From Blumeriella jaapii (lineage: Eukaryota; Ascomycota; Leotiomycetes; Helotiales; Drepanopezizaceae), in the NCBI GenBank assembly GCA_009599575.1, contig VWND01000014.1:310001-374000 (forward strand): DNA of 64,000 bases, given 5' to 3'. Positions within the stretch are counted from its first letter, which is position 1. Each line of letters opens with the position of its first letter. The notes under the pieces are model-generated. The model worked only from the letters and a program-made list of their open reading frames with translations, did not search any database and was not told where the DNA came from. Made by a program: the position numbers and the translations under genes. Shown piece by piece: positions 1 to 64,000 of this stretch.

Positions 1-2
1 TT

Positions 3-35
3 ACTCGCGGTGCTAATTTCGATAACGACGCTAAT
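3..35 (+). repeat. 33 bp near-palindrome, E1-A
   Basis: E1-locus copy. Left arm ACTCGCGGTGCTA, right arm TAACGACGCTAAT; one of six copies inherited with the E1 family. Confidence 0.85.
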
Positions 36-347
36 AGGATAATACAAAAAATTACACCACCTTTCTAAGCTGCCGATCTCCCTTCTATTATTTTTTCTCC
101 TTTTCTTTTTTTTTCGTCAAAACAGCTTTCTCGTTCTACGAAAAACAATTATACTAAAAACCGAAGAAAAGCTTTCGCCGCGATAGCCTTTCAGCTTAAT
201 ATAATCGATAATTCAAATAAGCCATTTTCTGAATCTCTTAAACGACCAGTTCGAAAACGAATCCCTTAATCTATTGTTTACCCAATCTTTATCTGCCAAA
301 TTATTGCATACGCTTTCAAACTAATCTTTAAAAAAAAAGCAATTAAA

Positions 348-3300
348 ATGTTTTCAACCTTTCTATACGAAATCGACAAAATACTAAACGATTTTACGTA
401 TAACACTTCCTTTAAAACCCAATTTTACAGTTTTTTCGAACGTTTTAAAACCAATAAAATATCGATTTCGACCTTTTCAACCAGCTTAGCGAAACTAACT
501 TCGAATAAACCTTTTTTCGAATCTTTTCTTCCGAAGTACAAAAACTTCGAATACGTGTTTTCTAAGGCCGCTAATAACGAGCTAGCCTCTTACCGGTCTT
601 ACGACCACAAAATCGAGCTTACTGTAAATAAAAAAAAGCTGAAATACATTCTTTTGTATAAAATATCGATTTCAAAGCTCGAGATTATCAAAATCTATTT
701 GCAAAATAATCTTAATAAAAGTTTTATCGAATCTTCCACCGCTCCTTTCGCTGCTCCAATACTTTTCGCTAAAAAACCCGACGGTTTACTACGTTTTTGT
801 ATCGATTATCGAGTTTTTAATAATATTATTCGTAAAAATCGCTACCCCCTCTCTTTTATCGATAAAACCCTTGCTCGTTTTTCGGAAGCGCGAATCTTTA
901 CGAAATTCGATATTCGTCAAATCTTTCACAAAATTCGAATAAACCCCGCCAATAAAAAACTAACGACGTTTCGTACGCATTACGGCGTTTATAAATGCAA
1001 AATGCTATCTTTTAGTCTTATTAATAGATCCGCAATTTACCAACGCTATATGAACGACGTTTTCTTCGATTATTTAAACGATTTTTATATTGCATACCTG
1101 AATAACATTCTTATTTATTCGTCCGACTCTTTAAAACACGCCATACACGTTCGCAAAATGTTTTAAAAGCTCGCTGACGCTAAATTACAGACCGATATTC
1201 GGAAATTTAAATTCAACGTTATTCGAACCCGTTACCTAAGCTTTATTATTTCAATTAAAAGCCTAAAAATAAACCTAAAAAAAGTCTCCGTAGTCGCCTA
1301 TTGAAAGCCTTCTACTACTGTAAAAGATATACAAAGCTTTTTTGGTTTTTGTAACTTTTACCGACGTTTTATTAAAAACTACGATATAATTGCAAAGCTT
1401 TTAATTCATTTGACCAAAGCTAACGTTTTTTTTAATTTCACTTCTAAATATCAGAAGAGTTTCGACCTTCTTACACTAGCCCTTATTACTGCACCAGTTC
1501 TATAATATTATAAGCAAAACCTTTCCTGCATATTGGAAACTGACGCTTCCGACGGCGTAATAACTTTTATGCTTTCGCAATTCTATAGCGACGACTGGCT
1601 TCCAGTCGCCTACTTCAGCAAAACCATAGCTTCCGCAAAGCTAAACTACGTCGTATACGATAAAAAAATGCTCGCAATCGTAAAATCTCTAAGCAACTTT
1701 CGTACTAAGCTGGCTAGCTTAGTTTATCAAATTAAAATAATTATTAATTACAAAACCTTGAAATACTTTATAATCTTCAAACTAAACGCTCGATAAGCAC
1801 GCTGAACCGAGCTTTTCGCCGATTACAACTTTTTTATTATATATAAACCAAATAAACACAATTCTCTGGCTGACGCACTAACACGTCGTACGAACGAATT
1901 CGACCGCTAAAACTTCCTTAAACGCACCCAGCGCCTGCAAACCCTTTTTCGAGCAAATCAGATCGATTACCGCCTTTTAACTAAAAAACTTCGATCTTCC
2001 ACGGCCTTCGAAACAACTGTTTTTATCGTTGAAATAGCTGATTTTTCTTTCGCACTCCGTGTCGTTGACCAGCTTTTTTACGCTAATCGCACAGCCAGCA
2101 GCCTAATGGCCTTCCGAAAGAAAACTGTACGAAACGCTACAAAAAGAAACGACGACAATAATACTTCGTTTTCGTATATATTTAAACGCGACCTGCTATT
2201 ATATTACGGTCGCCTAATAATACCAAACGTCGACCATCTTCGTCTGACCTTTGTACGAGAAATGTACGACCAGATCTTCACCGCTCATCCCAGCGTTCGC
2301 AAAACTACGCAATTGCTTTCGGACCAATATTATTAGCGAGGTATAACAGCTTTTGTAAAATAATACTATCGCAACTATCACGCTTATCGAAAAAGTTTTA
2401 TTCCAAAAAATAAACGCCCCGGCCTCTTTCAGTTTCTTCCTGTTTCTGACCACTTTTAAAAGCACGTTATAATAAACTTTTGCAACTTTAATAAAAACAA
2501 ATACGGTTATAATAACGTATTCGTAATAATAAATCGCTTTTCCAAGCAAGCTATTTCGATTTTCTGCCATAAAAATATCGACGCTCGAAGCTTCGCTAAA
2601 TTGTATATATTTTATATATATAAGTATTTTAGCCTTCTAAAAAATATTAGCGATCGTGGCCCTTAGTATTAATCTATCTTCTGATCTAAATTAAACAAAA
2701 TATTCGATACGCAACTAAAGCTTTCGACAGCCGCTTATTCTGAAACCGACGGTCAAACCGAAATTTACAACCAATACCTGTAAAACGCTTTCGACCCTTC
2801 GTGAATTTTTATTAAAACGATTAAAGCGAATTTCTCCTAATAATAGATTTCGCCCAAATAATTCTTTCTTACGAAAGTCTAAATGGCTTTTTATCTTTTA
2901 AAATTATATACGATTATACTTCCTATACCAATTGAAACTGGAAGCTCGATACTTCCCCTTCCTCCAACCTTTTACACAAGCTAAACGTAAACGAAGCTCG
3001 TGCGTACGCTCGCCGCCATTACGACGCCTGAAACTTCGCCAAATCGCACCTCCAATAAGCTTACGAAAAAATAAAAAAAAATACGAATAAATCTCGCCGC
3101 GCGTTCGATTTTAACGTTAGCGACTACGTATAACTCGATATGCGTCTATTTTCGACCTTTCGGCCCTTTCGCAAGCTCGACAATCCTACAAACGGCCCTT
3201 TTAAAATTATAGCCAAAATTTTCGACAACGCTTTTAAGCTAGACCTTTCCAATACTATAAACGTACATCCAGTTTTTCACGCTAGTCGACTGCGTAAAAC

Positions 3301-3655
3301 AGCTAACGACGCGCTTCCAGGTCAAGTTAATCCAGCTTCTGAACCTATTAATATAATTAATAAGCTTAAATACGAAGTCGAAGAATTAATCGCCTGTCGA
3401 ATGCAGCGGAAAACCTTTTAGTACAAAGCTTTTTGGATAAGCTTAGATAAAAATCTCATATGATATCCCGCGTTTGATTTTATATACGCTTTTCTGAAAA
3501 TACGCGACTTCTATTTGACGCATAAAAAGCTTCCCGGTCCTTCTGCAAAATTTGTAAACTGGCTAAAAACGTATTTCGAAGATTTGGATTCGTACGATTA
3601 TTTGAATAGCAACGTACTAATAAATAAAAGCTCGAGAGCGCGCTTTTTTCGGACG
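348..3655 (+). pseudogene. pol: E1-A pol remnant: RT, RNase H, integrase, chromodomain
   Basis: This is a degraded Ty3/gypsy polyprotein that once copied element RNA into DNA and integrated it. An open stretch 348..1166 holds RT with recognisable fingers and palm (KKPDGLLRFCIDY, RIFTKFDIRQIFHKIR, KCKMLSFSL). The catalytic YLDD is YLNN at 1095..1106, so the enzyme is dead. RNase H follows (ETDASDG, 1533..1796). Integrase follows from about 2106: the His pair of the zinc domain is visible, but the cysteines read as Tyr (NYHAYRKS). Then comes the DDE core with SDRGP near 2650 and TDGQTE near 2750. The first core Asp reads as Asn. From 3140 a GPY/F-like region (NGPFKIIAKI, VHPVFHASRL) leads into a chromodomain (YEVEELIACR) and a tail ending RFFRTGG just before the LTR. 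Stops at 1166, 1796, 2336 and elsewhere are of RIP type. Confidence 0.92.
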
Positions 3656-3664
3656 GGAGGATAA

Positions 3665-3921
3665 TGTAACGATTTATTCGTTTGCCCCTCGCGTCAGCAA
3701 CTACGTATAATTGCAAGCTCCCTGGTCTCCTGGTGGGTCTCCTATCAATTATGGAAACTATCATGTATATAAGACTCTTTCCCCTTAGCAACCTCTGCCT
3801 TCTGCAGTTGTTAATTCTAAGTGAATATCTTTGTTACAGAACCAAAGGCTCGTTTCATACCATATGAACACGGCGACCAGTTGACTGATCTCCCAGCCCT
3901 CCGACTGATTAGATCGTTACA
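3665..3921 (+). repeat. E1-A 3' LTR
   Basis: A 257 bp LTR begins TGTAACGATT and ends GATCGTTACA, an imperfect inverted terminal pair. It matches the LTRs of the other E1 copies over its whole length apart from a short deletion after GCGTCA. It carries the TTTGCCCCTCGCG subtype block also seen in E1-D and E1-H, and a TATATAAG promoter-like box at 3766..3773. A purine-rich tract (GGACGGGAGGATAA) directly precedes it and would be the plus-strand primer. Confidence 0.93.
3766..3773 (+). promoter_or_regulatory. Putative TATA box of E1 LTR
   Basis: TATATAAG lies about 100 bases into the LTR. The same box is present, with RIP variants, in every E1 LTR, for example near 23604, 41029 and 53195. It is the natural candidate for the element's RNA polymerase II promoter; the start site is inferred only. 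Confidence 0.5.
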
Positions 3922-5021
3922 GAAAGGTTGCGTATAATAGTTTCGTTCCAAAATAAATTAAGAATAAATTTGCTAGGTTTGGCAACGTTTTATTTAAAAA
4001 ACGATATAATATCGATAGGTTTATTAATTAAAAAGATATGTTATATTTATTAAAAAATAATTGAAAAAAAGTACGAGAATTATAAAATATTTGTATTTAA
4101 AAGTTACGGAAATCCGTATATTGTTTTTTTGATAAATTATAATTATTTAGATAAATATCCGTTTAAAATAACGAAAGGAATAAACAGTACAGAAAGTAGC
4201 AAATAATAAAATGCATAAAAAATAGTTTTCGTAAAATATGCGAATAATATAAATATATCAGATATACGGCTTAAATATATACAAAGCTTTTGTTTTAGTA
4301 AACAAAAGTATAGTTAAACAAAAAAAAATATAATAAGTGTTTCAAATAATATAAAAAAAAGTTTTAAAAATAAACAAAATAATTAGATTGTATATAAGCA
4401 AAGTAAAACAAAAACAGTAAAATAGTATTTAATAAAAAAAAAAACAATAAATAACAAAAACAGTAAAACAGTTAATAAACAATTTTGTATATATATTTTT
4501 TTTTTTTCGGTTATAAATAGAATTACGATTTGAATTATGCTTTTAACAACGGAATTATCGTTCGGTCGTTTTTAAACTTTTTCAAAGGTTTTTTTTTTTT
4601 TAAAAATATAATCGTTTTGATCGGAATCGTCGTCGGAATCGCTAAAGTCGGAATCGCTTTTTAATTTAAAATCCAAAAGATAAATTTGCTAGTTTTTTTT
4701 ATAAAATTTTTTTAACCGGTTGGCGGCGAATATTTTTTTTAATTTTGTTTTATCGAATTTCGTAAATTTATAATAGCTTTTATTTAATTCGGCTTCGTAT
4801 ATTTCGTAAAATCCGAGCTATTTATAATTAAATTTAATATCGGCCGATTTGTCGATAGCGCGCTAAACGTCGTAAATTAAAACTAGATTTTTTTTTTAAT
4901 TAGCGTTTTTTTTAAAACTTTGATTTTATTTCAGATTTTTTTAGCTGCTTTTTTATATTTTTTTTTTTTTAGAATTATTTTTTTTATATTTATATCGCGG
5001 TAATTTAATTATTTAAATTTT
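3922..5021 (-). pseudogene. pol: E2 copy 1: integrase C-terminus, 3' untranslated stretch and start of ORF3
   Basis: Read on the minus strand, 5021 to about 4560 encodes the integrase C-terminal module. It includes a KLNYKWLGLYEIYKAE-type segment, equivalent to the GPY/F module, followed by an acidic Ser/Asp run (near 4620..4655). From about 4560 to 3990 the sequence is A+T-rich with no coding signal. The last bases to 3922 match the start of the extra E2 ORF3 region. The stretch is collinear with 33918..35000 of E2 copy 2 and joins the pre-insertion integrase fragment at 13243 once the copia element is removed. Confidence 0.85.
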
Positions 5022-5323
5022 TGTCGTGCATAGCTGAATAGTCGGTAGGAACCCTCACCGGAGGATGGAACGGATGAATTGTATGCAGTAAGATGTTACT
5101 TGTATTATTCTAAGTCTGACTGGCGAGCTTTCCGCAAAAAACGGAAAGTTCGGGCTCGCTTAGTCAGTCGCTCGGAAAAACTAGTTTTCGAAAAGGCTCG
5201 TTATTACGTGACTACGAGTCTTTCCGAGCTTCAGAAACATTTAACTACTGAAAGCGTACAAAAAAAATAAATTTGGAACAAAAAAAATAAAAGAAAATAA
5301 AAAAATGTAAATATAACGCAATA
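5022..5323 (-). repeat. Copia 3' LTR
   Basis: This 302 bp LTR has plus-strand ends TGTCG...GCAATA, the terminal CA having become TA. It differs from the 12941..13242 copy almost only by G-to-A and C-to-T changes, and it is the more A+T-rich of the two. A hairpin with a 7 bp stem CTTTCCG/CGGAAAG and a CAAAAAA loop lies at 5128..5148, inside a longer imperfect inverted repeat (about 5112..5172). A 63-codon frame (5079..5270) is open in both LTRs on the plus strand but is not supported as a gene. Confidence 0.95.
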
Positions 5324-5520
5324 TATTTTCTAGCTGATTATTAATCCGGCGATCAGCTATTTTTAAAGCGCGAAAAAATTCTTTTGTCGTTCGAATGCGG
5401 CCGTAACGCGATATTGCAATATTTATATGGCTTGTTTATATTTTTTATCGTTGCGAAGCGTAAATAAAACCAATTCAGCTTAAATAAAAGTTTCGTCGCT
5501 TTTAAAAACCTTAACTTTTT
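5324..5520. other. Copia 3' region without coding signal
   Basis: A short A+T-rich stretch lies between the LTR and the antisense ORF. No clear polypurine tract survives next to the LTR, presumably because of G-to-A changes. I see nothing else in it. Confidence 0.5.
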
Positions 5521-6288
5521 TATTTCCTTATTAGTTTTTTAATAAATTCAGATTTTATTATTTTAATCAAAAACATCGATATAGCTTTTCTTATACCCAA
5601 AAAAGGTCGTCCGCGTGATTCTACGCGACCAATTGGCCCAGCTCTTCGGACTCTCAGTCCTCGGCGCTTGCGTAATCGAAGTTTTGCGAAATTCATTTTG
5701 CGTAATTAATCGGCCTTTTCGGCCAATTCGTTTTTTTTTAACCTTTTCGAAAAAAGCGATTCTTTCGATATCTCGTTTTTAAACGGTTTTTTCGGAAATT
5801 TATATTTGCCTGGCTTCGAAAATGCCGATATAACGCCTGGAAATAAAAGAAACGCTATTAGCGGTAAAAAAGCTATTAGCGGTGATTTCGGTTTTGATAA
5901 TACTTCCGGAAAAAAAAGGCAAAACACTGGCGCTTCTGAAAAAAAAGCGGCCGGAAATCATCAAAGCGAAGAAATTAAAAATAAAAATAACGACGATAAT
6001 CGTTTTTCAAAACGCGCTCGCATTAAAATCAGAAAGCCTGCTATTTCTGAGCTTTTTAATTCTACTTTTTATATAATTTGTATTGCTCGCGAAGCAATTG
6101 GAAATTTAAATTACGATTGTTTATCGAATCTGGCTAAAGCTCGTTGCTATCGGTGCCACGCAATCAGCACGTCGTATATTCCGGCCGACGCGAACGTTTT
6201 GACTGCGTGGTTTTTCGTTTTTAAAACTCGGATTAACAAAATTATTAAAGCGGTTAATTTTATCGAAAAACTTTGTCGTTTCTGCTAA
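5521..6288 (+). pseudogene. Antisense ORF in the copia 3' region, product not recognised
   Basis: This reading frame opposes the copia polyprotein. It is open from 5521 to the TAA at 6286..6288 except for one TAA at 5707, giving about 255 codons, of which the last 160 (5806..6288, starting MPGFENAD) are uninterrupted. The predicted product has a basic stretch (RPRDSTRPIG, LSPRRLRNR) and a Gly/Asn/Lys-rich middle (TSGKKRQNTG). The C-terminal part has spaced cysteines (IICIAREAIG, DCLSNLAKARCYRCH, LCRFC). That pattern resembles small Cys-rich fungal proteins, but I cannot assign a family. Surrounding copia frames carry far more stops, so purifying selection or recent acquisition is possible. 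Chance openness in A+T-poor sequence is the alternative. Confidence 0.5.
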
Positions 6289-6929
6289 TCGATTTTTAAA
6301 ATATAACGGTTATTTTTTATTTCACGGTTAAAACGGCTTTAAAAATGCAAAAAAATAAATTTTCAAATCGATTGTAACTTAAAAGCAAAATTAATAAATA
6401 CAAAGCGTATTATTAACGCGAAGCTCGCCGCGGCTCGTAAAATTTCTTAAACTTTTGCTTTTGCTTTTCGAATGGAAACTTTTATTTCTGTTCTACGTGC
6501 TGGCGGAATAAGGCCTGGCCACGATCTATCAGAAAATGCTTTCGTTTTTAAAAATCCAAAAAAAAATCTCGCGGCGATTTTTTTGCCAAACGTTTTTGAT
6601 TTTTAGCCTGGTAAAGCTTCGTAAAAAAAAAAAAATATTCCGGCCGCATAGCCGGCGGCAGTTGTTTTTAAAAGAGTTATCGGAAGATTTATTTTAAATT
6701 TAATTATCGCGAAGCGTCGGACGCGGATTATTATTTTAACGAATTATATTTTTGATTTTTTATAAAACTAAACGGTTTGGTTTTAAGTTTCTGGATTTGC
6801 GGAAGGTTCGGATTTCCTTTGGTTGGAAAATGGTTTTGTTATATTTTAAGTTTTAATAAAAGTTTGTTTAAATAAATATACGTCTGCAAAATATAAGTTT
6901 TTCAGTTCGATTAATCGAGCTTTTCGATA
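6289..6929. other. Copia 3' region, no gene seen
   Basis: About 640 bases lie between the antisense ORF and the end of the copia RNase H. Both strands are broken in all frames; short runs on the minus strand do not resemble a known domain. No repeat or structured element was noticed. Confidence 0.5.
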
Positions 6930-9050
6930 AAGCTTCGAAAATTTCGTAAATTAAAAAGTTTAACGAAACTTTCGTGCTTTTATCGGGTCAGATTTTTAAT
7001 AAAACCGTTTGCGTACATCTTATCTATTAAAAAGTATATGATTTTAAACTTTTTATTTTAATACTTTTAGCGAATTTATATATTATTTATATCGACGTGG
7101 CGGAGCTTCGTAAAAATTCTCTTTTTATTTCCTACGATTAATCTGATCGTTTGCTAATTATCGTAATATACGTTCTACTTAGGAATAATATCGAATCGAA
7201 GCTTTTTGAAAAAACGTTGGAATGCTATTATTTCTTTTACGGTCGTTATATAAGCAAATAGCTTCGTTTTAATAAAAGAAATAATAACTGTGTTTTGTCG
7301 TATAGCCTTTCATAAAATAATATTTCCGAAAAAAAAAAAAATATAACTCTGAAAAAATTTCCGAGTTTTTAGATCGTCGGCGAAAAAAGCGTCGATGGAA
7401 ATTATTAATTAATTTTTTCGCTTTTCTCGATTGTAAACGATCCCTAAAAATCTTGTTTTATAAAAATATCGAAGCGTTTAATTAGCTGCCTCGAAATATT
7501 GGAAACTTAGGTTAGTAAAAAAGTAAGAAAGCTGAAAAACTGCGAAAGCTACGTCGGGTCGAAGTATAATAGCCGTATACAAAATTAAACCGACTTTTTT
7601 TTAATATTTTTTGATTTGCGAAAGCGTGGCTACGCCTGGGTTTTTAACAAATTCGCAGATTGGAAAAGGCGTGTTTAAAAAGCGCCCTTTGCATACACCA
7701 AACTTCGTAGCGATCTTTTCGATATACGAATCGTAAAACAAAAAGATTTTTTTTTTTTATTTATTTCGTAAAATACGAATTTCGAAAAAATAGTTCAAAT
7801 CTCTTATGCTTATAAGCTCGTAGGCCTTTTTCAGATCGAAAATGATTTCGTCGGCTTTTAACGAATAAAAAACGTGGTATAAAATTTAAATATCGTCGAC
7901 GTAAAACGCTACGTATACGCTTCGCATTTCGTTAGCGAATATACAAAGCTTTTCGCCTATTGGTTCGAGCTTCAGTTTTCTTAAAATATTGGCAAATTCG
8001 CCGTATCATAAAGCTGGAAAGTTTTTTAATTTATATAAAGCTCGGTCTAGCTGTATTATTATATCTGGTTATTTAAATTTATTAAGCAAATAGCACGTAA
8101 CTGGCTTATTTCTGGAATTTCGTTTTGCATTAACGAAAGCATTAACCATATCGAATTGCTTGATTTCCAGGTCGAAATAAGCCGCCAGCGTTATAACCGT
8201 TCGGAAAAAACGGGCTGCGAATATAGCTGCGTATATAAAAAAAATTAAAGCTTCGTTTTAAAAGTTTTTTTTCACGACTAGTTTCGATTTGCACCGCTGC
8301 AATTCGCCTAAACTGTTCGTTTTATATATAAAAACTTATTTAAATAAAATAAACTTTATGATTTTATTTTTTTTAACAATCTTTTAGCATTTTCTGATTT
8401 TTAAGTTTTTGATTTCGGTTCTTACTTCTTTTTTAAACTGCTTTTTTATTTGGTGGTTTTTCAACTCGTTCTAGTTTCTTAAAGCTTTCGAAAAATTATT
8501 CCGATATTGTTTTTGGTCGGAAAATTAAATATTTTTTACCGATTTTTTTTTTATCGAAGCCGCTATTATTACGTAGACAGTCTAAAAATCTTTTTTATTC
8601 ATTTGAATCGGCTCGTCTGTCCAAAACGTATAAACGAATTCGTCGATTTGTTATTTGATAAATAAAGCCATTGATTAAAAAATTTCGCATATCGTAGCGT
8701 ATATTTCCGGTTTATCCGGCCAGTATAAAATAAAATTTGTACGATTTCGTTTGGCAGTTTCTAAAATCAGCTGCTTTTTATCGCTTATCGGAAACTTCGA
8801 TTTGTTTTTTTTACTTTTTTTAAATAGTATCTTTTTCTTAATAGTCAGTTTTAAAAAAGCTTTCAAAAATAAGCGTTCAAATGGCTGTTTTATTTTAAAT
8901 CGATTTAGCGCTTGATTTGCCGGGCGATAGCTTTTAATTATAATTTAAAAAATTAAATTACGCGCTTTTTCGTATAAAACCATTTCCATGCCCGCGCCGA
9001 AAAACCTTCTGAAGCTTTGCTCTGTTTTATTCTGTTTTGCAATAATAAGC
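6930..9050 (-). pseudogene. pol: Copia pol remnant: reverse transcriptase and RNase H
   Basis: Minus-strand frames give a copia RT in order: a palm segment AAYFDLEIKQFDMVNAF (about 8190..8130), LYKLKNFPALWY (equivalent to the copia LYGLKQ block), and VYVAFYVDDI with the catalytic YVDD intact at 7903..7892. A connection region follows, then RNase H (DAFFADDLKTRKFF near 7430). It ends with FTKLRHVDINN and a segment equivalent to the ADGLTK block (about 7130..6960). The frame is broken by RIP-type stops (for example directly after YVDDI) and by frameshifts, so the gene is inactive. Retention of both catalytic aspartates contrasts with E1 and E2. A single copia copy in the window fits weaker RIP. 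Confidence 0.9.
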
Positions 9051-9569
9051 TTTGCTAATTTATTATTTTTTTTTAAACTTCTATAATTTTTTAACGCTTT
9101 TATCGCGTCGGTTAAAATATTTCGGATATGCTTTGCATATTTCCGACTAATAATTAATTTTAAAAATTAAAATTGATCGGTAATAGCTTTATCGAAAAGG
9201 CTTTTATAAAAAACTATTATCTCCGAGCTTTAAACGTTTAAATCGACCGTAAAAAAAGGCTCGATCGCTTCGACTTTTATTAAATTTTTTATTTCCGAGG
9301 ATTTAGCTTCTTTTGGAATGTTTAAATCCATTGATATTAAAATGTTCTTTTCCTTTATCGTAGACTTTAGAAGTTTACTAAAAGGGTCTGAAATCGGTCC
9401 TGGTTCTGATGGCGGCTCCGGTAAAAAAAGATTTCTATTTTCTTTTGTAAAATCTGGAAATTGCTCGTTTTATAATAGTAGCTTTTTTTTTATATTATTT
9501 TTTTTTCAGCATACCGAGTTTTGCTGGTCTGCGCCGCCACTAAAACCGTCCGCTAATATTTAATATTTA

Positions 9570-11400
9570 GCGTTTTAAGCTTTTTCGTTCTTCGCGTCTT
9601 CGATAAATTCCACGGTTTTTTAAAGCTTTAATTTAATTATGGGACTTGGATTTTCAGCCTTCGAAAAGTAAAACTTGGATTCGTTAAATATTACGTTTCG
9701 GCTCGTAATTATACGCATTAACTAGAGCATTTAAATTTTGTAAATGTTGGAGGCGCTATATTCAATCAAATATCCGATATATTCTTTCGGAAAAACTTTA
9801 AATTTTTTTTTATATTTTGTAGCCTTCCGATTTTTTATTATTAAATACGCACGAGTTTCGTACGCATAAATTTTGTTCCAGTTTGGTCTGAAATCGGCCG
9901 TACGCGCTTTTATAATAGCAGGGTCGTAATACCGAAAATATTGCCTAAATCAGCTATGCAAAATTTTATTTGAAAATTTAAATTGTTTTTTAGCAAACGG
10001 CGATATATTATACAAATGCGCTGCTGCTTTTATCGTTTCGGGCCAAAAAAAGATTAAAAGTCCCGCCTTAATTTTTATTTTTATCAAACGCTTAATTACT
10101 TTTCTTTCTGCTCGTTCGATCGAGCCGTTTAGCTAATATACGTAAAATAAAATCAATTCCAGATCGATACTTTCGCGCTCCGTTTATTTTTAATATTTCG
10201 AAATAGTATTTTTTTGTTTTGAAATTACCGACGATTCGTTATTTTATCGAATTTTGCAAATGGAAAGATTGTATTAGCGTTTTATTTATGCGTCGAATAT
10301 TTAAAAACGGTTCAAAACGATTTTTATATTTTTCGTTCTGATAGCGAAAGCTTAAATTTTTTTATTATATTCGTTTTTTATTAAAAATATTTACGTCGAG
10401 CCGTTGTAAGTTTTTTTACGACTTTTAAAATAGTCGTAAAAATCTTAACCGATGCGAAAAAAAAGTTTAAAAAATTTGTTTTTTAATATTGCTTTTGAAA
10501 TCATTTGCTTTAAATACGTAATAGTATACTTTTCGCATTTCATTTTGATTAAGCTTTTGATTTTTATTCCACGAGTGTTTTCGACCAGCTTTTCGAACGC
10601 GTTTTTATTTAAATAGCCCGAACGAAAATGCTATAAGCGCGCATCGTTATTCCGATCGTACGTAAACACGCTGCTTTTTTTAAACTTATAGCGCGTATAA
10701 CGTTTCGGAATTATATAAATTATTAAACCGGGCGAATCACGTTTTAAAAAATGTAAATTATTACGTAGAAAGTGCGAATAAAAAAAGCAATTAATTTTAA
10801 TATATTTAAACATATAAAAATCGGCGATCGTTTAATACTAACGTTTTAAAATAAAGCTTTCAGAGCTTTTAAAACGAAAAATATTATCTGACCTTTGAAA
10901 TTAATAATTTTTTTTAGCCAAAAAACTAGCGGAAATAATATTAGTAATAAAGTCTGGAACGAACGCCACGTTATTAAAAATTATATTCCAAAGCTTTTTA
11001 TTTTTTTTGCGAAAGGCCCCTTTTATTAAACGACTTTTTTTTCCGACGATTGAAAAACTTTATATGCCTGCATAAACGCTATTAATAAAATTATTAACTT
11101 TTTTATAAAATTCTTCGATAAAAAGATTTTTGTCGTTTATTAAATAGGTTTTAGAATAATTATTAAAAAAAGTACTTTTGTTTAAAAAATAATACTGATC
11201 AAATTTTAAAACTAAAACGTTAATTCCGAAGTGCTTTTTGATCGCATCAAAGCAAAAAAAACAGAAAGTTGCGGTAAAAAACTTTTTCTGATCGTTTTTG
11301 AAAATTGATTTTAAAATTTGTTTTGGCTTGATTATTGGAATTCCAAGGATTTTATTAATTGCGACTATTTGAATACCTTTTTTATTTAAAGCTTTCAAAG
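9570..11400 (-). pseudogene. pol: Copia protease and integrase remnant
   Basis: The minus-strand frame from 11398 carries a protease-like region (YLINDKNLF, then AFVPDFITNIISAS near 10960), matching the copia protease-to-integrase junction. Downstream, a zinc-binding region reads HFRSGYLNKNAFEKLVENTRG, recognisable as the copia HHCC domain start (GHLN). The DDE core contains a YVY-QLNGSIERAERKVIKR segment (equivalent to the QNGxxER block with the catalytic Glu) and LWPE-like WPETIKAAAHLYNISP. Stops and frame changes are frequent. A protease DSG motif cannot be read with confidence. Confidence 0.82.
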
Positions 11401-11449
11401 TTTTTTTGTAATTGGAAAACAGCTTTTTTCGTATTTCAGCGATTTTTTA

Positions 11450-12900
11450 TTTGTTTGAAAAATTGAAAAGAGTTTTTTTTTTACGACGACCATCTATTGC
11501 GTACAAAAGCTTTTTACAATCGGTTAGAAAATAGAAATGGCGCTTTTTAGAAATGTCGTATAAGCAGTTATATTCTTTTTTTTTTTTCTTCTTGCCTTTT
11601 CCTTTTTTTTCTCCACGATTTTTCGAAATATCGTTGTTTTTAAAATCGAAAAGGAAAATGGCGAAAACTCCGATTTTTCGGCCTGAATTGTCGAATCCTC
11701 GGTTGTTTTTAAAGGAAAAAAATTATAAAGCTCAGTTCGATTAGAGTCTTTTTTATAAAAAAGCTAACAAGTTCGTTTTCCAGATACTTAGCCTTTTTGC
11801 CGTTCGCTTATTATAGATAGATTAATATATGCGGCGACTGCGTCGAAAAAATCGATAGCAGCGTAACGGCCATCCATATCAGAAATTTTGTACTCGACAA
11901 CTATTTTGTAAGCGGTCTGCTATTTTTTTACTTATTCGGTTATATTTATTTTCCCGCTATACGTTTTACGGAAAATATTTCTATAATCAGATCTGACGGA
12001 GCTAATTACGGAAAAGTGTGCAGGGGCAATATTTTTTTTTTAAAATACGAACGAATACTTGAAATAATTTCTGCTTTTTTTTATAGTGTAAATCTTTGAC
12101 TTTCCGCATACTTTTATTTATTAACGAATTTTTTTGCAAATTAATATAGAAAATAGCGTACGCTTTTTTATTATTAATAGCGTTAATCTCCGATTAAGCG
12201 ATTGCAAAGTTTATTAAATTGGTTTTTATAATTAAAAAAACTTAGTCGAATAATTTTTAATAGGCAGTAATATATTTCTGTCATTTCTTAAGCTTTTTTA
12301 AATAGTTTTTAAAAAGATAATCGATTTTATTTTTCAAATCGTCGAAAGTCAAATTAGCTAGTCGAAGCTTGTCGAAGAGATTATTAATCGTAACGGCGGC
12401 TTTTTCTGCCTCGGTTATGCTATTGTATTCGGCGCATTCTTTGTTGTAGTCTATTTAGCGCTTTTTGTTTCTCTGATCGATAAACTGGTATGGCGACTGT
12501 TTTTATAGTCGTTTATTAATAAAAAAGCGAAATGGAAGATCAGGATCGGTGTAATCGAAGGAAAAAATCCTTAATCGGTGAAATTTATACGTTTTTAATC
12601 AGAAAATCCACGATTTTAGGTCGTAAAAGAAAACCTTTTTTTTCGTAAAGGCCGATATATTGTTTTCGTTATAAAAGGTCGATTAACTGGATTAAAAAAA
12701 ATAGAAAAATAAAAATAAGATTTGTAAATTAAAAAAATCGAAGAATTAATGCTTTTCGCATTCTTAATAGCCTTTTATCGATTCGTGGCCTTTTGCTAAA
12801 TAAAGAAAACTTTGCAAAATATAACTTTCCACAAATATCTTTTAATAATTCGAATGGATTGACCGGTAAAAGCTCTTAACGAATCTTCTAGCGTATATAT
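11450..12900 (-). pseudogene. gag: Copia gag remnant
   Basis: Directly downstream of the 5' LTR on the minus strand, frames give a helical capsid-like stretch (AEKAAVTINNLFDKLRLANLTFDDL, about 12410..12330). They then give a basic, Lys-rich segment (KGKGKKKKKEYN) followed by a Cys/His cluster with spacing like a CCHC knuckle (about 11590..11500). This is the expected position and layout for copia Gag. The 5' leader begins ATTATAAGCTCCGGAGCC next to the LTR; it is a possible but unproven match to an internal initiator-tRNA primer site. Many stops are present. Confidence 0.7.
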
Positions 12901-12940
12901 TGCAGAAAAAAGCTTATTAATTGGCTCCGGAGCTTATAAT

Positions 12941-13242
12941 TGTCGTGTATAGCTGAATAATCGGTAGAAATTTTTACCGGAGAATGGAACGAATAAATTG
13001 TATGTAGTAAGATGTTACTTGTATTGTTCTAAGTCTGACTGGCGAGCTTTCCGCAAAAAACGGAAGGTTCGGGCTCGCTTAGTCAGTCGCTCGGAAAAAC
13101 TAGTCTTCGAGGAGGCTCGTTATCACGTGACTACGAGCCTTTCCGAGCTCCAGAAACATCTAACTACTGAAAGCGTACAGAAAGAATGAATCTGGAACAA
13201 AAGAAATAAAAGAAAATAAAGGAATGTAAATATAGCGCAACA
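12941..13242 (-). repeat. Copia 5' LTR
   Basis: This is the less mutated partner of the 5022..5323 LTR, with ends TGTCG...GCAACA. It holds the same hairpin (stem CTTTCCG/CGGAAAG). The duplicated ATTTT follows directly at 13243..13247. Confidence 0.95.
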
Positions 13243-14180
13243 ATTTTATTGCTAATAAATCCGTTTTCGTTTTTATTTTAACCACGTTATAAAGCTTTTA
13301 TACAGGTTATTTTGTTTTCAAAAGCAATCGAGCGTTTTTGCCGTATTAAATAAAAAATAAAATTATTTTAATAAAAGCGTATATATATATACGTATAGCA
13401 AAAAGCATTTTCGAGAATTTCCGCGATTAACGTTTATAACTTTTTCGAATAGCTTTTAAAAAGCCGTTAAAAATATTTTTATGGCTTTGTTTAACGGATC
13501 CGTTGCTTTTCGAATTGTAGGTTGAGATTTGAATACGTTGAATATTATATTTTTTTATAAAAGTTTCGATAACGCTTTTATTTTCGGATTTATTATCGAT
13601 ATTTAATTTGCTAAATAATTCGTGTCGATATATAACGTTTTTTTAAAAAAAGATCGCTATAGCTTCGGAAATAGCGTTTCGAAAAAATCGCTTTTCAGAC
13701 TATTTAGACAAATCGTTAATAGCGAATACGAAGCACGTATGCCCGCGGTCGGTAATCGATACGCGTATAACGTCGAAATTAATTTTTTTTTAAATTTTAA
13801 AAAATTACGTCGGATATAATAGATTTTTTTTTCGGCCAGGCTTTCGTTTTTAATAAAGGATACAGTTTTTAACGAAAGCTTTGCAATTTTCGAAGTATTT
13901 TTTTTATTAAAAGTCGTTTTTAATTCGGTAATAAATGGCTTTAGCTTTTTTATAAAACACTTTTTCGTAAGCTTTTTTTATAATTTAAAATTTGTCGGTT
14001 TTATTATTTATTACTAAGCGTTTTTAATATATATTATTTTTTATTTTGTATAGTTTTTTGTCGGCTAAAATATAATCGAAAGCTTGGTTTTTAAATAATT
14101 TAAATTAATAATTTAATACGCTAAATAGTTTGAACAAAATAGTTAAATAATATACGATTAATAAAAATTTTCGATTTCGT
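13243..14180 (-). pseudogene. pol: E2 copy 1 integrase core remnant
   Basis: Minus-strand frames correspond to the integrase of E2 copy 2 at 33060..33917: zinc domain and DDE core, with AYNSKSNGFV-type sequence near 13620 equivalent to the block before the catalytic Glu. A plus-strand frame at 13622..13819 is a shadow. The gene is split at 13242 by the copia element and broken by many stops. The segment is useful mainly because its join to 5021 confirms the copia insertion. Confidence 0.82.
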
Positions 14181-14245
14181 AATTGTCGATTAAAAGTTTA
14201 TTTTCGTCGTTAATCGGCTTATTCCGATCGTTTTCGGTTAAATTT

Positions 14246-14278
14246 ATTCGCGATGCCAGCCGAAATAATAACGCGAAT
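14246..14278 (-). repeat. 33 bp near-palindrome, E2 copy 1, locus 2
   Basis: Arms ATTCGCGATGCCA and TAATAACGCGAAT; partner of 32883..32915. Starts 63 bases before the next copy. Confidence 0.88.
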
Positions 14279-14308
14279 ACTTTTTCGGCCCGAGAATTAA
14301 TATTTTTT

Positions 14309-14341
14309 ATTCGCGGTGCTAGCCGAAATAGCAACGCGAAT
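14309..14341 (-). repeat. 33 bp near-palindrome, E2 copy 1, locus 1
   Basis: Best-preserved copy: arms ATTCGCGGTGCTA and TAGCAACGCGAAT pair at 12 of 13 positions around a 7-base centre. Partner of 32820..32852. Confidence 0.9.
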
Positions 14342-14803
14342 GGTTTTGGTTTTGTAGAATTTAAAGCGTAAATAACGAAGCAGCCGATTTCGTTAGCAAT
14401 TTATTCGTTAATATTTTATTCGCTTTATTTAGCGAAATTAAACGAATAAAAGCGTTTTCGTTTGGAAAGGCCGTTTGCTGCTGTATTAATTATTTTTTTA
14501 ATATACTTAATTTCGAAGTTTATAAATCGCATCTAAGCTATTTAATTAATAACGAACGCTTTTAATAAATTATTAATTTTTTTATAAAAAGTATCGTTTT
14601 TTGTTTTTATCGATTTATTGCAATATAGTTTTTTAACCGAAAATACTGGCGTCGACAGTCAGAATAATTTCTTTTGCGTCTGGGTTATAATCGATCCGTA
14701 TAAGCGATAGGGCCGATAAAAAGTCGTTTTTAAAAACTTTTATAGCTTTGCTTTGTTTTTTTCCTAAACGAAATCGATTTTTTTTTTTATCGTGGCGTAA
14801 ATA

Positions 14804-14930
14804 ATAGTGGGCTGCCTTCCCATATTTATCCTGCGGGCACTCGGATAATGTGGGGGAAAGCAAGTGTCCCACTGCATCCAAGTGTCCCATCTCAATTCAT
14901 GATTTTTTACGATCGCATTTTATATTTAAA
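14804..14930 (+). repeat. Left terminal inverted repeat of TIR element
   Basis: It pairs with 16039..16165 in inverse orientation. The match includes ATAGTGGGCTGCCTTCCCA, the two AAGTGTCCCA boxes and ACGATCGCATTTTATAT, and then decays. The outer region has kept its G+C, unlike the E2 host around it. Confidence 0.9.
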
Positions 14931-15300
14931 CATTATTATTTAATTACGCCAAATTGAAAGGTAATAAAAGCAAGAAGCTATTTTTAGATTTTAAAATAAA
15001 AATTTCATTTTTATTAATTAAAAGTTATTAAATTATATATTTTCATTAAATTTTCTATTTTTTATTATCGCATTTTATATCAAAACACTATTAACGTCAG
15101 ATATTTAATTATAATAAGTTGATAAATAATAAAAACAGAAAGCTATTATTAAATCATAAGTTAAAAGTTTCATTTTTATTAATTAAAAGTTTTAAAACAA
15201 AATGTTTTGTTTTGATTTTTAATTTTTATAATCGCATTTTAAATTAAAATACTTCCAACGCCAGTTATTTAATTATAATAAACTGAATAAAAGTAAATTC
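14905..15300 (+). repeat. Subterminal tandem repeats of TIR element
   Basis: Three diverged units of about 155-160 bp start near 14905, 15058 and 15215. Each has a (T)n...ATCGCATTTTA block followed by TATTTAATTA and, in the first two, TTCATTTTTATTAATTAAAAG. The first unit overlaps the TIR tip, so the array looks like repeated duplication of the inner TIR end. Confidence 0.65.
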
Positions 15301-16038
15301 AGCTTGTATTCGAATAGAATTTATAGAAAACATATTAAATTCTACGTCGGAACATTCATTTTTGATTAAGTGAAAGTAATTTAAATCGTTTTTGTACGCA
15401 TTTCCAATCAGAAATTGTATTAATTAAACGGCTACGAATCGTACAGATACAATATACTTTTATTAAAACTAAATAAAGCTTATATTTTTTTTTTAGCTTT
15501 CTTGCTATTTTACATATGCTTTTCAGCTTTTAAATATCGGTATAATATTTATATTCGGAAGGTAAAAAACAAAAGGCAAAAGGTAAAAGAAAACCGTTAG
15601 TTTTACGAAAAGCTTTTGCTTAAGCGTATAATAAATAAAAGAAGCTGCTTACGAACCTTGGATTTTAGGTTATAAAAGCAATAAAGCTGTAAAGCAAAAA
15701 AAAAATCGTATTTAAAATAATAAATTGCATTTTTTTAGCCGAAAATCTTGATATATAATAAAACGCGAGCTTAATAAAGCTTTTATAATTATCGAATAGC
15801 TTATAACCGATTAAAAAGGTTAATCTGAATTATGATAAAAAATATTTTAATTGCAAACAAATGTAAATAGGCTTTCTAAAAGCGAAAAAGCGAAAAAAAA
15901 ATTGAAAATGCGTACAAAACACTTATTTAAATTAGTTTTTATTAATAAAATTTAACTTTTTAATTTAAAATCTGAAAATAACTGCTTGGTTTTATTATAG
16001 TTTAATCTAATGTAATTTAATATCTGGCGTTGATAGTG

Positions 16039-16165
16039 TTTTAATATAAAATGCGATCGTAAAAAATCATGAACTGAGATGGGACACTTGGATGCAGTGG
16101 GACACTTGCTTTCCCCTACATTATCCGAGTGCCCGCAGGATAAATGTGGGAAGGCAGCCCACTAT
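16039..16165 (-). repeat. Right terminal inverted repeat of TIR element
   Basis: This is the inverse partner of 14804..14930. The adjacent TA (16166..16167) is followed by GATGCAG, which lines up with AATACAG in the empty site of E2 copy 2 after G-to-A changes. Confidence 0.9.
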
Positions 16166-16167
16166 TA

Positions 16168-17250
16168 GATGCAGCTTTCTAAGAAAAATTTTTGATTTAA
16201 TTACGGTAGTAAATCATAACGCTAATAAAAGTTTTGGCTTCGGTAATATTTTTACACCTTTTTTATTCGTAAATCTTTTTAATTTTTTTTCGTTAAAAAT
16301 AGCGGCCAGCGCTATTAGTTATATAACCGACGATATTTATTTCGGGCATATAAAATTTTAATCGAAGGCCAATAATAGCTTTGGCTTTTTCGAAGCAGAC
16401 TATGATTTTGTCGATATTTTAAATATATTTTATTATATAATATCGAATTTTAAAAAAGATTTTTTTATTGTTATAATATAATCTGAGACTTTTTATTTTA
16501 ACGTCGTTAACGTAAAAAAAAGTAATATCAGAAATGCAAATTATAAGGATTTTGTATACGATTTTTACGAATTGGACGATTGAATTAATGGCTTTTATAA
16601 GTATTTTGGTTATACGCAGTAAACCGATTGGAATTTAAATTGCCGTTATATTTCGAAATCGTGGGTTAAATACTAAGTGGTCGTAGCCGAAAAACAGATC
16701 GAAAAAAAAAGCGATCGTTAGTTTTGCGAATTCGTTCGAAAATTAATCGACGTTAAATAGCACGTTAGCGTTTCGTATCGTTATTTTATTTATTTCGACG
16801 ATTGCGGTAATAAGTTTATAAATACTTTTTTTTTTTTCGTAACGATAAATTATTTGTTTTTGTATAGGCCGTAGCAAAATTTAAAAATCTTTTGTTTAAT
16901 TCGTTTTTTTAGTATTTCGATTATTTTATTTTGGAAAGCTTTAAAAACTGAAAAGGTTTTTTTTTGCCAAGCTTCGTAAAATACGGTTTTGATATCGATA
17001 TAAAGCGTAACGTTAAAATTAAATTGGCCTATTTCGGTAAAATCGAAGGTTATAGCCTTTTTTCGATTGCGTAGAATTTCGTATAAAATTTTTTTTTTTT
17101 AATAAAAATAAAATTCCGATTGTTAAATTATCAAATCGTTTTTTTATAAATCGGCTGCCAAATAATAGGCTAGAAAATCGGCCGGTAATAAATCTTTCGA
17201 GTTTGCTAGTAATTAATTAAAATAGTTTTGTTGTTTTATTTTTTTTAAAC
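16168..17250 (-). pseudogene. pol: E2 copy 1 reverse transcriptase remnant
   Basis: Read leftward on the minus strand, this is the RT of E2. It includes a NKSIYK/AIVEINK region (about 16800..16700) and the catalytic box as YVND at 16514..16503 (first Asp of YVDD changed to Asn). The CMPEINIV-like thumb start lies near 16350. The sequence aligns throughout with 31430..32195 of copy 2. Multiple stops are present. The two frames on the plus strand here are shadows. Confidence 0.85.
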
Positions 17251-17650
17251 CAATCGTTTATTTTCCGGGAATATTTCCATCGGATTCGCTAAAATTCACG
17301 AATCGTATTTTATTAGCTTTGCGTTTGTAAAAAGTGTTAATATTAATATAAAAAAATAAAATATATAAATCGGGTTTATTTAATACGAAAACGAAATCTT
17401 CGAAGTTTTTATTTCCGAGTTAATAATCAAAAATGTTAATATTAGCTAATTTTATTCGCGATGCTATTTCGATTAATAACGTAAATGCTTTTGGCTAAGT
17501 ATTTTCTAGGTTTTATTATAGTCCAGCGTTTGTTTTAAAACTAAAGCCGGCTATTTGTTTTTTGATAAAACGTCGATTAAAAAGATTTTGTCGCCGGCGA
17601 CGGTGATTTAATTTTGGAAAAATCGGTTTTAGTTTCAAAAAAAAGCTTTT
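17251..17650 (-). pseudogene. pol: E2 copy 1 linker between protease and RT
   Basis: Minus-strand coding remnant matches 30,700..31,140 of copy 2. It contains one 33 bp near-palindrome (17454..17486). No known catalytic motif is expected or seen here. Confidence 0.65.
17454..17486 (-). repeat. 33 bp near-palindrome, E2 copy 1, locus 3
   Basis: Arms ATTCGCGATGCTA and TAATAACGTAAAT; in the protease-RT linker. Partner of 30865..30897. Confidence 0.87.
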
Positions 17651-18060
17651 ATCTGGCCGTTTTCGATGTATTTGAAATTAACGAAACTTTTCAAAATCCA
17701 GGGCATTTTAAAAATAATAAAATAAAAGCACTTTTTTATTATTAAAATTTTTTTATAAATAATAATATTTTCGACGTCGACTTTTATATTTCGTATAATT
17801 TTATTAAATTTAATAATATTTTTATTAACGATAATATAAATTATTCGTTTATCGGTGATAATCGGGATATTACTGGCTTCGGCTGTTTTTTGGTTTATGC
17901 AATTGACTTCGGTTTTATTATCGAATAAAACGAAGGCGGTTATGCTTTTTTTAAGTATAATTTTTATTTTTAGCGCTTTTATGATCGTATAAAAGCAATT
18001 TCGTCGTTTTGACTTTTAGGTTTTTATAGCGAGGGCCAAAAGGCTGATTTTTTCTAAAAA
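17651..18060 (-). pseudogene. pol: E2 copy 1 retropepsin-like protease remnant
   Basis: The minus strand aligns with the uninterrupted protease frame of copy 2 (30312..30653), including the AEINYINQ-like segment after the active site (about 17930..17890). Its function would have been cleavage of the Gag-Pol precursor. It is broken by stops. Confidence 0.78.
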
Positions 18061-20130
18061 TTCCTTTTTATCGGCTAAATTAACTGCGATATTGTAAATT
18101 TCTTTTTAGTTTTTTTTAATTCAAAATCGTTTCTTTTTCAAATAATTTTAATTTTTTCGTTTTTTTTTAATATAAAAATTTATTTATTAATAATTTTATC
18201 GAATCTTTTTTCTATATTAAATAAATCGCTGAATTTTAATTTAATTTTTTATTTTATAATTTTTTTAATAGTTTCGTCGACGGCTTCGAAGCTAATATAT
18301 TTGTCGATCCATTTTTCGCTTCGCATTAATAATAAGCGCTTAAAAGCTGATATTTTCTGAATAATTTGAATCGAAGTGTCGGTGTCGATATTTTTTATAT
18401 CGTCGTTAATTTTTTCTATTATAAGCGTTTTTTTAATAGTTTTATCGGTTTTTTTTCGAATTTCAAAATTTTTTTTCTTTTCGATTTTAACGTTTTTTTT
18501 TATATTAATTGGTTTGGCGAATAGGACAAAAGCATTTTGCTTTTTTATAATTCGTTGGCTTGATTATACAGCTATAATATTTGCAGATGCGATACTTGCA
18601 TTAGCAATATATATTTTTGTTTTTTATTTATATATTTAAATTCTATTTACGCTTAGAATAAGGGTTTTTTTTTTGATTAATACGCTTTTTGAAATATTTT
18701 CTTTTTTATTAATAAAAATCGTTTTCGCATTTTTTCTGTTTTTTAAACAGTCGTTTTATTCCGTACTTTTTATTTTTAAGCGAATAATATTTAATTAGCT
18801 TTGATTTTCAGCTTTGTTAAAAAGGCTTATTTCTGCTTTCGTCGGTCCGAAGCAAATCGTTCCGTATTTATTAATATAGCAAACGTTATTATTTATACAG
18901 AAATTAAATGCTTTGTATTTAAAGCGAATATAAGATTTTTCGTAATAAATTTCTTTGTTATTACAAAATTTATATTTAGGGCCACGGAATCTGTTTTAAT
19001 AATTATTTTTATTATTTTAATAGCCGCGATTTTGGTTTTCGCGTTGATTTTTTTTTTTTTTTAATAATCGTTATTATAATTAGTATTTCGCTAATTCTGA
19101 TCGCTAATACAAAAAAGTTGCTACTAGACAGCTATTATTTTTACGATAGCTTGGCGAGGCTGATCGTTTCGCGTATTTTAAAAGGAATAGTTATTGTAAA
19201 AGCTATTTTAATTGTTTTTATTATCCGAGTTAACGTAAAAGAGTTCTGCTGCTGTATAAAATCTTCGATTTTGTTTTAAAATCCTTAAATTTTAATATCG
19301 GTAAATTTTAATACGAAAGTTTCGATATTTTTGTTAAGCTTTTTCAAGCCTATAAGCTTTGCAAAACGGCTAAATAATATAATAACTGGTTGTTTTTTGG
19401 CGATTTCGGTAATTTTTAATGGCTGGGCATATTTTTATATTAGAACTTTCACGTTTTTTTTATAAGTAAGAAAGAAAGATTTCTTTTGGTTTATAGCTTT
19501 AATAATACGTTCGTTTTAATTTTGCTTAAAAACGAATTCCACAAATTTGAAATACTAATCGAAGGTTTTAAAGTTTTATTTATTAATTTTAAAATGCTTA
19601 ATAGTTTTATTGCGAATGTTAATTAGAAAGCCAAGTAAAAACAATTTTTTCTGCTTAATTTCGTTTAAAATCTTTTTGTTAATAAAAACGTTAAAAACTT
19701 TCGTATAAGTACGATAATAAATCTTGAGTTTTTTGGCTTGGCGAGTTGTTATAACAAACTGTTTAAAAAAAGCGATGGTATCGCGAATTTGCTAACGATC
19801 GTAGTTTCGGAATTTCGATTTTAAAGCTTTAATTAATTTACGCTAATTTCGAGCCTTAATAGTTTTTTATTTATTTATCGATTTAATAATATTTTTAATA
19901 ATTAGATTATAATAGCGAAAGAGTTTATCGAACATTTTAATTTCAAAAACTTCGAAATTCTCACAGGTTTTCTTATATTTTTCGATAAAATCGGTAACGT
20001 TGGCGCTATTAAATAAGGGTGCACCAGAGGAGTTAAGGAGAGGTATGCGGCCTCGCATAAGAAAACGAAAGGCGTCGTTGTTTATAATATTAATAAAAAT
20101 GTTAATAAGATTTAAATTAAACGAATAAAT
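18061..20130 (-). pseudogene. gag: E2 copy 1 gag and nucleocapsid remnant
   Basis: The minus-strand frame near 20058..19867 reads MRGRIPLLNSSGAPLFNSANVTDFIEKY, a typical start of a retrotransposon capsid domain (retrotrans_gag type). The capsid continues to about 19,300. Downstream (18,960..18,790) a YYN-NKYKxxCFGPT-like stretch resembles a degenerate zinc-knuckle region that leads toward protease. Copy 2 shows the same order at 28,230..30,300. Plus-strand open frames at 18376 and 18801 are shadows produced by T-rich RIP sequence. Confidence 0.8.
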
Positions 20131-20829
20131 GTTTTCCGGAATTGTAAATTAAAGATTTTCAAAATAAAAGGAATCGTTTGTAATAAGGGAGTTATTAAAA
20201 AAGTTTTTGTGTTTTTTAAAAAAATTAAATAAAATAAGATTGCGTTTAAATATTTAAATAACGTATTAAAAAATTTATTTTTTAGTAAATTAATTAAATT
20301 GATATAATATTGTTATATAATCCACGGTTTCGATATTTCGTAGCTTAGGCTAATATACGTACAGCCATTTTTTTATTATTTTTAATAAAAAGCCGCAAAT
20401 TGTAATTGTTATAATTACAAAGCGCAAAATTAAAAGATTAAGTTTTCGCTAAGCGTTTGACCAAAAAAAATCTAATTTAAAAAGGCCGAGCGCAGCGGTC
20501 GAAGCGTACGAACTAATATTCGATTTGTTATTTTTAAACAAAAAAGCGATTTTCGAACTTTAAACTTCGCACGGTTTAAAATTGCCTGACCGTAATTTCA
20601 AACGTTTTTAAAATGTATTGCATTTTTGTAATTTAATAATTATGCGCAAGCTAAAAAAAGCTATTAAAAATCTTTTATATAATGTAACTGCGAATAATAT
20701 TATATAAAAAATCTTTTAAGCCGTAATAGCGAAATATCGAAGTCGGTCTTGATTGTAAATTTAAAAAATACATCGGCGAATATATAAAAACGAAACACCG
20801 AAGTTTAAATCTTTGCGTAAATTATCAAA
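20131..20829 (-). other. E2 copy 1 leader
   Basis: Untranslated leader between 5' LTR and gag, matched by 27517..28230 in copy 2. It includes a conserved segment around GACCGCTGCGCTCGG (about 20484..20500) that has stayed G+C-rich in both copies. No primer-binding site could be assigned. Confidence 0.6.
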
Positions 20830-21096
20830 TATAAAAATAAATAAAAAAACCAGATTGATACGGCTATATATCGGTAAGTAAAATAATTTAGAGAATTTTT
20901 AAAAAAAACTGAAAAAAGAAAAAGAAAAATAAAAAAAAGTATGAATTAAACTGCGTATTTATAATACTATCTAAGGGAATGCTTTGCTCTTATACCTTTT
21001 GAAAATAGTCAATGGCAGGGGGTCTCGGAAGGGTTTATGCCTCGACCATAGCTAAAACTACCAACTTCCATCAATACAAGGTATCACCGTTTTACA
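20830..21096 (-). repeat. E2 copy 1 5' LTR
   Basis: This 267 bp LTR in minus orientation starts TGTAAAACGG (right end) and ends with a RIP-changed TTTTTATA on the left. It matches 27250..27516 and 38256..38523. It has a TATAAGAG box where the other copies have TATAAAAG. Confidence 0.93.
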
Positions 21097-23430
21097 ATAT
21101 TAAAGGCTACGATCGCTAATAATACTTTTTGAAAAGCTAAAATACTTGTATACGTGGAATATATATAGTTTGGCGAAGTTTCGAGCGTCGATATTTTTAT
21201 AATAAAGGATCGAAATAACTTGTTTGGAAAAACGATTTATTATTACGAATACGTTATCGTAACCGTGTTTATTTTTGTTAAAGCTGTAAAAGTTTATTAT
21301 AACGTGCTTTTAAAAGTGGTTAGAAACAAAAAAAAATTAAAAAAAGCCGGGGCGCTTATTTTTTAAAACAAAACTTTTTCGATAAGCGTAGCAGTTGCGA
21401 TAGTATTGTTTTACAAAAGCTGTTATACCTCGTTAATAATATTGGTCCGAAAGCAATTGCGTAATTTTGCGAGCGCTAAAATAAGCGGTGGAAATCTGGT
21501 CGTACACTTTTCGTACAAAAGCCAAACGAAAATAATCGACGTCTGATACTATTAGACGACCGTGATATAACAGCAGGTCGCGTTTAAATATATACGGAAT
21601 ATTATTATCGTCGTTTCTTTTCGTAGCGTTTCGTACAGCTTTTTTTCGAAAAGCCATTAGGCTGCTAATTATGCGATTAGCGTAAAAAATTTAATTAACG
21701 ATACGGAATACGAAAAAGAAATCAGCTATTTTAACGATAAAAACAGCTGTTTCGAAGGCCGTGAAAAATCGAAGTTTTTCAGTCAAAAAGCGGTAGTCGA
21801 TCTGATTTGTTCGGAAAAGGATTTGCAGGCGCTGGATGCGTTTAAAAAAGTTTTAACGGTCGAATTCGTTCGTACGACGTATTAATACGTTAGCCAAAAG
21901 ATTGTGTTTATTTGGTTTATACGTAATAAAAAAGTTGTAATCGGCGAGGAGTTCGGCTTAGCGTGCTTATCGAGCGTTTAAAAGTTTGAAAGTTATAAAA
22001 TACTTTAAAGCTTTGTAATTAATAATAATTTTGATTTAATAAACTGAGCTAGCTAATTTAATACGAAAGTTGCCTAAAGATTTCACGATTGCGAATATTT
22101 TTTTATCGTATACGACGTAGTTTAGCTTTGCGAAGGCTATGGTTTTGCTGAAGTAAGCGATTGAAAGCTAATCGTCGTTATAAAATTGCGAAAGCACAAA
22201 AGCTATTACGCCGTCGGAAGCGTTAGTTTTTAATATATAGAAAAGGTTTTGTTTGTAATATTAAAACTGATGTAATAGTAAAAGCTAATATAAAAAGGTC
22301 GAAATTTTTCTGATATTCAGAAATAAAATTAAAAAAAACGTTAGTTTTAGTTAAATAAACCAAAGGTTTTGCAATTATACCGTAGTTTCGAATGAAACGT
22401 CGGTAAAAATTATAAAAACCAAAAAAGTTTTATATATTTTTTATAATAGTAAAAGGCTTTTAATAAGCGATTACGGAAATCTTTTCTAAATTTATTTTTA
22501 GGCTTTCAATCGAAATAATAAAACTTAAATAACGGGTTTTAATAACGTTAAATTCAGACTTCCGAATATCGGCCTGTAATTTAGCGTCAGCGAGCTTTTG
22601 AAACATTTTGCGAACGTGTATAGCGTATTTTAAAAGGTCGAACGAATAAATAAAAATATTATTCAAATATGCAATGCAAAAATCGTTTAAATAATCGAAA
22701 AAAACGTCGTTTATATAACGTTGGTAAATTGCGGATTTATTAATAAAGCCAAAAAGTAGCATTTTACATTTATAAGCGCCGTAACGCGTACGAAACGTCG
22801 TTAGTTTTTTATTAGCGGGGTTTATTCGAATTTTATAAAAAGTTTAACGAATATCGAATTTCGTAAAAATTCGCGCTTTCGAAAAACGAATAAAAGTCTT
22901 ATCGATGAAAAAAAAAAATTAGCGATTTTTACGAATAATATTATTAAAAGCTCGATAATCGATACAAAAACGCAGTAAACCGTCGGGTTTTTTGGCGAAA
23001 AGCATTAAAACAGCGAAAGGAGCGGTGAAAAGTTCGATAAAACTTTTGTCAAAATTATTTTACAAATAAATTTTAATAATTTCGAACTTTAAAATCGATA
23101 TTTTATATAAAAAAATGTATTTCAGCTTTTTTTTACTTATAATAAGCTCGATTTTATAATCGTAAAGCCGGTAAAAGGCTAGTTCGTTACTGGCGGCTTT
23201 AAAAAACACGTGTTCGAGGTTTTTGTACTTCGAGGAAAAAAATTCGAAAAAAGATTTATTCGAAATTAGCTTTGCTAAGCTGGTTAAAAAAATCGAAATC
23301 GATATTTCGTTGGTTCTGAAACGTTCGAAAAAATTGTAAAATTGGGTTTTAAAAAAAGTATTATACGTAAGATCGTCTAGTATTCTGTCGATTTTATATA
23401 AAAAAGTTGAAAACATTTCAACTGCTTTTT
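21097..23430 (-). pseudogene. pol: E1-B pol remnant: RT, RNase H, integrase N-terminal half
   Basis: RT starts near 23416 (MFSTFLYKIDRIL), continues through the palm region and has YLNN instead of YLDD (about 22670). The thumb region follows (FQKLADAKLQADIRKSEFNV, to 22460). RNase H lies at about 22250..21880. The integrase zinc domain (FKRDLLLYHGRLIV, ISTAYFSARKTTQLL-like) covers 21657..21433, and the DDE core runs to the break at 21097 just after the SDR segment. Stops and G-to-A changes are dense. Confidence 0.88.
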
Positions 23431-23486
23431 TTCGGAAAATCAGCTTGAAAGCGTGTGCAGTAATTTGGCAGATGGAAATTAAATAA

Positions 23487-23491
23487 GCAGT
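23487..23491 (+). other. Target-site duplication GCAGT (left) of E1-C
   Basis: GCAGT precedes the E1-C LTR and recurs at 41187..41191 directly after its 3' LTR. The two flanks together restore the continuous E1-B linker, as seen in E1-D near 45985. Confidence 0.92.
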
Positions 23492-23761
23492 TGTGACGAT
23501 TCACTCTGTTGCCACCTCTCGTGTCACCTTAGCAACTACGTATAGCTGCAAGCTCTCTGGTCTTTTGGTGGGTCTTCCTATCAACTGTGGAAATTATTCA
23601 TATATATAAGGCTTTTTTTTTTTAGCAACTTCTGCCTTTTGCAATTGTTGATTTTAAATGAATATTTTTGTTACAAAACCAAAGGCTCGTTTTTTTATAT
23701 TATGTAAATACGGCGACCAATTGACTGATCTTTTAGCCTTTCGATTAATTAAATCGTTATA
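23492..23761 (+). repeat. E1-C 5' LTR
   Basis: This 270 bp LTR begins TGTGACGATTCACTC and ends ATCGTTATA (CA to TA). It belongs to the GTTGCCACCTC subtype shared with E1-B and E1-G. A poly-T block replaces the CTCTCCCC seen in less mutated LTRs. Confidence 0.94.
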
Positions 23762-24099
23762 TTATTAATAATTTTTTCTACGCTGGCGACGGCGTAAATT
23801 ATTTTTTCTTTCGAATTTCTTACGGATTATACCAAAATGATCGACCGGTCGTAAAAAAGCTTATTTTCGTATTTTGCGAAAAATGGCTTTTGTTTAACGA
23901 TTTCTTTTTTAGCAAAGCTTTTCAACTTCTGCTATTATATCTTAATTTTTTTTTTAATCAACGAAAAAGCAGCCTCCCCCAAAAGCTTTTTTTTTTAAAA
24001 AACAGTCCTTTCTCCGAGGAAAAAAAAACAAAAGAAAAGGCAAAGCGTTCACTATTTCGTTTGCCACTTTTTTTTTGCAGCTTAGCGCTGAAAGCATTT

Positions 24100-25340
24100 A
24101 ATTAAAACTTTTGCAAAATCAATTGAAAAAAGCGCAAAAGCGTGAACGATAATTCTTGGAAATTATACGACTGCGACAGATCTTTTAATCAAAGCGTTTG
24201 ATAGAATTTATCGAACGTGCTTTTGCTAGTCGCGAATCTGCTGTTTTTTTTCGCAACGTTTTATTTCAATTAATAAACGCTGCAAACCAATTTTTACGCT
24301 TTTCGCGAACTTTTTTTGGATTTTTTTTTAACGGCCAAGATTTTAACGCGCTTTTTGAACGCTATGGTTTTTATTTATTTATTAATTTCCGATTAGCTCG
24401 TATAAAGCGCGTTTCGAACTTTGAGTTTAAGCTAAATAATAGTAAAAATTATAAAACACGCTATTAGAAAATTAAAGTTTTCGATAATTTCGAATTTTAC
24501 TACGATTATTTCGTTGGCGATCGATTTCGTAAGAATTATATATTCGATTAAATCGAAGGCGTAGCAAGAAAGTTTTTTACTTCGCGTATTTTGAACCGTT
24601 CCGACCGTACTTTTTCCGAAGAATTAATGAAAAAAATCGCCGATTTTCTGGCCGACTTTTTAAACGTTTAAAAGGCCGAAAACGAGTTTAAAATATTTGC
24701 AATAAATACGTACGACGATTTTTAGCGCTTTTATTTGCGATTTTTTATTTTCGCAGCAAACGCTTAAATACGAACCGATAAACAGCTTCGAAACGCTTTC
24801 CGCGACAAAATACCGAGGCGTTTACGAGAAAAGCTGCATTTGAAATAAGCGCGTATAACGATTTTTAAAAATTAGCTTACCGCCGTCCGATAAAAAAAAC
24901 AAAATTAATTGGCTGAACGAATTTTATACGCGAATCGCTTTTCAACCAAATTTATTATTTATTAAAATAATAGGTTTTTAATCAAAACGTATTACGAATC
25001 AAATCGTACGTACGAAAATCGTTTAAATGCTTTACAGGCTTTTTTTTAGTCTTTTTTTTGTTTTTTTTTTTTTTTTTACGTCAGAACGCCCTTTTTAGCG
25101 TTTTTTCTTTTCGATCGGACCAACGATAACGTTCGTTTTTTATTTTATATCAGAAGGTTCGAAGCTAATTTGCACGATTTTTTACGGGCCGATCTTCGGT
25201 TTTATTTAAAAGCCTTTTTAGGCTGGTAAATGTAAACAAGGTCGAACCGGCCGAAGATTCGCCTTCTGATAGTGGTAATGAAAACGAAAACCTTTTTCCA
25301 GACGACTTTTAAAACGCATACGAGAAAGTTGAAGCTTTCG
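24100..25340 (+). pseudogene. gag: E1-C gag remnant
   Basis: The plus-strand frame at 24198..24467 (MIEFIERAFASRE...) followed by frames to about 25330 gives a helical capsid-like protein. Key segments are LFERYGFYLF, NFRLARIKRVSNFEFKLNNS, DRFRKNYIFD (24520) and a DNVRFLFYIRRFEANLHDFLRA segment (25120..25190). I infer Gag from position (between 5' LTR and protease) and from length (about 410 codons). No CCHC zinc knuckle is visible. RIP stops break it repeatedly. The true start may be up to 250 bases upstream. Confidence 0.72.
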
Positions 25341-25389
25341 CCAGTCGGAAAAACGCCCAGGCCTAAGCAAAGTTTTTTTTTTAGGCGTA

Positions 25390-25581
25390 TTGCGCGATAT
25401 GCGTTATTTTAACGTTCGAAAGCTTTTTGATAGCGATTTATTAACAATTCCCGTTATATTTATTAAAAATGGCTTTTCGTATAAAATAAAAGCGCTCGCC
25501 GATTTTGGAACGAACGGTTATACGTTGATCGATTCGGCGCTGATCAAGTTTTTTTTTTTTTTTTTAAAATCTTTGATTTAA
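25390..25581 (+). pseudogene. pol: E1-C retropepsin-like protease remnant
   Basis: A 63-codon open stretch reads LLTIPVIFIKNGFSYKIKAL and then ADFGTNGYTLIDSALI. The last part is the active-site region of a retroviral-type aspartic protease, with the DSG triad changed to DFG at 25501..25509 (TCT to TTT). The upstream LTIPVIF and downstream TLIDSA strands are typical for the fold. Function would be maturation of Gag-Pol; loss of the nucleophile-supporting Ser makes it inactive or impaired. Confidence 0.82.
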
Positions 25582-26325
25582 TTTTTTTCGGCTTTTTTTT
25601 TTGTAAAAAGGTATAATAAAGCTTGTGGCTATTTAATTATATATTTTACGTTTTTTAATTTTATTATTGATAATCGAATATAATCGTTTATTTCTTTTTT
25701 AATTATTAACCTCGGAAATTATAGTATGATTTTAGAAAAAGCTTGGTTGGCCGAATATCAAGTTTTATTAAACTGTAATAAACGCAAACTTTATTAGCCG
25801 AAGTCTTATTTTTCTACAGCTTTTTACGCTTATTGTATTAAAGTTTTTTATTTGCATTTCCGAAAGATTTAATTTCGCCATTAAAACGACGCTATAAAAC
25901 GTGATAAAAACTTCGACCAATTGTGGCAGGCCTACGACGCTGTGCGGAGCGCGAAAAAATCGAATTTTATTCGCGGTGTTAATTTCGATGTCGACGCCAG
26001 TGGGATAATACAAGAAATTATACTATTACTTTTCCAGGCTGACGATTTCTTTTTTATTATTTTTTTTTTCTTTTTTTTTTTTTTTTTTTTTTTTAAAAAC
26101 AGCTTTTTCGTTCCACGAAGAACAGTTATATTAAAAACCGAAAAAAAACCTTCGCCGCGATAGCCTTTTAGTTTAATATAATCGATAATTTAGATAAGCT
26201 ATTTTCTGAATCTTTTAAACGACCAGTTCGAAAACGAGTTTTTTAATCTACTGCTTATTCAATTTCTATCTGTCAGATTATTATATACGTTTTTAAGCTG
26301 ATTTTTAAAAAAGAAACAGTTAAAG
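25582..26325 (+). pseudogene. pol: E1-C linker between protease and RT
   Basis: Coding remnant (open 25921..26163: AYDAVRSAKKSNFIRGVNFD, later VPRRTVILKTEKKPSP) that joins protease to RT. It contains a 33 bp near-palindrome in frame (25969..26001) and then a 24-base T run at about 26062..26093 derived from a Ser/Phe codon tract. No enzymatic motif. Confidence 0.65.
25969..26001 (+). repeat. 33 bp near-palindrome, E1-C
   Basis: E1-locus copy, read IRGVNFDVDAS in the linker frame. Confidence 0.85.
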
Positions 26326-27249
26326 TGTTTTTAATTTTTTTGTACGAGATCGACAGAATATTAAACGATTTTACGTATAATATTTTTTTTAAAATTTAAT
26401 TTTATAGTTTTTTCGAACGTTTCAGAACGAACGAAATATCGATTTCGACCTTTTTAATTAGCTTAGCGGAGCTAATTTCGAATAAACTTTTTTTCGAATT
26501 TTTTTCTCCGGAATATAAAGATTTCGAACACGTGTTTTTTAAAGCCGCCAGCAACGAGCTAGCTTTTTACCGGTTTTACGACCATAAAATCGAGCTTATT
26601 ATAAGTGAGAAAAAGCTGAAATATATTTTTTTGTATAAAATGTCGATTCCAAAGCTCGAGATTGTTAAGATTTATTTGCAAAATAATTTTAATAAAAGTT
26701 TTATCGAATTTTTTACCGCTTTTTTCGCTGTTTTAGTGCTTTTCGTTAAAAAACCCGACGGTTTATTGCGTTTTTGTATCGATTATCGAGCTTTTAATAA
26801 TATTATTCGTAAGGATTGCTATTTTTTTTTTTTTATCGATAAGATTTTTGTTCGTTTTTCGAAAGCGCGAATTTTTACGAAGCTCGATATTCGTTAAGCT
26901 TTTTATAAAATTCGAATGGATTCCGCTAGTAAAAAACTGACGACGTTTCGTACGCGTTACGGCGCTTATAAATGCAAGATGTTATCTTTTGGTTTTATTA
27001 ATGGATTCGCAATTTATTAACGTTATATGAACGACGTTTTTTTCGATTATTTAAACGATTTTTGCATTGTATATTTGAATAATATTTTTATTTATTCGTT
27101 CGATTTTTTAAAATACGTTATATACGTTCGCAAGGTGTTTCAAAAGTTCGCTGACGCTGAATTACAGGCCGATATTCGGAAATCTGAATTTAACGTTATT
27201 CGGATCCGTTATTTAGATTTTATTATTTCGATTAAAAGTTTGAAAATAG
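26326..27249 (+). pseudogene. pol: E1-C reverse transcriptase remnant
   Basis: RT fingers and palm are readable: KKPDGLLRFCIDYRAFNNIIRKD, then ARIFTKLDIR (26880). The catalytic box is YLNN at 27072..27083. The thumb start FQKFADAELQADIRKSEFNV (27140..27200) leads to the break at 27249 where E2 copy 2 is inserted. Downstream coding resumes at 38528 (KVSVVAYW-like). All Asp loss is by G-to-A change. Confidence 0.9.
27246..27249 (+). other. Target-site duplication ATAG (left) of E2 copy 2
   Basis: ATAG abuts the E2 5' LTR and recurs at 38524..38527 directly after the 3' LTR. Joining the flanks gives AAAATAGATTTAAAAAAAG, collinear with E1-A at 1265..1282. Confidence 0.9.
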
Positions 27250-27516
27250 TGTAAAACGGTGATACCTTGTATTAATAGAAGTTGGTAGTTTTAGCTAAGG
27301 TCGAGGCATGGACCCCTCCGAAACCCTCTGCCATTGACTACCTTTAACAGATATAAAAGCAAAGCACCCCTTTAAATAGTACCATAAGCACGCAGTCCAA
27401 TTCATATTTTTACTTATTCTTCTTTTCCTTTTTTCAGTTTCTTCTAGGGATTCCTTAAACTATTTTATCTACCGATATATGGCCGTATTAATCTGGTTTT
27501 CCTACCTACTTTTATA
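27250..27516 (+). repeat. E2 copy 2 5' LTR
   Basis: This 267 bp LTR starts TGTAAAACGG and ends TACTTTTATA (CA to TA). The middle keeps the GGACCCCTCCGAAACCCTC block little changed. Confidence 0.94.
27352..27359 (+). promoter_or_regulatory. Putative TATA box of E2 LTR
   Basis: TATAAAAG at this position recurs at 38358..38365 in the 3' LTR and as TATAAGAG in copy 1. It is the likely pol II promoter core of the element. Confidence 0.55.
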
Positions 27517-28230
27517 TTTAATAACCTACGCAAAAATTCAAACTTCGATGTTTCGTTTTTATATATTCGCCGATGCATTTTTTAAATTTATAATTAAAAT
27601 CGACTTCGATATTTCGCCACTACGGCTTAAAAAACTTCTCATATGGTATTATTCGCAGCTGCATCATATAAAAGACCTTTAATAGCTTTTTCTATCTTAC
27701 GCATAGTTATTGAATTACAAAAATACAATATATCTTAAAAACGTTTAAAATTACGGTCAAACAATCCTGAACCGTGCGAAGTTTAAAATTCGAAAATCGC
27801 TTTTTTGTTTAAAAATAACAAATCGAATATTAATTTATACGCTTCGACCGCTGCGCTCGGCCCTTCTGAACTAAATCTTTTTTGGTCAAACGCCTGGCGA
27901 AAACTCAACTTTCTAATCTTACGCTTTATAATTATAACAATTACAATTTGCAACTTTTTATTAGAAATAATAAAAAAATAGCTGTACGTGCATTGGCCTG
28001 AGCCACGAAATATCGAAACCGTAGATCATATAGCAATATTATATCAATTTAATTAATTTATTAAAAAACAAATTCTTCGATATATTATCTAAATGTTTGG
28101 ACGCAACCTTATTTCATTTAATTCCTTCAGAAAACACAAAAACTTTCTTAATAGCTCCTTTATTAAAAACGATTTTTTTATATTAAAAACTTACAATCTG
28201 CAACTTCAAAAAACATTTATTTATCTAATT
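27517..28230 (+). other. E2 copy 2 leader
   Basis: Leader between LTR and gag; no primer-binding site recognised. The short open frame 27479..27682 crosses the LTR boundary and is not supported as a gene. Confidence 0.6.
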
Positions 28231-30300
28231 CAAACCCTACTAATACTTTCGCTAACATCATAAACAACGACGCTCTTCGTTTTCTTATGCGAGGCCGTAT
28301 GCCCTTCCCTGGCTTTTTTAATACATCCTTATTTAATAGCGCTAATATTACCGATTTTATCGAAAAATATAAAAAAAACCTGTAAGAATTTCGAAATCTT
28401 TGAAACTGAAATATTCGATAAACTTCTTCGCTATTATAACCTAACCATTAAAAATATTATCAAATCGATAAATAAATAAAAGGTTATTAAAGCTCGAAAC
28501 TAGCGTAAGCTAATTAAAATTTTAAAATCGGAATTCCGAAACTACGATCGCCAGCAAATTCGCGATATTATCGCTTTTTTTAAATAGTTTATTATAATAA
28601 CTCGCCAAGCCAAAAAACTCAAAATCTATTATCGTATTTATACGAAAGTTTCTAACGTTTTCGTTAATAAAAAAATCCTAAGCGAAATTAAACAAAAAAA
28701 ATTGTTTTTATTTAGCTTTCCAACTAATATTCGCAACAAAACCATTAAGCATTTTAAAATTAATAAGCAAAACCTTAAAACCTTCGATTAATATTTCAAA
28801 TTTATAAAATTCGTTTTTAAACAAAACCAAAGCGAACGTATTATTAAAGTTATAAATCAAAAGAAATTTCTATTTCCTATTTACAAAAAAACGTAAAAGC
28901 TTTAATATAAAAATATGCCTAACCATTAAAAATTACCGAAATCGCTAAAAAACAATCAATTATTATATTATTTAATCGTTCTGCAAAACTTATTAACTTG
29001 GAAAAACTTAACAAAAATATCGAAACTTTCGTGTTAAAATTTACCGATATTAAAATTCAAAAATTTTAAAACAAAATCGAAAGTTTTATGCAACAGCAAA
29101 AAAAACTTTTTTACGTTAACTCGAATAACGAAAACGATTAAAATAGCTTTTACAACAACTATTCCTTTTAAAATGCGCGAAGCGATTAGCTTCGCTAAGC
29201 TATCGTAAAAGTAATAGCTGCCCAATAGCAACCTTCTCGTATTAACGATCAAAATCAGCGAAATACTAATTATAATAACGATTATCAAAAGAAAAAAAAA
29301 AACCAACGCGAAAACCAAAATCGCGGCTATTAAAATAATAAAAATAATTATTAAAACAGATTTCGTAGCCTTAAATATAAATTTTATAATAATAAAGAAA
29401 TTTATTGCGAAAAATCTTATATTCGCTCAGAATACAAAGTATTTAATTTTTATATAAATAATAATATTTATTATATTAACAAATATAAAACGATTTGCTT
29501 CGGACCGACGAAAGCAGAAATAAACCTTTTTAACAAAATTAAAAACCAAAGCTAATTAAATATTATTCGCTTAAAAATAAAAGGTACGAAATGGAACGAT
29601 TGTTTAAAAAACAAAAAAAATGCAAAAACGATCTTTATTAATAAAAAAAAAAACATCTCCGAAAGCGTATTAATTAAAAAAAAAACCTTTATCTTAAATA
29701 TAAATAAAATTCAAATATATAAATAAAAAATAAATATATATATTTCCAATGCAAATATCGCATCTGCAAATATTATAGCTGCATAATTAAATCAGCGAAT
29801 CACAAAAAAGCAAAATGCTTCTGTCTTATTCGCTAAACCGACTAATATAAAAAAAAACGTTAGAATCGAAAAAAAAAAAAATTTTGAAATTCGAAAAAAA
29901 ACCGATAAAATTATTAAAAAAACGCTTATAATAAAAAAAATTAACGACGATATAAACGATATCGACACCGACATCCCGATTCAAATTATTTAGAAAATCT
30001 CAATTTCTAAACGCTTATTATTAATACGAAGCGAAAAATAAATCGATAAATATATCAGCTCCGAAGCCGTCGACGAAGCTATTAAAAAAATCATAAAACA
30101 AAAAATTAAATTAAAATTCAACGATTTATTTAGCATAAAAAAGAAATTCGATAAAGTTATTAATAAACAAATCCTTATATTAAAAAAAAACGAAAAGATT
30201 AAAATCATCCGAAAAAAAAACGATTTTAAATTAAAAAAAAACCAAAAGGAAATTTACAACACCGCAATCAATTTAGCCGATAAAAAAAAATTCTCGGAAA
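28231..30300 (+). pseudogene. gag: E2 copy 2 gag and nucleocapsid remnant
   Basis: Frames give FLMRGRMPFPGF, then NSANITDFIEKYKK, ETEIFDKLLRYYNL and FRNYDRQQIRDII, a helical capsid-type Gag domain (about 28280..28800). A continuation runs to about 29,350. A poorly preserved Cys-bearing stretch around 29,400..29,520 includes CFGPTKAEI on one frame and probably derives from the nucleocapsid/zinc-knuckle zone. Then a charged linker continues to the protease. Long minus-strand open frames at 29034, 29792 and 29990 are shadows. Stops are all of the C-to-T or G-to-A type. Confidence 0.78.
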
Positions 30301-30700
30301 AAATCAGCCTTTTGGCTTTTGTTATAAAAACCCAAAAGTTAAAACGACGAAACTGCTTCTATACGGCTATAAAAGCATTAAAAATAAAAATAATACTTAA
30401 AAAAAATACGACCGCTTTCGTTCTACTCGATAATAAAGCCGAAATCAATTATATAAACCAGAAAACGGCAAAAGCCAATAATATCCCGATTATTACCGAT
30501 AAACGAATAATTTATACGATCGTTAATAAAAATATTATTAAATTCGACGGAATTATACGAAATATTAAAATCGACGTTAAAAATATTATTATTTATAAAA
30601 ACTTTTTAATAATAAAAAAATACTTTTATCCTATTATTTTTAAAATGTCTTAAATCTTGGAAAATCTCGTTAATTTCAAATACACCGAGAACGGCCAAAT
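30301..30700 (+). pseudogene. pol: E2 copy 2 retropepsin-like protease remnant
   Basis: An open frame of 113 codons (30312..30653) contains TTAFVLLDNKAEINYINQKTAKAN. This is the active-site loop and following strand of a retropepsin, with the expected DSG reading DNK at 30429..30437. The second half (FDGIIRNIKIDVKNIIIYKNFLII, ending YPIIFKM) corresponds to the second lobe with its G-M/W end. It would process Gag-Pol; the active site is destroyed. Confidence 0.82.
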
Positions 30701-31429
30701 AAAAATCTTTTTCTGAAACTGAAACCGATTTTTTTAAAATTAAATTATCGTCGCCGGCGATAAAATCTCTTTAATCGACGTTTTATCGAGAAACGAATAG
30801 CCGACTTTGATTCCAAAACAAACGCTGAGTTTTAATAAAACCTGGAAAATATTCGGCTAAAAGCATTCACGTTATTAATCGAAATAACACCGCGAATAAA
30901 ATTGGCCAATATTAATATTTTTAATTATTAATTCGGAAATAAAAGTTTCGAAAATTTCGTTTTCGTATTAAACAAACCCGATTTATATACTCTACCTTTT
31001 TGTATTAATATCAGCATTTTTTACAAGCGCAAAACTAATAAAATACGATTCGTAAACTTTAGCGAATCCGATAGAAATATTCCCGAAGATTAACGATTGA
31101 TTTGAAAAAAATAAAACAACAAAACCATTTTAACCAATTATTAGCGAGCTCGAAAAACTTATTACCGGCCGATTTTCCAACTTATTATTTAACAGCCGAT
31201 TTATAAAAAAACGATTTGATAACTTAGCAATCGGAACCCAATTTTTGCCAAAAGAAAAAAAGATTTTATACAAAGTTTTACGCAATCGAAAAAAAATTAT
31301 AATTTTCGATTTCACCGAAATAAACCAATTCAGCTTTAACGTTACGTTCTATATCGATATCAAAACCGTATTTTACGAAGTCTGGCAAAAAAAAACCTTT
31401 TTAATTCCTAAAACTTTTTAAAACAAAAT
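30701..31429 (+). pseudogene. pol: E2 copy 2 linker between protease and RT
   Basis: Coding remnant with an NFVFVLNKPDLYTLPF segment (about 30950..31000). It carries a 33 bp near-palindrome at 30865..30897 in frame (AFTLLIEITPRI). Confidence 0.65.
30865..30897 (+). repeat. 33 bp near-palindrome, E2 copy 2, locus 3
   Basis: Arms ATTCACGTTATTA and AACACCGCGAAT-type; read FTLLIEITPRI. Confidence 0.87.
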
Positions 31430-32200
31430 AATCGAAATGTTAAAAAAACGAATCAAACAAAAAATCCTCGAATTTTGCCACGGCCTATATAAAAACAAAT
31501 AATTTATCGTTGCGAAAAAAAAGAAAAGCATTTACAAACTTATTATCGCAATCGTCGAAATAAATAAAATAACGATACGAAACGCTAACGTACCACTTAA
31601 CGTCGATTAATTTTCAAACGAATTCGCAAAACTAACGATCGCTTCTCTTCTCGATTTGTTTTTCGGCTACGACTATTTAATGCTTAATCTACGATTTCGA
31701 AATATAACGGTAATTCAAATTCTAATCGGTCTACTGCGCATAACGAAAATACTTATAAAAGCTACTAATTTAATCGCTTAATTCGTAAAAATCGTATACA
31801 AAATCCTTATAATTTGCATTCCTGATATTGCCCTTTTTTACGTTAACGATGTTAAAATAAAAAACCCTAAATTATATTATAATAATAAAAAAATCTTTTC
31901 TGAAATTCGACGCTATATAATAAAACATATTTAAAACATCGACAAAATTATAATTTGCTTCGAAAAAGCCAAAGCTATTATTGGCCTTTGATTAAAATTC
32001 TGCATGCCCGAAATAAATATCGTTAATTATATAATTAATAGCGTTAGCCGCTATTTTTAACGAAAAAAAATTAAAAAAATTTAAAAAAATCTGCGAATAA
32101 AAAAAATACGAAAATATTATCGAAACCAAAACTTTTATTAGCGTTATAATTTACTACCGCAATTAAATTAAAAACTTTTTTTAAAAAACTGTATTTATTT
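31430..32200 (+). pseudogene. pol: E2 copy 2 reverse transcriptase remnant
   Basis: The frame gives FIVAKKKKSIYKLIIAIVEIN (fingers), NVDEFSNEFA and the palm (ASLLDLFFGYDYLML, first catalytic Asp region). Then come IGLLRITKILIKATNLIAQFV (equivalent to the LPFGLxNAPxTFQ block) and the catalytic box FYVND (YVND at 31839..31850, one Asp lost). Next is FCMPEINIVNYI (thumb). This is a retrotransposon type common in Pezizomycotina with VDD rather than YLDD before the RIP changes. Numerous stops. Confidence 0.88.
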
Positions 32201-32819
32201 ACGCTACGATAAAAAAAAAAATCGATTTCGTTTGAAAAAAAAAACAAAACAAAACCATAAAAGTTTTTAAAAACGACTTTTTATCGGCCCTATCGCTTAT
32301 GCGGATCGATTATAGCCCAGACGCAAAAAAAATCATTTTAATTATCGACGCCAATATTTTCGGTTAGGAAATTGTATTACAACAAATCGATAAAAATAAA
32401 AAACGGTATTTTTCACGATTCGAAAGCGGCTTATAATCCTCCGCTAAAGCACGCTACGATGCTATCAAACGAAAATATCGAAGCGCTTTTAAAATAATAA
32501 AAAAAATAAAAAGCGAATTATACGGCGTGCATTTTATTTTGAAAACAAACGTAAAAATTTTTGTCGATTAATTAAATAAAAAAGTTAATAATTTATTAAA
32601 AACGCTCGTTATTAATTAAATAGCCTGGATACGACTTATAAACTTCGAAATCAAACATATTAAAAAAACAACTAATATAACGGCAAACGACTTTTTCAAA
32701 CGAAAACGTTTTTATCCGTTTAATTTCGCTGAAAAAAGCGAACAAAATATTAACGAATAAATTGCTAACGAAATCGGCTGCTTCGTTATCTACGCCCTAA
32801 GTTTTATAAAATCAAAACC

Positions 32820-32852
32820 ATTCGCGTTGCTATTTCGGTTAGCACCGCGAAT
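32820..32852 (+). repeat. 33 bp near-palindrome, E2 copy 2, locus 1
   Basis: Arms ATTCGCGTTGCTA and TAGCACCGCGAAT; read FALLFRLAPRI. Confidence 0.9.
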
Positions 32853-32882
32853 AAAAAACATTAATTTTCGGGCCGAAAAAGT

Positions 32883-32915
32883 ATTCGCGTTATTATTTCG
32901 GCTAGCACCGCGAAT
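32883..32915 (+). repeat. 33 bp near-palindrome, E2 copy 2, locus 2
   Basis: Arms ATTCGCGTTATTA and TAGCACCGCGAAT; read FALLFRLAPRI, 63 bases after locus 1 and in the same phase. Confidence 0.9.
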
Positions 32916-32930
32916 AAATTTGACCGAAAA

Positions 32931-34450
32931 CGATCGGAATAAGCCGATTAACGACGAAAATAACTTTTTAATCGATAATTATAAAACCGAAGACTTTTAT
33001 TTTATCGCATATTATTTAATTACGTTATTTAAATTATTTAATATATTAAATTATTAGTTTAAATTATTTAAAAACCAGGCTTTCGATTATATTTTAGCCG
33101 ACAGAAAGCTGTACAAAATAAAAAATAATATATATTAAAAACGCTTAGTAATAAATAATAAAACCGATAAATTTCAAATTATAAAAAAAGCTTACGAAGA
33201 AATGTTTTATAAAAAAGCTGAAGCCATTTATTACCGAATCAAAAACGATTTTTGATAAAAAAAATGCTTCGAAGATTGCAAAGCTTTCGTTAAATTGCAT
33301 TTTTTATTAAAAACGAAAGCCTGGCCGAAAAAAAAACTTATTATATCCGACGTAATTTTTTAAAATCTGAAAAAAAATTAATCTCGATATTATACGCGTA
33401 TTAATCACCGATCGCGGCTATATATACTTCGTATTCGCTATTAACGACTTATTTAAATGGCTTGAAAAGCGACTTTTCCGAAACGCCATTTTCGAAGCTA
33501 TAGCGACTTTTTTTTAAAAAAACGTTATATATCGACACGGTTTGTTTAGCAAGCTAAACGTTAATAATAAACCCGAAAACAAAAGCGTTATCGAAATTTT
33601 TATAAAAAAATACAATATTTAACGCATTTAAATTTCAGCTTATAATTCGAAAAGCAACGGATTCGTTAAACAAAGCTATAGAAATATTTTCGACGGCCTA
33701 TCAAAAGCCATTCGAAAAAATTATAAGCGTTAATCGCGGAAATTCTCGGAAATGCTTTTTATTATACGCATATATATATACGCTTTTATTAAAATAATTT
33801 CATTTTTCATTTAATACGGCAGAAACGCTCGACTGCTTCTGAAAACAAAATAACCTGTATAAAAGTTTTATAACATAATTAAAATAAAAACGAAAGCGGA
33901 TCTATTAGTAATAAAATCTAAACAGTTAAATTACCGCGATATAAATATAAAAAAAATAATTCTAAAAAAAAAAAAGTATAAAAAAGCAGCTAAAAAAATC
34001 TAAAATAAAACCAAGGTTTTAAAAAAAATATTAATTAAAAAAAAAAATCTGATTTTAATTTACGACGTTTAGCGCGCTATTAATAAATCGGCCGATACTA
34101 AACTTAATTATAAATAGCTCGGACTTTACGAAATATACAAAGCCGAGTTAAATAAAAGCTATTATAAGCTTACGAAACTCGATAAAACAAAACTAAAAAC
34201 GTTCGCCGCCAATCGGTTAAAGCGGTTTTACAAAAAAAACTAGCAAATTTACTCTCTAAATTTTAATTTAAATAGCGATTCCGATTTTAGCGATTCCGAC
34301 GACGATTCCGATCAAAACGATTATACTTTTAAAAAAAAAAAACCTTTTGAAAAGGTCTGAAAACAGCCGAACGACGACCCCGCTGCTAAAAACACAATTC
34401 AAATCGTGATTCTATTTATAACCGAAAAAAAAAAAAATATATACAAAATT
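32931..34450 (+). pseudogene. pol: E2 copy 2 integrase remnant
   Basis: Zinc-domain remnant around 33,100..33,300 (YKADAIYYRIKND-type, CFEDCKAFVK) precedes the DDE core: ITDRGYIYFVFAINDLFKW (about 33400..33450), YRHGLFSKLNVNNKPENKS (33530..33590, second Asp changed) and ISAYNSKSNGFVKQ (33630..33680; the catalytic Glu reads as Lys). The C-terminus has LIYDVQRAINKSADTKLNYKWLGLYEIYKAE, the GPY/F-like module. An acidic SDSDFSDSDDDSD tail lies at 34270..34320. No chromodomain is seen. The site 33913..33917 is where the copia element sits in copy 1. Confidence 0.85.
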
Positions 34451-34985
34451 GTTTATTAATTGTTCTACTGTTTTTGTTGTTTATTGTTTTTTCTTTTTAT
34501 TATACGCTATTTTATTATTTTTATTTTTATATATATTATTTATTTTTGAAACCTTTTTTTATATTGTTTAGAACACCTATTATACTTTTTTTTGTTTGAT
34601 TATACTTTTGTTTACCAAAACAAAAGCTTTGTATATGCTTAAGCCGCATATCTAATATATTTATATTATTCGCATATTCTACGAAAACTATTTTTTATAT
34701 ATTTTATTATTTGCTATTTTCTGCATTGTTTATTTTTTTTCGTTATTTTAAACGGATGCCTGCTTAAACAGCTATAATCTATTGGAAAAACAGTATGCGG
34801 ATTCTCGTAATTTTTGGATACAAATACTTTATAATCTTCGTATTTTTTTTTATTTACTTTTTAACAAATATAACATATCTTTTTAATTAACAAACCCATC
34901 GACACCATATCGTTCCTTAAGCAAAGCGTTGCTAAATTTAGCAAATTTATTTTTAATTTATTTTAAAACGGAACTATTATACGCA
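34451..34985 (+). other. E2 spacer between integrase and ORF3
   Basis: T-rich, non-coding stretch also present in copy 1 at 4560..3990. It might hold a secondary promoter for ORF3, but I see no specific element. Confidence 0.5.
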
Positions 34986-37900
34986 ACTTTTTCGAATTTA
35001 AGCAAGTATATAATGCCGTCATCTCAAATTAACAAACAGCTTTCGTAAAAACATTTATAAAACAATTCGATATAATAACTAGAAATATCAACGAATTTCT
35101 ATTCGATTACGAAAGCTTCGTCAAAGCTAAATTCGTCCGCAAAAGCTTTGATTACGACAAATTCTTATTAAATTACAACAACGCTTCAAAAGCTTTCGCC
35201 GGAACAAAAAAGCTCGAAATAATAAAAAAAAAATAACCGACCGAATATTGCGCTTTTTATTAAATCAACGAAAAAAAAAAATTTAAAAATACGTTTTTAG
35301 CAAAATCACCGGTATTATTTTATTTCGACACCTCGCTCGCTTTTTCGAAATTATTACTTTTATTAAAAAAAAAATTTAAATATTAAACGCTTATATTTTT
35401 AAAACGCAAGCCCTAAAAGCCAATAACCCAAAAGCCCGCAGATTCACAAGCTTTTTTACGGCTGTTTGCAAACTGATCGACGACGCTATACAATCGCCAA
35501 AAAAAGTCTTAGTCGGCTGCGAAATTTTAAATTTAACCCTTTTTTAAAGCAAAAAACTAAGCGTCGCTAAATGCGATATTTTTATACCGAAAAAAAAAAA
35601 CGACGCTATTCCGATATTTTAAATCTACGACGACAAAAAAAACGAAAAAGCTAATATTATCCTCGTTTAATTCGAAAAAATATACGCGGTAGCAACTAAT
35701 ATTTTCAAAACAGCTAAAACAATTCGACGATTTTTACTTTTAATTATCGAAAACGAATCCGAAAACGAAACCAAAAGCGTAATAACAAACAACCGCTTAT
35801 TCGAATATAAAAAATTTATTATATTTGTAAAAACGATTCCGGAAAAAGTAAAAACAAAAAACGTAGAAAAGCGCGCCGATATTTTCGAAATTTTTTTTAT
35901 TTGAAAAAAAAAATTATTCACGTCGCTAACAAAAAAAGCACCGCGAATAAAAACAGCCGGAAATCAACGCCGAATTATAAGTTTTAAACTAATTAATAGA
36001 AAACGCGACGACTCTACAAAATCAAACTTAAAAAACCTTAACACCTCGAAAAAAAAAAATTTAAACGATTTTAAATCTGATTTTTCGAAATTAAATACGC
36101 AAATACCAAAAACGCTTACTGCGTTTAAAAACGTCGAACCGCTAATATTTTAAACTTTAATAAAAGCATTTAAGATTTCGATTATTGCGCGATTCGACCG
36201 AAAAAGCTTAAAAAAAAATATCGAAATTATCGCGAAAAAAATCATATAAAAAGCACAAAATCAAATTATTTTGCTTAAAACTTTCGCTTTCGACGACGAA
36301 ACAATTTAAAAATTTTATTTCGACATTTTTATATAAAAATCAAATAAATCCGTTAGCTTTTTCCTTTTTGCATCGAACGAAAACTAAATCAAGCTTTTTT
36401 CGAAAAATTACAAATATAATACGCTAAAGCAAATAAAAAAAACTTTTAAAAATAATAACCCGTTTTTATTCGAGTTTTTTTTCGCTGAAAAACTCCGATT
36501 TTTTAATTTCGTTTTTACGAATAACGTTAACGCTAAAAAAAACGGCAAATTTTGCTATTTTTATATACGCTGTTACGCGGCGTATTGCGATTTAATTACA
36601 AAAAAAATCGACGTTATCGGCTTCGCTAATCGATTCGCTGCTATTAAAAATTCGAATTACGACGTGTTCGAAATTGATTTTAATAACCAGTTTATATTTC
36701 GACGAAAAACTGCGAAAATTACCTAAGCACGTGCTAAAGCTTATTTGGGCTACGCAAATTTTAAAGCAAATTCTAAAGCATTTAGCGCGATTACAAAGCT
36801 CGATTAAAACGTAGAAAAATGAAAGCAACGAATATTTCCAAAAGCCGATTTTTCTGGTTTTTCGACCGAAAATATATTTTAAAATCTATCTGAATTAAAC
36901 TGCGAATTCGTTAATTACGTAAGATTTTATAACGAAAAAAACAAACCACTGCTGTATTTTATAAAAAAAAAGATAGCTATATACAAATACTATTTCCGAT
37001 TGGTTAAAATCTAAAAAGCATTTACAATTTTCTTCGCTAATATATTTTACAATCTTATTTAATAAGCTTTTAAAATGCATCCCGGCCTTTATTTCGCTGC
37101 TTTAATTATTCGAAATTCCGAAAACTGCCGCTTCGTAGTTTATTTTAACGTTTCGATCGCTTTAGGCTTCGCTAATTCCGACCGTATTATAATCACAAAA
37201 TTCGATATCGCCGATTTTTAAAAAAAGAAAAAAATCGAAAACTTTATCGACGCTATCCTCGATTATTACGTTTTGTCTGTTTTCGCATACAACTCGAAAA
37301 TAATCGAAGCTTACCTGCAATTATACTACGACGCAAAGCTAACTAAAACCATTTAAAAAAGCCCAGCTTTCTTGTATTTCAGCGCGTCTAAAGCAGTGGC
37401 CTCGGCTATTTCATCGGATTACGAAACCGAAAGCTACGAAATAAAAAATAAAATAACTTTTGTTAGCTTTTCGATTAAGCAAAAAGTTTTCGTTAAATTC
37501 AAAATTCAAAAAACCGACGGCGTAATACTAATTTATTCGAATAATTACACAGCGCAAAAATATAAAAATTATTTCGAAAACGATAATCCGATAAGCAATT
37601 TAATATTGTTTATACTGCGGCGAAAGCAATCACAGCACTTTCGGTAATCGCGATTACAAACGATTATTTCCGAATTATTTCGTAAAATAATTTTTTTTAC
37701 AGGCCTCGGAATCTTTTCAAAAGCATTCGTCGGTAAATAATCGTAATCCGATCCATTAATTTTACGCGAAATAAAAGCGTTAATCGGTTTTAATTACGAC
37801 GAACTAATCGATTATTTTTACGATTTCAATATAAGATTTTTCAACGCCTTTTGCAAAGCGTAAAACCACGTATAAAAACTAAAATTTATTATTTACGAAA

Positions 37901-38158
37901 AAAAGTCGTAGAAAACATTCGTCGCGGCGATATTTAATAATATTATCGACGAAAAAGCTATCAGAACGTTTGTAAATCTAAACGATACCTCGATTAATAT
38001 TTTATCGAACCATTTTTTAAAAAAGCAAAATAAACAAAATAATTCAAACGATAAGCGAAACGCTATTTCTCCGCAGAAACCAATAGCAAAAAGGCCAAAA
38101 ACGAATTAAAAAACCGAAAAAATATAAAATTAAAAAGTTCGGTTTTTAATTAATTGGT
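34986..38158 (+). pseudogene. E2 ORF3: long unassigned ORF between integrase and 3' LTR
   Basis: From about 35000 one frame runs (LFDYESFVKAKFVRKSFDYD...) to a poly-A frameshift near 35280. A second frame then continues in phase to 38158 (about 960 codons), broken only by codons that single C-to-T or G-to-A changes would make from Gln, Arg or Trp. Readable segments include VLVGCEILNL, FCYFYIRCYAAYCDL, NYDVFEIDFNNQF and ARAKAYLGYANF. Further on are NCEFVNYVRFYNEKNKPLLYF, HPGLYFAALIIRNSE and a 91-codon uninterrupted part 37372..37647 ending LILFILRRKQSQHFR. I recognise no domain, signal peptide or clear membrane helix. It is a third ORF of the element, or a gene captured by it. One 33 bp palindrome lies inside at 35916..35948. 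Confidence 0.6.
35916..35948 (+). repeat. 33 bp near-palindrome in E2 ORF3, locus 4
   Basis: Arms ATTCACGTCGCTA and AAGCACCGCGAAT; read FTSLTKKAPRI, same phase as the other E2 loci. Confidence 0.82.
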
Positions 38159-38255
38159 TTTTAAATTATATAAAATAAATTAAATTGCATTTATTAAAAT
38201 TATATTTTTCGTTAGTCGTAATCAAAAACGATTACGTATATTATTTAAAACAGAA
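38159..38255 (+). other. E2 copy 2 3' untranslated end
   Basis: Short A+T-rich tail before the 3' LTR; the expected polypurine tract is no longer clear. Confidence 0.5.
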
Positions 38256-38523
38256 TGTAAAACGGTAATATTTTATATTAATAAAAATTGGTAGTTTTAG
38301 CTAAAATCGAGGCATAGACCCTTTCGAAACCCTTTGCCACTGACTATCTTTAACAGGTATAAAAGCAAAGCACCTTTTTAGATAATACCATAAGCACGCA
38401 ATCCAATTCATATTTTTATTCATTCTTCTTTTTTTTTTTTTCAGTCTTTTCTAGGGATTTCCTAGACTATCTTACCCACCGACATATGGCCGTATCAGTC
38501 TGGTTTTCCTACCTACTTTTACA
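38256..38523 (+). repeat. E2 copy 2 3' LTR
   Basis: 268 bp, starts TGTAAAACGG and ends TACTTTTACA; TATAAAAG at 38358..38365. Followed by ATAG. Confidence 0.94.
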
Positions 38524-38527
38524 ATAG

Positions 38528-40916
38528 ATTTAAAAAAAGTTTCCGTAGTCGCTTATTGGAAGTTTTTTACTATTGTAAAAGATATATAAAGCTTTTTTGG
38601 TTTTTGTAATTTTTACCGACGTTTTATTCGAAACTACGGTATAATTGTAAAGCTTTTGGTCCATTTGATTAAGACTAACGTTTTTTTTAATTTTATTTTT
38701 AAATATTAGAAGAGTTTCGATTTTTTTATATTAGCTTTTATTATTGCATCAGTTTTATAATATTATAGGCAAGATCTTTTTTGCATATTAAAAACTAACG
38801 CTTCCGACGGCGTAGTAGCTTTTGTGCTTTTGCAATTTTATAGCGACGATTGGCTTCCGGTCGCTTATTTTAATAAAACTATGGTTTTCGCAGAGTTAAA
38901 CTACGTCGTATACGATAAAAAAATGCTCGCAATCGTAAGATTTTTAAGCAATTTTCGTATTGAATTGGCTAGTTTAGTTTATTAGATTAAAATAATTATT
39001 AATTATAAAATTTTGGAATATTTTATAATTTTTAAATTTTTAAACGCTTAATAAGCACGCTGGGCCGAGCTTTTCGCCGATTATAATTTTTTTATTACGT
39101 ACAGACCAAGTAAACATAATTTTTTGGCTAACGTATTAATACGTCGTACGAGCGAATTCGATCGCTAAAACTTTTTTAAACGCATTTAGCGCTTGCAAAT
39201 ATTTTTTCGAGCCGATCAGATTAATCACCGCTTTTTAATTAAAAAACTTCGATTTTTTACGGCTTTCGAAACAGCTGTTTTTATTATTAAAATAGCTGAT
39301 TTTTTTTCCGCATTTCGTGTCGTTGATTAGCTTTTCCACGCTAATCGCATAGCTAGCAGCCTGATAGCTTTCCGAAAAAAAGCTGTATAAAACGCTACAA
39401 AAAGAAACGACGCTAATAATATTTCGTATATATTTAAACGCGACCTGCTGTTATATTACGGTCGCTTGATAGTATTAAACGTCGATTATTTTCGCTTAGT
39501 TTTTATACGAAAAGTATACGACCAGATTTTTACCGCTTATTTTAACGTTCGCAAAACTACGCAATTGCTTTCGGATTAATATTATTAGCGAGGTATAACA
39601 GCTTTCGTAAAATAATATTATTGTAATTGCTACGCTTATCGAAGAAGTTCTGTTTTAAAAAATAAGCGCTCCGGCTTTTTTTAGCTTTTTTTTGTTTTTA
39701 ACCATTTTTGAAAGTATATTATAATGGACTTTTGCAGCTTTAATAAAAACAAATACGGTTACGATAACGTGTTCGTAATAATAAATCGCTTTTTTAAGTA
39801 AGCTATTTCGATTTTTTACTATAAAAATATCGACGTTCGAAGCTTTGTTAAATTGTATATATTTTACGTGTATAAGTATTTTAGTTTTTTAAAAAGTATT
39901 ATTAGCGATCGTGGCCCTTAATATTAATTTATTTTTTAATTTGAATTAAACAAAATATTTAGTACGTAATTAAAACTTTCGACAGCCGTTTATTTTAAAA
40001 CCGATAGTTAGACCGAAATTTACAATTAATATTTGCAAAAACATTTCCGACTTTTCGTAAACTTTTATTAAAACGATTGAAGCGAATTTTTTTTAATAAT
40101 AGATTTCGTTCAAATGGTTTTTTTTTACGAGAATTTAAATAGCTTTTCATTTTTTAAAATTGTATACGGTTATATTTTTTATATTAATTGAAATTAAAAG
40201 CTCGATATTTTTCTTTTTTTTAATTTTTTATATAAGTTAAACGCAAACGAAGCTCGTGCGTACGCTCGCCGCTATTACGACGCTTAAAACTTCGCCAAAT
40301 CGCATTTTTAATAAATTTACGATAAAATGAAAAAAAGCGCGAATAAGTTTCGCCGCGCGATCGATTTTAACGTTAGCGATTACGTATGGCTCGATATGCG
40401 TTTATTTCCGACCTTCCGGTTCTTTCGCAAATTCGATAATTTTATAAACGGCTTTTTTAAAATTGTAGCTAAAATTTTCGATAACGCTTTTAAATTAAAC
40501 CTTTTTAATATTATAAACGTATATTTAGTTTTTCACGCTAATCGACTGCGTAAAGCAGCTGACGACGCGCTTTTAAATTAAATTAACTCAGCTTTTAAAT
40601 TTATTAATATAATTGATAAGCTTGAATACGAAATCGAAAAATTAATCGCTTATCGAGTGCAGCGAAAAATCTTTTAGTATAAAGCTTTTTAAATAGGCTT
40701 AAATAAAGATTTTACGTGGTATTCCGCGTTTGATTTTATATATGCTTTTTTGAAAATGCGCGATTTTTATTTGGCGTATAAAAAGCTTTCCGGTCTTTTT
40801 GCAAAACTTGTAGATTGGCTGAAGGCGTATTCCGAAGGTTTGGATTCGTACGATTATTTGGATAGCGACGTATTAATGGATAAAAGCTCGAGGACGCGCT
40901 TTTTTCGGACGGGTAG
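38528..40916 (+). pseudogene. pol: E1-C pol remnant, second part: RNase H, integrase, chromodomain
   Basis: This continues the RT broken at 27249. RNase H lies at about 38790..39130 (TNASDGVVAFVL, SDDWLPVAYF-type). The integrase zinc domain is at about 39370..39600 (FKRDLLLYYGRL) and the core runs through SDRGP (39905) to about 40140. The GPY/F-like part is open at 40327..40581 (FRRAIDFNVSDYVWLDMRLFP, YLVFHANRLRKAADD). The chromodomain and tail are open at 40750..40910 (MRDFYLAYKKL, WLKAYSEGLDSYDYLDSD), ending RFFRTG next to the polypurine tract and LTR. Confidence 0.88.
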
Positions 40917-41186
40917 TATAACGATTTATTTTATTGCTATCTTTCGTGTTATTTCAGCAACTACGTATAGCTGCAAGCTCCCTGGTTTTTTGGTGGGTCT
41001 TTCCATCAATTGTGGAAATTATTTATATATATAAGACTTTTTTTTTTTAGCAATTTTTGCTTTTTGCAGTTATTAATTCTAAGTGAATATTTTTGTTACA
41101 GAACCAAAGGCTCGTTTTTTTATATCATATGAACACGGCGACCAGTTGACTGATTTCCCAGCCCTTCGACTGATTAGATCGTTATA
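40917..41186 (+). repeat. E1-C 3' LTR
   Basis: 270 bp, same length as its 5' partner; begins TATAACG (TG to TA) and ends ATCGTTATA. Followed by the GCAGT duplication (41187..41191). Confidence 0.94.
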
Positions 41187-41296
41187 GCAGTAGATTGAGG
41201 GATTCGTTTTCGAACTGGTCGTTTGGAAGATTCAGAAGGTGGTTGCTTATTTGAATTATCGATTATATTAAGCTGAAAGGCTATCGCGGCGAGGGC
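41187..41296 (-). mobile_element. E1-B segment 2 (linker fragment between two insertions)
   Basis: About 110 bp of E1-B linker are left between E1-C and E1-D. It begins with the GCAGT duplication and ends with AGGGC, the left duplication of E1-D. The sequence matches E1-D at 45989..46092 and is notably less mutated (GATTGAGGGATTCG where others read GATTAAAAAACTCG). Confidence 0.9.
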
Positions 41297-41316
41297 TGTG
41301 ACGATCTAATCAGTCG

Positions 41317-41334
41317 TAGTAGTAGTAGTAGTAG
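41317..41334 (+). repeat. (TAG)6 microsatellite at the insert end
   Basis: Six TAG units directly after the duplicated target; read on the minus strand they form a (CTA)6 tail, as left by some LINE/SINE insertions. Confidence 0.85.
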
Positions 41335-41546
41335 TATTGATTAACGTCTAGCGGAGGGCAGCCATAACTCGGTCTGCCTTCCTAGGACCTCCCAGGGGAT
41401 ACGGAAACGTGCTAAGCTAAGGATTTATATACAAAGTACAACCCCGAAAGCAGTTCGTATTAATACAGCTACTGCTGCTATCGATTACGCCCTTCGCCGT
41501 CCTTTGCGATGGTCCGTCAATAAAAAAAAAGGTATAAGCGTAAAGC

Positions 41547-41564
41547 TTTGGGTTTAAACCCAAA
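41547..41564. repeat. 18 bp perfect palindrome
   Basis: TTTGGGTTTAAACCCAAA; followed at 41584..41595 by another perfect palindrome GTCAAATTTGAC. Both lie in the non-coding half of the insert. Confidence 0.8.
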
Positions 41565-41713
41565 AATTATGCAAACGGCACCGGTCAAATTTGACTTGTC
41601 AATTGCGTGTTTATAAAACGCAAACGTGGTATAACTAATAGGCCTAAAAGGAAAATAAAAACAAAACAACAAAAAGGCAGAAACTAAAAACCAAAAAGCT
41701 TTTAATATTTTTG

Positions 41714-41829
41714 AAGATTACAAAGTATATACGTATTAAAAAAGTAAAAACCACGATTAAGGAAAAGCTTTTTTAATACGCATATCCCGGGTTTTTGATC
41801 CCGCGGTATCGCAGCTTTTTTGTAATCTT
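41714..41829. repeat. Nested inverted repeats in the insert
   Basis: Outer arms AAGATTACAAA (41714..41724) and TTTGTAATCTT (41819..41829) enclose inner perfect 13 bp arms CGTATTAAAAAAG (41732..41744) and CTTTTTTAATACG (41768..41780). The arms can form a stem with an internal loop. Confidence 0.75.
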
Positions 41830-42332
41830 GAAAAGCATTTTCAGAACTTCGAGTTGGCGGCGCCGAGTTGTTTCTCGAGCGTTTGTTTTATACGCGATTG
41901 CGTATATTCCATCGGCATTCTTTTTTCCGTCAAATATGCTATCGAGTCGGTTATATTCGGTAAGAACGGTTATTCGAAAGCGCTGTACCGGGTTTTCGAT
42001 AATCGGGCTGTCGATTTTTATTTTCCGCCTTTTCCTTTTAATACAATCCTTCTGGAATTTTCAGTAGGTATGCCCTCGTCAGGTAAATCGTAGTATTATG
42101 CGTAATCGTAAAAATGGCCCGGATCGCCGGTAAGGAAAATCTCTTCGAAGTCGCCACGTGTCGATTGCTTAATTTTGGCTTTTCCGACACTTTTCGAATG
42201 CAACGACGCCCTTTTGCCTCGGGAGAAAAGCGTCGATTGCAGTCGAAAGGGCGGAAGGTTCGTACCAGGCACCACGTACAGGTATTGAGTCTAGCCCGCG
42301 AGGTCGTCGTCGACCTCGCACCCCGAGGGGCG
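41773..42332 (-). pseudogene. Unrecognised coding remnant in the insert
   Basis: The minus-strand frame from 42332 to the TAA at 42018 gives about 105 codons with two internal stops. Segments include GCEVDDDLAG, LYVVPGTNLPPFRLQS, RGDFEEIFLTGDPGHFYDYA and YYDLPDEGIPTENSRRIVL. An overlapping frame then gives about 86 more codons (KIDSPIIENPVQRFRITVL, YNRLDSIFDGKKNADG, ETTRRRQLEVLKMLFKI) to the TAA at 41773..41775. The composition is protein-like, and one frameshift near 42030 would join the two frames. The frame is already open at the insert's edge, fitting a 5'-truncated copy of a longer gene. I recognise no family. Confidence 0.5.
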
Positions 42333-42333
42333 G
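42328..42333. other. Right boundary of the insert
   Basis: GGGCGG, then the second 15-base target copy. A perfect 9 bp hairpin GCGAGGTCG/CGACCTCGC with a TCGT loop (42299..42320) lies just inside. Confidence 0.6.
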
Positions 42334-42593
42334 CGATCTAATCAGTCGAAGGGCTGAAAGATCAGTTAACTGGTCGCCGTGTTTATATAATATAAAAAAA
42401 CGAGCCTTTGGTTTTGTAACAAAGATATTTACTTAGAATTAACAATTGCAAAAGGCAGAAGTTGCTAAGGAAAAAGAATTTTATATATATGATAGTTTTT
42501 ATAATTGATAGGAGACCCACCAGGAAACCAGGAAGCTTGCAATTATACGTAATTGCTGGAATAATACGAGGGGCAAACGAATGAATCGTTATA

Positions 42594-45500
42594 TTATTTC
42601 CTCGTCCGAAAAAAGCGCGCCCTCGAGCTTTTATTTATTGGTACGTCGCTATTTAAATAATCGTACGAATCCAAACCTTCGGAATACGCTTTCAGCCAAT
42701 TTACAAATTTTGTAAAAAAACCGGAAAGTTTTTTATACGCCAAATAAAAGTCGCGTATTTTTAAAAAAGCGTATATAAAGTTAAACGCGGGATACCACGT
42801 GAAATCTTTATTTAAGCTTATTCAAAAAGCTTTGTATTAAAAGGTTTTCCGCTGTATTCGATAAGCGATTAATTTTTCGATTTCGTATTTAAATTTATTA
42901 ATTATATTAATAAGTTTAAAAACTGAATTAATCTGATTTGAAAGCGCGTCGTTAGCTGTTTTACGCAGTCGACTAGCGTGAAAAACTGGATATACGTTTA
43001 TAATACTAGAAAAATCTAGTTTAAAAGCGTTATCGAAAATTTTGGTTATAATTTTAAAAAGGCCGTTTGTAGAATTGTCGAGCTTGCGGAAGGGCCGAAA
43101 AATCGGAAATAAACGTATATCGAGCCAAACGTAATCGCTAACGTTAAAATCGATCGCGCGGCGAAATTTATTCGTATTTTTTTTTATTTTATCGTAAGCT
43201 TATTAAAAGTGCGATTTGGCGAAGTTTCAAGCGTCGTAATAACGGCGAGCGTACGCACGAATTTCGTTTGCGTTTAATTTATATAAAAAGTTAGGAAAAA
43301 AAAAAGTATCGAGCTTTTAGTTTTAATTAGTATAGAAAATGTAATCGTATACAATTTTAAAAAATAAAAAGCCATTTAGATTTTCGTGAAAAAACTATTT
43401 AAACGAAATTTATTATTAAAAGAAATTCGTTTTAATCGTTTTAATAAAAATTTACGAAGGGTCGAAAGCGTTTTTGCAAATATTAGTTGTAAATTTCGGT
43501 TTGACCGTCGGTTTTAAAATAAGCGGCTGTCGAAAGTTTTAATTACGTACCGAGTATTTTATTTAATTCAAATCAAAAAATAAATTAATATTAAAAGTTA
43601 CGATCGTTAATAATACTTTTTAAAAGGCCAAAATACTTATATACGTAAAATATATATAATTTGGCGAAACTTCGAACGTCGATATTTTTATAATAAAAAA
43701 TCGAAATAACTTGCTTGGAAAAGCGATTTATTATTACGAATACGTTATCGTAATCGTATTTGTTTTTATTAAAATTGCAAAAGTTTATTATAATATGCTT
43801 TTAAAAATGGTCAAAAACAAAAAAAAACTGAAAAAGGCCGGAGCGTTTATTTTTTAAAACAAAACTTTTTCGATAAGCGTAGCAATTGCGATAGTATTAT
43901 TTTACGAAAGCTGTTATATCTCGCTAATAATATTAATCCGAAAGCAATTGCGTAGTTTTGCGAGCGCTAAAATAAACGGTAAAGATTTGATCGTGTATTT
44001 TTCGTATAAAAGCTAAACGAAAATAATCGACGTTTAGTATTATCAGGCGACCGTAATATAATAGCAGATCGCGTTTAAATATATACGAAAACGAAGTATT
44101 ATTATCGTCGTTTTTTTTCGTAGCGTTTCGTACAGCTTTTTTTTGGAAAGCTATTAGGCTGTTAGCTGTGCGATTAGCGTAAAAAATTTAATTAACGACA
44201 CGGAGTACGGAAAAAAAATCAGTTATTTCAACGATAAAAACAGCTGTTTCGAAGGCCGTAGAAAGTCGAAGTTTTTCAGTTAAAAAACGATAATCGATCT
44301 GATTTGCTCGAAAAAGGGTTTGCAGGCGCTAAATGCGTTTAAAAAAGTTTTGGCGGTCGAATTCGCTCGTACGACGTATTAATGCGTTAGCCAGAATATT
44401 ATGTTTATTTGGTTTATACGTAATAAAAAAGTTGTAGTCGGCGAGGAGCTCGGCCCAGCGTGCTTATCGAGCGTTTAAAAGTTTAAAGGTTATAAAGTAT
44501 TTTAAGATTTTATAATTAATAATTATTTTGATTTAATAAACTAAGCTAGTTAGTTTAATACGAAAATTGCTTAGAAATCTTACGATTGCGAGCATTTTTT
44601 TATCGTATACGACGTAATTTAGTTTTGCGAAAATTATGGTTTTGCTAAAATAAACGATTGGAAATTAGTCGTCGTTATAAAATTGCGAAAACATAAAAGC
44701 TATTACGCCGTCGGAAGCGTTAGTTTTTAATATGCAAAAAAGGTTTTGTTTGTAATATTATAAAATTAATGTAATAATTAAAGCTAATATAAAAAGGTCG
44801 AAACTTTTTTGATATTTAAAAGTAAAATTATAAAAAACGTTAGCTTTAATTAAATAGATCAGAGGTTTTGCAATTATACCGTAGTTTCGAATAAAACGTC
44901 GGTAAAAGTTACAAAAACCAAAAAAGCTTTATATATTTTTTATAATAATAAAAAGCTTTTAATAAGCGACCACGGAAATCTTTTTTAAATTTACTTTTAG
45001 ATTTTTAATCGAAATAATAAAATTTAAATAACGGATCCGAATAACGTTGAATTTAAATTTTCGAATATCGGCCTGTAATTCAGCGTTAGCAAGCTTTTAG
45101 AACATTTTACGAACGTATATAACGTGTTTTAAAAGATCGAACGAATAAATAAAAATATTATTTAAATATATAATACAAAAATCGTTTAAATAATCGAAAA
45201 AAACGTCGTTTATATAGCGTTGATAAATTGCGGATTTATTAATAAAGCCAAAAGATAGTATTTTGCATTTATAAGCGCCGTAACGCGTACGAAACGTCGT
45301 CAGTTTTTTATTAGCGGGGTTTATTCGAATTTTATAAAAAGCTTAACGAATATCGAGCTTCGTAAAAATTCGCGTTTTCGAAAAACGAGCAAAAGTTTTA
45401 TCGATAAAAAAAAAAAAATAACGATTTTTACGAATAATATTATTAAAAATTCGATAATCGATATAAAAACGTAATAAACCGTCGGGTTTTTTAGCGAAAA

Positions 45501-45930
45501 GCATTAAAACAGCGAAAAAAGCGGTAAAAGATTCGATAAAACTTTTATTAAAATTATTTTGCAAATAAGTTTTGATAATTTCGAGCTTTGAAATCGATAT
45601 TTTATATAAAAAAGTATATTTCAGCTTTTTCTTATTTATAATAAGCTCGATTTTATAGTCGTAAAACCGGTAAAAAGCTAGCTCGTTATTGGCGGCTTTA
45701 GAAAACACGTGTTCGAGGTTTTTGTATTTCGGAGGAAAAGATTCGAAAAAAGATTTATTCGAAATTAGCTTTGCTAAATTAATTAAAAGGGTCGAAATCG
45801 ATATTTCGTTGGTTTTAAAACGTTCGAAAAAATTATGAAATTGGGTTTTAAAAAAAGTATTATACGTGAAATCGTTTAATATTTTGTCGATTTCGTATAA
45901 AAAGGTTGAAAACATTTTAATTGCTTTTTT
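42594..45930 (-). pseudogene. pol: E1-D pol remnant: RT, RNase H, integrase, chromodomain
   Basis: On the minus strand RT begins MFSTFLYEIDKILNDF at 45915 and stays open to 45343 (190 codons: KKPDGLLRFYIDY, RIFTKLDIR). The catalytic box is YLNN near 45170. RNase H lies at about 44750..44390, the integrase zinc domain at about 44150..43920 and the DDE core at about 43870..43440. The GPY/F-like segment is at about 43190..42960. The chromodomain and the RFFRT-type tail run to 42610, just before the LTR. Stops are frequent outside the RT start. It is equivalent to the E1-C and E1-H polyproteins. Confidence 0.9.
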
Positions 45931-46670
45931 TCTGAAAATCAGTTTAAAAGCGTATACAGTAATTTGGCAAATGGAAATTGAATAAGCAGTAGATTAAAAA
46001 ACTCGTTTTCGAATTGGTCGTTTGAAAGGTTCAGGAAATAGTTTGTTTAAATTATCGATTATATTAAGCTGAAAGGCTATCGCGGCGAAGGCTTTTTTTC
46101 GGTTTTTGATATAATTGTTTTTCGTAGAACGAGGAAGCTGTTTTGACGAAGGGAAAAAAGAAAAAAAAGAAAAAAAAATAATAAAAAAAAAATCGTCAGC
46201 CTGGGAAAATGGTAGTATGATTTTTTGTATTATTTTATTAGCGTCGCTATCGAAATTGGCACCGCGAATGAAATTCGACTTTTTCGCGCTTCGCGCAACG
46301 TCGTAGATTTGCTATAATTGGTCAAGGTTTTTGTTACGTTTTACAGCGTCGTTTTGATAGCGAAATTAAATTTTTCGAAAATGCAAATAAAAGATTTTAA
46401 TACAACGAGCGTAAAAGGCTGTAAAAGGGTAAGATTTCGGCTAATAAAACTTGCGTTTATTATAATTTAATAAAACTTAATATTCGGCCAATTAAGCTTT
46501 TTTTAAAATTATATTATAATTTCCGAGATTGGTAATTAAAAAAAAAGTAAACGATTATATTCGATTATTAATAATAAAATTAAAAAGCGTAAAATATATA
46601 ATTAAATGGCTACGAGTTTTATTATATTTTTTTATAAAAAAAAAAGCCGGGAAAAGTTAAATTAAAAATT
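45931..46670 (-). pseudogene. pol: E1-D linker between protease and RT
   Basis: Matches the E1-C linker; includes the 33 bp near-palindrome (46237..46269) and an A-rich tract (46150..46190) complementary to the Ser/Phe T run. The plus-strand frame 46115..46306 is a shadow. Confidence 0.65.
46237..46269 (-). repeat. 33 bp near-palindrome, E1-D
   Basis: E1-locus copy; plus-strand arms ATTAGCGTCGCTA and TGGCACCGCGAAT. Confidence 0.85.
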
Positions 46671-46870
46671 TTAAAAAAAAAAAAAAGATTTAATTAGCGC
46701 CGAATCGATTAACGCATAACCGTTCGCTTTAAAATCGGCGAACGCTTTTATTTTGTACGAAAAGTTATTTTTAATAAATATAACGGAAATTGTTAATAAA
46801 TCGCTATTAAAAAGCTTTCGAACGTTAAAATAACGTATATCGCGTAATACGTTTAAAAAAAAGGCTTTGC
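46671..46870 (-). pseudogene. pol: E1-D protease remnant
   Basis: Active-site region reads ADFKANGYALIDSA-like on the minus strand, with DSG changed to DFK at 46736..46728. It is otherwise as in E1-C. Confidence 0.78.
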
Positions 46871-48200
46871 TTAGGCTTAAGCGTTTTTTCGATTAGCGGA
46901 AAAACTTTTAATTTTTTTATATACGTTTTGGAAATCGTTTGAAAAAAGGTTTTTGTTTTTATTATTATTATTAAAAAGCGAATCTTCGGCCGGTTCGATT
47001 TCGTTTACATTTATCAGCCTGAAAAGGCTTTTAAATAAAACCGAAAATCGGCCCGTAAAAAGTTTTGCAAATTGGTTTTTTTAAATTTTTTGATATAAAA
47101 TAAAAAACGAGCGTTGTCGTTAGTCCGATCGAAAAAAAAAACGCTAAAAGGGGCGTTTTGACGTAAAAAAAAAAAAGAAAAACAAAGGGTTGAAAAAAAG
47201 CTTATAAAGTATTTAAACGATTTTCGTACGTACGATTTGATTCGTAATACGCTTTGGTTAAAAACCTACTATTTTAATAAATAATAAATTTAGTTAAAAA
47301 ACGATTCGCGTATAAAATTCGTTTAGCTAATTGATTTTGTTTTTTTTAACGAACGGCGGTAAATTAATTTTTAAAAGTCGTTATACGCGTTTATTTTAAA
47401 TGCAGCTTTTTTCGTAAACGCTTTAGTATTTTATCGCAAAAAGCGTTTCGAAACTGTTTGTCAGTTCGTATTTAAGCGTTCGCTGCGAAAATAAAAAATC
47501 GCAAATAAAATCGCTAAAAATCGTCGTGCGTATTTATTATAAGTATTTTAAATTCGTTTTCGGCTTTTTAAACGTCGAAAAAATCGGCCAAAAAATCGGC
47601 GATTTTTTTTATTAATTTTTCGGGAAATATAAAATCGAAACGGTTTAAAATACGTAAGGTCAAAAACTTTTTTATTACGCTTTCGGTTTGATCGAATATA
47701 TAATTTTTACGAAATCGATCGTTAGCGAAATAATCGTAGTAAAATTCGAAATTATCGAAAATTTTAGTTTTTTAATAGCGTGTTTTGTAATTTTCATTAT
47801 TATTTAGTTTAAATTTAAAATTCGAAACGCGTTTTATACGAATTAATCGAAAGTTAATAGATAAATGGAAATTATAGCGTTTAAAAAGCGCGTTAAGATT
47901 TTGGCCGTTATAAAAAAATCCAAAAAAAATTCGCGAAAAACGTAAAAGTTAATTTGCAGCGTTTGTTAATTAAAATAAAACGTTGCGAAAAAAAGAAAAA
48001 GCAGCAGATTCGCGATTAGCAAAAGTACGTTCGATAAATTTTATTAAACGTTTTAATTAAAAGGTTTGTCGCAATCGTATAGTTTCCAAAAGTTATCGTT
48101 TACGCTTTTGCGCTTTTTTTAATTAATTTTGCAAAAGTTTTAATTAAACGCTTTTAGCGCTAGGCTAAAAAATGGCAGACGAAATAATTAACGCTCTGCT
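46871..48200 (-). pseudogene. gag: E1-D gag remnant
   Basis: Minus-strand frames collinear with E1-C gag, including the DNARFLFYIKK-like segment (about 47130..47080) and the helical middle. It is broken throughout by stops. The leader follows from about 48200 to 48482. Confidence 0.7.
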
Positions 48201-48482
48201 TTTTCCTTTGTTTTTTTTTCTTCGGAGGAAAAACTGTTTTTTAAAAAAAAAAGCTTTTGGGAAAGGCTGCTTTTTCGCTAATTAAAAAAAGGAAAATTAA
48301 AATATAATAGCAGGAGCTGAAAAGCTTTGCTAAAAAAAGGATCGTTAAACGAAAGTTATTTTTCGCGAAATGCGGAAATAAGCTTTTTTACGACCGGTCG
48401 ATTATTTTGATATAATCCGTAAAAAATTCGAAAGAAAAAATAGTTTACGCCGTCGCTAGCGTAAAAAAAGAATTGTTAATAA

Positions 48483-48747
48483 TATAACGATTTAATTAAT
48501 CGAAGGGCTAGAAAATCAGTCAATTGGTCGCCGTATTTATATAATATAAAAAAACGAACCTTTGGTTCTGTAATAAAAATATTCATTTAAAATTAACAAC
48601 TGCAGAAAGCAGAGATTGTTAAAAGGAAAAAGTTTTATATATATAATAGTTTCCATAATTGATGGGAGACCCATCAGAAGACCAGGAAGCTTGCAATTAT
48701 ACGTAGTTGCTGGGGTGACACGAGGGGCAAACGAGTGAATCGTCACA
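48483..48747 (-). repeat. E1-D 5' LTR
   Basis: 265 bp; right end CGTCACA, left end TATAACG. It belongs to the TTTGCCCCTCGTG subtype of E1-A and E1-H. Confidence 0.93.
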
Positions 48748-49320
48748 AAGGCTTTCCTTCGGTTTTTAATGTAATTGTTTTTCGTAAAACGAGAAAGCTG
48801 TTTTGACGAAAAAAGAAAAAAAAAAAAAAAATAATAAAAAAGGGATCGTCAGTCTGGAAAAGTGGTGGTGTGATTTTTTGTATTATTTTACTAGCGTCGC
48901 TATTGAAATTAGCACCGCGAATGAAGTTCGATCTTTTCGCGCTTCGCACAGCGTCGTAGATTTGCTATAATTAATCAAGGTTTTTATTACGTTTTACAGC
49001 GTCGTTTTAATAGCGAGATTAAATCTTTCGGAAATGCAAATAAAAAACTTTAATACAACGAGCGTAAAAAGCTGTAGAAGAATAAAACTTCGGCTAATAA
49101 AACTTGCGTTTATTATAATTTAATAAAATTTAGTATTCGGCCAACCAAGCTTTTTTTAGAATTATATTATGATTTCCGAAATTAATAATTAAAAAAAAAG
49201 TAAACGATTGTATTCGATTATTAATAATAAGATTAAAAAGCGTAAAATATATAATTGAATGGCCACGAGCTTTATTATATTCTTTTATAAAAAAAAAAGC
49301 CGAAAAAAATTAAATCAAAA
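48748..49320 (-). pseudogene. pol: E1-B linker between protease and RT
   Basis: Open minus-strand run 48949..48743 (MRSAKRSNFIRGANFNSDAS) includes the 33 bp near-palindrome in frame (48890..48922). Confidence 0.68.
48890..48922 (-). repeat. 33 bp near-palindrome, E1-B
   Basis: E1-locus copy; plus-strand arms ACTAGCGTCGCTA and TAGCACCGCGAAT. Confidence 0.85.
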
Positions 49321-49530
49321 GTTTAAAAAAAAAAAAAAAGAATTTGATCAGCGCCGAATCGATTAATATATAATCGTTCGCTTTAAAATCGGCGAACGCT
49401 TTTATTTTATACGAAAAGTTATTTTTAATAAATATAACGGGAATTGTTAATAAATCGTTATTAAAAAGCTTTCGAACGTTAAAATAACGTATATCGCGTA
49501 ATACGCTTAAAAAAAAAGCTTTGCTTAGGC
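49321..49530 (-). pseudogene. pol: E1-B protease remnant
   Basis: DSG reads DFK (49390..49382); flanking strands as in the other copies. Confidence 0.75.
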
Positions 49531-50860
49531 CTGGGCGTTTTTCCGATTAACGGAAAAGCTTTTAATTTTTTCGTATGCGTTTTGAAAATCGTTTGGAAAA
49601 GGGTTTTCGTTTTTATTATTATTATCAAAAGGCGAATTTTCGGCCGGCTCGACCTTGTTTACGCTTATTAGCCTGAAAGGGCCTTTAAGTAAAACCGAGA
49701 ATCGGCTCGTAAAAAATCGTGCAAATTGGCTTTTCTGAACTTTTTGATATAAAATAAAAAACGAGCGTTGTCGTTGGTCCGATCGAAAAAAAAAAACGCC
49801 AAAAAAAGCGTTTTAGCGTAAAAAAAAAGAAAAAACAGCAAAAGGCTGAGAAAAGGCTTATGGAGCATTTAAACGATTTTCGTACGTACGATTTAACTCG
49901 TAATACGCTTTGGTTAAGAACCTATTATTTTAATAAATAATAAATTTAATTAAAAAGCGATTCGCGTATAAAATTCGTTTAGCTAATTGATTTTGTTTTT
50001 TTTAACGAACGGCGGTAAATTAATTTTTAAAAATCGTTGTACGCGCTTATTTCAAATATAATTTTTTCGTAAACGCTTTGGTATTTTATTGCGAAAAGCG
50101 TTTCGAAACTATTTGTTAATTCGTATTTAAGCGTTCGTTGCGAAAATAAAAAATCGCAGATAAAACCGTTAAAAATCGTCGTGCGTATTTATTACAAGTA
50201 TTTTAAATTCGTTTTCGGCCTTTTAAACGTTTAAAAAATCGGCTAAAAAATCGGCGATTTTTTTTATTAATTTTTCGAAAAATATAAAATCGGAACGGTT
50301 TAAAATACGCGGAATCAGAAACTTTTTTACTACGCTTTCGGTCTGATCGAATATATAATTTTTGCGAAATCGATCGCTAGCGAAATAATCGTAATAAAAT
50401 TCGAGATTATCGAGAATTTTAGTTTTTTAATAGCGTGTTTTGTAATTTTTATTATTATTTAATTTAAATTTAAAATTCGAAACGCATTTTATACGAGCTA
50501 GTCGAGAATTAGCAAATAAATAGGAATTATAGCGTTTAAAAAGCGCGCTAAAGTTTTGGCCGTCATAAAAAAATTTAAAAAGAATTTGCGAAAAGCGTAA
50601 AAGCTGATTTGCAGCGCCTGTTAATTAAAATAAAACGTTGCGAAAAAAAAAAAAAGCAGCAGATTCGCGATTAGCAAAAGCACGTTCGATAAATTTTATC
50701 AAACGTTTTAATTAAAAAGTTTATCGCAATCGTATAGTTTTTAAAAGTTGTCGTTTACGTTTTTACGCTTTTTTCAATTGATTTTGCAAAAGTTTTAATT
50801 AAACGCTTTTAGCGCTAAGCTGAAAAATGGCAAGCGAAATAGTTAGCGCTCTGCTTTTTT
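49531..50860 (-). pseudogene. gag: E1-B gag remnant
   Basis: Minus-strand frames collinear with E1-C gag. The run 49868..49668 gives FFDRTNDNARFLFYIKKFRKANLHDFLRADSRF. The rest is stop-rich. Leader 50861..51136 has no other feature. Confidence 0.7.
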
Positions 50861-51136
50861 TTTTGTTTTTTTTTCCTCGGAAAAAAAATTATTTTTCAGA
50901 AAAAAAAGCTTTTAAAAAAGGCTGCTTTTTCGCTAATTAAAAAAAAAAAAGTTAAAATGTAATAGCAGAAGCTGAAAAGCTTTGCTAAAAAAAAAATCGT
51001 TAAACAAAAGCTATTTTTCGCGAAATGCGGAAATAAGCTTTTTTACGACCGGTCGATTATTTTAATATAATTCGTGAAAAATTCGAAAAAAAAATAATTT
51101 ACGCCGTCGCTAACGTAAAAAAAGAATTGTTAATAA

Positions 51137-51403
51137 TATAACGATTTAATTAATCGAAGGGCTAGGAGATTAATTAACTGGTCGCCGTATTTATATAATA
51201 TAAAAAACGAACTTTTGGTTTTGTAATAAAAATATTTATTTAAAATCAATAATTGCAAAAAGCAGAGGTTACTAAGGGAAAAAAGCCTTATATATATAAT
51301 AATTTTTATAATTGATAGGAAATCTACCAAAAGACCAGGGAGCTTGCAATTATACGTAGTTGCTGGAATGACACGAGAGGTGGCAACAGAGTGAATCGTC
51401 ACA
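51137..51403 (-). repeat. E1-B 5' LTR
   Basis: 267 bp; right end GTCACA at 51403, left end TATAACG. GTTGCCACCTC subtype, as in E1-C and E1-G. Confidence 0.93.
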
Positions 51404-51519
51404 CTCGGGGCTATTATTATACGCATTTCGGAAAAATAATATAATTACGCGATACAAAACGTTTTAGCCACGGTTTCGGAGCTATTCGGCGACGTTTTTT
51501 ATTATTTAAAACATATAAA
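51404..51519. other. Unassigned flank, left of E3
   Basis: A+T-rich sequence that matches none of the families here. It is contiguous with 52898..53084 once E3 and one ATAAA are removed. It is the only candidate for older, non-E1/E2 sequence apart from the 1 kb insert. Confidence 0.5.
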
Positions 51520-51727
51520 TGTGACGACGTGGCCCGTTCGGCTCGGCCCTTCGGCTTCCCGGCCTTGGCCCTTGGCCCCTTGGCCCCTCGGCCCTTCGGC
51601 CTTCCGGCCCTTGCCGAACCTTAAACCCATATGTATATAGCTTTTTCCAGCAGAACCTCTTCCAGGTTTTGCATCTTGATATTTTAAGCCCTTCGTCTAC
51701 CTGTTCTCTAGTATACGTGTCGTTACA
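51520..51727 (+). repeat. E3 5' LTR
   Basis: 208 bp. Its first half is a G+C-rich array of GGCC/CTTCGG words (51530..51615), the most G+C-rich patch of the window. Confidence 0.92.
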
Positions 51728-52263
51728 TTATATTAAGGTCAAATTTTTTTTAGCCTCGAAGCTATATTTTTATTTTTCAGACTACTTCGGCGTTTGTAAC
51801 CTTTTTACTGCGACGCCGCCATACCGCCTTTTTCGCTGTAGCCAGCTTTTGCAGCAAACGTTACATCACTTTTAAAGCTTTTATCGATTAAAACTTTTTC
51901 GAGCCTACTAATTTAGCTAATTTTCCTCGCCCGAGCACGTTGCGGTAAAGACTCCGCGAAAAGGCCGACGATTTTCCGGCAATTTTCCCTCTTCTGCACC
52001 ACTTCCGCTGAACACCGAGATACTGTTTAAAAAACCGGCAAATTCGGATTTTTTTATTAAGCGTTCCGACCCGAGCCAGCTACTCGACGTATTTTCTTCG
52101 AATAACCGACGTGCTTTTTTTTTCGGTAATTCGACGTTTATTTTTTTCGAGCCAGCTAGCTGTTTTGATGGAGCCTGCCGTTATTCGACTAGCCTTTTGA
52201 CTACAAAACCTTATAAACGCGAAACATTAGTATACGCGCAGTCTCGATACGTGTACGCGGAAT
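51728..52263 (+). other. E3 leader and upstream internal region
   Basis: 536 bases without a continuous frame. Short coding-like runs are broken by TAA/TAG. No primer-binding site was recognised. Confidence 0.5.
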
Positions 52264-52536
52264 TTGATTAAAGCTATTATTAGTCGATATAAGGCTTTTG
52301 CCATCCCTTTTACTTCTGTTTTTACTTTGGCCGACTATCAAGCCAAATTAATTCGACTTTCGGTATTAATATACGACAAATTGGCCGCAAAGCCCTCTTT
52401 TCCACCGCCAGCGCCAGCGCCGAAGCGCGATTACACCCTTTTTTTACAGGAAATTATCGACGTATCGCGTAACGTAGAAGGTCTGATATTGAATCAAGCC
52501 GAGCAAATGGATTTTGTTATCGATAGGGTTAGTTAA
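52264..52536 (+). CDS. E3 internal ORF, hypothetical protein
   Basis: 90 codons if the ATT/ATG-like start at 52264 is used; the frame is open upstream to about 52235. It has a hydrophobic N-terminal half (YKAFAIPFTSVFTLADYQAKLIRL), a Pro/Ala hinge (FPPPAPAPK) and a helical end (LFLQEIIDVSRNVEGLILNQAEQMDFVID). The last part could be coiled coil. A preceding frame (52120..52270, ASCFDGACRYSTSLLTTKPYKRETL) may be the same gene shifted. No family recognised. It could be a Gag remnant of the parent element. Confidence 0.4.
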   Translation: MIKAIISRYKAFAIPFTSVFTLADYQAKLIRLSVLIYDKLAAKPSFPPPAPAPKRDYTLFLQEIIDVSRNVEGLILNQAEQMDFVIDRVS

Positions 52537-52689
52537 AAAGTGAAAATGGCGACTTATATGCAAAATGGCTTGTAAAAGACGTATGCGAGGGTTGTATTAT
52601 ATGCAATTGAATTGATTTTTTTGCGTTCGAGAGCGAACGCTCATTACGTTCTAATATTATAACTCGTTCTTTTTCGGACGGAGGGGTAG

Positions 52690-52897
52690 TGTAACGACGT
52701 GGCCCGTTCGGCTCGGCCTTTCGGCTTTCCGGCCTTGGCCTTTGGCCCCTTGGCCCCTCGGCCCTTCGGCCTTCCGGCCCTTGCCGAACCTTAAACCCAT
52801 ATGTATATAACTTCTTCCAGCAGAACCTCTTCCAGGTTCTGCACCTTGATATTCTAAGCCCTTCGCCTACCTGTTCTCCAGCATACGTGTCGTCACA
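52690..52897 (+). repeat. E3 3' LTR
   Basis: 208 bp; differs from the 5' LTR only by C/T and G/A differences, the 5' copy being the more T-rich in its second half. Followed by ATAAA. Confidence 0.92.
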
Positions 52898-53084
52898 ATA
52901 AAAAACGAGATTTTTATTTAAATTAAAATTAAGCCGATTAATACGCGTTTTTTCCGATACGAAGCGAATTTAATTATAAGTAAGCAAACTTGGATTATTT
53001 TTTTTTTATAATTAATTAAAAATTTTATTTTTTTCGGCGTTAGCGCTTAAACCAAATTTATTAATAAAAAACCGGCCATATTTC
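52898..53084. other. Unassigned flank, right of E3
   Basis: Continuation of 51404..51519; no gene or repeat recognised. Confidence 0.5.
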
Positions 53085-53351
53085 TGTAACGATTCACTCT
53101 TTTGCCACCTCGCGTATCACCCCAGCAACTACGTATAGCTGCAAGCTTCCTGGTCTTCTGGTGGGTCTTTTATTAACTGTGGAAACTATTATATATATAA
53201 GGCTTTTTTCTTTTAACAACTTCTGCCTTTTGCAGTTGTTAATTTTAAATGAATATTTTTGTTACAAAACCAAAAGTTCGTTTTTTATATTATATAAATA
53301 CGGCGACCAGTTAACTGATCTTTTAGCTTTTCGATTAATTAAATCGTTATA
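53085..53351 (+). repeat. E1-G 5' LTR
   Basis: 267 bp, TGTAACGATT...ATCGTTATA, TTTGCCACCTC subtype. Confidence 0.93.
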
Positions 53352-53689
53352 TTATTAACAATTCTTTTTCTACGCTGACGACGGCGTAAATTATTTTTTT
53401 TTTCGAATTTTTTACGAATTATACCAAAGTAATCGACCGGTCGTAAAAAAGCTTATTTTCGCATTTTGCGAAAAATAGCTTTTGTTTAACGATTTTCTTT
53501 TTAGCAAAGCTTTTCAGCTTTTGCTATTACATTTTAATTTTTCTTTTTTTAATCAGCGAAAAAGCAGCTTTTTCCAAAAGCTTTTTTTTTTTAAAAAACA
53601 GTCCTTCTCCCGAAAAAAAAAAAACAAAGGAAAAGGCAGAGCATCAACCATTTCGCTTGCCATTTTTTTTTTACAGCCTAGCGCTGAAA

Positions 53690-54940
53690 GCATTTAATTA
53701 AGACTTTTGCAAAATCAATTGAAAAAAGCGCAAAAGCGTAAACGATAATTTTTAAAAATTATACGATTGCGACAGACCCTTTAATCAAAGCGTTTGATAA
53801 AATCTATCGAACGTATTTTTGCCAATCGCGAATCTGCTGTTTTTTTTTTTTTTCGCAACGTTTTATTTTAATTCGCAAACGCTGCAAATCAATTTCCACG
53901 CTTTTCGCGAACTTTTTTTAAATTTTTTTATAACGGCCAAAACTTTAACGCGTTTTTTAAACGCTATAGTTTCCATTTATCTGCTGACTTTCGATTAGCT
54001 CGTATAAAACGCGTTTCGAATTTTAAATTTAAATTAAATAATAATAAAAATTATAAAACACGCTATTAGAAAACTAAAATTTTCGACAATTTCGAATTTT
54101 ACTACGATTATTTCGTTAGCGATCGATTTCGTAAAAATTATATATTCGATCAGACCGAAAGCGTAGCAAAAGAATTTTTAATTCCGCGTATTTTAAATCG
54201 TTCCGATTTTACTTTTTTCGAAAAATTAATAAAAAAGGTCGCCGATTTCCTGGCCGACTTTTTCGACGTTTAAAAAACCGAAAACGAGTTTAAAATATTT
54301 GTAATAAATACGCACGACGACTTTTAGCGATTTTATTTGCGATTTTCTATTTTCGCAGCGAACGCTTAAATACGAACTGACAAACAGCTTCGAAACGCTT
54401 TTCGCGATAAAATACTAAAACGTTTACGAGAAAAGCTGCATTTAAAATAAGCGTATAACGATTTTCAAAAATTAATTCACCGCCGTTCGATAAAAAAAAC
54501 AAAATCAGCTGGCTGAACGAATTTTATACGCGAATCGCTTTTTAATTAAATCTATTATTTATTAAAATAGTAAGTTTTTAACTAAAGCGTACTACGAGTT
54601 AAATCGTACGTACGAAAATCGTTTTAATACTTTATAGGCTTTTTTTCAGCCCTTTGTTTTTTCTTTTTTTCCACGCTAAAACGCTCCTTTTAGCGTTTTT
54701 CTTTTTCGATCGGACCAACGACAACGCTCGTTTTTTATTTTATATTAAAAGGTTCGAAGCCAATTTGCACGATTTTCTACGGGCCGACCCTCGGTTCTAT
54801 CCAAAAGCTTTTTCAGGCTGGTAAATGTAAACGAAGTCGAACCAGCCGAAAATTCGCTTTTCGATAATAATAATAAAAACGAAAACCCTTATCCAAACGA
54901 CTTTCAAAATGCATACGAAAAAGTTAAAAGCTTTCCCGCC
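53690..54940 (+). pseudogene. gag: E1-G gag remnant
   Basis: Collinear with E1-C gag (24100..25340): FDRSDFTFFEKLI-type helical middle near 54200, and RSDQRQRSFF/FEANLHDFLRA segment near 54700..54790. Frames are short and stop-rich. Leader 53352..53689 carries only a RIP-changed run at 53482..53697 shared by all copies. Confidence 0.7.
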
Positions 54941-54959
54941 AGTCGGAAAAACGCCCAGG

Positions 54960-55180
54960 CCTAAGCAAAGCCTTTTTTTTAAGCGTATTACGCGATATAC
55001 GTTATTTTAACGTTCGAAAGCTTTTAATAGCGATTTACTAATAATTCCCGTTATATTTATTAAAAATAGCTTTTCGTATAAAATAAAGGCGCTCGCCGAT
55101 TTTAAAGCGAACGGTTATGCGTTAATCGATTCGGCGCTAATTAAATCCTTTTTTTTTTTTTTAAACTTTTAATTTAATTT
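54960..55180 (+). pseudogene. pol: E1-G protease remnant
   Basis: LTNNSRYIY-type strand followed by ADFKANGYALIDSA-like active site, DSG changed to DFK (55098..55106). Confidence 0.75.
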
Positions 55181-55284
55181 TTTCCGGCTTTTTTTTTTGT
55201 AAAAAAGTATAATAAAGCTCGTAGCCATTTAATTATATATTTTACGCTTTTTAATTTTATTATTAACAACCGAATATAATCGTT

Positions 55285-55289
55285 TATTT
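55285..55289 (+). other. Target-site duplication TATTT (left) of E1-H
   Basis: Recurs at 61695..61699. Joined flanks read CGTTTATTTCTTTTTTAATT, as in E1-C at 25684..25703. Confidence 0.92.
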
Positions 55290-55554
55290 TGTGACGATCT
55301 AATCAGTCGAAGGGCTGGGAGATCAGTCAACTGGTCGCCGTATTTATATGGTATAAAAAAACGAGCCTTTGGTTTTGTAATAAAAATATTCATTTAGAAT
55401 CAACAACTGCAGAAGGCAGAGGTTGCTAAAGGAAAAAAGCCTTATATATATAATAGTTTCCACAGTTGATAGAAGATCCATCAGGAGACCAGAAAGCTTG
55501 CAATTATACGTAGTTGCTGAGGTGACGCGAAAGGCAAACGAATAAATCGTTACA
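55290..55554 (-). repeat. E1-H 3' LTR
   Basis: 265 bp; left end TGTGACGATC, right end CGTTACA; TTTGCCTTTCGCG variant of the young subtype. Confidence 0.94.
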
Positions 55555-55569
55555 CTATTTTTTCGTCCG

Positions 55570-58500
55570 AAAAAAGCGCGTTCTCGAGCTTTTATCCATT
55601 AGTACGTCGCTATCCAAATAATCGTACGAATTTAAACCTTCGGAATACGCCTTCAGCCAATTTATAAGTTTTACAAAAGGATCGGAAAGCTTTTTATGCG
55701 CCAAATAAAAATCGCGCATTTTTAAGAAAGCGTATATAAAATCAAACGCGGAGTATCACGTAAGATTTTTATTTAAGCCTATTTAAAAAGCTTTGTATTA
55801 AAAAATCTTTCGCTGTATTCGATAAGCGATTAATTTTTCGATTTGGTATTTAAGCTTACCAGTTATATTAATAAATTCAGAAACTAAATTAATCTGATTT
55901 GAAAGCGCGTCGTTAGCTGCTTTACGCAGTCGATTAGCGTGAAAAACTGAATATACGTTTATAATACTGGAAAAATCTAGCTTAAAAGCGTTGTCGAAGA
56001 TTTTGGTTATAATTTTAAAAGGGCCGTTTATAAAATTATCGAATTGCGAAAAAGCCGGAAGGTCGGAAATAAACGTATATCGAGCTATACGTAATCGCTA
56101 ACGTCAAAATCGATCGCGCGGCGAAATTTATTCGCGCTTTTTTTTATTTTGTCGTAAGCTTATTAAAAATGCGATTTGGCGAGGTTTTAAGCGTCGTAAT
56201 AGCGGCGAACGTACGCACGAGCTTCGTTTGCGTTTAGCTTGTGTAAAAAATAAAAAAAAAAAGAAGTATCGAGCTTCCAGTTTTAATTAGTATAAAAAAT
56301 GTAATCGTATATAATTTCAAAAAGTAAAAAGCTATTTAGACTTTTGTGAAAAAAAACTATTTAAGCGAAATCCATTATTAAAAAAAATTCGCTTTAATCG
56401 TTTTAATAAAAATTTACGAAAGGTCGAAAGCGTTTTTACAAATATTGATTGTAAATTTCGGTCTGACCGTCGGTTTTAAAATAAACGGCTATCGAAAGCT
56501 TTAATTGCGTATCGAGTATTTTATTTAATTCAGATCAGAAGATAAATTAATACTAAAGGCTACGATCGTTAATAATATTTTTTGAAAAGCCAAAATATTT
56601 GTATACGTGGAATATATACAGTTTGGCGAAGCTTCGAACGTCGATATTTTTATGGCAGAAAATCGAAATAGCCTGCTTGAAAAAGCGATTTATTATTACG
56701 AACACGTTATCGTAATCGTGTTTGTTTTTATTAAAATTGCAAAAGTTTATTATAACGTGTTTTTAAAAATGGTCAGAAACAGAAAAAGGCTAAAAAAAGC
56801 CGGAGCGTTTATTTTTTGAAATAAAACTTTTTCGATAAACGTAGCAATTGCGATAGTATTGTTTTACGAAAGCTGTTATATTTCGCTAATAATATTGGTC
56901 CGAAAGCAATTGCGTAGTTTTGCGAACGCTGAAATAAGCGGTAAAGATCTGGTCGTGCATTTTTCGTATAAGGGCCAAACGAAAATAATCGACGTTTGGT
57001 ATTATTAGACGACTATAATATAATAGCAGGTCGCGTTTAAATATATACGAAAACGGAGTATTATTAGCGTCGTTCTTTTTCGTAGTATTTCGTACAGCTT
57101 TTTTCGAAAGGCCATCAAGCTGCTAGCTATGCGATTAGCGTGGAAAAGCTGGTTAACGATACGAAGTACGGAAAAAAAATCAGCTATTTTAACGATAAAA
57201 ACAGCTGTTTCGAAGGCCGTGAAAAGTCGAAGTTTTTCAGTTAAAAAGCGGTGATCGATTTAATCGGTTCGAAAAAGGGTTTACAGGCGTTAAATGCGTT
57301 TAAAAAAGTTTTAGCGGTCGAATTCGCTCGTACGACGTGTTAATACGTTAGTTAAAAGGTTGTGTTTACCTGGTTTATACGTAATAAAAAAGTTGTAATC
57401 GGCGAAAAGCTCGGCTTAACGTATTTGTCGAGCGTTTAAAAGTTTAAAAATTATAAAATATTTTAAGGTTTTATAATTAATAATTATTTTGATCTGATAA
57501 ACTGAACTAATTAATTTAGTACGAAAATTGCTTAGAAATTTTACGATTGCGAATATTTTTTTGTCGTATACGACGTAGTTCAGCTTTGCGAAAATTATAA
57601 TTTTGCTAAAATAAGCGATTAGAAGCCAGTCGTCGCTATGAAATTGCGAAAACACAAAAGCTACTACGCCGTCGAAAACGTTAGTTTTTAATATACAAGA
57701 AAGGTTTTGCCTGTAATATTATAAAACTGGTGCAATAATAAAGGCTAGTATAAAAAGGTCGAAATTTTTCTGATATTTAAAAATAAAATAAAAAAAAACG
57801 TTAGCTTTGGTCAAATAAATTAAAAGCTTTGTAATTATATTTTAATTTCGAATAAAACGTCGGTAAAAATTACAAAAACCAAAAAAGCTTTATATACTTT
57901 TTATAATAATAGAAAACTTTCAGTGGACGATTACGAAAACTTTTTTTGGATTTATTTTTAGGCTTTTAATAAAAATAATAAAGCTTAGGTAACGGATCCG
58001 AATAACGTTAAATTCAGATTTCCGAATATCAGCCTATAATTCAGCGTTAGCGAGCTTTAAAGTATTTTGCGAACGTATGTAGCGTATTTCAAAAGGTCGG
58101 ACGAATAAATAAAAATATTATTTAAATATATAATATAAAAATCGTTTAAATAATCGAAAAAAACGTCGTTTATATAGCGTTGATAAATTGCGGATTTATT
58201 AATAAAACCAAAAAGTAGCATTTTGCATTTATAAGCGCCGTAACGCGTACGAAACGTCGTCAGTTTTTTATTAGCGGGATTTATTCGAATTTTGTAAAAA
58301 GCTTAACGAATATCGAGCTTTGTAAAAATTCGTGTTTCCGAAAAACGAATAAGGATTTTATCGATAAAAAAAAGGAGGTAGCGATTTTTACGAATAATAT
58401 TATTAAAAGTTCGATAATCGATACAAAAGCGTAGTAAACCGTCGGGTTTTTTGGCGAAAAGCATTAAAGCAGCGAAAAAAGCGGTGGAAGATTCGATAAA

Positions 58501-58880
58501 ACCTTTGTTAAAATTATTTTGCAAATAGATTTTAATAATTTCGAGCTCCGGAATCGATATTTTATATAAAAAAGTGTATTTCAGCTTTTTTTTATTTATA
58601 ATAAGCTCGATTTTATAATCGTAGGGCCGGTGAAAAGCTAATTCGTTACTAGCGGCCTTAGAAAACACGTGTTCGAAGTTTTTGTATTTCGGGAAAAGAA
58701 ATTCGAAGAAAAGTTTATTCGAAGTTAGCTTTGCTAAACTGGTTAAAAAGGTCGAAATCGATATTTCGTTGATTTTGAAACGTTCGAAAAAACTATAAAA
58801 TTGGGTTTTAAAAAAATGTTATACGTAAGGTCGTCTAGTATTCTGTCGATTTCGTATAAAAAGATTGAAAACATTTCAAT
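55570..58880 (-). pseudogene. pol: E1-H pol remnant: RT, RNase H, integrase, chromodomain
   Basis: RT starts near 58877. It is open 58668..58303 (KKPDGLLRFCIDYRTFNNIIRKN, RIFTKLDIR) and reaches YLNN (about 58110) and the thumb. RNase H is at about 57720..57350 (open 57655..57416: SDDWLLIAYFSK, KLNYVVYDKKIFAIVKFLSNFR). The integrase zinc domain is at about 57130..56880. The DDE core follows with SDRSL-like sequence near 56560, where the G of the DRG block is lost. The GPY/F-like part and chromodomain run to 55700 and the RFFRT tail to 55580. Same layout as E1-C. Confidence 0.9.
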
Positions 58881-59620
58881 TGCTTTTTTTCTGGAAATCA
58901 GCTTAAAAGCGTATATAATAATCTGGCAAATAGAAATTGGGTAAGCAGTAGATTAAAAGATTCGTTTTCGAACTGGTCGTTTAGAAAGTTTAAAAAATAG
59001 CTTATTTAAATTATCGATTATATTAAACTGAAAAGCTATCGCGGCGAAGGCTTTTTTTCGGTCTTTGATATAACTGTTTTTCGTAAAACGAAAAAGCTGT
59101 TCTGACGAAAGGAAAAAAAAAAAAGAAGTAGAAATAATAAAAAAGGAATCGGCAGCCTGGAAAAATGGTGTAATTTCTTGTATTATTCTATTAGCGTCGC
59201 TATCGAAATTGGCACCGCGAATAAAATTCGACCTTTTCGCGCTTCGCACAGCGTCGTAAGCCTGCCATAATTAATCAAGATTTTTGTTACGTTTTACAGC
59301 GTCGTTTTAATAGCGAAATTAAATCTTTCGGAAATGCAAATAAAAAACTTTAATACAACGAGCGTAAAAAACTATAGAAAAGTAAAACTTCGGCCAATAA
59401 AACTTGCGTTTATTACAGTTTAATAAAATTTAATATTCGGCCAACCAAGCTTTTTCTAGAATTATATTATAATTTCCGAAATTAATAATTAAAAAAAAAG
59501 TAAACGATTATATTCGATTGTTAATAATAAAGTTAAAAAACGTAAAATGTGTAATTAAATGGCCACGAGCTTTATTATATTTTTTTACAAAAAAAAAAGC
59601 CGGGAAAAATTAAATCAAAA
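58881..59620 (-). pseudogene. pol: E1-H linker between protease and RT
   Basis: Open run 59249..58953 (MRSAKRSNFIRGANFDSDANRIIQEI) with the 33 bp near-palindrome in frame (59190..59222), then a Ser/Phe tract. Confidence 0.7.
59190..59222 (-). repeat. 33 bp near-palindrome, E1-H
   Basis: E1-locus copy; plus-strand arms ATTAGCGTCGCTA and TGGCACCGCGAAT. Confidence 0.85.
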
Positions 59621-59830
59621 GTTTTAAAAAAAAAAAAAAAGATTTAATTAGCGCCGAATCGATCAACGCATAACCGTTCGCTTTAAAATCGGCGAGCGCT
59701 TTTATTTTATACGAAAAGCTATTTTTGATAAATATAACGGAAATTATTAATAAATCGCTATTAAAAAGCTTCCGAACGTTAAAATAACGTATATCGCGTA
59801 ATACGCTTAAAAAAAAAGCTTTGCTTAGAT
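59621..59830 (-). pseudogene. pol: E1-H protease remnant
   Basis: Active site DSG reads DFK at 59690..59682; neighbouring strands LTIPVIFIK-like and YALIDSALI preserved in part. Confidence 0.76.
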
Positions 59831-61090
59831 CTGGGCGTTTTCCCGATTAACGGAAAAGCTTTCGACTTTTTTATATGCGTTTTGAAAGTCGTTTGGAAAA
59901 GGGTTTTCGTTTTTACTATTATTATTAAAAGGCGAATTTTCGGCCGGCTCGACCTCGTTTACGCCTACTAGTCTGAAAGGGCTTTTAAATAAAACCGAAA
60001 GTCGGCTCGTAAAAAGTCGTGCAAATTGGCTTCGAACTTTTTGATATAAAATAAAAAACGAGCGTTATCGTTAATCCGATCGAAAAAAAAAAACGCCAGA
60101 AGGGGCGTTTTGACGTAAAGGAAAAGGAAAAACAAAAAATTGAAAAAAAGCCTGTGGAGCATTTAAACGACTTTCGTACGTGCGATTTGACTCGTAATAC
60201 GCTTTGATTAAAAACTTACCATTTTAATAAATAGTAAATTTAATTAAAAAGCGATTCGCGTATAAAATTCGTTTAGCTAATTAATTTTGTTTTTTTTATC
60301 GGACGGCGGTAAATTAATTTTTAAAAATCGTTGTACGCGTTTATTTCAAATGCAGCTTTTTTCGTAAACGCTTTAATATTTTATTTCGAAGGGCGTTTCG
60401 AAGCTGTTTATCAGTTCGTATTTAAGCGTTCGCTGCGAAAATGGAAAATCGCAGATAAAAGCGCCAAAAATCGTCGTGCGTATTTATTGCAAGTATTTTA
60501 AACTCGTTTTCGGCCTTTTGAACGTCGGAAGAATCGGCCAGGAAATCGGCGACCTTTTTTATTAATTCTTCGGGAAATATAGGGTCGGAACGGTTTAAAA
60601 TACGCGGGGTTAAGAATTCTTTTGCTACGCTTTCGGTCTAATCGAATATATAATTTTTGCGAAATCGATCGCTAGCGAAATAATCGTAATAAAATTCGAA
60701 ATTATCGAAAATTTTAATTTTCTAATAGCGTGCTTTGTAATTTTTACTATTATTTAATTTAAATTTAAGGTTCGAAACGCGTTTTATGCGAACTAATCGA
60801 AAGTTAGCAAATAAATGGGAATTATAGCGTTCAAAAAGCGCGCTAAGGTTTTGGCCGTTATGGAAAGATTTAAAAAAAGTTCGCGAAAAGCGTGGAAATT
60901 GATTTGCGGCGTTTGTTGGTTGAAATAAAACGTTGCGAAAAAATGGAGCAGCAGATTCGCGACTAGCAGAAGCACGTTCGATAAATTTTATCAAACGCTC
61001 TGATTAAAGGGTCTGTCGCAGTTATATAGTTTTCAGAAGTTGTCGTTTACGCTTTTGCGCTTTTTTTAGTTGATTTTACAAAAGTCTTAA
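59831..61090 (-). pseudogene. gag: E1-H gag remnant
   Basis: This is the best-preserved E1 Gag. The frame 60994..60722 (MIKFIERASASRESAAPFF..., RVSNLKFKLNNSKNYKARY) is followed by DRFRKNYIFD, SVAKEFLTPRILNRSD, FPEELIKKVADFLAD, THDDFWRFYLRFSIFAANA and a segment at 60162..59968 (FFDRINDNARFLFYIKKFEANLHDFLRADFRFYLKALSD). The order resembles a retrotransposon capsid of about 400 residues; no zinc knuckle found. An overlapping frame 60975..60793 is a shadow. Confidence 0.75.
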
Positions 61091-61429
61091 TTAAACGCTT
61101 TCAGCGCTAGGCTGTAAAAAGGTGGCAGGCGAAATGGTTAGCGCTCTGCTTTTTCTTTTGTTTTTTTTTCCTCGGGGGAAGGACTGTTTTTCAGAAGAAA
61201 AAGCTTCTAGGAAAGACTGCTTCTTCGCTAATTAAAAGGAAGGTTAAGATGTAGTAGCAGGAGCTGAAAAGCTTTGCTAAAAAGGAAATCGTTGAACAAA
61301 AGCTATTTTTCGCGAAGTGCGGAAATAAGCCTTTTTACGACCGGTCGATCATTTTGGTATGATTCGTAAGAAATTCGAAGGAAAAGATAGTTTACGCCGT
61401 CGCTAGCGTAGAAAAAGAGTTGTTAATAA

Positions 61430-61694
61430 TATAACGATTTAATCAATCGAAGGGCTGGGAAATCAGTTAATTGGTCGCCGTATTTATATAATATAAAAAA
61501 ACGAGCCTTTGGTTTTGTAATAAAAATATTTATTTAGAATCAACAACTGCAGAAGGCAGAGGTTGCTAAGGGGAGAGAGCCTTATATACATAATAGTTTC
61601 CACAGTTGATGGGAAACCCACCAGAAGACCAGGGAGCTTGCAATTATACGTAGTTGCTGGGGTGACGCGAGGGGCAAACGAGTGAGTCGTCATA
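61430..61694 (-). repeat. E1-H 5' LTR
   Basis: 265 bp; right end CGTCATA (CA to TA), left end TATAACG. The TTTGCCCCTCGCGTCACCCC block is intact, suggesting little RIP on this LTR. Confidence 0.94.
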
Positions 61695-62320
61695 TATTTC
61701 TTTTTTAATTACTAATTTCGGAAATTATAATATAATTTTAAAAAAAGCTTAGTTGGCGAATACCAAATTTTATTAAATTATAATAAACGCAAGTTTTATT
61801 AGCCGAAGTTTTATCCCTTTACAGCTTTTTACGCTCGTTGTATTAAAATTTTTTATTTGCATTTTCGAAAAATTTAATTTCGCTATTAAAACGACGCTGT
61901 AAAACGTAATAAAAATCTTAATTAATTATAATAAATTTACGACGCTGTACGGAGCGCGAAAAAGTCGAATTTCATTCGCGGTGCCAATTTCGATAGCGAC
62001 GCTAATAAAATAATACAAAAAATCATATCACCACCTTTTTAAATTAACGATTTTTTTCTTATTAATTTTTTTTTTCTTTTTTTTTTTCGTTAAAACAGCT
62101 TTTTCGTTCTACGAAAAACAGTTATATCAAAAACCGAAAAAAAGCTTTCGCCGCGATAGTCTTTCAGCTTAATATAATCGATAATTTAAACAAGCCATTT
62201 TCTGAATTTTCCAAACGATTAATTCGAAAATAAATCTTTTAACCTATTGCTTATTTAATTTCCATTTGCTAAATTATTACACACGCTTTTAAACTGATTT
62301 TCAGAAAAAAAGCAGTTGAA
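61695..62320 (+). pseudogene. pol: E1-G linker between protease and RT
   Basis: Begins with the TATTT duplication; coding remnant with the 33 bp near-palindrome (61974..62006) and a T run near 62055..62085. Confidence 0.66.
61974..62006 (+). repeat. 33 bp near-palindrome, E1-G
   Basis: E1-locus copy; arms ATTCGCGGTGCCA and TAGCGACGCTAAT. Confidence 0.85.
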
Positions 62321-64000
62321 ATGTTTTTAACTTTTTTATACGAAATCGACAAAATACTAAACGATTTTACGTATAACACTTTTTTCAAAACCCAATTTTA
62401 CAGTTTTTTCGAACGTTTCAAAACGAACGAAATATCGATTTCGACTTTTTTAATCAGCTTAGCAAAGCTAACCTCGAATAAACTTTTTTTCGAATTTTTT
62501 CCCCCGGAGTACAAAAACCTCGAACACGTGTTTTTTAAAGCCGCCAATAATAAGCTAGCCTTTTACCGGCACTACGATTACAAGATCGAGCTTATTATAA
62601 ATAAAAAAAAACTGAAATATATTTTTTTATATAAAATATCGATTCCAAAGCTTAAAATTGTCAAAATCTATTTGTAAAATAATTTTAACAAAAGCTTTAT
62701 TAAACCTTTTATCGTTTTTTTCGCTGCTCCAATGCTTTTCGCTAAAAACCCGACGGTTTATTGCGTTTTTATATCGATTATCGAGCTTTTAATAATATTA
62801 TTCGTAAAAATCGCTATTTTCTTTTTTTTATCGATAAAACTTTTGCTCGTTTTTTAAAAATACGAATTTTTATAAAGCTCGATATTCGTTAAGCTTTTTA
62901 TAAAATTCGAATAGATTCCGTTAATAAAAAACTAACGACGTTTCGTACGCGTTACGGCGTTTATAAACGCAAAATACTATTTTTTAGCCTTATTAATAAA
63001 TCCGCAATTTATTAACGCTATATAAACGACGTTTTTTTCGATTATTTAAACGATTTTTGCATTATATATTTAAATAATATTTTTATTTATTCGTTCGATT
63101 TTTTAAAATACGTTATATACGTTCGCAAAATACTCTAAAAGCTCGCTAACGCTAAATTACAAGCCGATATTCGAAAATCTGGATTTAACGTTATTCGGAC
63201 CCGTTATTTAAGTTTTATTATTTCGATTAAAAGCCTAAAAATAAATTTAGAAAAAATCTCCGTAATCGCTTATTAAAAGCCTTTTATTATTATAAAAAAT
63301 ATATAAAACGTTTTTAGTTTTTATAACTTTTACCGACGTTTTATTCGAAACTACGATATAATTGCAAAGCTTTTGATTTATTTAATCAAAGCTAACGTTT
63401 TTTTTAATTTCACTTCTGAATATCAGAAAAGTTTCGACCTTTTTATATTAGCTTTTATTACTGCATCAGTTTTATAATATTACAAGCAAGACTTTTTTTG
63501 TATATTAAAAACTAACGTTTTCGACGGCGTAATAGCTTTTGTACTTTCGCAATTTTATAATAACGATTGGCTTTTAATCGCTTATTTCAGCAAAATCATA
63601 GCTTTCGCAAAGCTAAACTACGTCGTATACGATAAAAAAATGCTCGCAATCGTAAGATTTTTAAGCAATTTTCGTATTAAACTAATTAATTTAATTTATT
63701 AAATTAAAATAATTATTAATTATAAAACCTTGGAATATTTTATAATTTTTAAACTTTTAAACGCTCGATAAGCACGTTAAGCCGAGCTTTTCGCCGATTA
63801 TAACTTTTTTATTACGTACAAATCAAATAAACACAATTTTTTAGCTAACGCATTAACACGTCGTACGAGCGAATTCGATCGCTAAAACTTTTTTAAACGC
63901 ATTTAGCGCCTGCAAACACTTTTTCGAGCCGATCAGATCGATCATCGCTTTTTGACTGAAAAACTTCGATTTTTTACGGCCTTCGAAACAGCTGTTTTTA
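62321..64000 (+). pseudogene. pol: E1-G pol remnant: RT, RNase H and integrase start
   Basis: Open 62321..62677 (MFLTFLYEIDKIL...KYIFLYKISIPKLKIVKIYL), then frames with KNPDGLLRFYIDY and a catalytic YLNN near 63070. The thumb lies near 63150, RNase H at about 63510..63850, and the region before the integrase zinc domain at the window edge. A one-base loss after GCTAAAAA (about 62745) shifts the frame relative to E1-C. Truncated by the window, not by biology. Confidence 0.87.

Follow-up and report, generated by a model that had tools for sequence, protein, structure and literature searches.

The window analysed here (the whole stretch of 64,000 nt) contains copies of two families of LTR retrotransposons, E1 and E2, each carrying a short palindromic module. 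The pol of E2 gives matches to RT_RNaseH models and has distant relatives bearing RT, RNase H, and integrase domains, and E1 has RVT_1 and RNase H domains. The pol pieces of the two families barely align (best alignment 23% over 84 aa, E 0.055), in agreement with a previous sequence-only reading of this DNA, which held the families to be unrelated outside the module. The same reading placed two of the sites in a "protease–RT linker"; the position upstream of RT and RNase H stands, but no Pfam protease match was found in the E1 and E2 pieces scanned.

Palindromic modules in the window

A search allowing up to 8 mismatches to the two 13-base arms gives 13 module copies at five sites, four of them (A–D) in E2 and one in E1, at the positions previously described:

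27240..38521, (+), E2 copy 2, LTR retrotransposon with 278-bp end repeats
42334..48747, (−), E1 copy, LTR retrotransposon with end repeats of about 260 bp
3..35, (+), module, E1, linker upstream of RT
14246..14278, (−), the E2 coding strand, module, E2 copy 1, site C, RNase H–integrase linker
14309..14341, (−), module, E2 copy 1, site B, RNase H–integrase linker
17454..17486, (−), module, E2 copy 1, site A, linker upstream of RT
25969..26001, (+), module, E1
30865..30897, (+), module, E2 copy 2, site A
32820..32852, (+), module, E2 copy 2, site B
32883..32915, (+), module, E2 copy 2, site C
35916..35948, (+), module, E2 copy 2, site D, lysine-rich open frame downstream of the integrase region
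46237..46269, (−), module, E1 element 42334–48747
48890..48922, (−), module, E1
59190..59222, (−), module, E1 element about 55295–61692
61974..62006, (+), module, E1

In the site B copy at 14309..14341, the arms pair at 12 of 13 positions. With up to 3 mismatches in the arms, there are 10 strand matches in the window and none in 100 dinucleotide shuffles.

The length of the module is constant, as had been reported, but its core is 35 bp and not 33 bp, the borders being corrected by un-RIPed copies. In particular, the un-RIPed sequence in E1 is C-ACTCGCGGTGCCAATTTCGATGGCGACGCCAGT-G, and site B in one lightly RIPed copy of E2 is likewise bounded by C and G. The ATT...AAT ends are the RIP decay of ACT...AGT, while positions −2 and +2 relative to the 35-bp core already differ between sites. 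The module consists of 14-base inverted arms and a variable 7-base centre. RIP can mask a short motif of this kind; here its true ends are readable through un-RIPed relatives in the same genome.

Distribution in the genome

A RIP-tolerant pattern has 2,030 matches in the 47.4-Mb genome, and a reversed control gave none; 100 of the matches, all on one contig (C1), were read by eye. All module copies whose surroundings were read lie inside E1 or E2. Specifically, the flank rules for E1 and E2 leave 18 loci (17 places) unassigned, all of which align to E1 or E2 sites, all 11 perfect un-RIPed E1-type copies are in E1, and a half-site search gave 47 places, of which 13 loci were fetched, every one E1 or E2. 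Because the first exclusion patterns fixed RIPed ATT or AAT ends, un-RIPed host copies would be missed by them; a search with the ACT/AGT form at up to 3 mismatches listed 100 of 194 strand matches, comprising all those with up to 2 mismatches and part of those with three. Within the mismatch limits of the flank-exclusion, un-RIPed, and half-site searches, which see no copies diverged further, and among the matches listed, no site in a host gene or another element family was found, and the module appears confined to reverse-transcribed sequences.

Carriers chosen by protein, and not by the module, were all occupied: the module is present in 20 of 20 E1 linkers (from 142 RT matches), in 12 of 12 E2 RNase H–integrase linkers, and in 8 of 8 upstream E2 linkers (the E2 sample being drawn, mostly as the best-scoring, from 38 RT-bearing matches). 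No empty site was found among these 20 E1 and 12 plus 8 E2 linkers, and any mobility of the module is thus putative. Neither an occupied/empty pair nor a constant target duplication, the signs of insertion proposed in the sequence-only reading, was found. Viral contigs gave no E2 relative and no exact pattern match, prokaryote contigs gave no exact match to the un-RIPed pattern (the exact pattern being the only one used), and a scan of the window against Rfam at gathering thresholds found nothing. An origin from a primer-binding site or tRNA was considered, as the right arm starts with TGGC, and rejected, as the sequence after the 5′ LTR of E2 and E1 is unlike the module by eye.

These distributions bear on the possibility that the module is a genome-wide mobile mini-element, similar to the Rickettsia palindromic elements (RPE), mobilised in trans by some enzyme and surviving mainly in retrotransposons. 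Its fixed length, inverted arms, and variable centre are what such an element would show, as are its several sites and in-frame placing, and the AAA that borders the core left and right at A, B, and D is readable as a short target duplication. We nevertheless consider it unlikely: the 2,030 matches include, at the mismatch limits and among those listed, no site found outside E1 and E2, the un-RIPed form expected of host-gene copies was likewise not found there, and no target duplication is common to the five sites by eye.

Origin, folding, and reading frame of the module

On sequence comparison, all five sites are shown to descend from a single ancestral quasi-palindrome: five single copies, one per site, have in common 11 consecutive right-arm bases together with off-palindrome bases. 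The five sites stand, but calling them independent loci, as had been done, is too strong, since a single transfer between the families, with spread within E2, would suffice. The counter-case named in the sequence-only reading, confinement to these two families explained by one recombination between them, is half borne out, in that the module appears confined and one transfer can explain E1, but the four E2 sites call for a further explanation.

The E1 module is probably the inverse of the E2 orientation. An ungapped comparison of E1 with site B is tied at 27/35 in either orientation, a score equalled by the maximum of 100 mononucleotide shuffles, but gapped comparison favours inversion at every E2 site, supporting the opposite orientation first noted from the reading frames. 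In particular, inverted E1 and one site A copy agree in 26 of 27 columns spanning the centre, the right arm, and 5 flanking bases, the remaining column being a gap. Site A is also the E2 site most like E1 in a plain gapped comparison.

Away from the palindrome ends, the E2 sites lose their likeness to one another within a few bases (the comparison leaves out the duplicate locus L040 and rows whose ends are missing). AAA precedes and follows the core at A, B, and D; site C is without the downstream AAA run. Recombination between sites B and C is seen in some copies of E2: three (L088, L099, L114) have one module instead of two, and two have a B-type base at site C. This collapse and exchange can also be explained by ordinary DNA recombination or by replication slippage in dead copies. 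Accordingly, the module might have been duplicated stepwise in E2 by ordinary recombination (unequal exchange, gene conversion), with one illegitimate exchange into E1 and no role for a hairpin or reverse transcriptase. The B–C collapse and conversion and the likeness of E1 to site A fit this account, but segmental duplication is expected to carry flanks, and the loss of similarity at the palindrome ends makes it quite unlikely.

At the position of the module, the nearest full-length relative of E1 that was found is shorter by exactly 11 residues, a net gain in E1 that supports the insertion reading. The module peptide is present in none of the 120 E1 relatives listed (best 7/11), which were found with an un-RIPed unbroken piece as query, a RIPed piece having given no relatives. 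The E1 linker varies in length anyway, as a second gap, of 9 residues, lies near the module position in the comparison with P0012.

A folded RNA, for which the sequence-only reading proposed a test, is predicted at three sites: site B (−21 kcal/mol, z −5.0), site D (z −4.2), and E1 (z −2.4); the predicted folds are weak at sites A (z −1.7) and C (z −1.0). No compensatory changes between sites beyond shuffles were found: among 60 cells, 88.3% are paired, and the single double change is equalled in 180 of 500 shuffles. In dead copies, which have no bearing on live ones, the module mutates about like its flanks (excluding rows less than 70% identical to the majority sequence of the site, which were 2 of 23 at A, 2 of 27 at B, 0 of 27 at C, and 1 of 20 at D), the figure for site B being biased low because its copies were selected for perfect arms. 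A functional RNA or DNA motif (a packaging or dimer hairpin, or a binding site), selected in both families and captured more than once, could account for the strong predicted hairpins at B, D, and E1 and for the presence of the module in every carrier sampled by protein. We judge it distinctly improbable, as pairs are broken and not compensated between sites, the orientation is opposite in E1, and the peptide is missing from the relatives examined; the mutation of dead copies at about the rate of their flanks also counts against it, although it says nothing on live copies.

The sites in E2 translate as F-A/T-x-L-...-A-P-R-I and that in E1 as I/T-R-G-A-N-F-D, with frames open except for RIP-type stops, which supports in-frame placing in variable linkers with the E2 sites in the same peptide phase. 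The four E2 sites have the common pattern K-x-F/L-A/T-x-x-...-A-P-R-I/V. This pattern, and the position of the sites in linkers around RT, RNase H, and integrase, would suit a protein-level repeat (for example a processing site of the element protease) duplicated at domain borders. Such a repeat is very improbable, in that E1 reads the same DNA in the other orientation (T-R-G-A-N-F-D-G-D-A-S in un-RIPed form), the peptide middle, where the cut is expected, is the variable part, and no protein reason exists for a palindrome. Chance or a sequencing artefact is refuted by the shuffles in the window and by the reversed control in the genome.

Proposed spread within retrotransposons and comparison with known systems

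Our tentatively preferred account, to which we give nearly even weight, is a hairpin-forming insert of 35 bp and of one origin inside retrotransposon genomes, spread most likely by copy-choice in reverse transcription. Reverse transcriptase would stall at the module hairpin in one RNA, and the stalled enzyme would jump at short, often A-rich, matches within the same or a co-packaged RNA, leaving a patch. The patch could be flipped, as in E1, if the two near-symmetric arms anneal, and selection for a working pol would remove frame-breaking patches. The module would in this way have entered variable E2 linkers in frame at four sites and E1 once; the carriers would then have multiplied it passively to about 2,000 copies, which RIP decays. 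We infer the copy-choice step, the inversion step, and the selection on frame.

This account draws on the single origin of the module, its restriction to E1 and E2 in the searches, its presence in all carriers sampled by protein, the 11-residue gain in E1, the predicted hairpins, the recombination at the module, and the likeness of inverted E1 to site A. In its passages on retroviruses, PMC3187697 reports that stem-loops raise template switching and that template switching gives insertions, duplications, and direct-repeat deletions. Against copy-choice, the same passages put nonhomologous switching at least 1000-fold below homologous switching, and PMC8755829, where it treats chromosomal microinversions, argues that template switching is a poor match for short and imperfect inverted repeats. 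Also against it, no copy was caught mid-insertion, all carriers sampled by protein being already occupied. The weak folds at A and C, the lack of compensatory changes beyond shuffles, the missing downstream AAA at site C, the second gap in the E1 linker, and the other possible sources of the B–C collapse and exchange count against it as well.

Taken further, the copy-choice account would make the module a second-order parasite, namely a protein-coding palindrome of 35 bp with retrotransposons as its sole habitat, crossing between sites and unrelated families during joint reverse transcription and tolerated because the reading frame is kept. We regard this as possible but doubtful. If true, it would be, as far as we have found in the literature, the first protein-coding palindromic element of its kind in a eukaryotic nucleus. 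To our knowledge, it has been unclear by what route protein genes acquire selfish palindromes of the kind seen in Rickettsia; a reverse-transcribed carrier suggests a concrete one, hairpin-driven template switching, and the present case suggests that passage of such inserts between unrelated element families is possible.

The sites of tyrosine recombinases such as loxP and FRT have 13–14 base inverted arms around a 6–8 base centre; the likeness is in layout only, and the arms of the module have a conserved internal mismatch. Set against a MITE, the module has inverted arms and is bordered by AAA at each end of A, B, and D; no duplication is common to all five sites, and no empty site was found among the linkers chosen by protein. 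The short palindromic repeats of Volvox carteri are likewise eukaryotic, selfish, and tens of bases long with small loops, but the relevant parts of PMC2670323 place them in intergenic and intronic organelle DNA, with nuclear copies described by its authors as inert transfers, whereas the module is nuclear, coding, and carried by retrotransposons. PARCEL also consists of palindromic DNA inside coding sequence, but is described in the corresponding part of PMC2996958 as tandem 75-nt protein repeats spread together with whole genes.

The closest likeness drawn in the sequence-only reading was to RPE. Like RPE and the protein-coding palindromes of Wolbachia and Methanocaldococcus, the module is palindromic, hairpin-forming, and in frame, lies in non-critical parts of proteins, and represents one sequence family at many sites; stem-loops are predicted for it at B, D, and E1, and its folds at A and C are weak. 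RPE, however, are bacterial and 105–146 bp long, and are described, in the sections of PMC2229807 and PMC2996958 that concern them, as present in many host genes and two RNA genes and also as intergenic (PMC2229807), whereas the module has a 35-bp core and, with genome-wide dispersal not supported, was found only in two fungal retrotransposon families. The module resembles the Rickettsia palindromic elements but is not one of them.

Distribution of the module in the genome

The module is a genuine palindromic coding insert of single origin and was found in two LTR retrotransposon families only: E1, with one site in the linker upstream of the reverse transcriptase (RT), and E2, with site A in the linker upstream of RT, sites B and C in the RNase H-integrase linker, and site D in ORF3. 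A scan with both arms located it at 13 places in the window, the number claimed in the sequence-only reading, and up to 3 mismatches gave 10 strand matches versus 0 in 100 shuffles. In the genome-wide search with a RIP-tolerant profile proposed there, a directional pattern gave 938 + 1,092 matches (at least 2,030); a strict pattern gave at least 737 forward and at least 788 reverse matches, with a near-perfect copy able to score on both strands. Reversed-pattern controls gave 0 genome-wide matches for both patterns, and the repeat counts from these searches are lower bounds.

The window is C14:310001-374000 of a 47.4-Mb assembly in 91 contigs. Its GC content is 24–43% in the pieces measured and 24–38% in 2-kb steps. 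Nested repeats are numerous and mostly 82–89% alike over long alignments, and their copies differ almost only by transitions, the pattern that RIP would leave. Other features of the window are:

5021-13256: E3, a third LTR-like element, lying nested within E2 copy 1; its end repeats of 318 bp are 89.6% alike; no module at up to 8 mismatches
14802-16167: insertion of 1,366 bp in E2, bounded by 131-bp terminal inverted repeats that are 97% alike; GC is 0.43 in its ends and 0.25 over the whole insertion, which may be a DNA transposon or MITE-like element
41547-41564: perfect 18-base palindrome TTTGGGTTTAAACCCAAA in a stretch of GC 0.43 adjoining E1
51520-51730 and 52690-52900: GC-rich direct repeats, 93–94% alike and spaced 1.2 kb, in a block of GC 0.42 lying between E1 copies; they may belong to a short LTR-type element

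Several searches converge on the same five sites. Specifically, when the flanks of 107 copies (a set leaving out L001-L008) were compared with five flank classes, 24 came nearest to A, 27 to B, 27 to C, 20 to D and 9 to E1; the 3 poor fits, which differ at 10 to 13 of the 24 flank bases, are one place entered twice (L029/L040) and a copy truncated at the left end of the window. Patterns requiring flanks foreign to E1 and E2 gave 2 + 1 + 5 + 10 matches, and all 18 loci (17 places) align to E1 or E2 site neighbourhoods; these patterns fixed RIPed bases, so that un-RIPed copies would escape them. The un-RIPed ACT/AGT form gave 100 + 94 strand matches genome-wide (control 0), and the 100 listed are of E1 or E2 type by centre. 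In particular, all 11 perfect E1-type un-RIPed places lie in E1 (L067, L068, L071, L089-L096), and L087, a lightly RIPed E2 copy, holds at site B the single perfect place of E2 type. A search with only the 14-base right arm gave 47 places; the 13 extracted (L102-L114) are all E1 or E2, and the remainder, by coordinates alone, coincide with earlier places or lie at the expected distance from E1 or E2 matches. Confinement to the two families, which the sequence-only reading had set, together with a single recombination between them, against its own proposal, is what these searches indicate at their sensitivity.

The linkers sampled by protein are all occupied. Both B and C are present in 12 of 12 E2 RNase H-integrase linkers (mostly from the best-scoring copies), site A in 8 of 8 upstream linkers (one with a 1-base deletion), and the module in 20 of 20 E1 linkers taken from 142 RT matches; among these 12 + 8 E2 and 20 E1 linkers there was no empty site. 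The E2 protein search, made with the public relatives P0001-P0009, scored the best of 2,055 candidates and gave 74 matches, of which 38 span RT.

Borders, reading frame and relatives

In the least changed E1 copies the module is C-ACTCGCGGTGCCAATTTCGATGGCGACGCCAGT-G, and site B of L087 is CACTCGCGTTGCCATTTCGGCTGGCACCGCGAGTG, with 13 of 14 arm positions paired. By column counts, residual C at −1 and residual G at +1 are present at all five sites, and −2 and +2 vary by site, indicating a core of 35 bp, not the 33 bp claimed earlier. The ends ATT...AAT arose largely through RIP. Among the C and D copies seen, the least RIPed keep T at position 3 of 35, where it may be the original base. Linker GC of un-RIPed E1 copies is 0.47–0.50. 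Un-RIPed E1 copies on C7, C15, C8, C14, C19, and C3 have open frames of 698–1,312 aa beside many RIPed copies, indicating E1 activity either recently or during a RIP-free phase.

All four E2 sites share a single phase and direction of reading, as first proposed: site B of L087 reads P-L-A-L-P-F-R-L-A-P-R-V-K, site C reads A-F-A-S-P-F-R-L-A-P-R-V-D, and the peptides of A and D likewise end A-P-R-I/V. The E1 module reads T-R-G-A-N-F-D-G-D-A-S. By inspection, at least two of three phases are stop-free in each direction, so that placing in phase, by itself, counts as modest evidence. Among 14 E2 copies without a large insertion, 6 have an A-C distance divisible by three and the others have small indels (commonest distances 2,009 and 2,010, four copies each); in L019 a single frame, which aligns with relatives, spans A through B.

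An E1 piece of 779 codons had 3,740 protein matches; the 120 listed are 45–70% identical, and those named include Monilinia, Clarireedia, and a Closterium. The named relatives, together with the RIP pattern, are what marks the genome as fungal. The E1 linker is covered by 80 relatives (40 alignments printed). In P0012 (59% identical, full cover), the stretch from HQND...N to EIT is exactly 11 residues shorter than in E1 under four gap settings, with a further 9-residue gap after it. Peptides of the module, taken in several frames, share at most 7 of 11 residues with any of the 120 listed relatives. Public E2 pol relatives (P0001-P0009) are 27–36% identical, and their alignment shows no module in the linkers covered.

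Orientation, hairpin and recombination

Five single copies, one per site, share 19 of 35 invariant columns, including an unbroken run of 11 in the right arm, and differ in the centre. Against every E2 copy compared, E1 fits better inverted than direct, and the opposite orientation claimed for it is probably right.

Table. Comparison with E1, RNA folding and variation by site (E1 plain score inverted/direct; RIP-tolerant score against E1; fold in kcal/mol, z, shuffles as good; mean minor-base fraction in dead copies, module/flanks)
A: 41/13 and 47/15 (two copies); 55.5 and 54.0; −7.1, −1.7, 12/200; 0.094/0.103
B: 40/33; 57.0; −21.0, −5.0, 0/200; 0.033/0.077 (biased sample)
C: 22/13; 53.0; −7.4, −1.0, 36/200; 0.067/0.058
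D: 38/15; 48.5; −15.0, −4.2, 0/200; 0.091/0.101
E1: fold −14.4, −2.4, 5/200

E1 and the second A copy share ATCGAAA-TGGCACCGCGAGTGAAATT, reaching five bases beyond the core. With B slightly ahead under RIP-tolerant scores, the E1-A link rests on the plain comparison and this shared centre.

The folded RNA suggested earlier is predicted strongly at B and D and to a lesser degree at E1, but weakly at A and C, where partly RIPed letters may weaken the fold. Pairing holds in 53 of 60 cells across the five sites (88.3%), and the one double change is equalled by 180 of 500 shuffles, so that the predicted hairpin can form but selection on it is not supported. Changes within the module in dead copies are nearly all transitions.

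Recombinant copies, found by pattern in a sample that carries no frequency, include L088 and L099, with one module and the B left flank joined to the C right flank; L114, with a single module and a join within the A-run to its left; and L100 and L101, which keep two modules, C carrying a B-type G at position 10. Separately, L052 (G000:C5:1233450-1233950) has a large internal deletion joining the E2 RNase H-integrase linker to ORF3 shortly upstream of D, its endpoint not at a module.

Possible spread and known kinds

Spread of the module by reverse transcriptase copy-choice at the hairpin is plausible. Such copy-choice could account for the common origin, the sites seen only in reverse-transcribed genomes, the repeated use of the complete palindrome with no long flanks, the often A-rich borders, the in-frame survival, the presence of an inverted copy in a second, unrelated family, and the repeat-mediated collapse. 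In retroviruses, stem-loops are described as promoting switching, with crossovers inside paired hairpins, and template switching as yielding insertions and direct-repeat deletion, nonhomologous switching being rare (PMC3187697). In Magnaporthe grisea, chimeric retrogenes have been attributed to LINE double template jumps (PMC2104539), a fungal precedent of a sort.

Among the matches listed in the open-licence literature, none reported such a palindromic insert in fungi or retrotransposons by title or abstract opening. The likeness to Rickettsia palindromic elements drawn in the sequence-only reading holds in that these, with their Wolbachia and Methanocaldococcus counterparts (PMC2229807, PMC2996958) and the Volvox palindromes (PMC2670323), are the nearest kinds as described in those sources; but length and habitat differ, the module being found only in two retrotransposon families, and it is therefore not filed under any of them.
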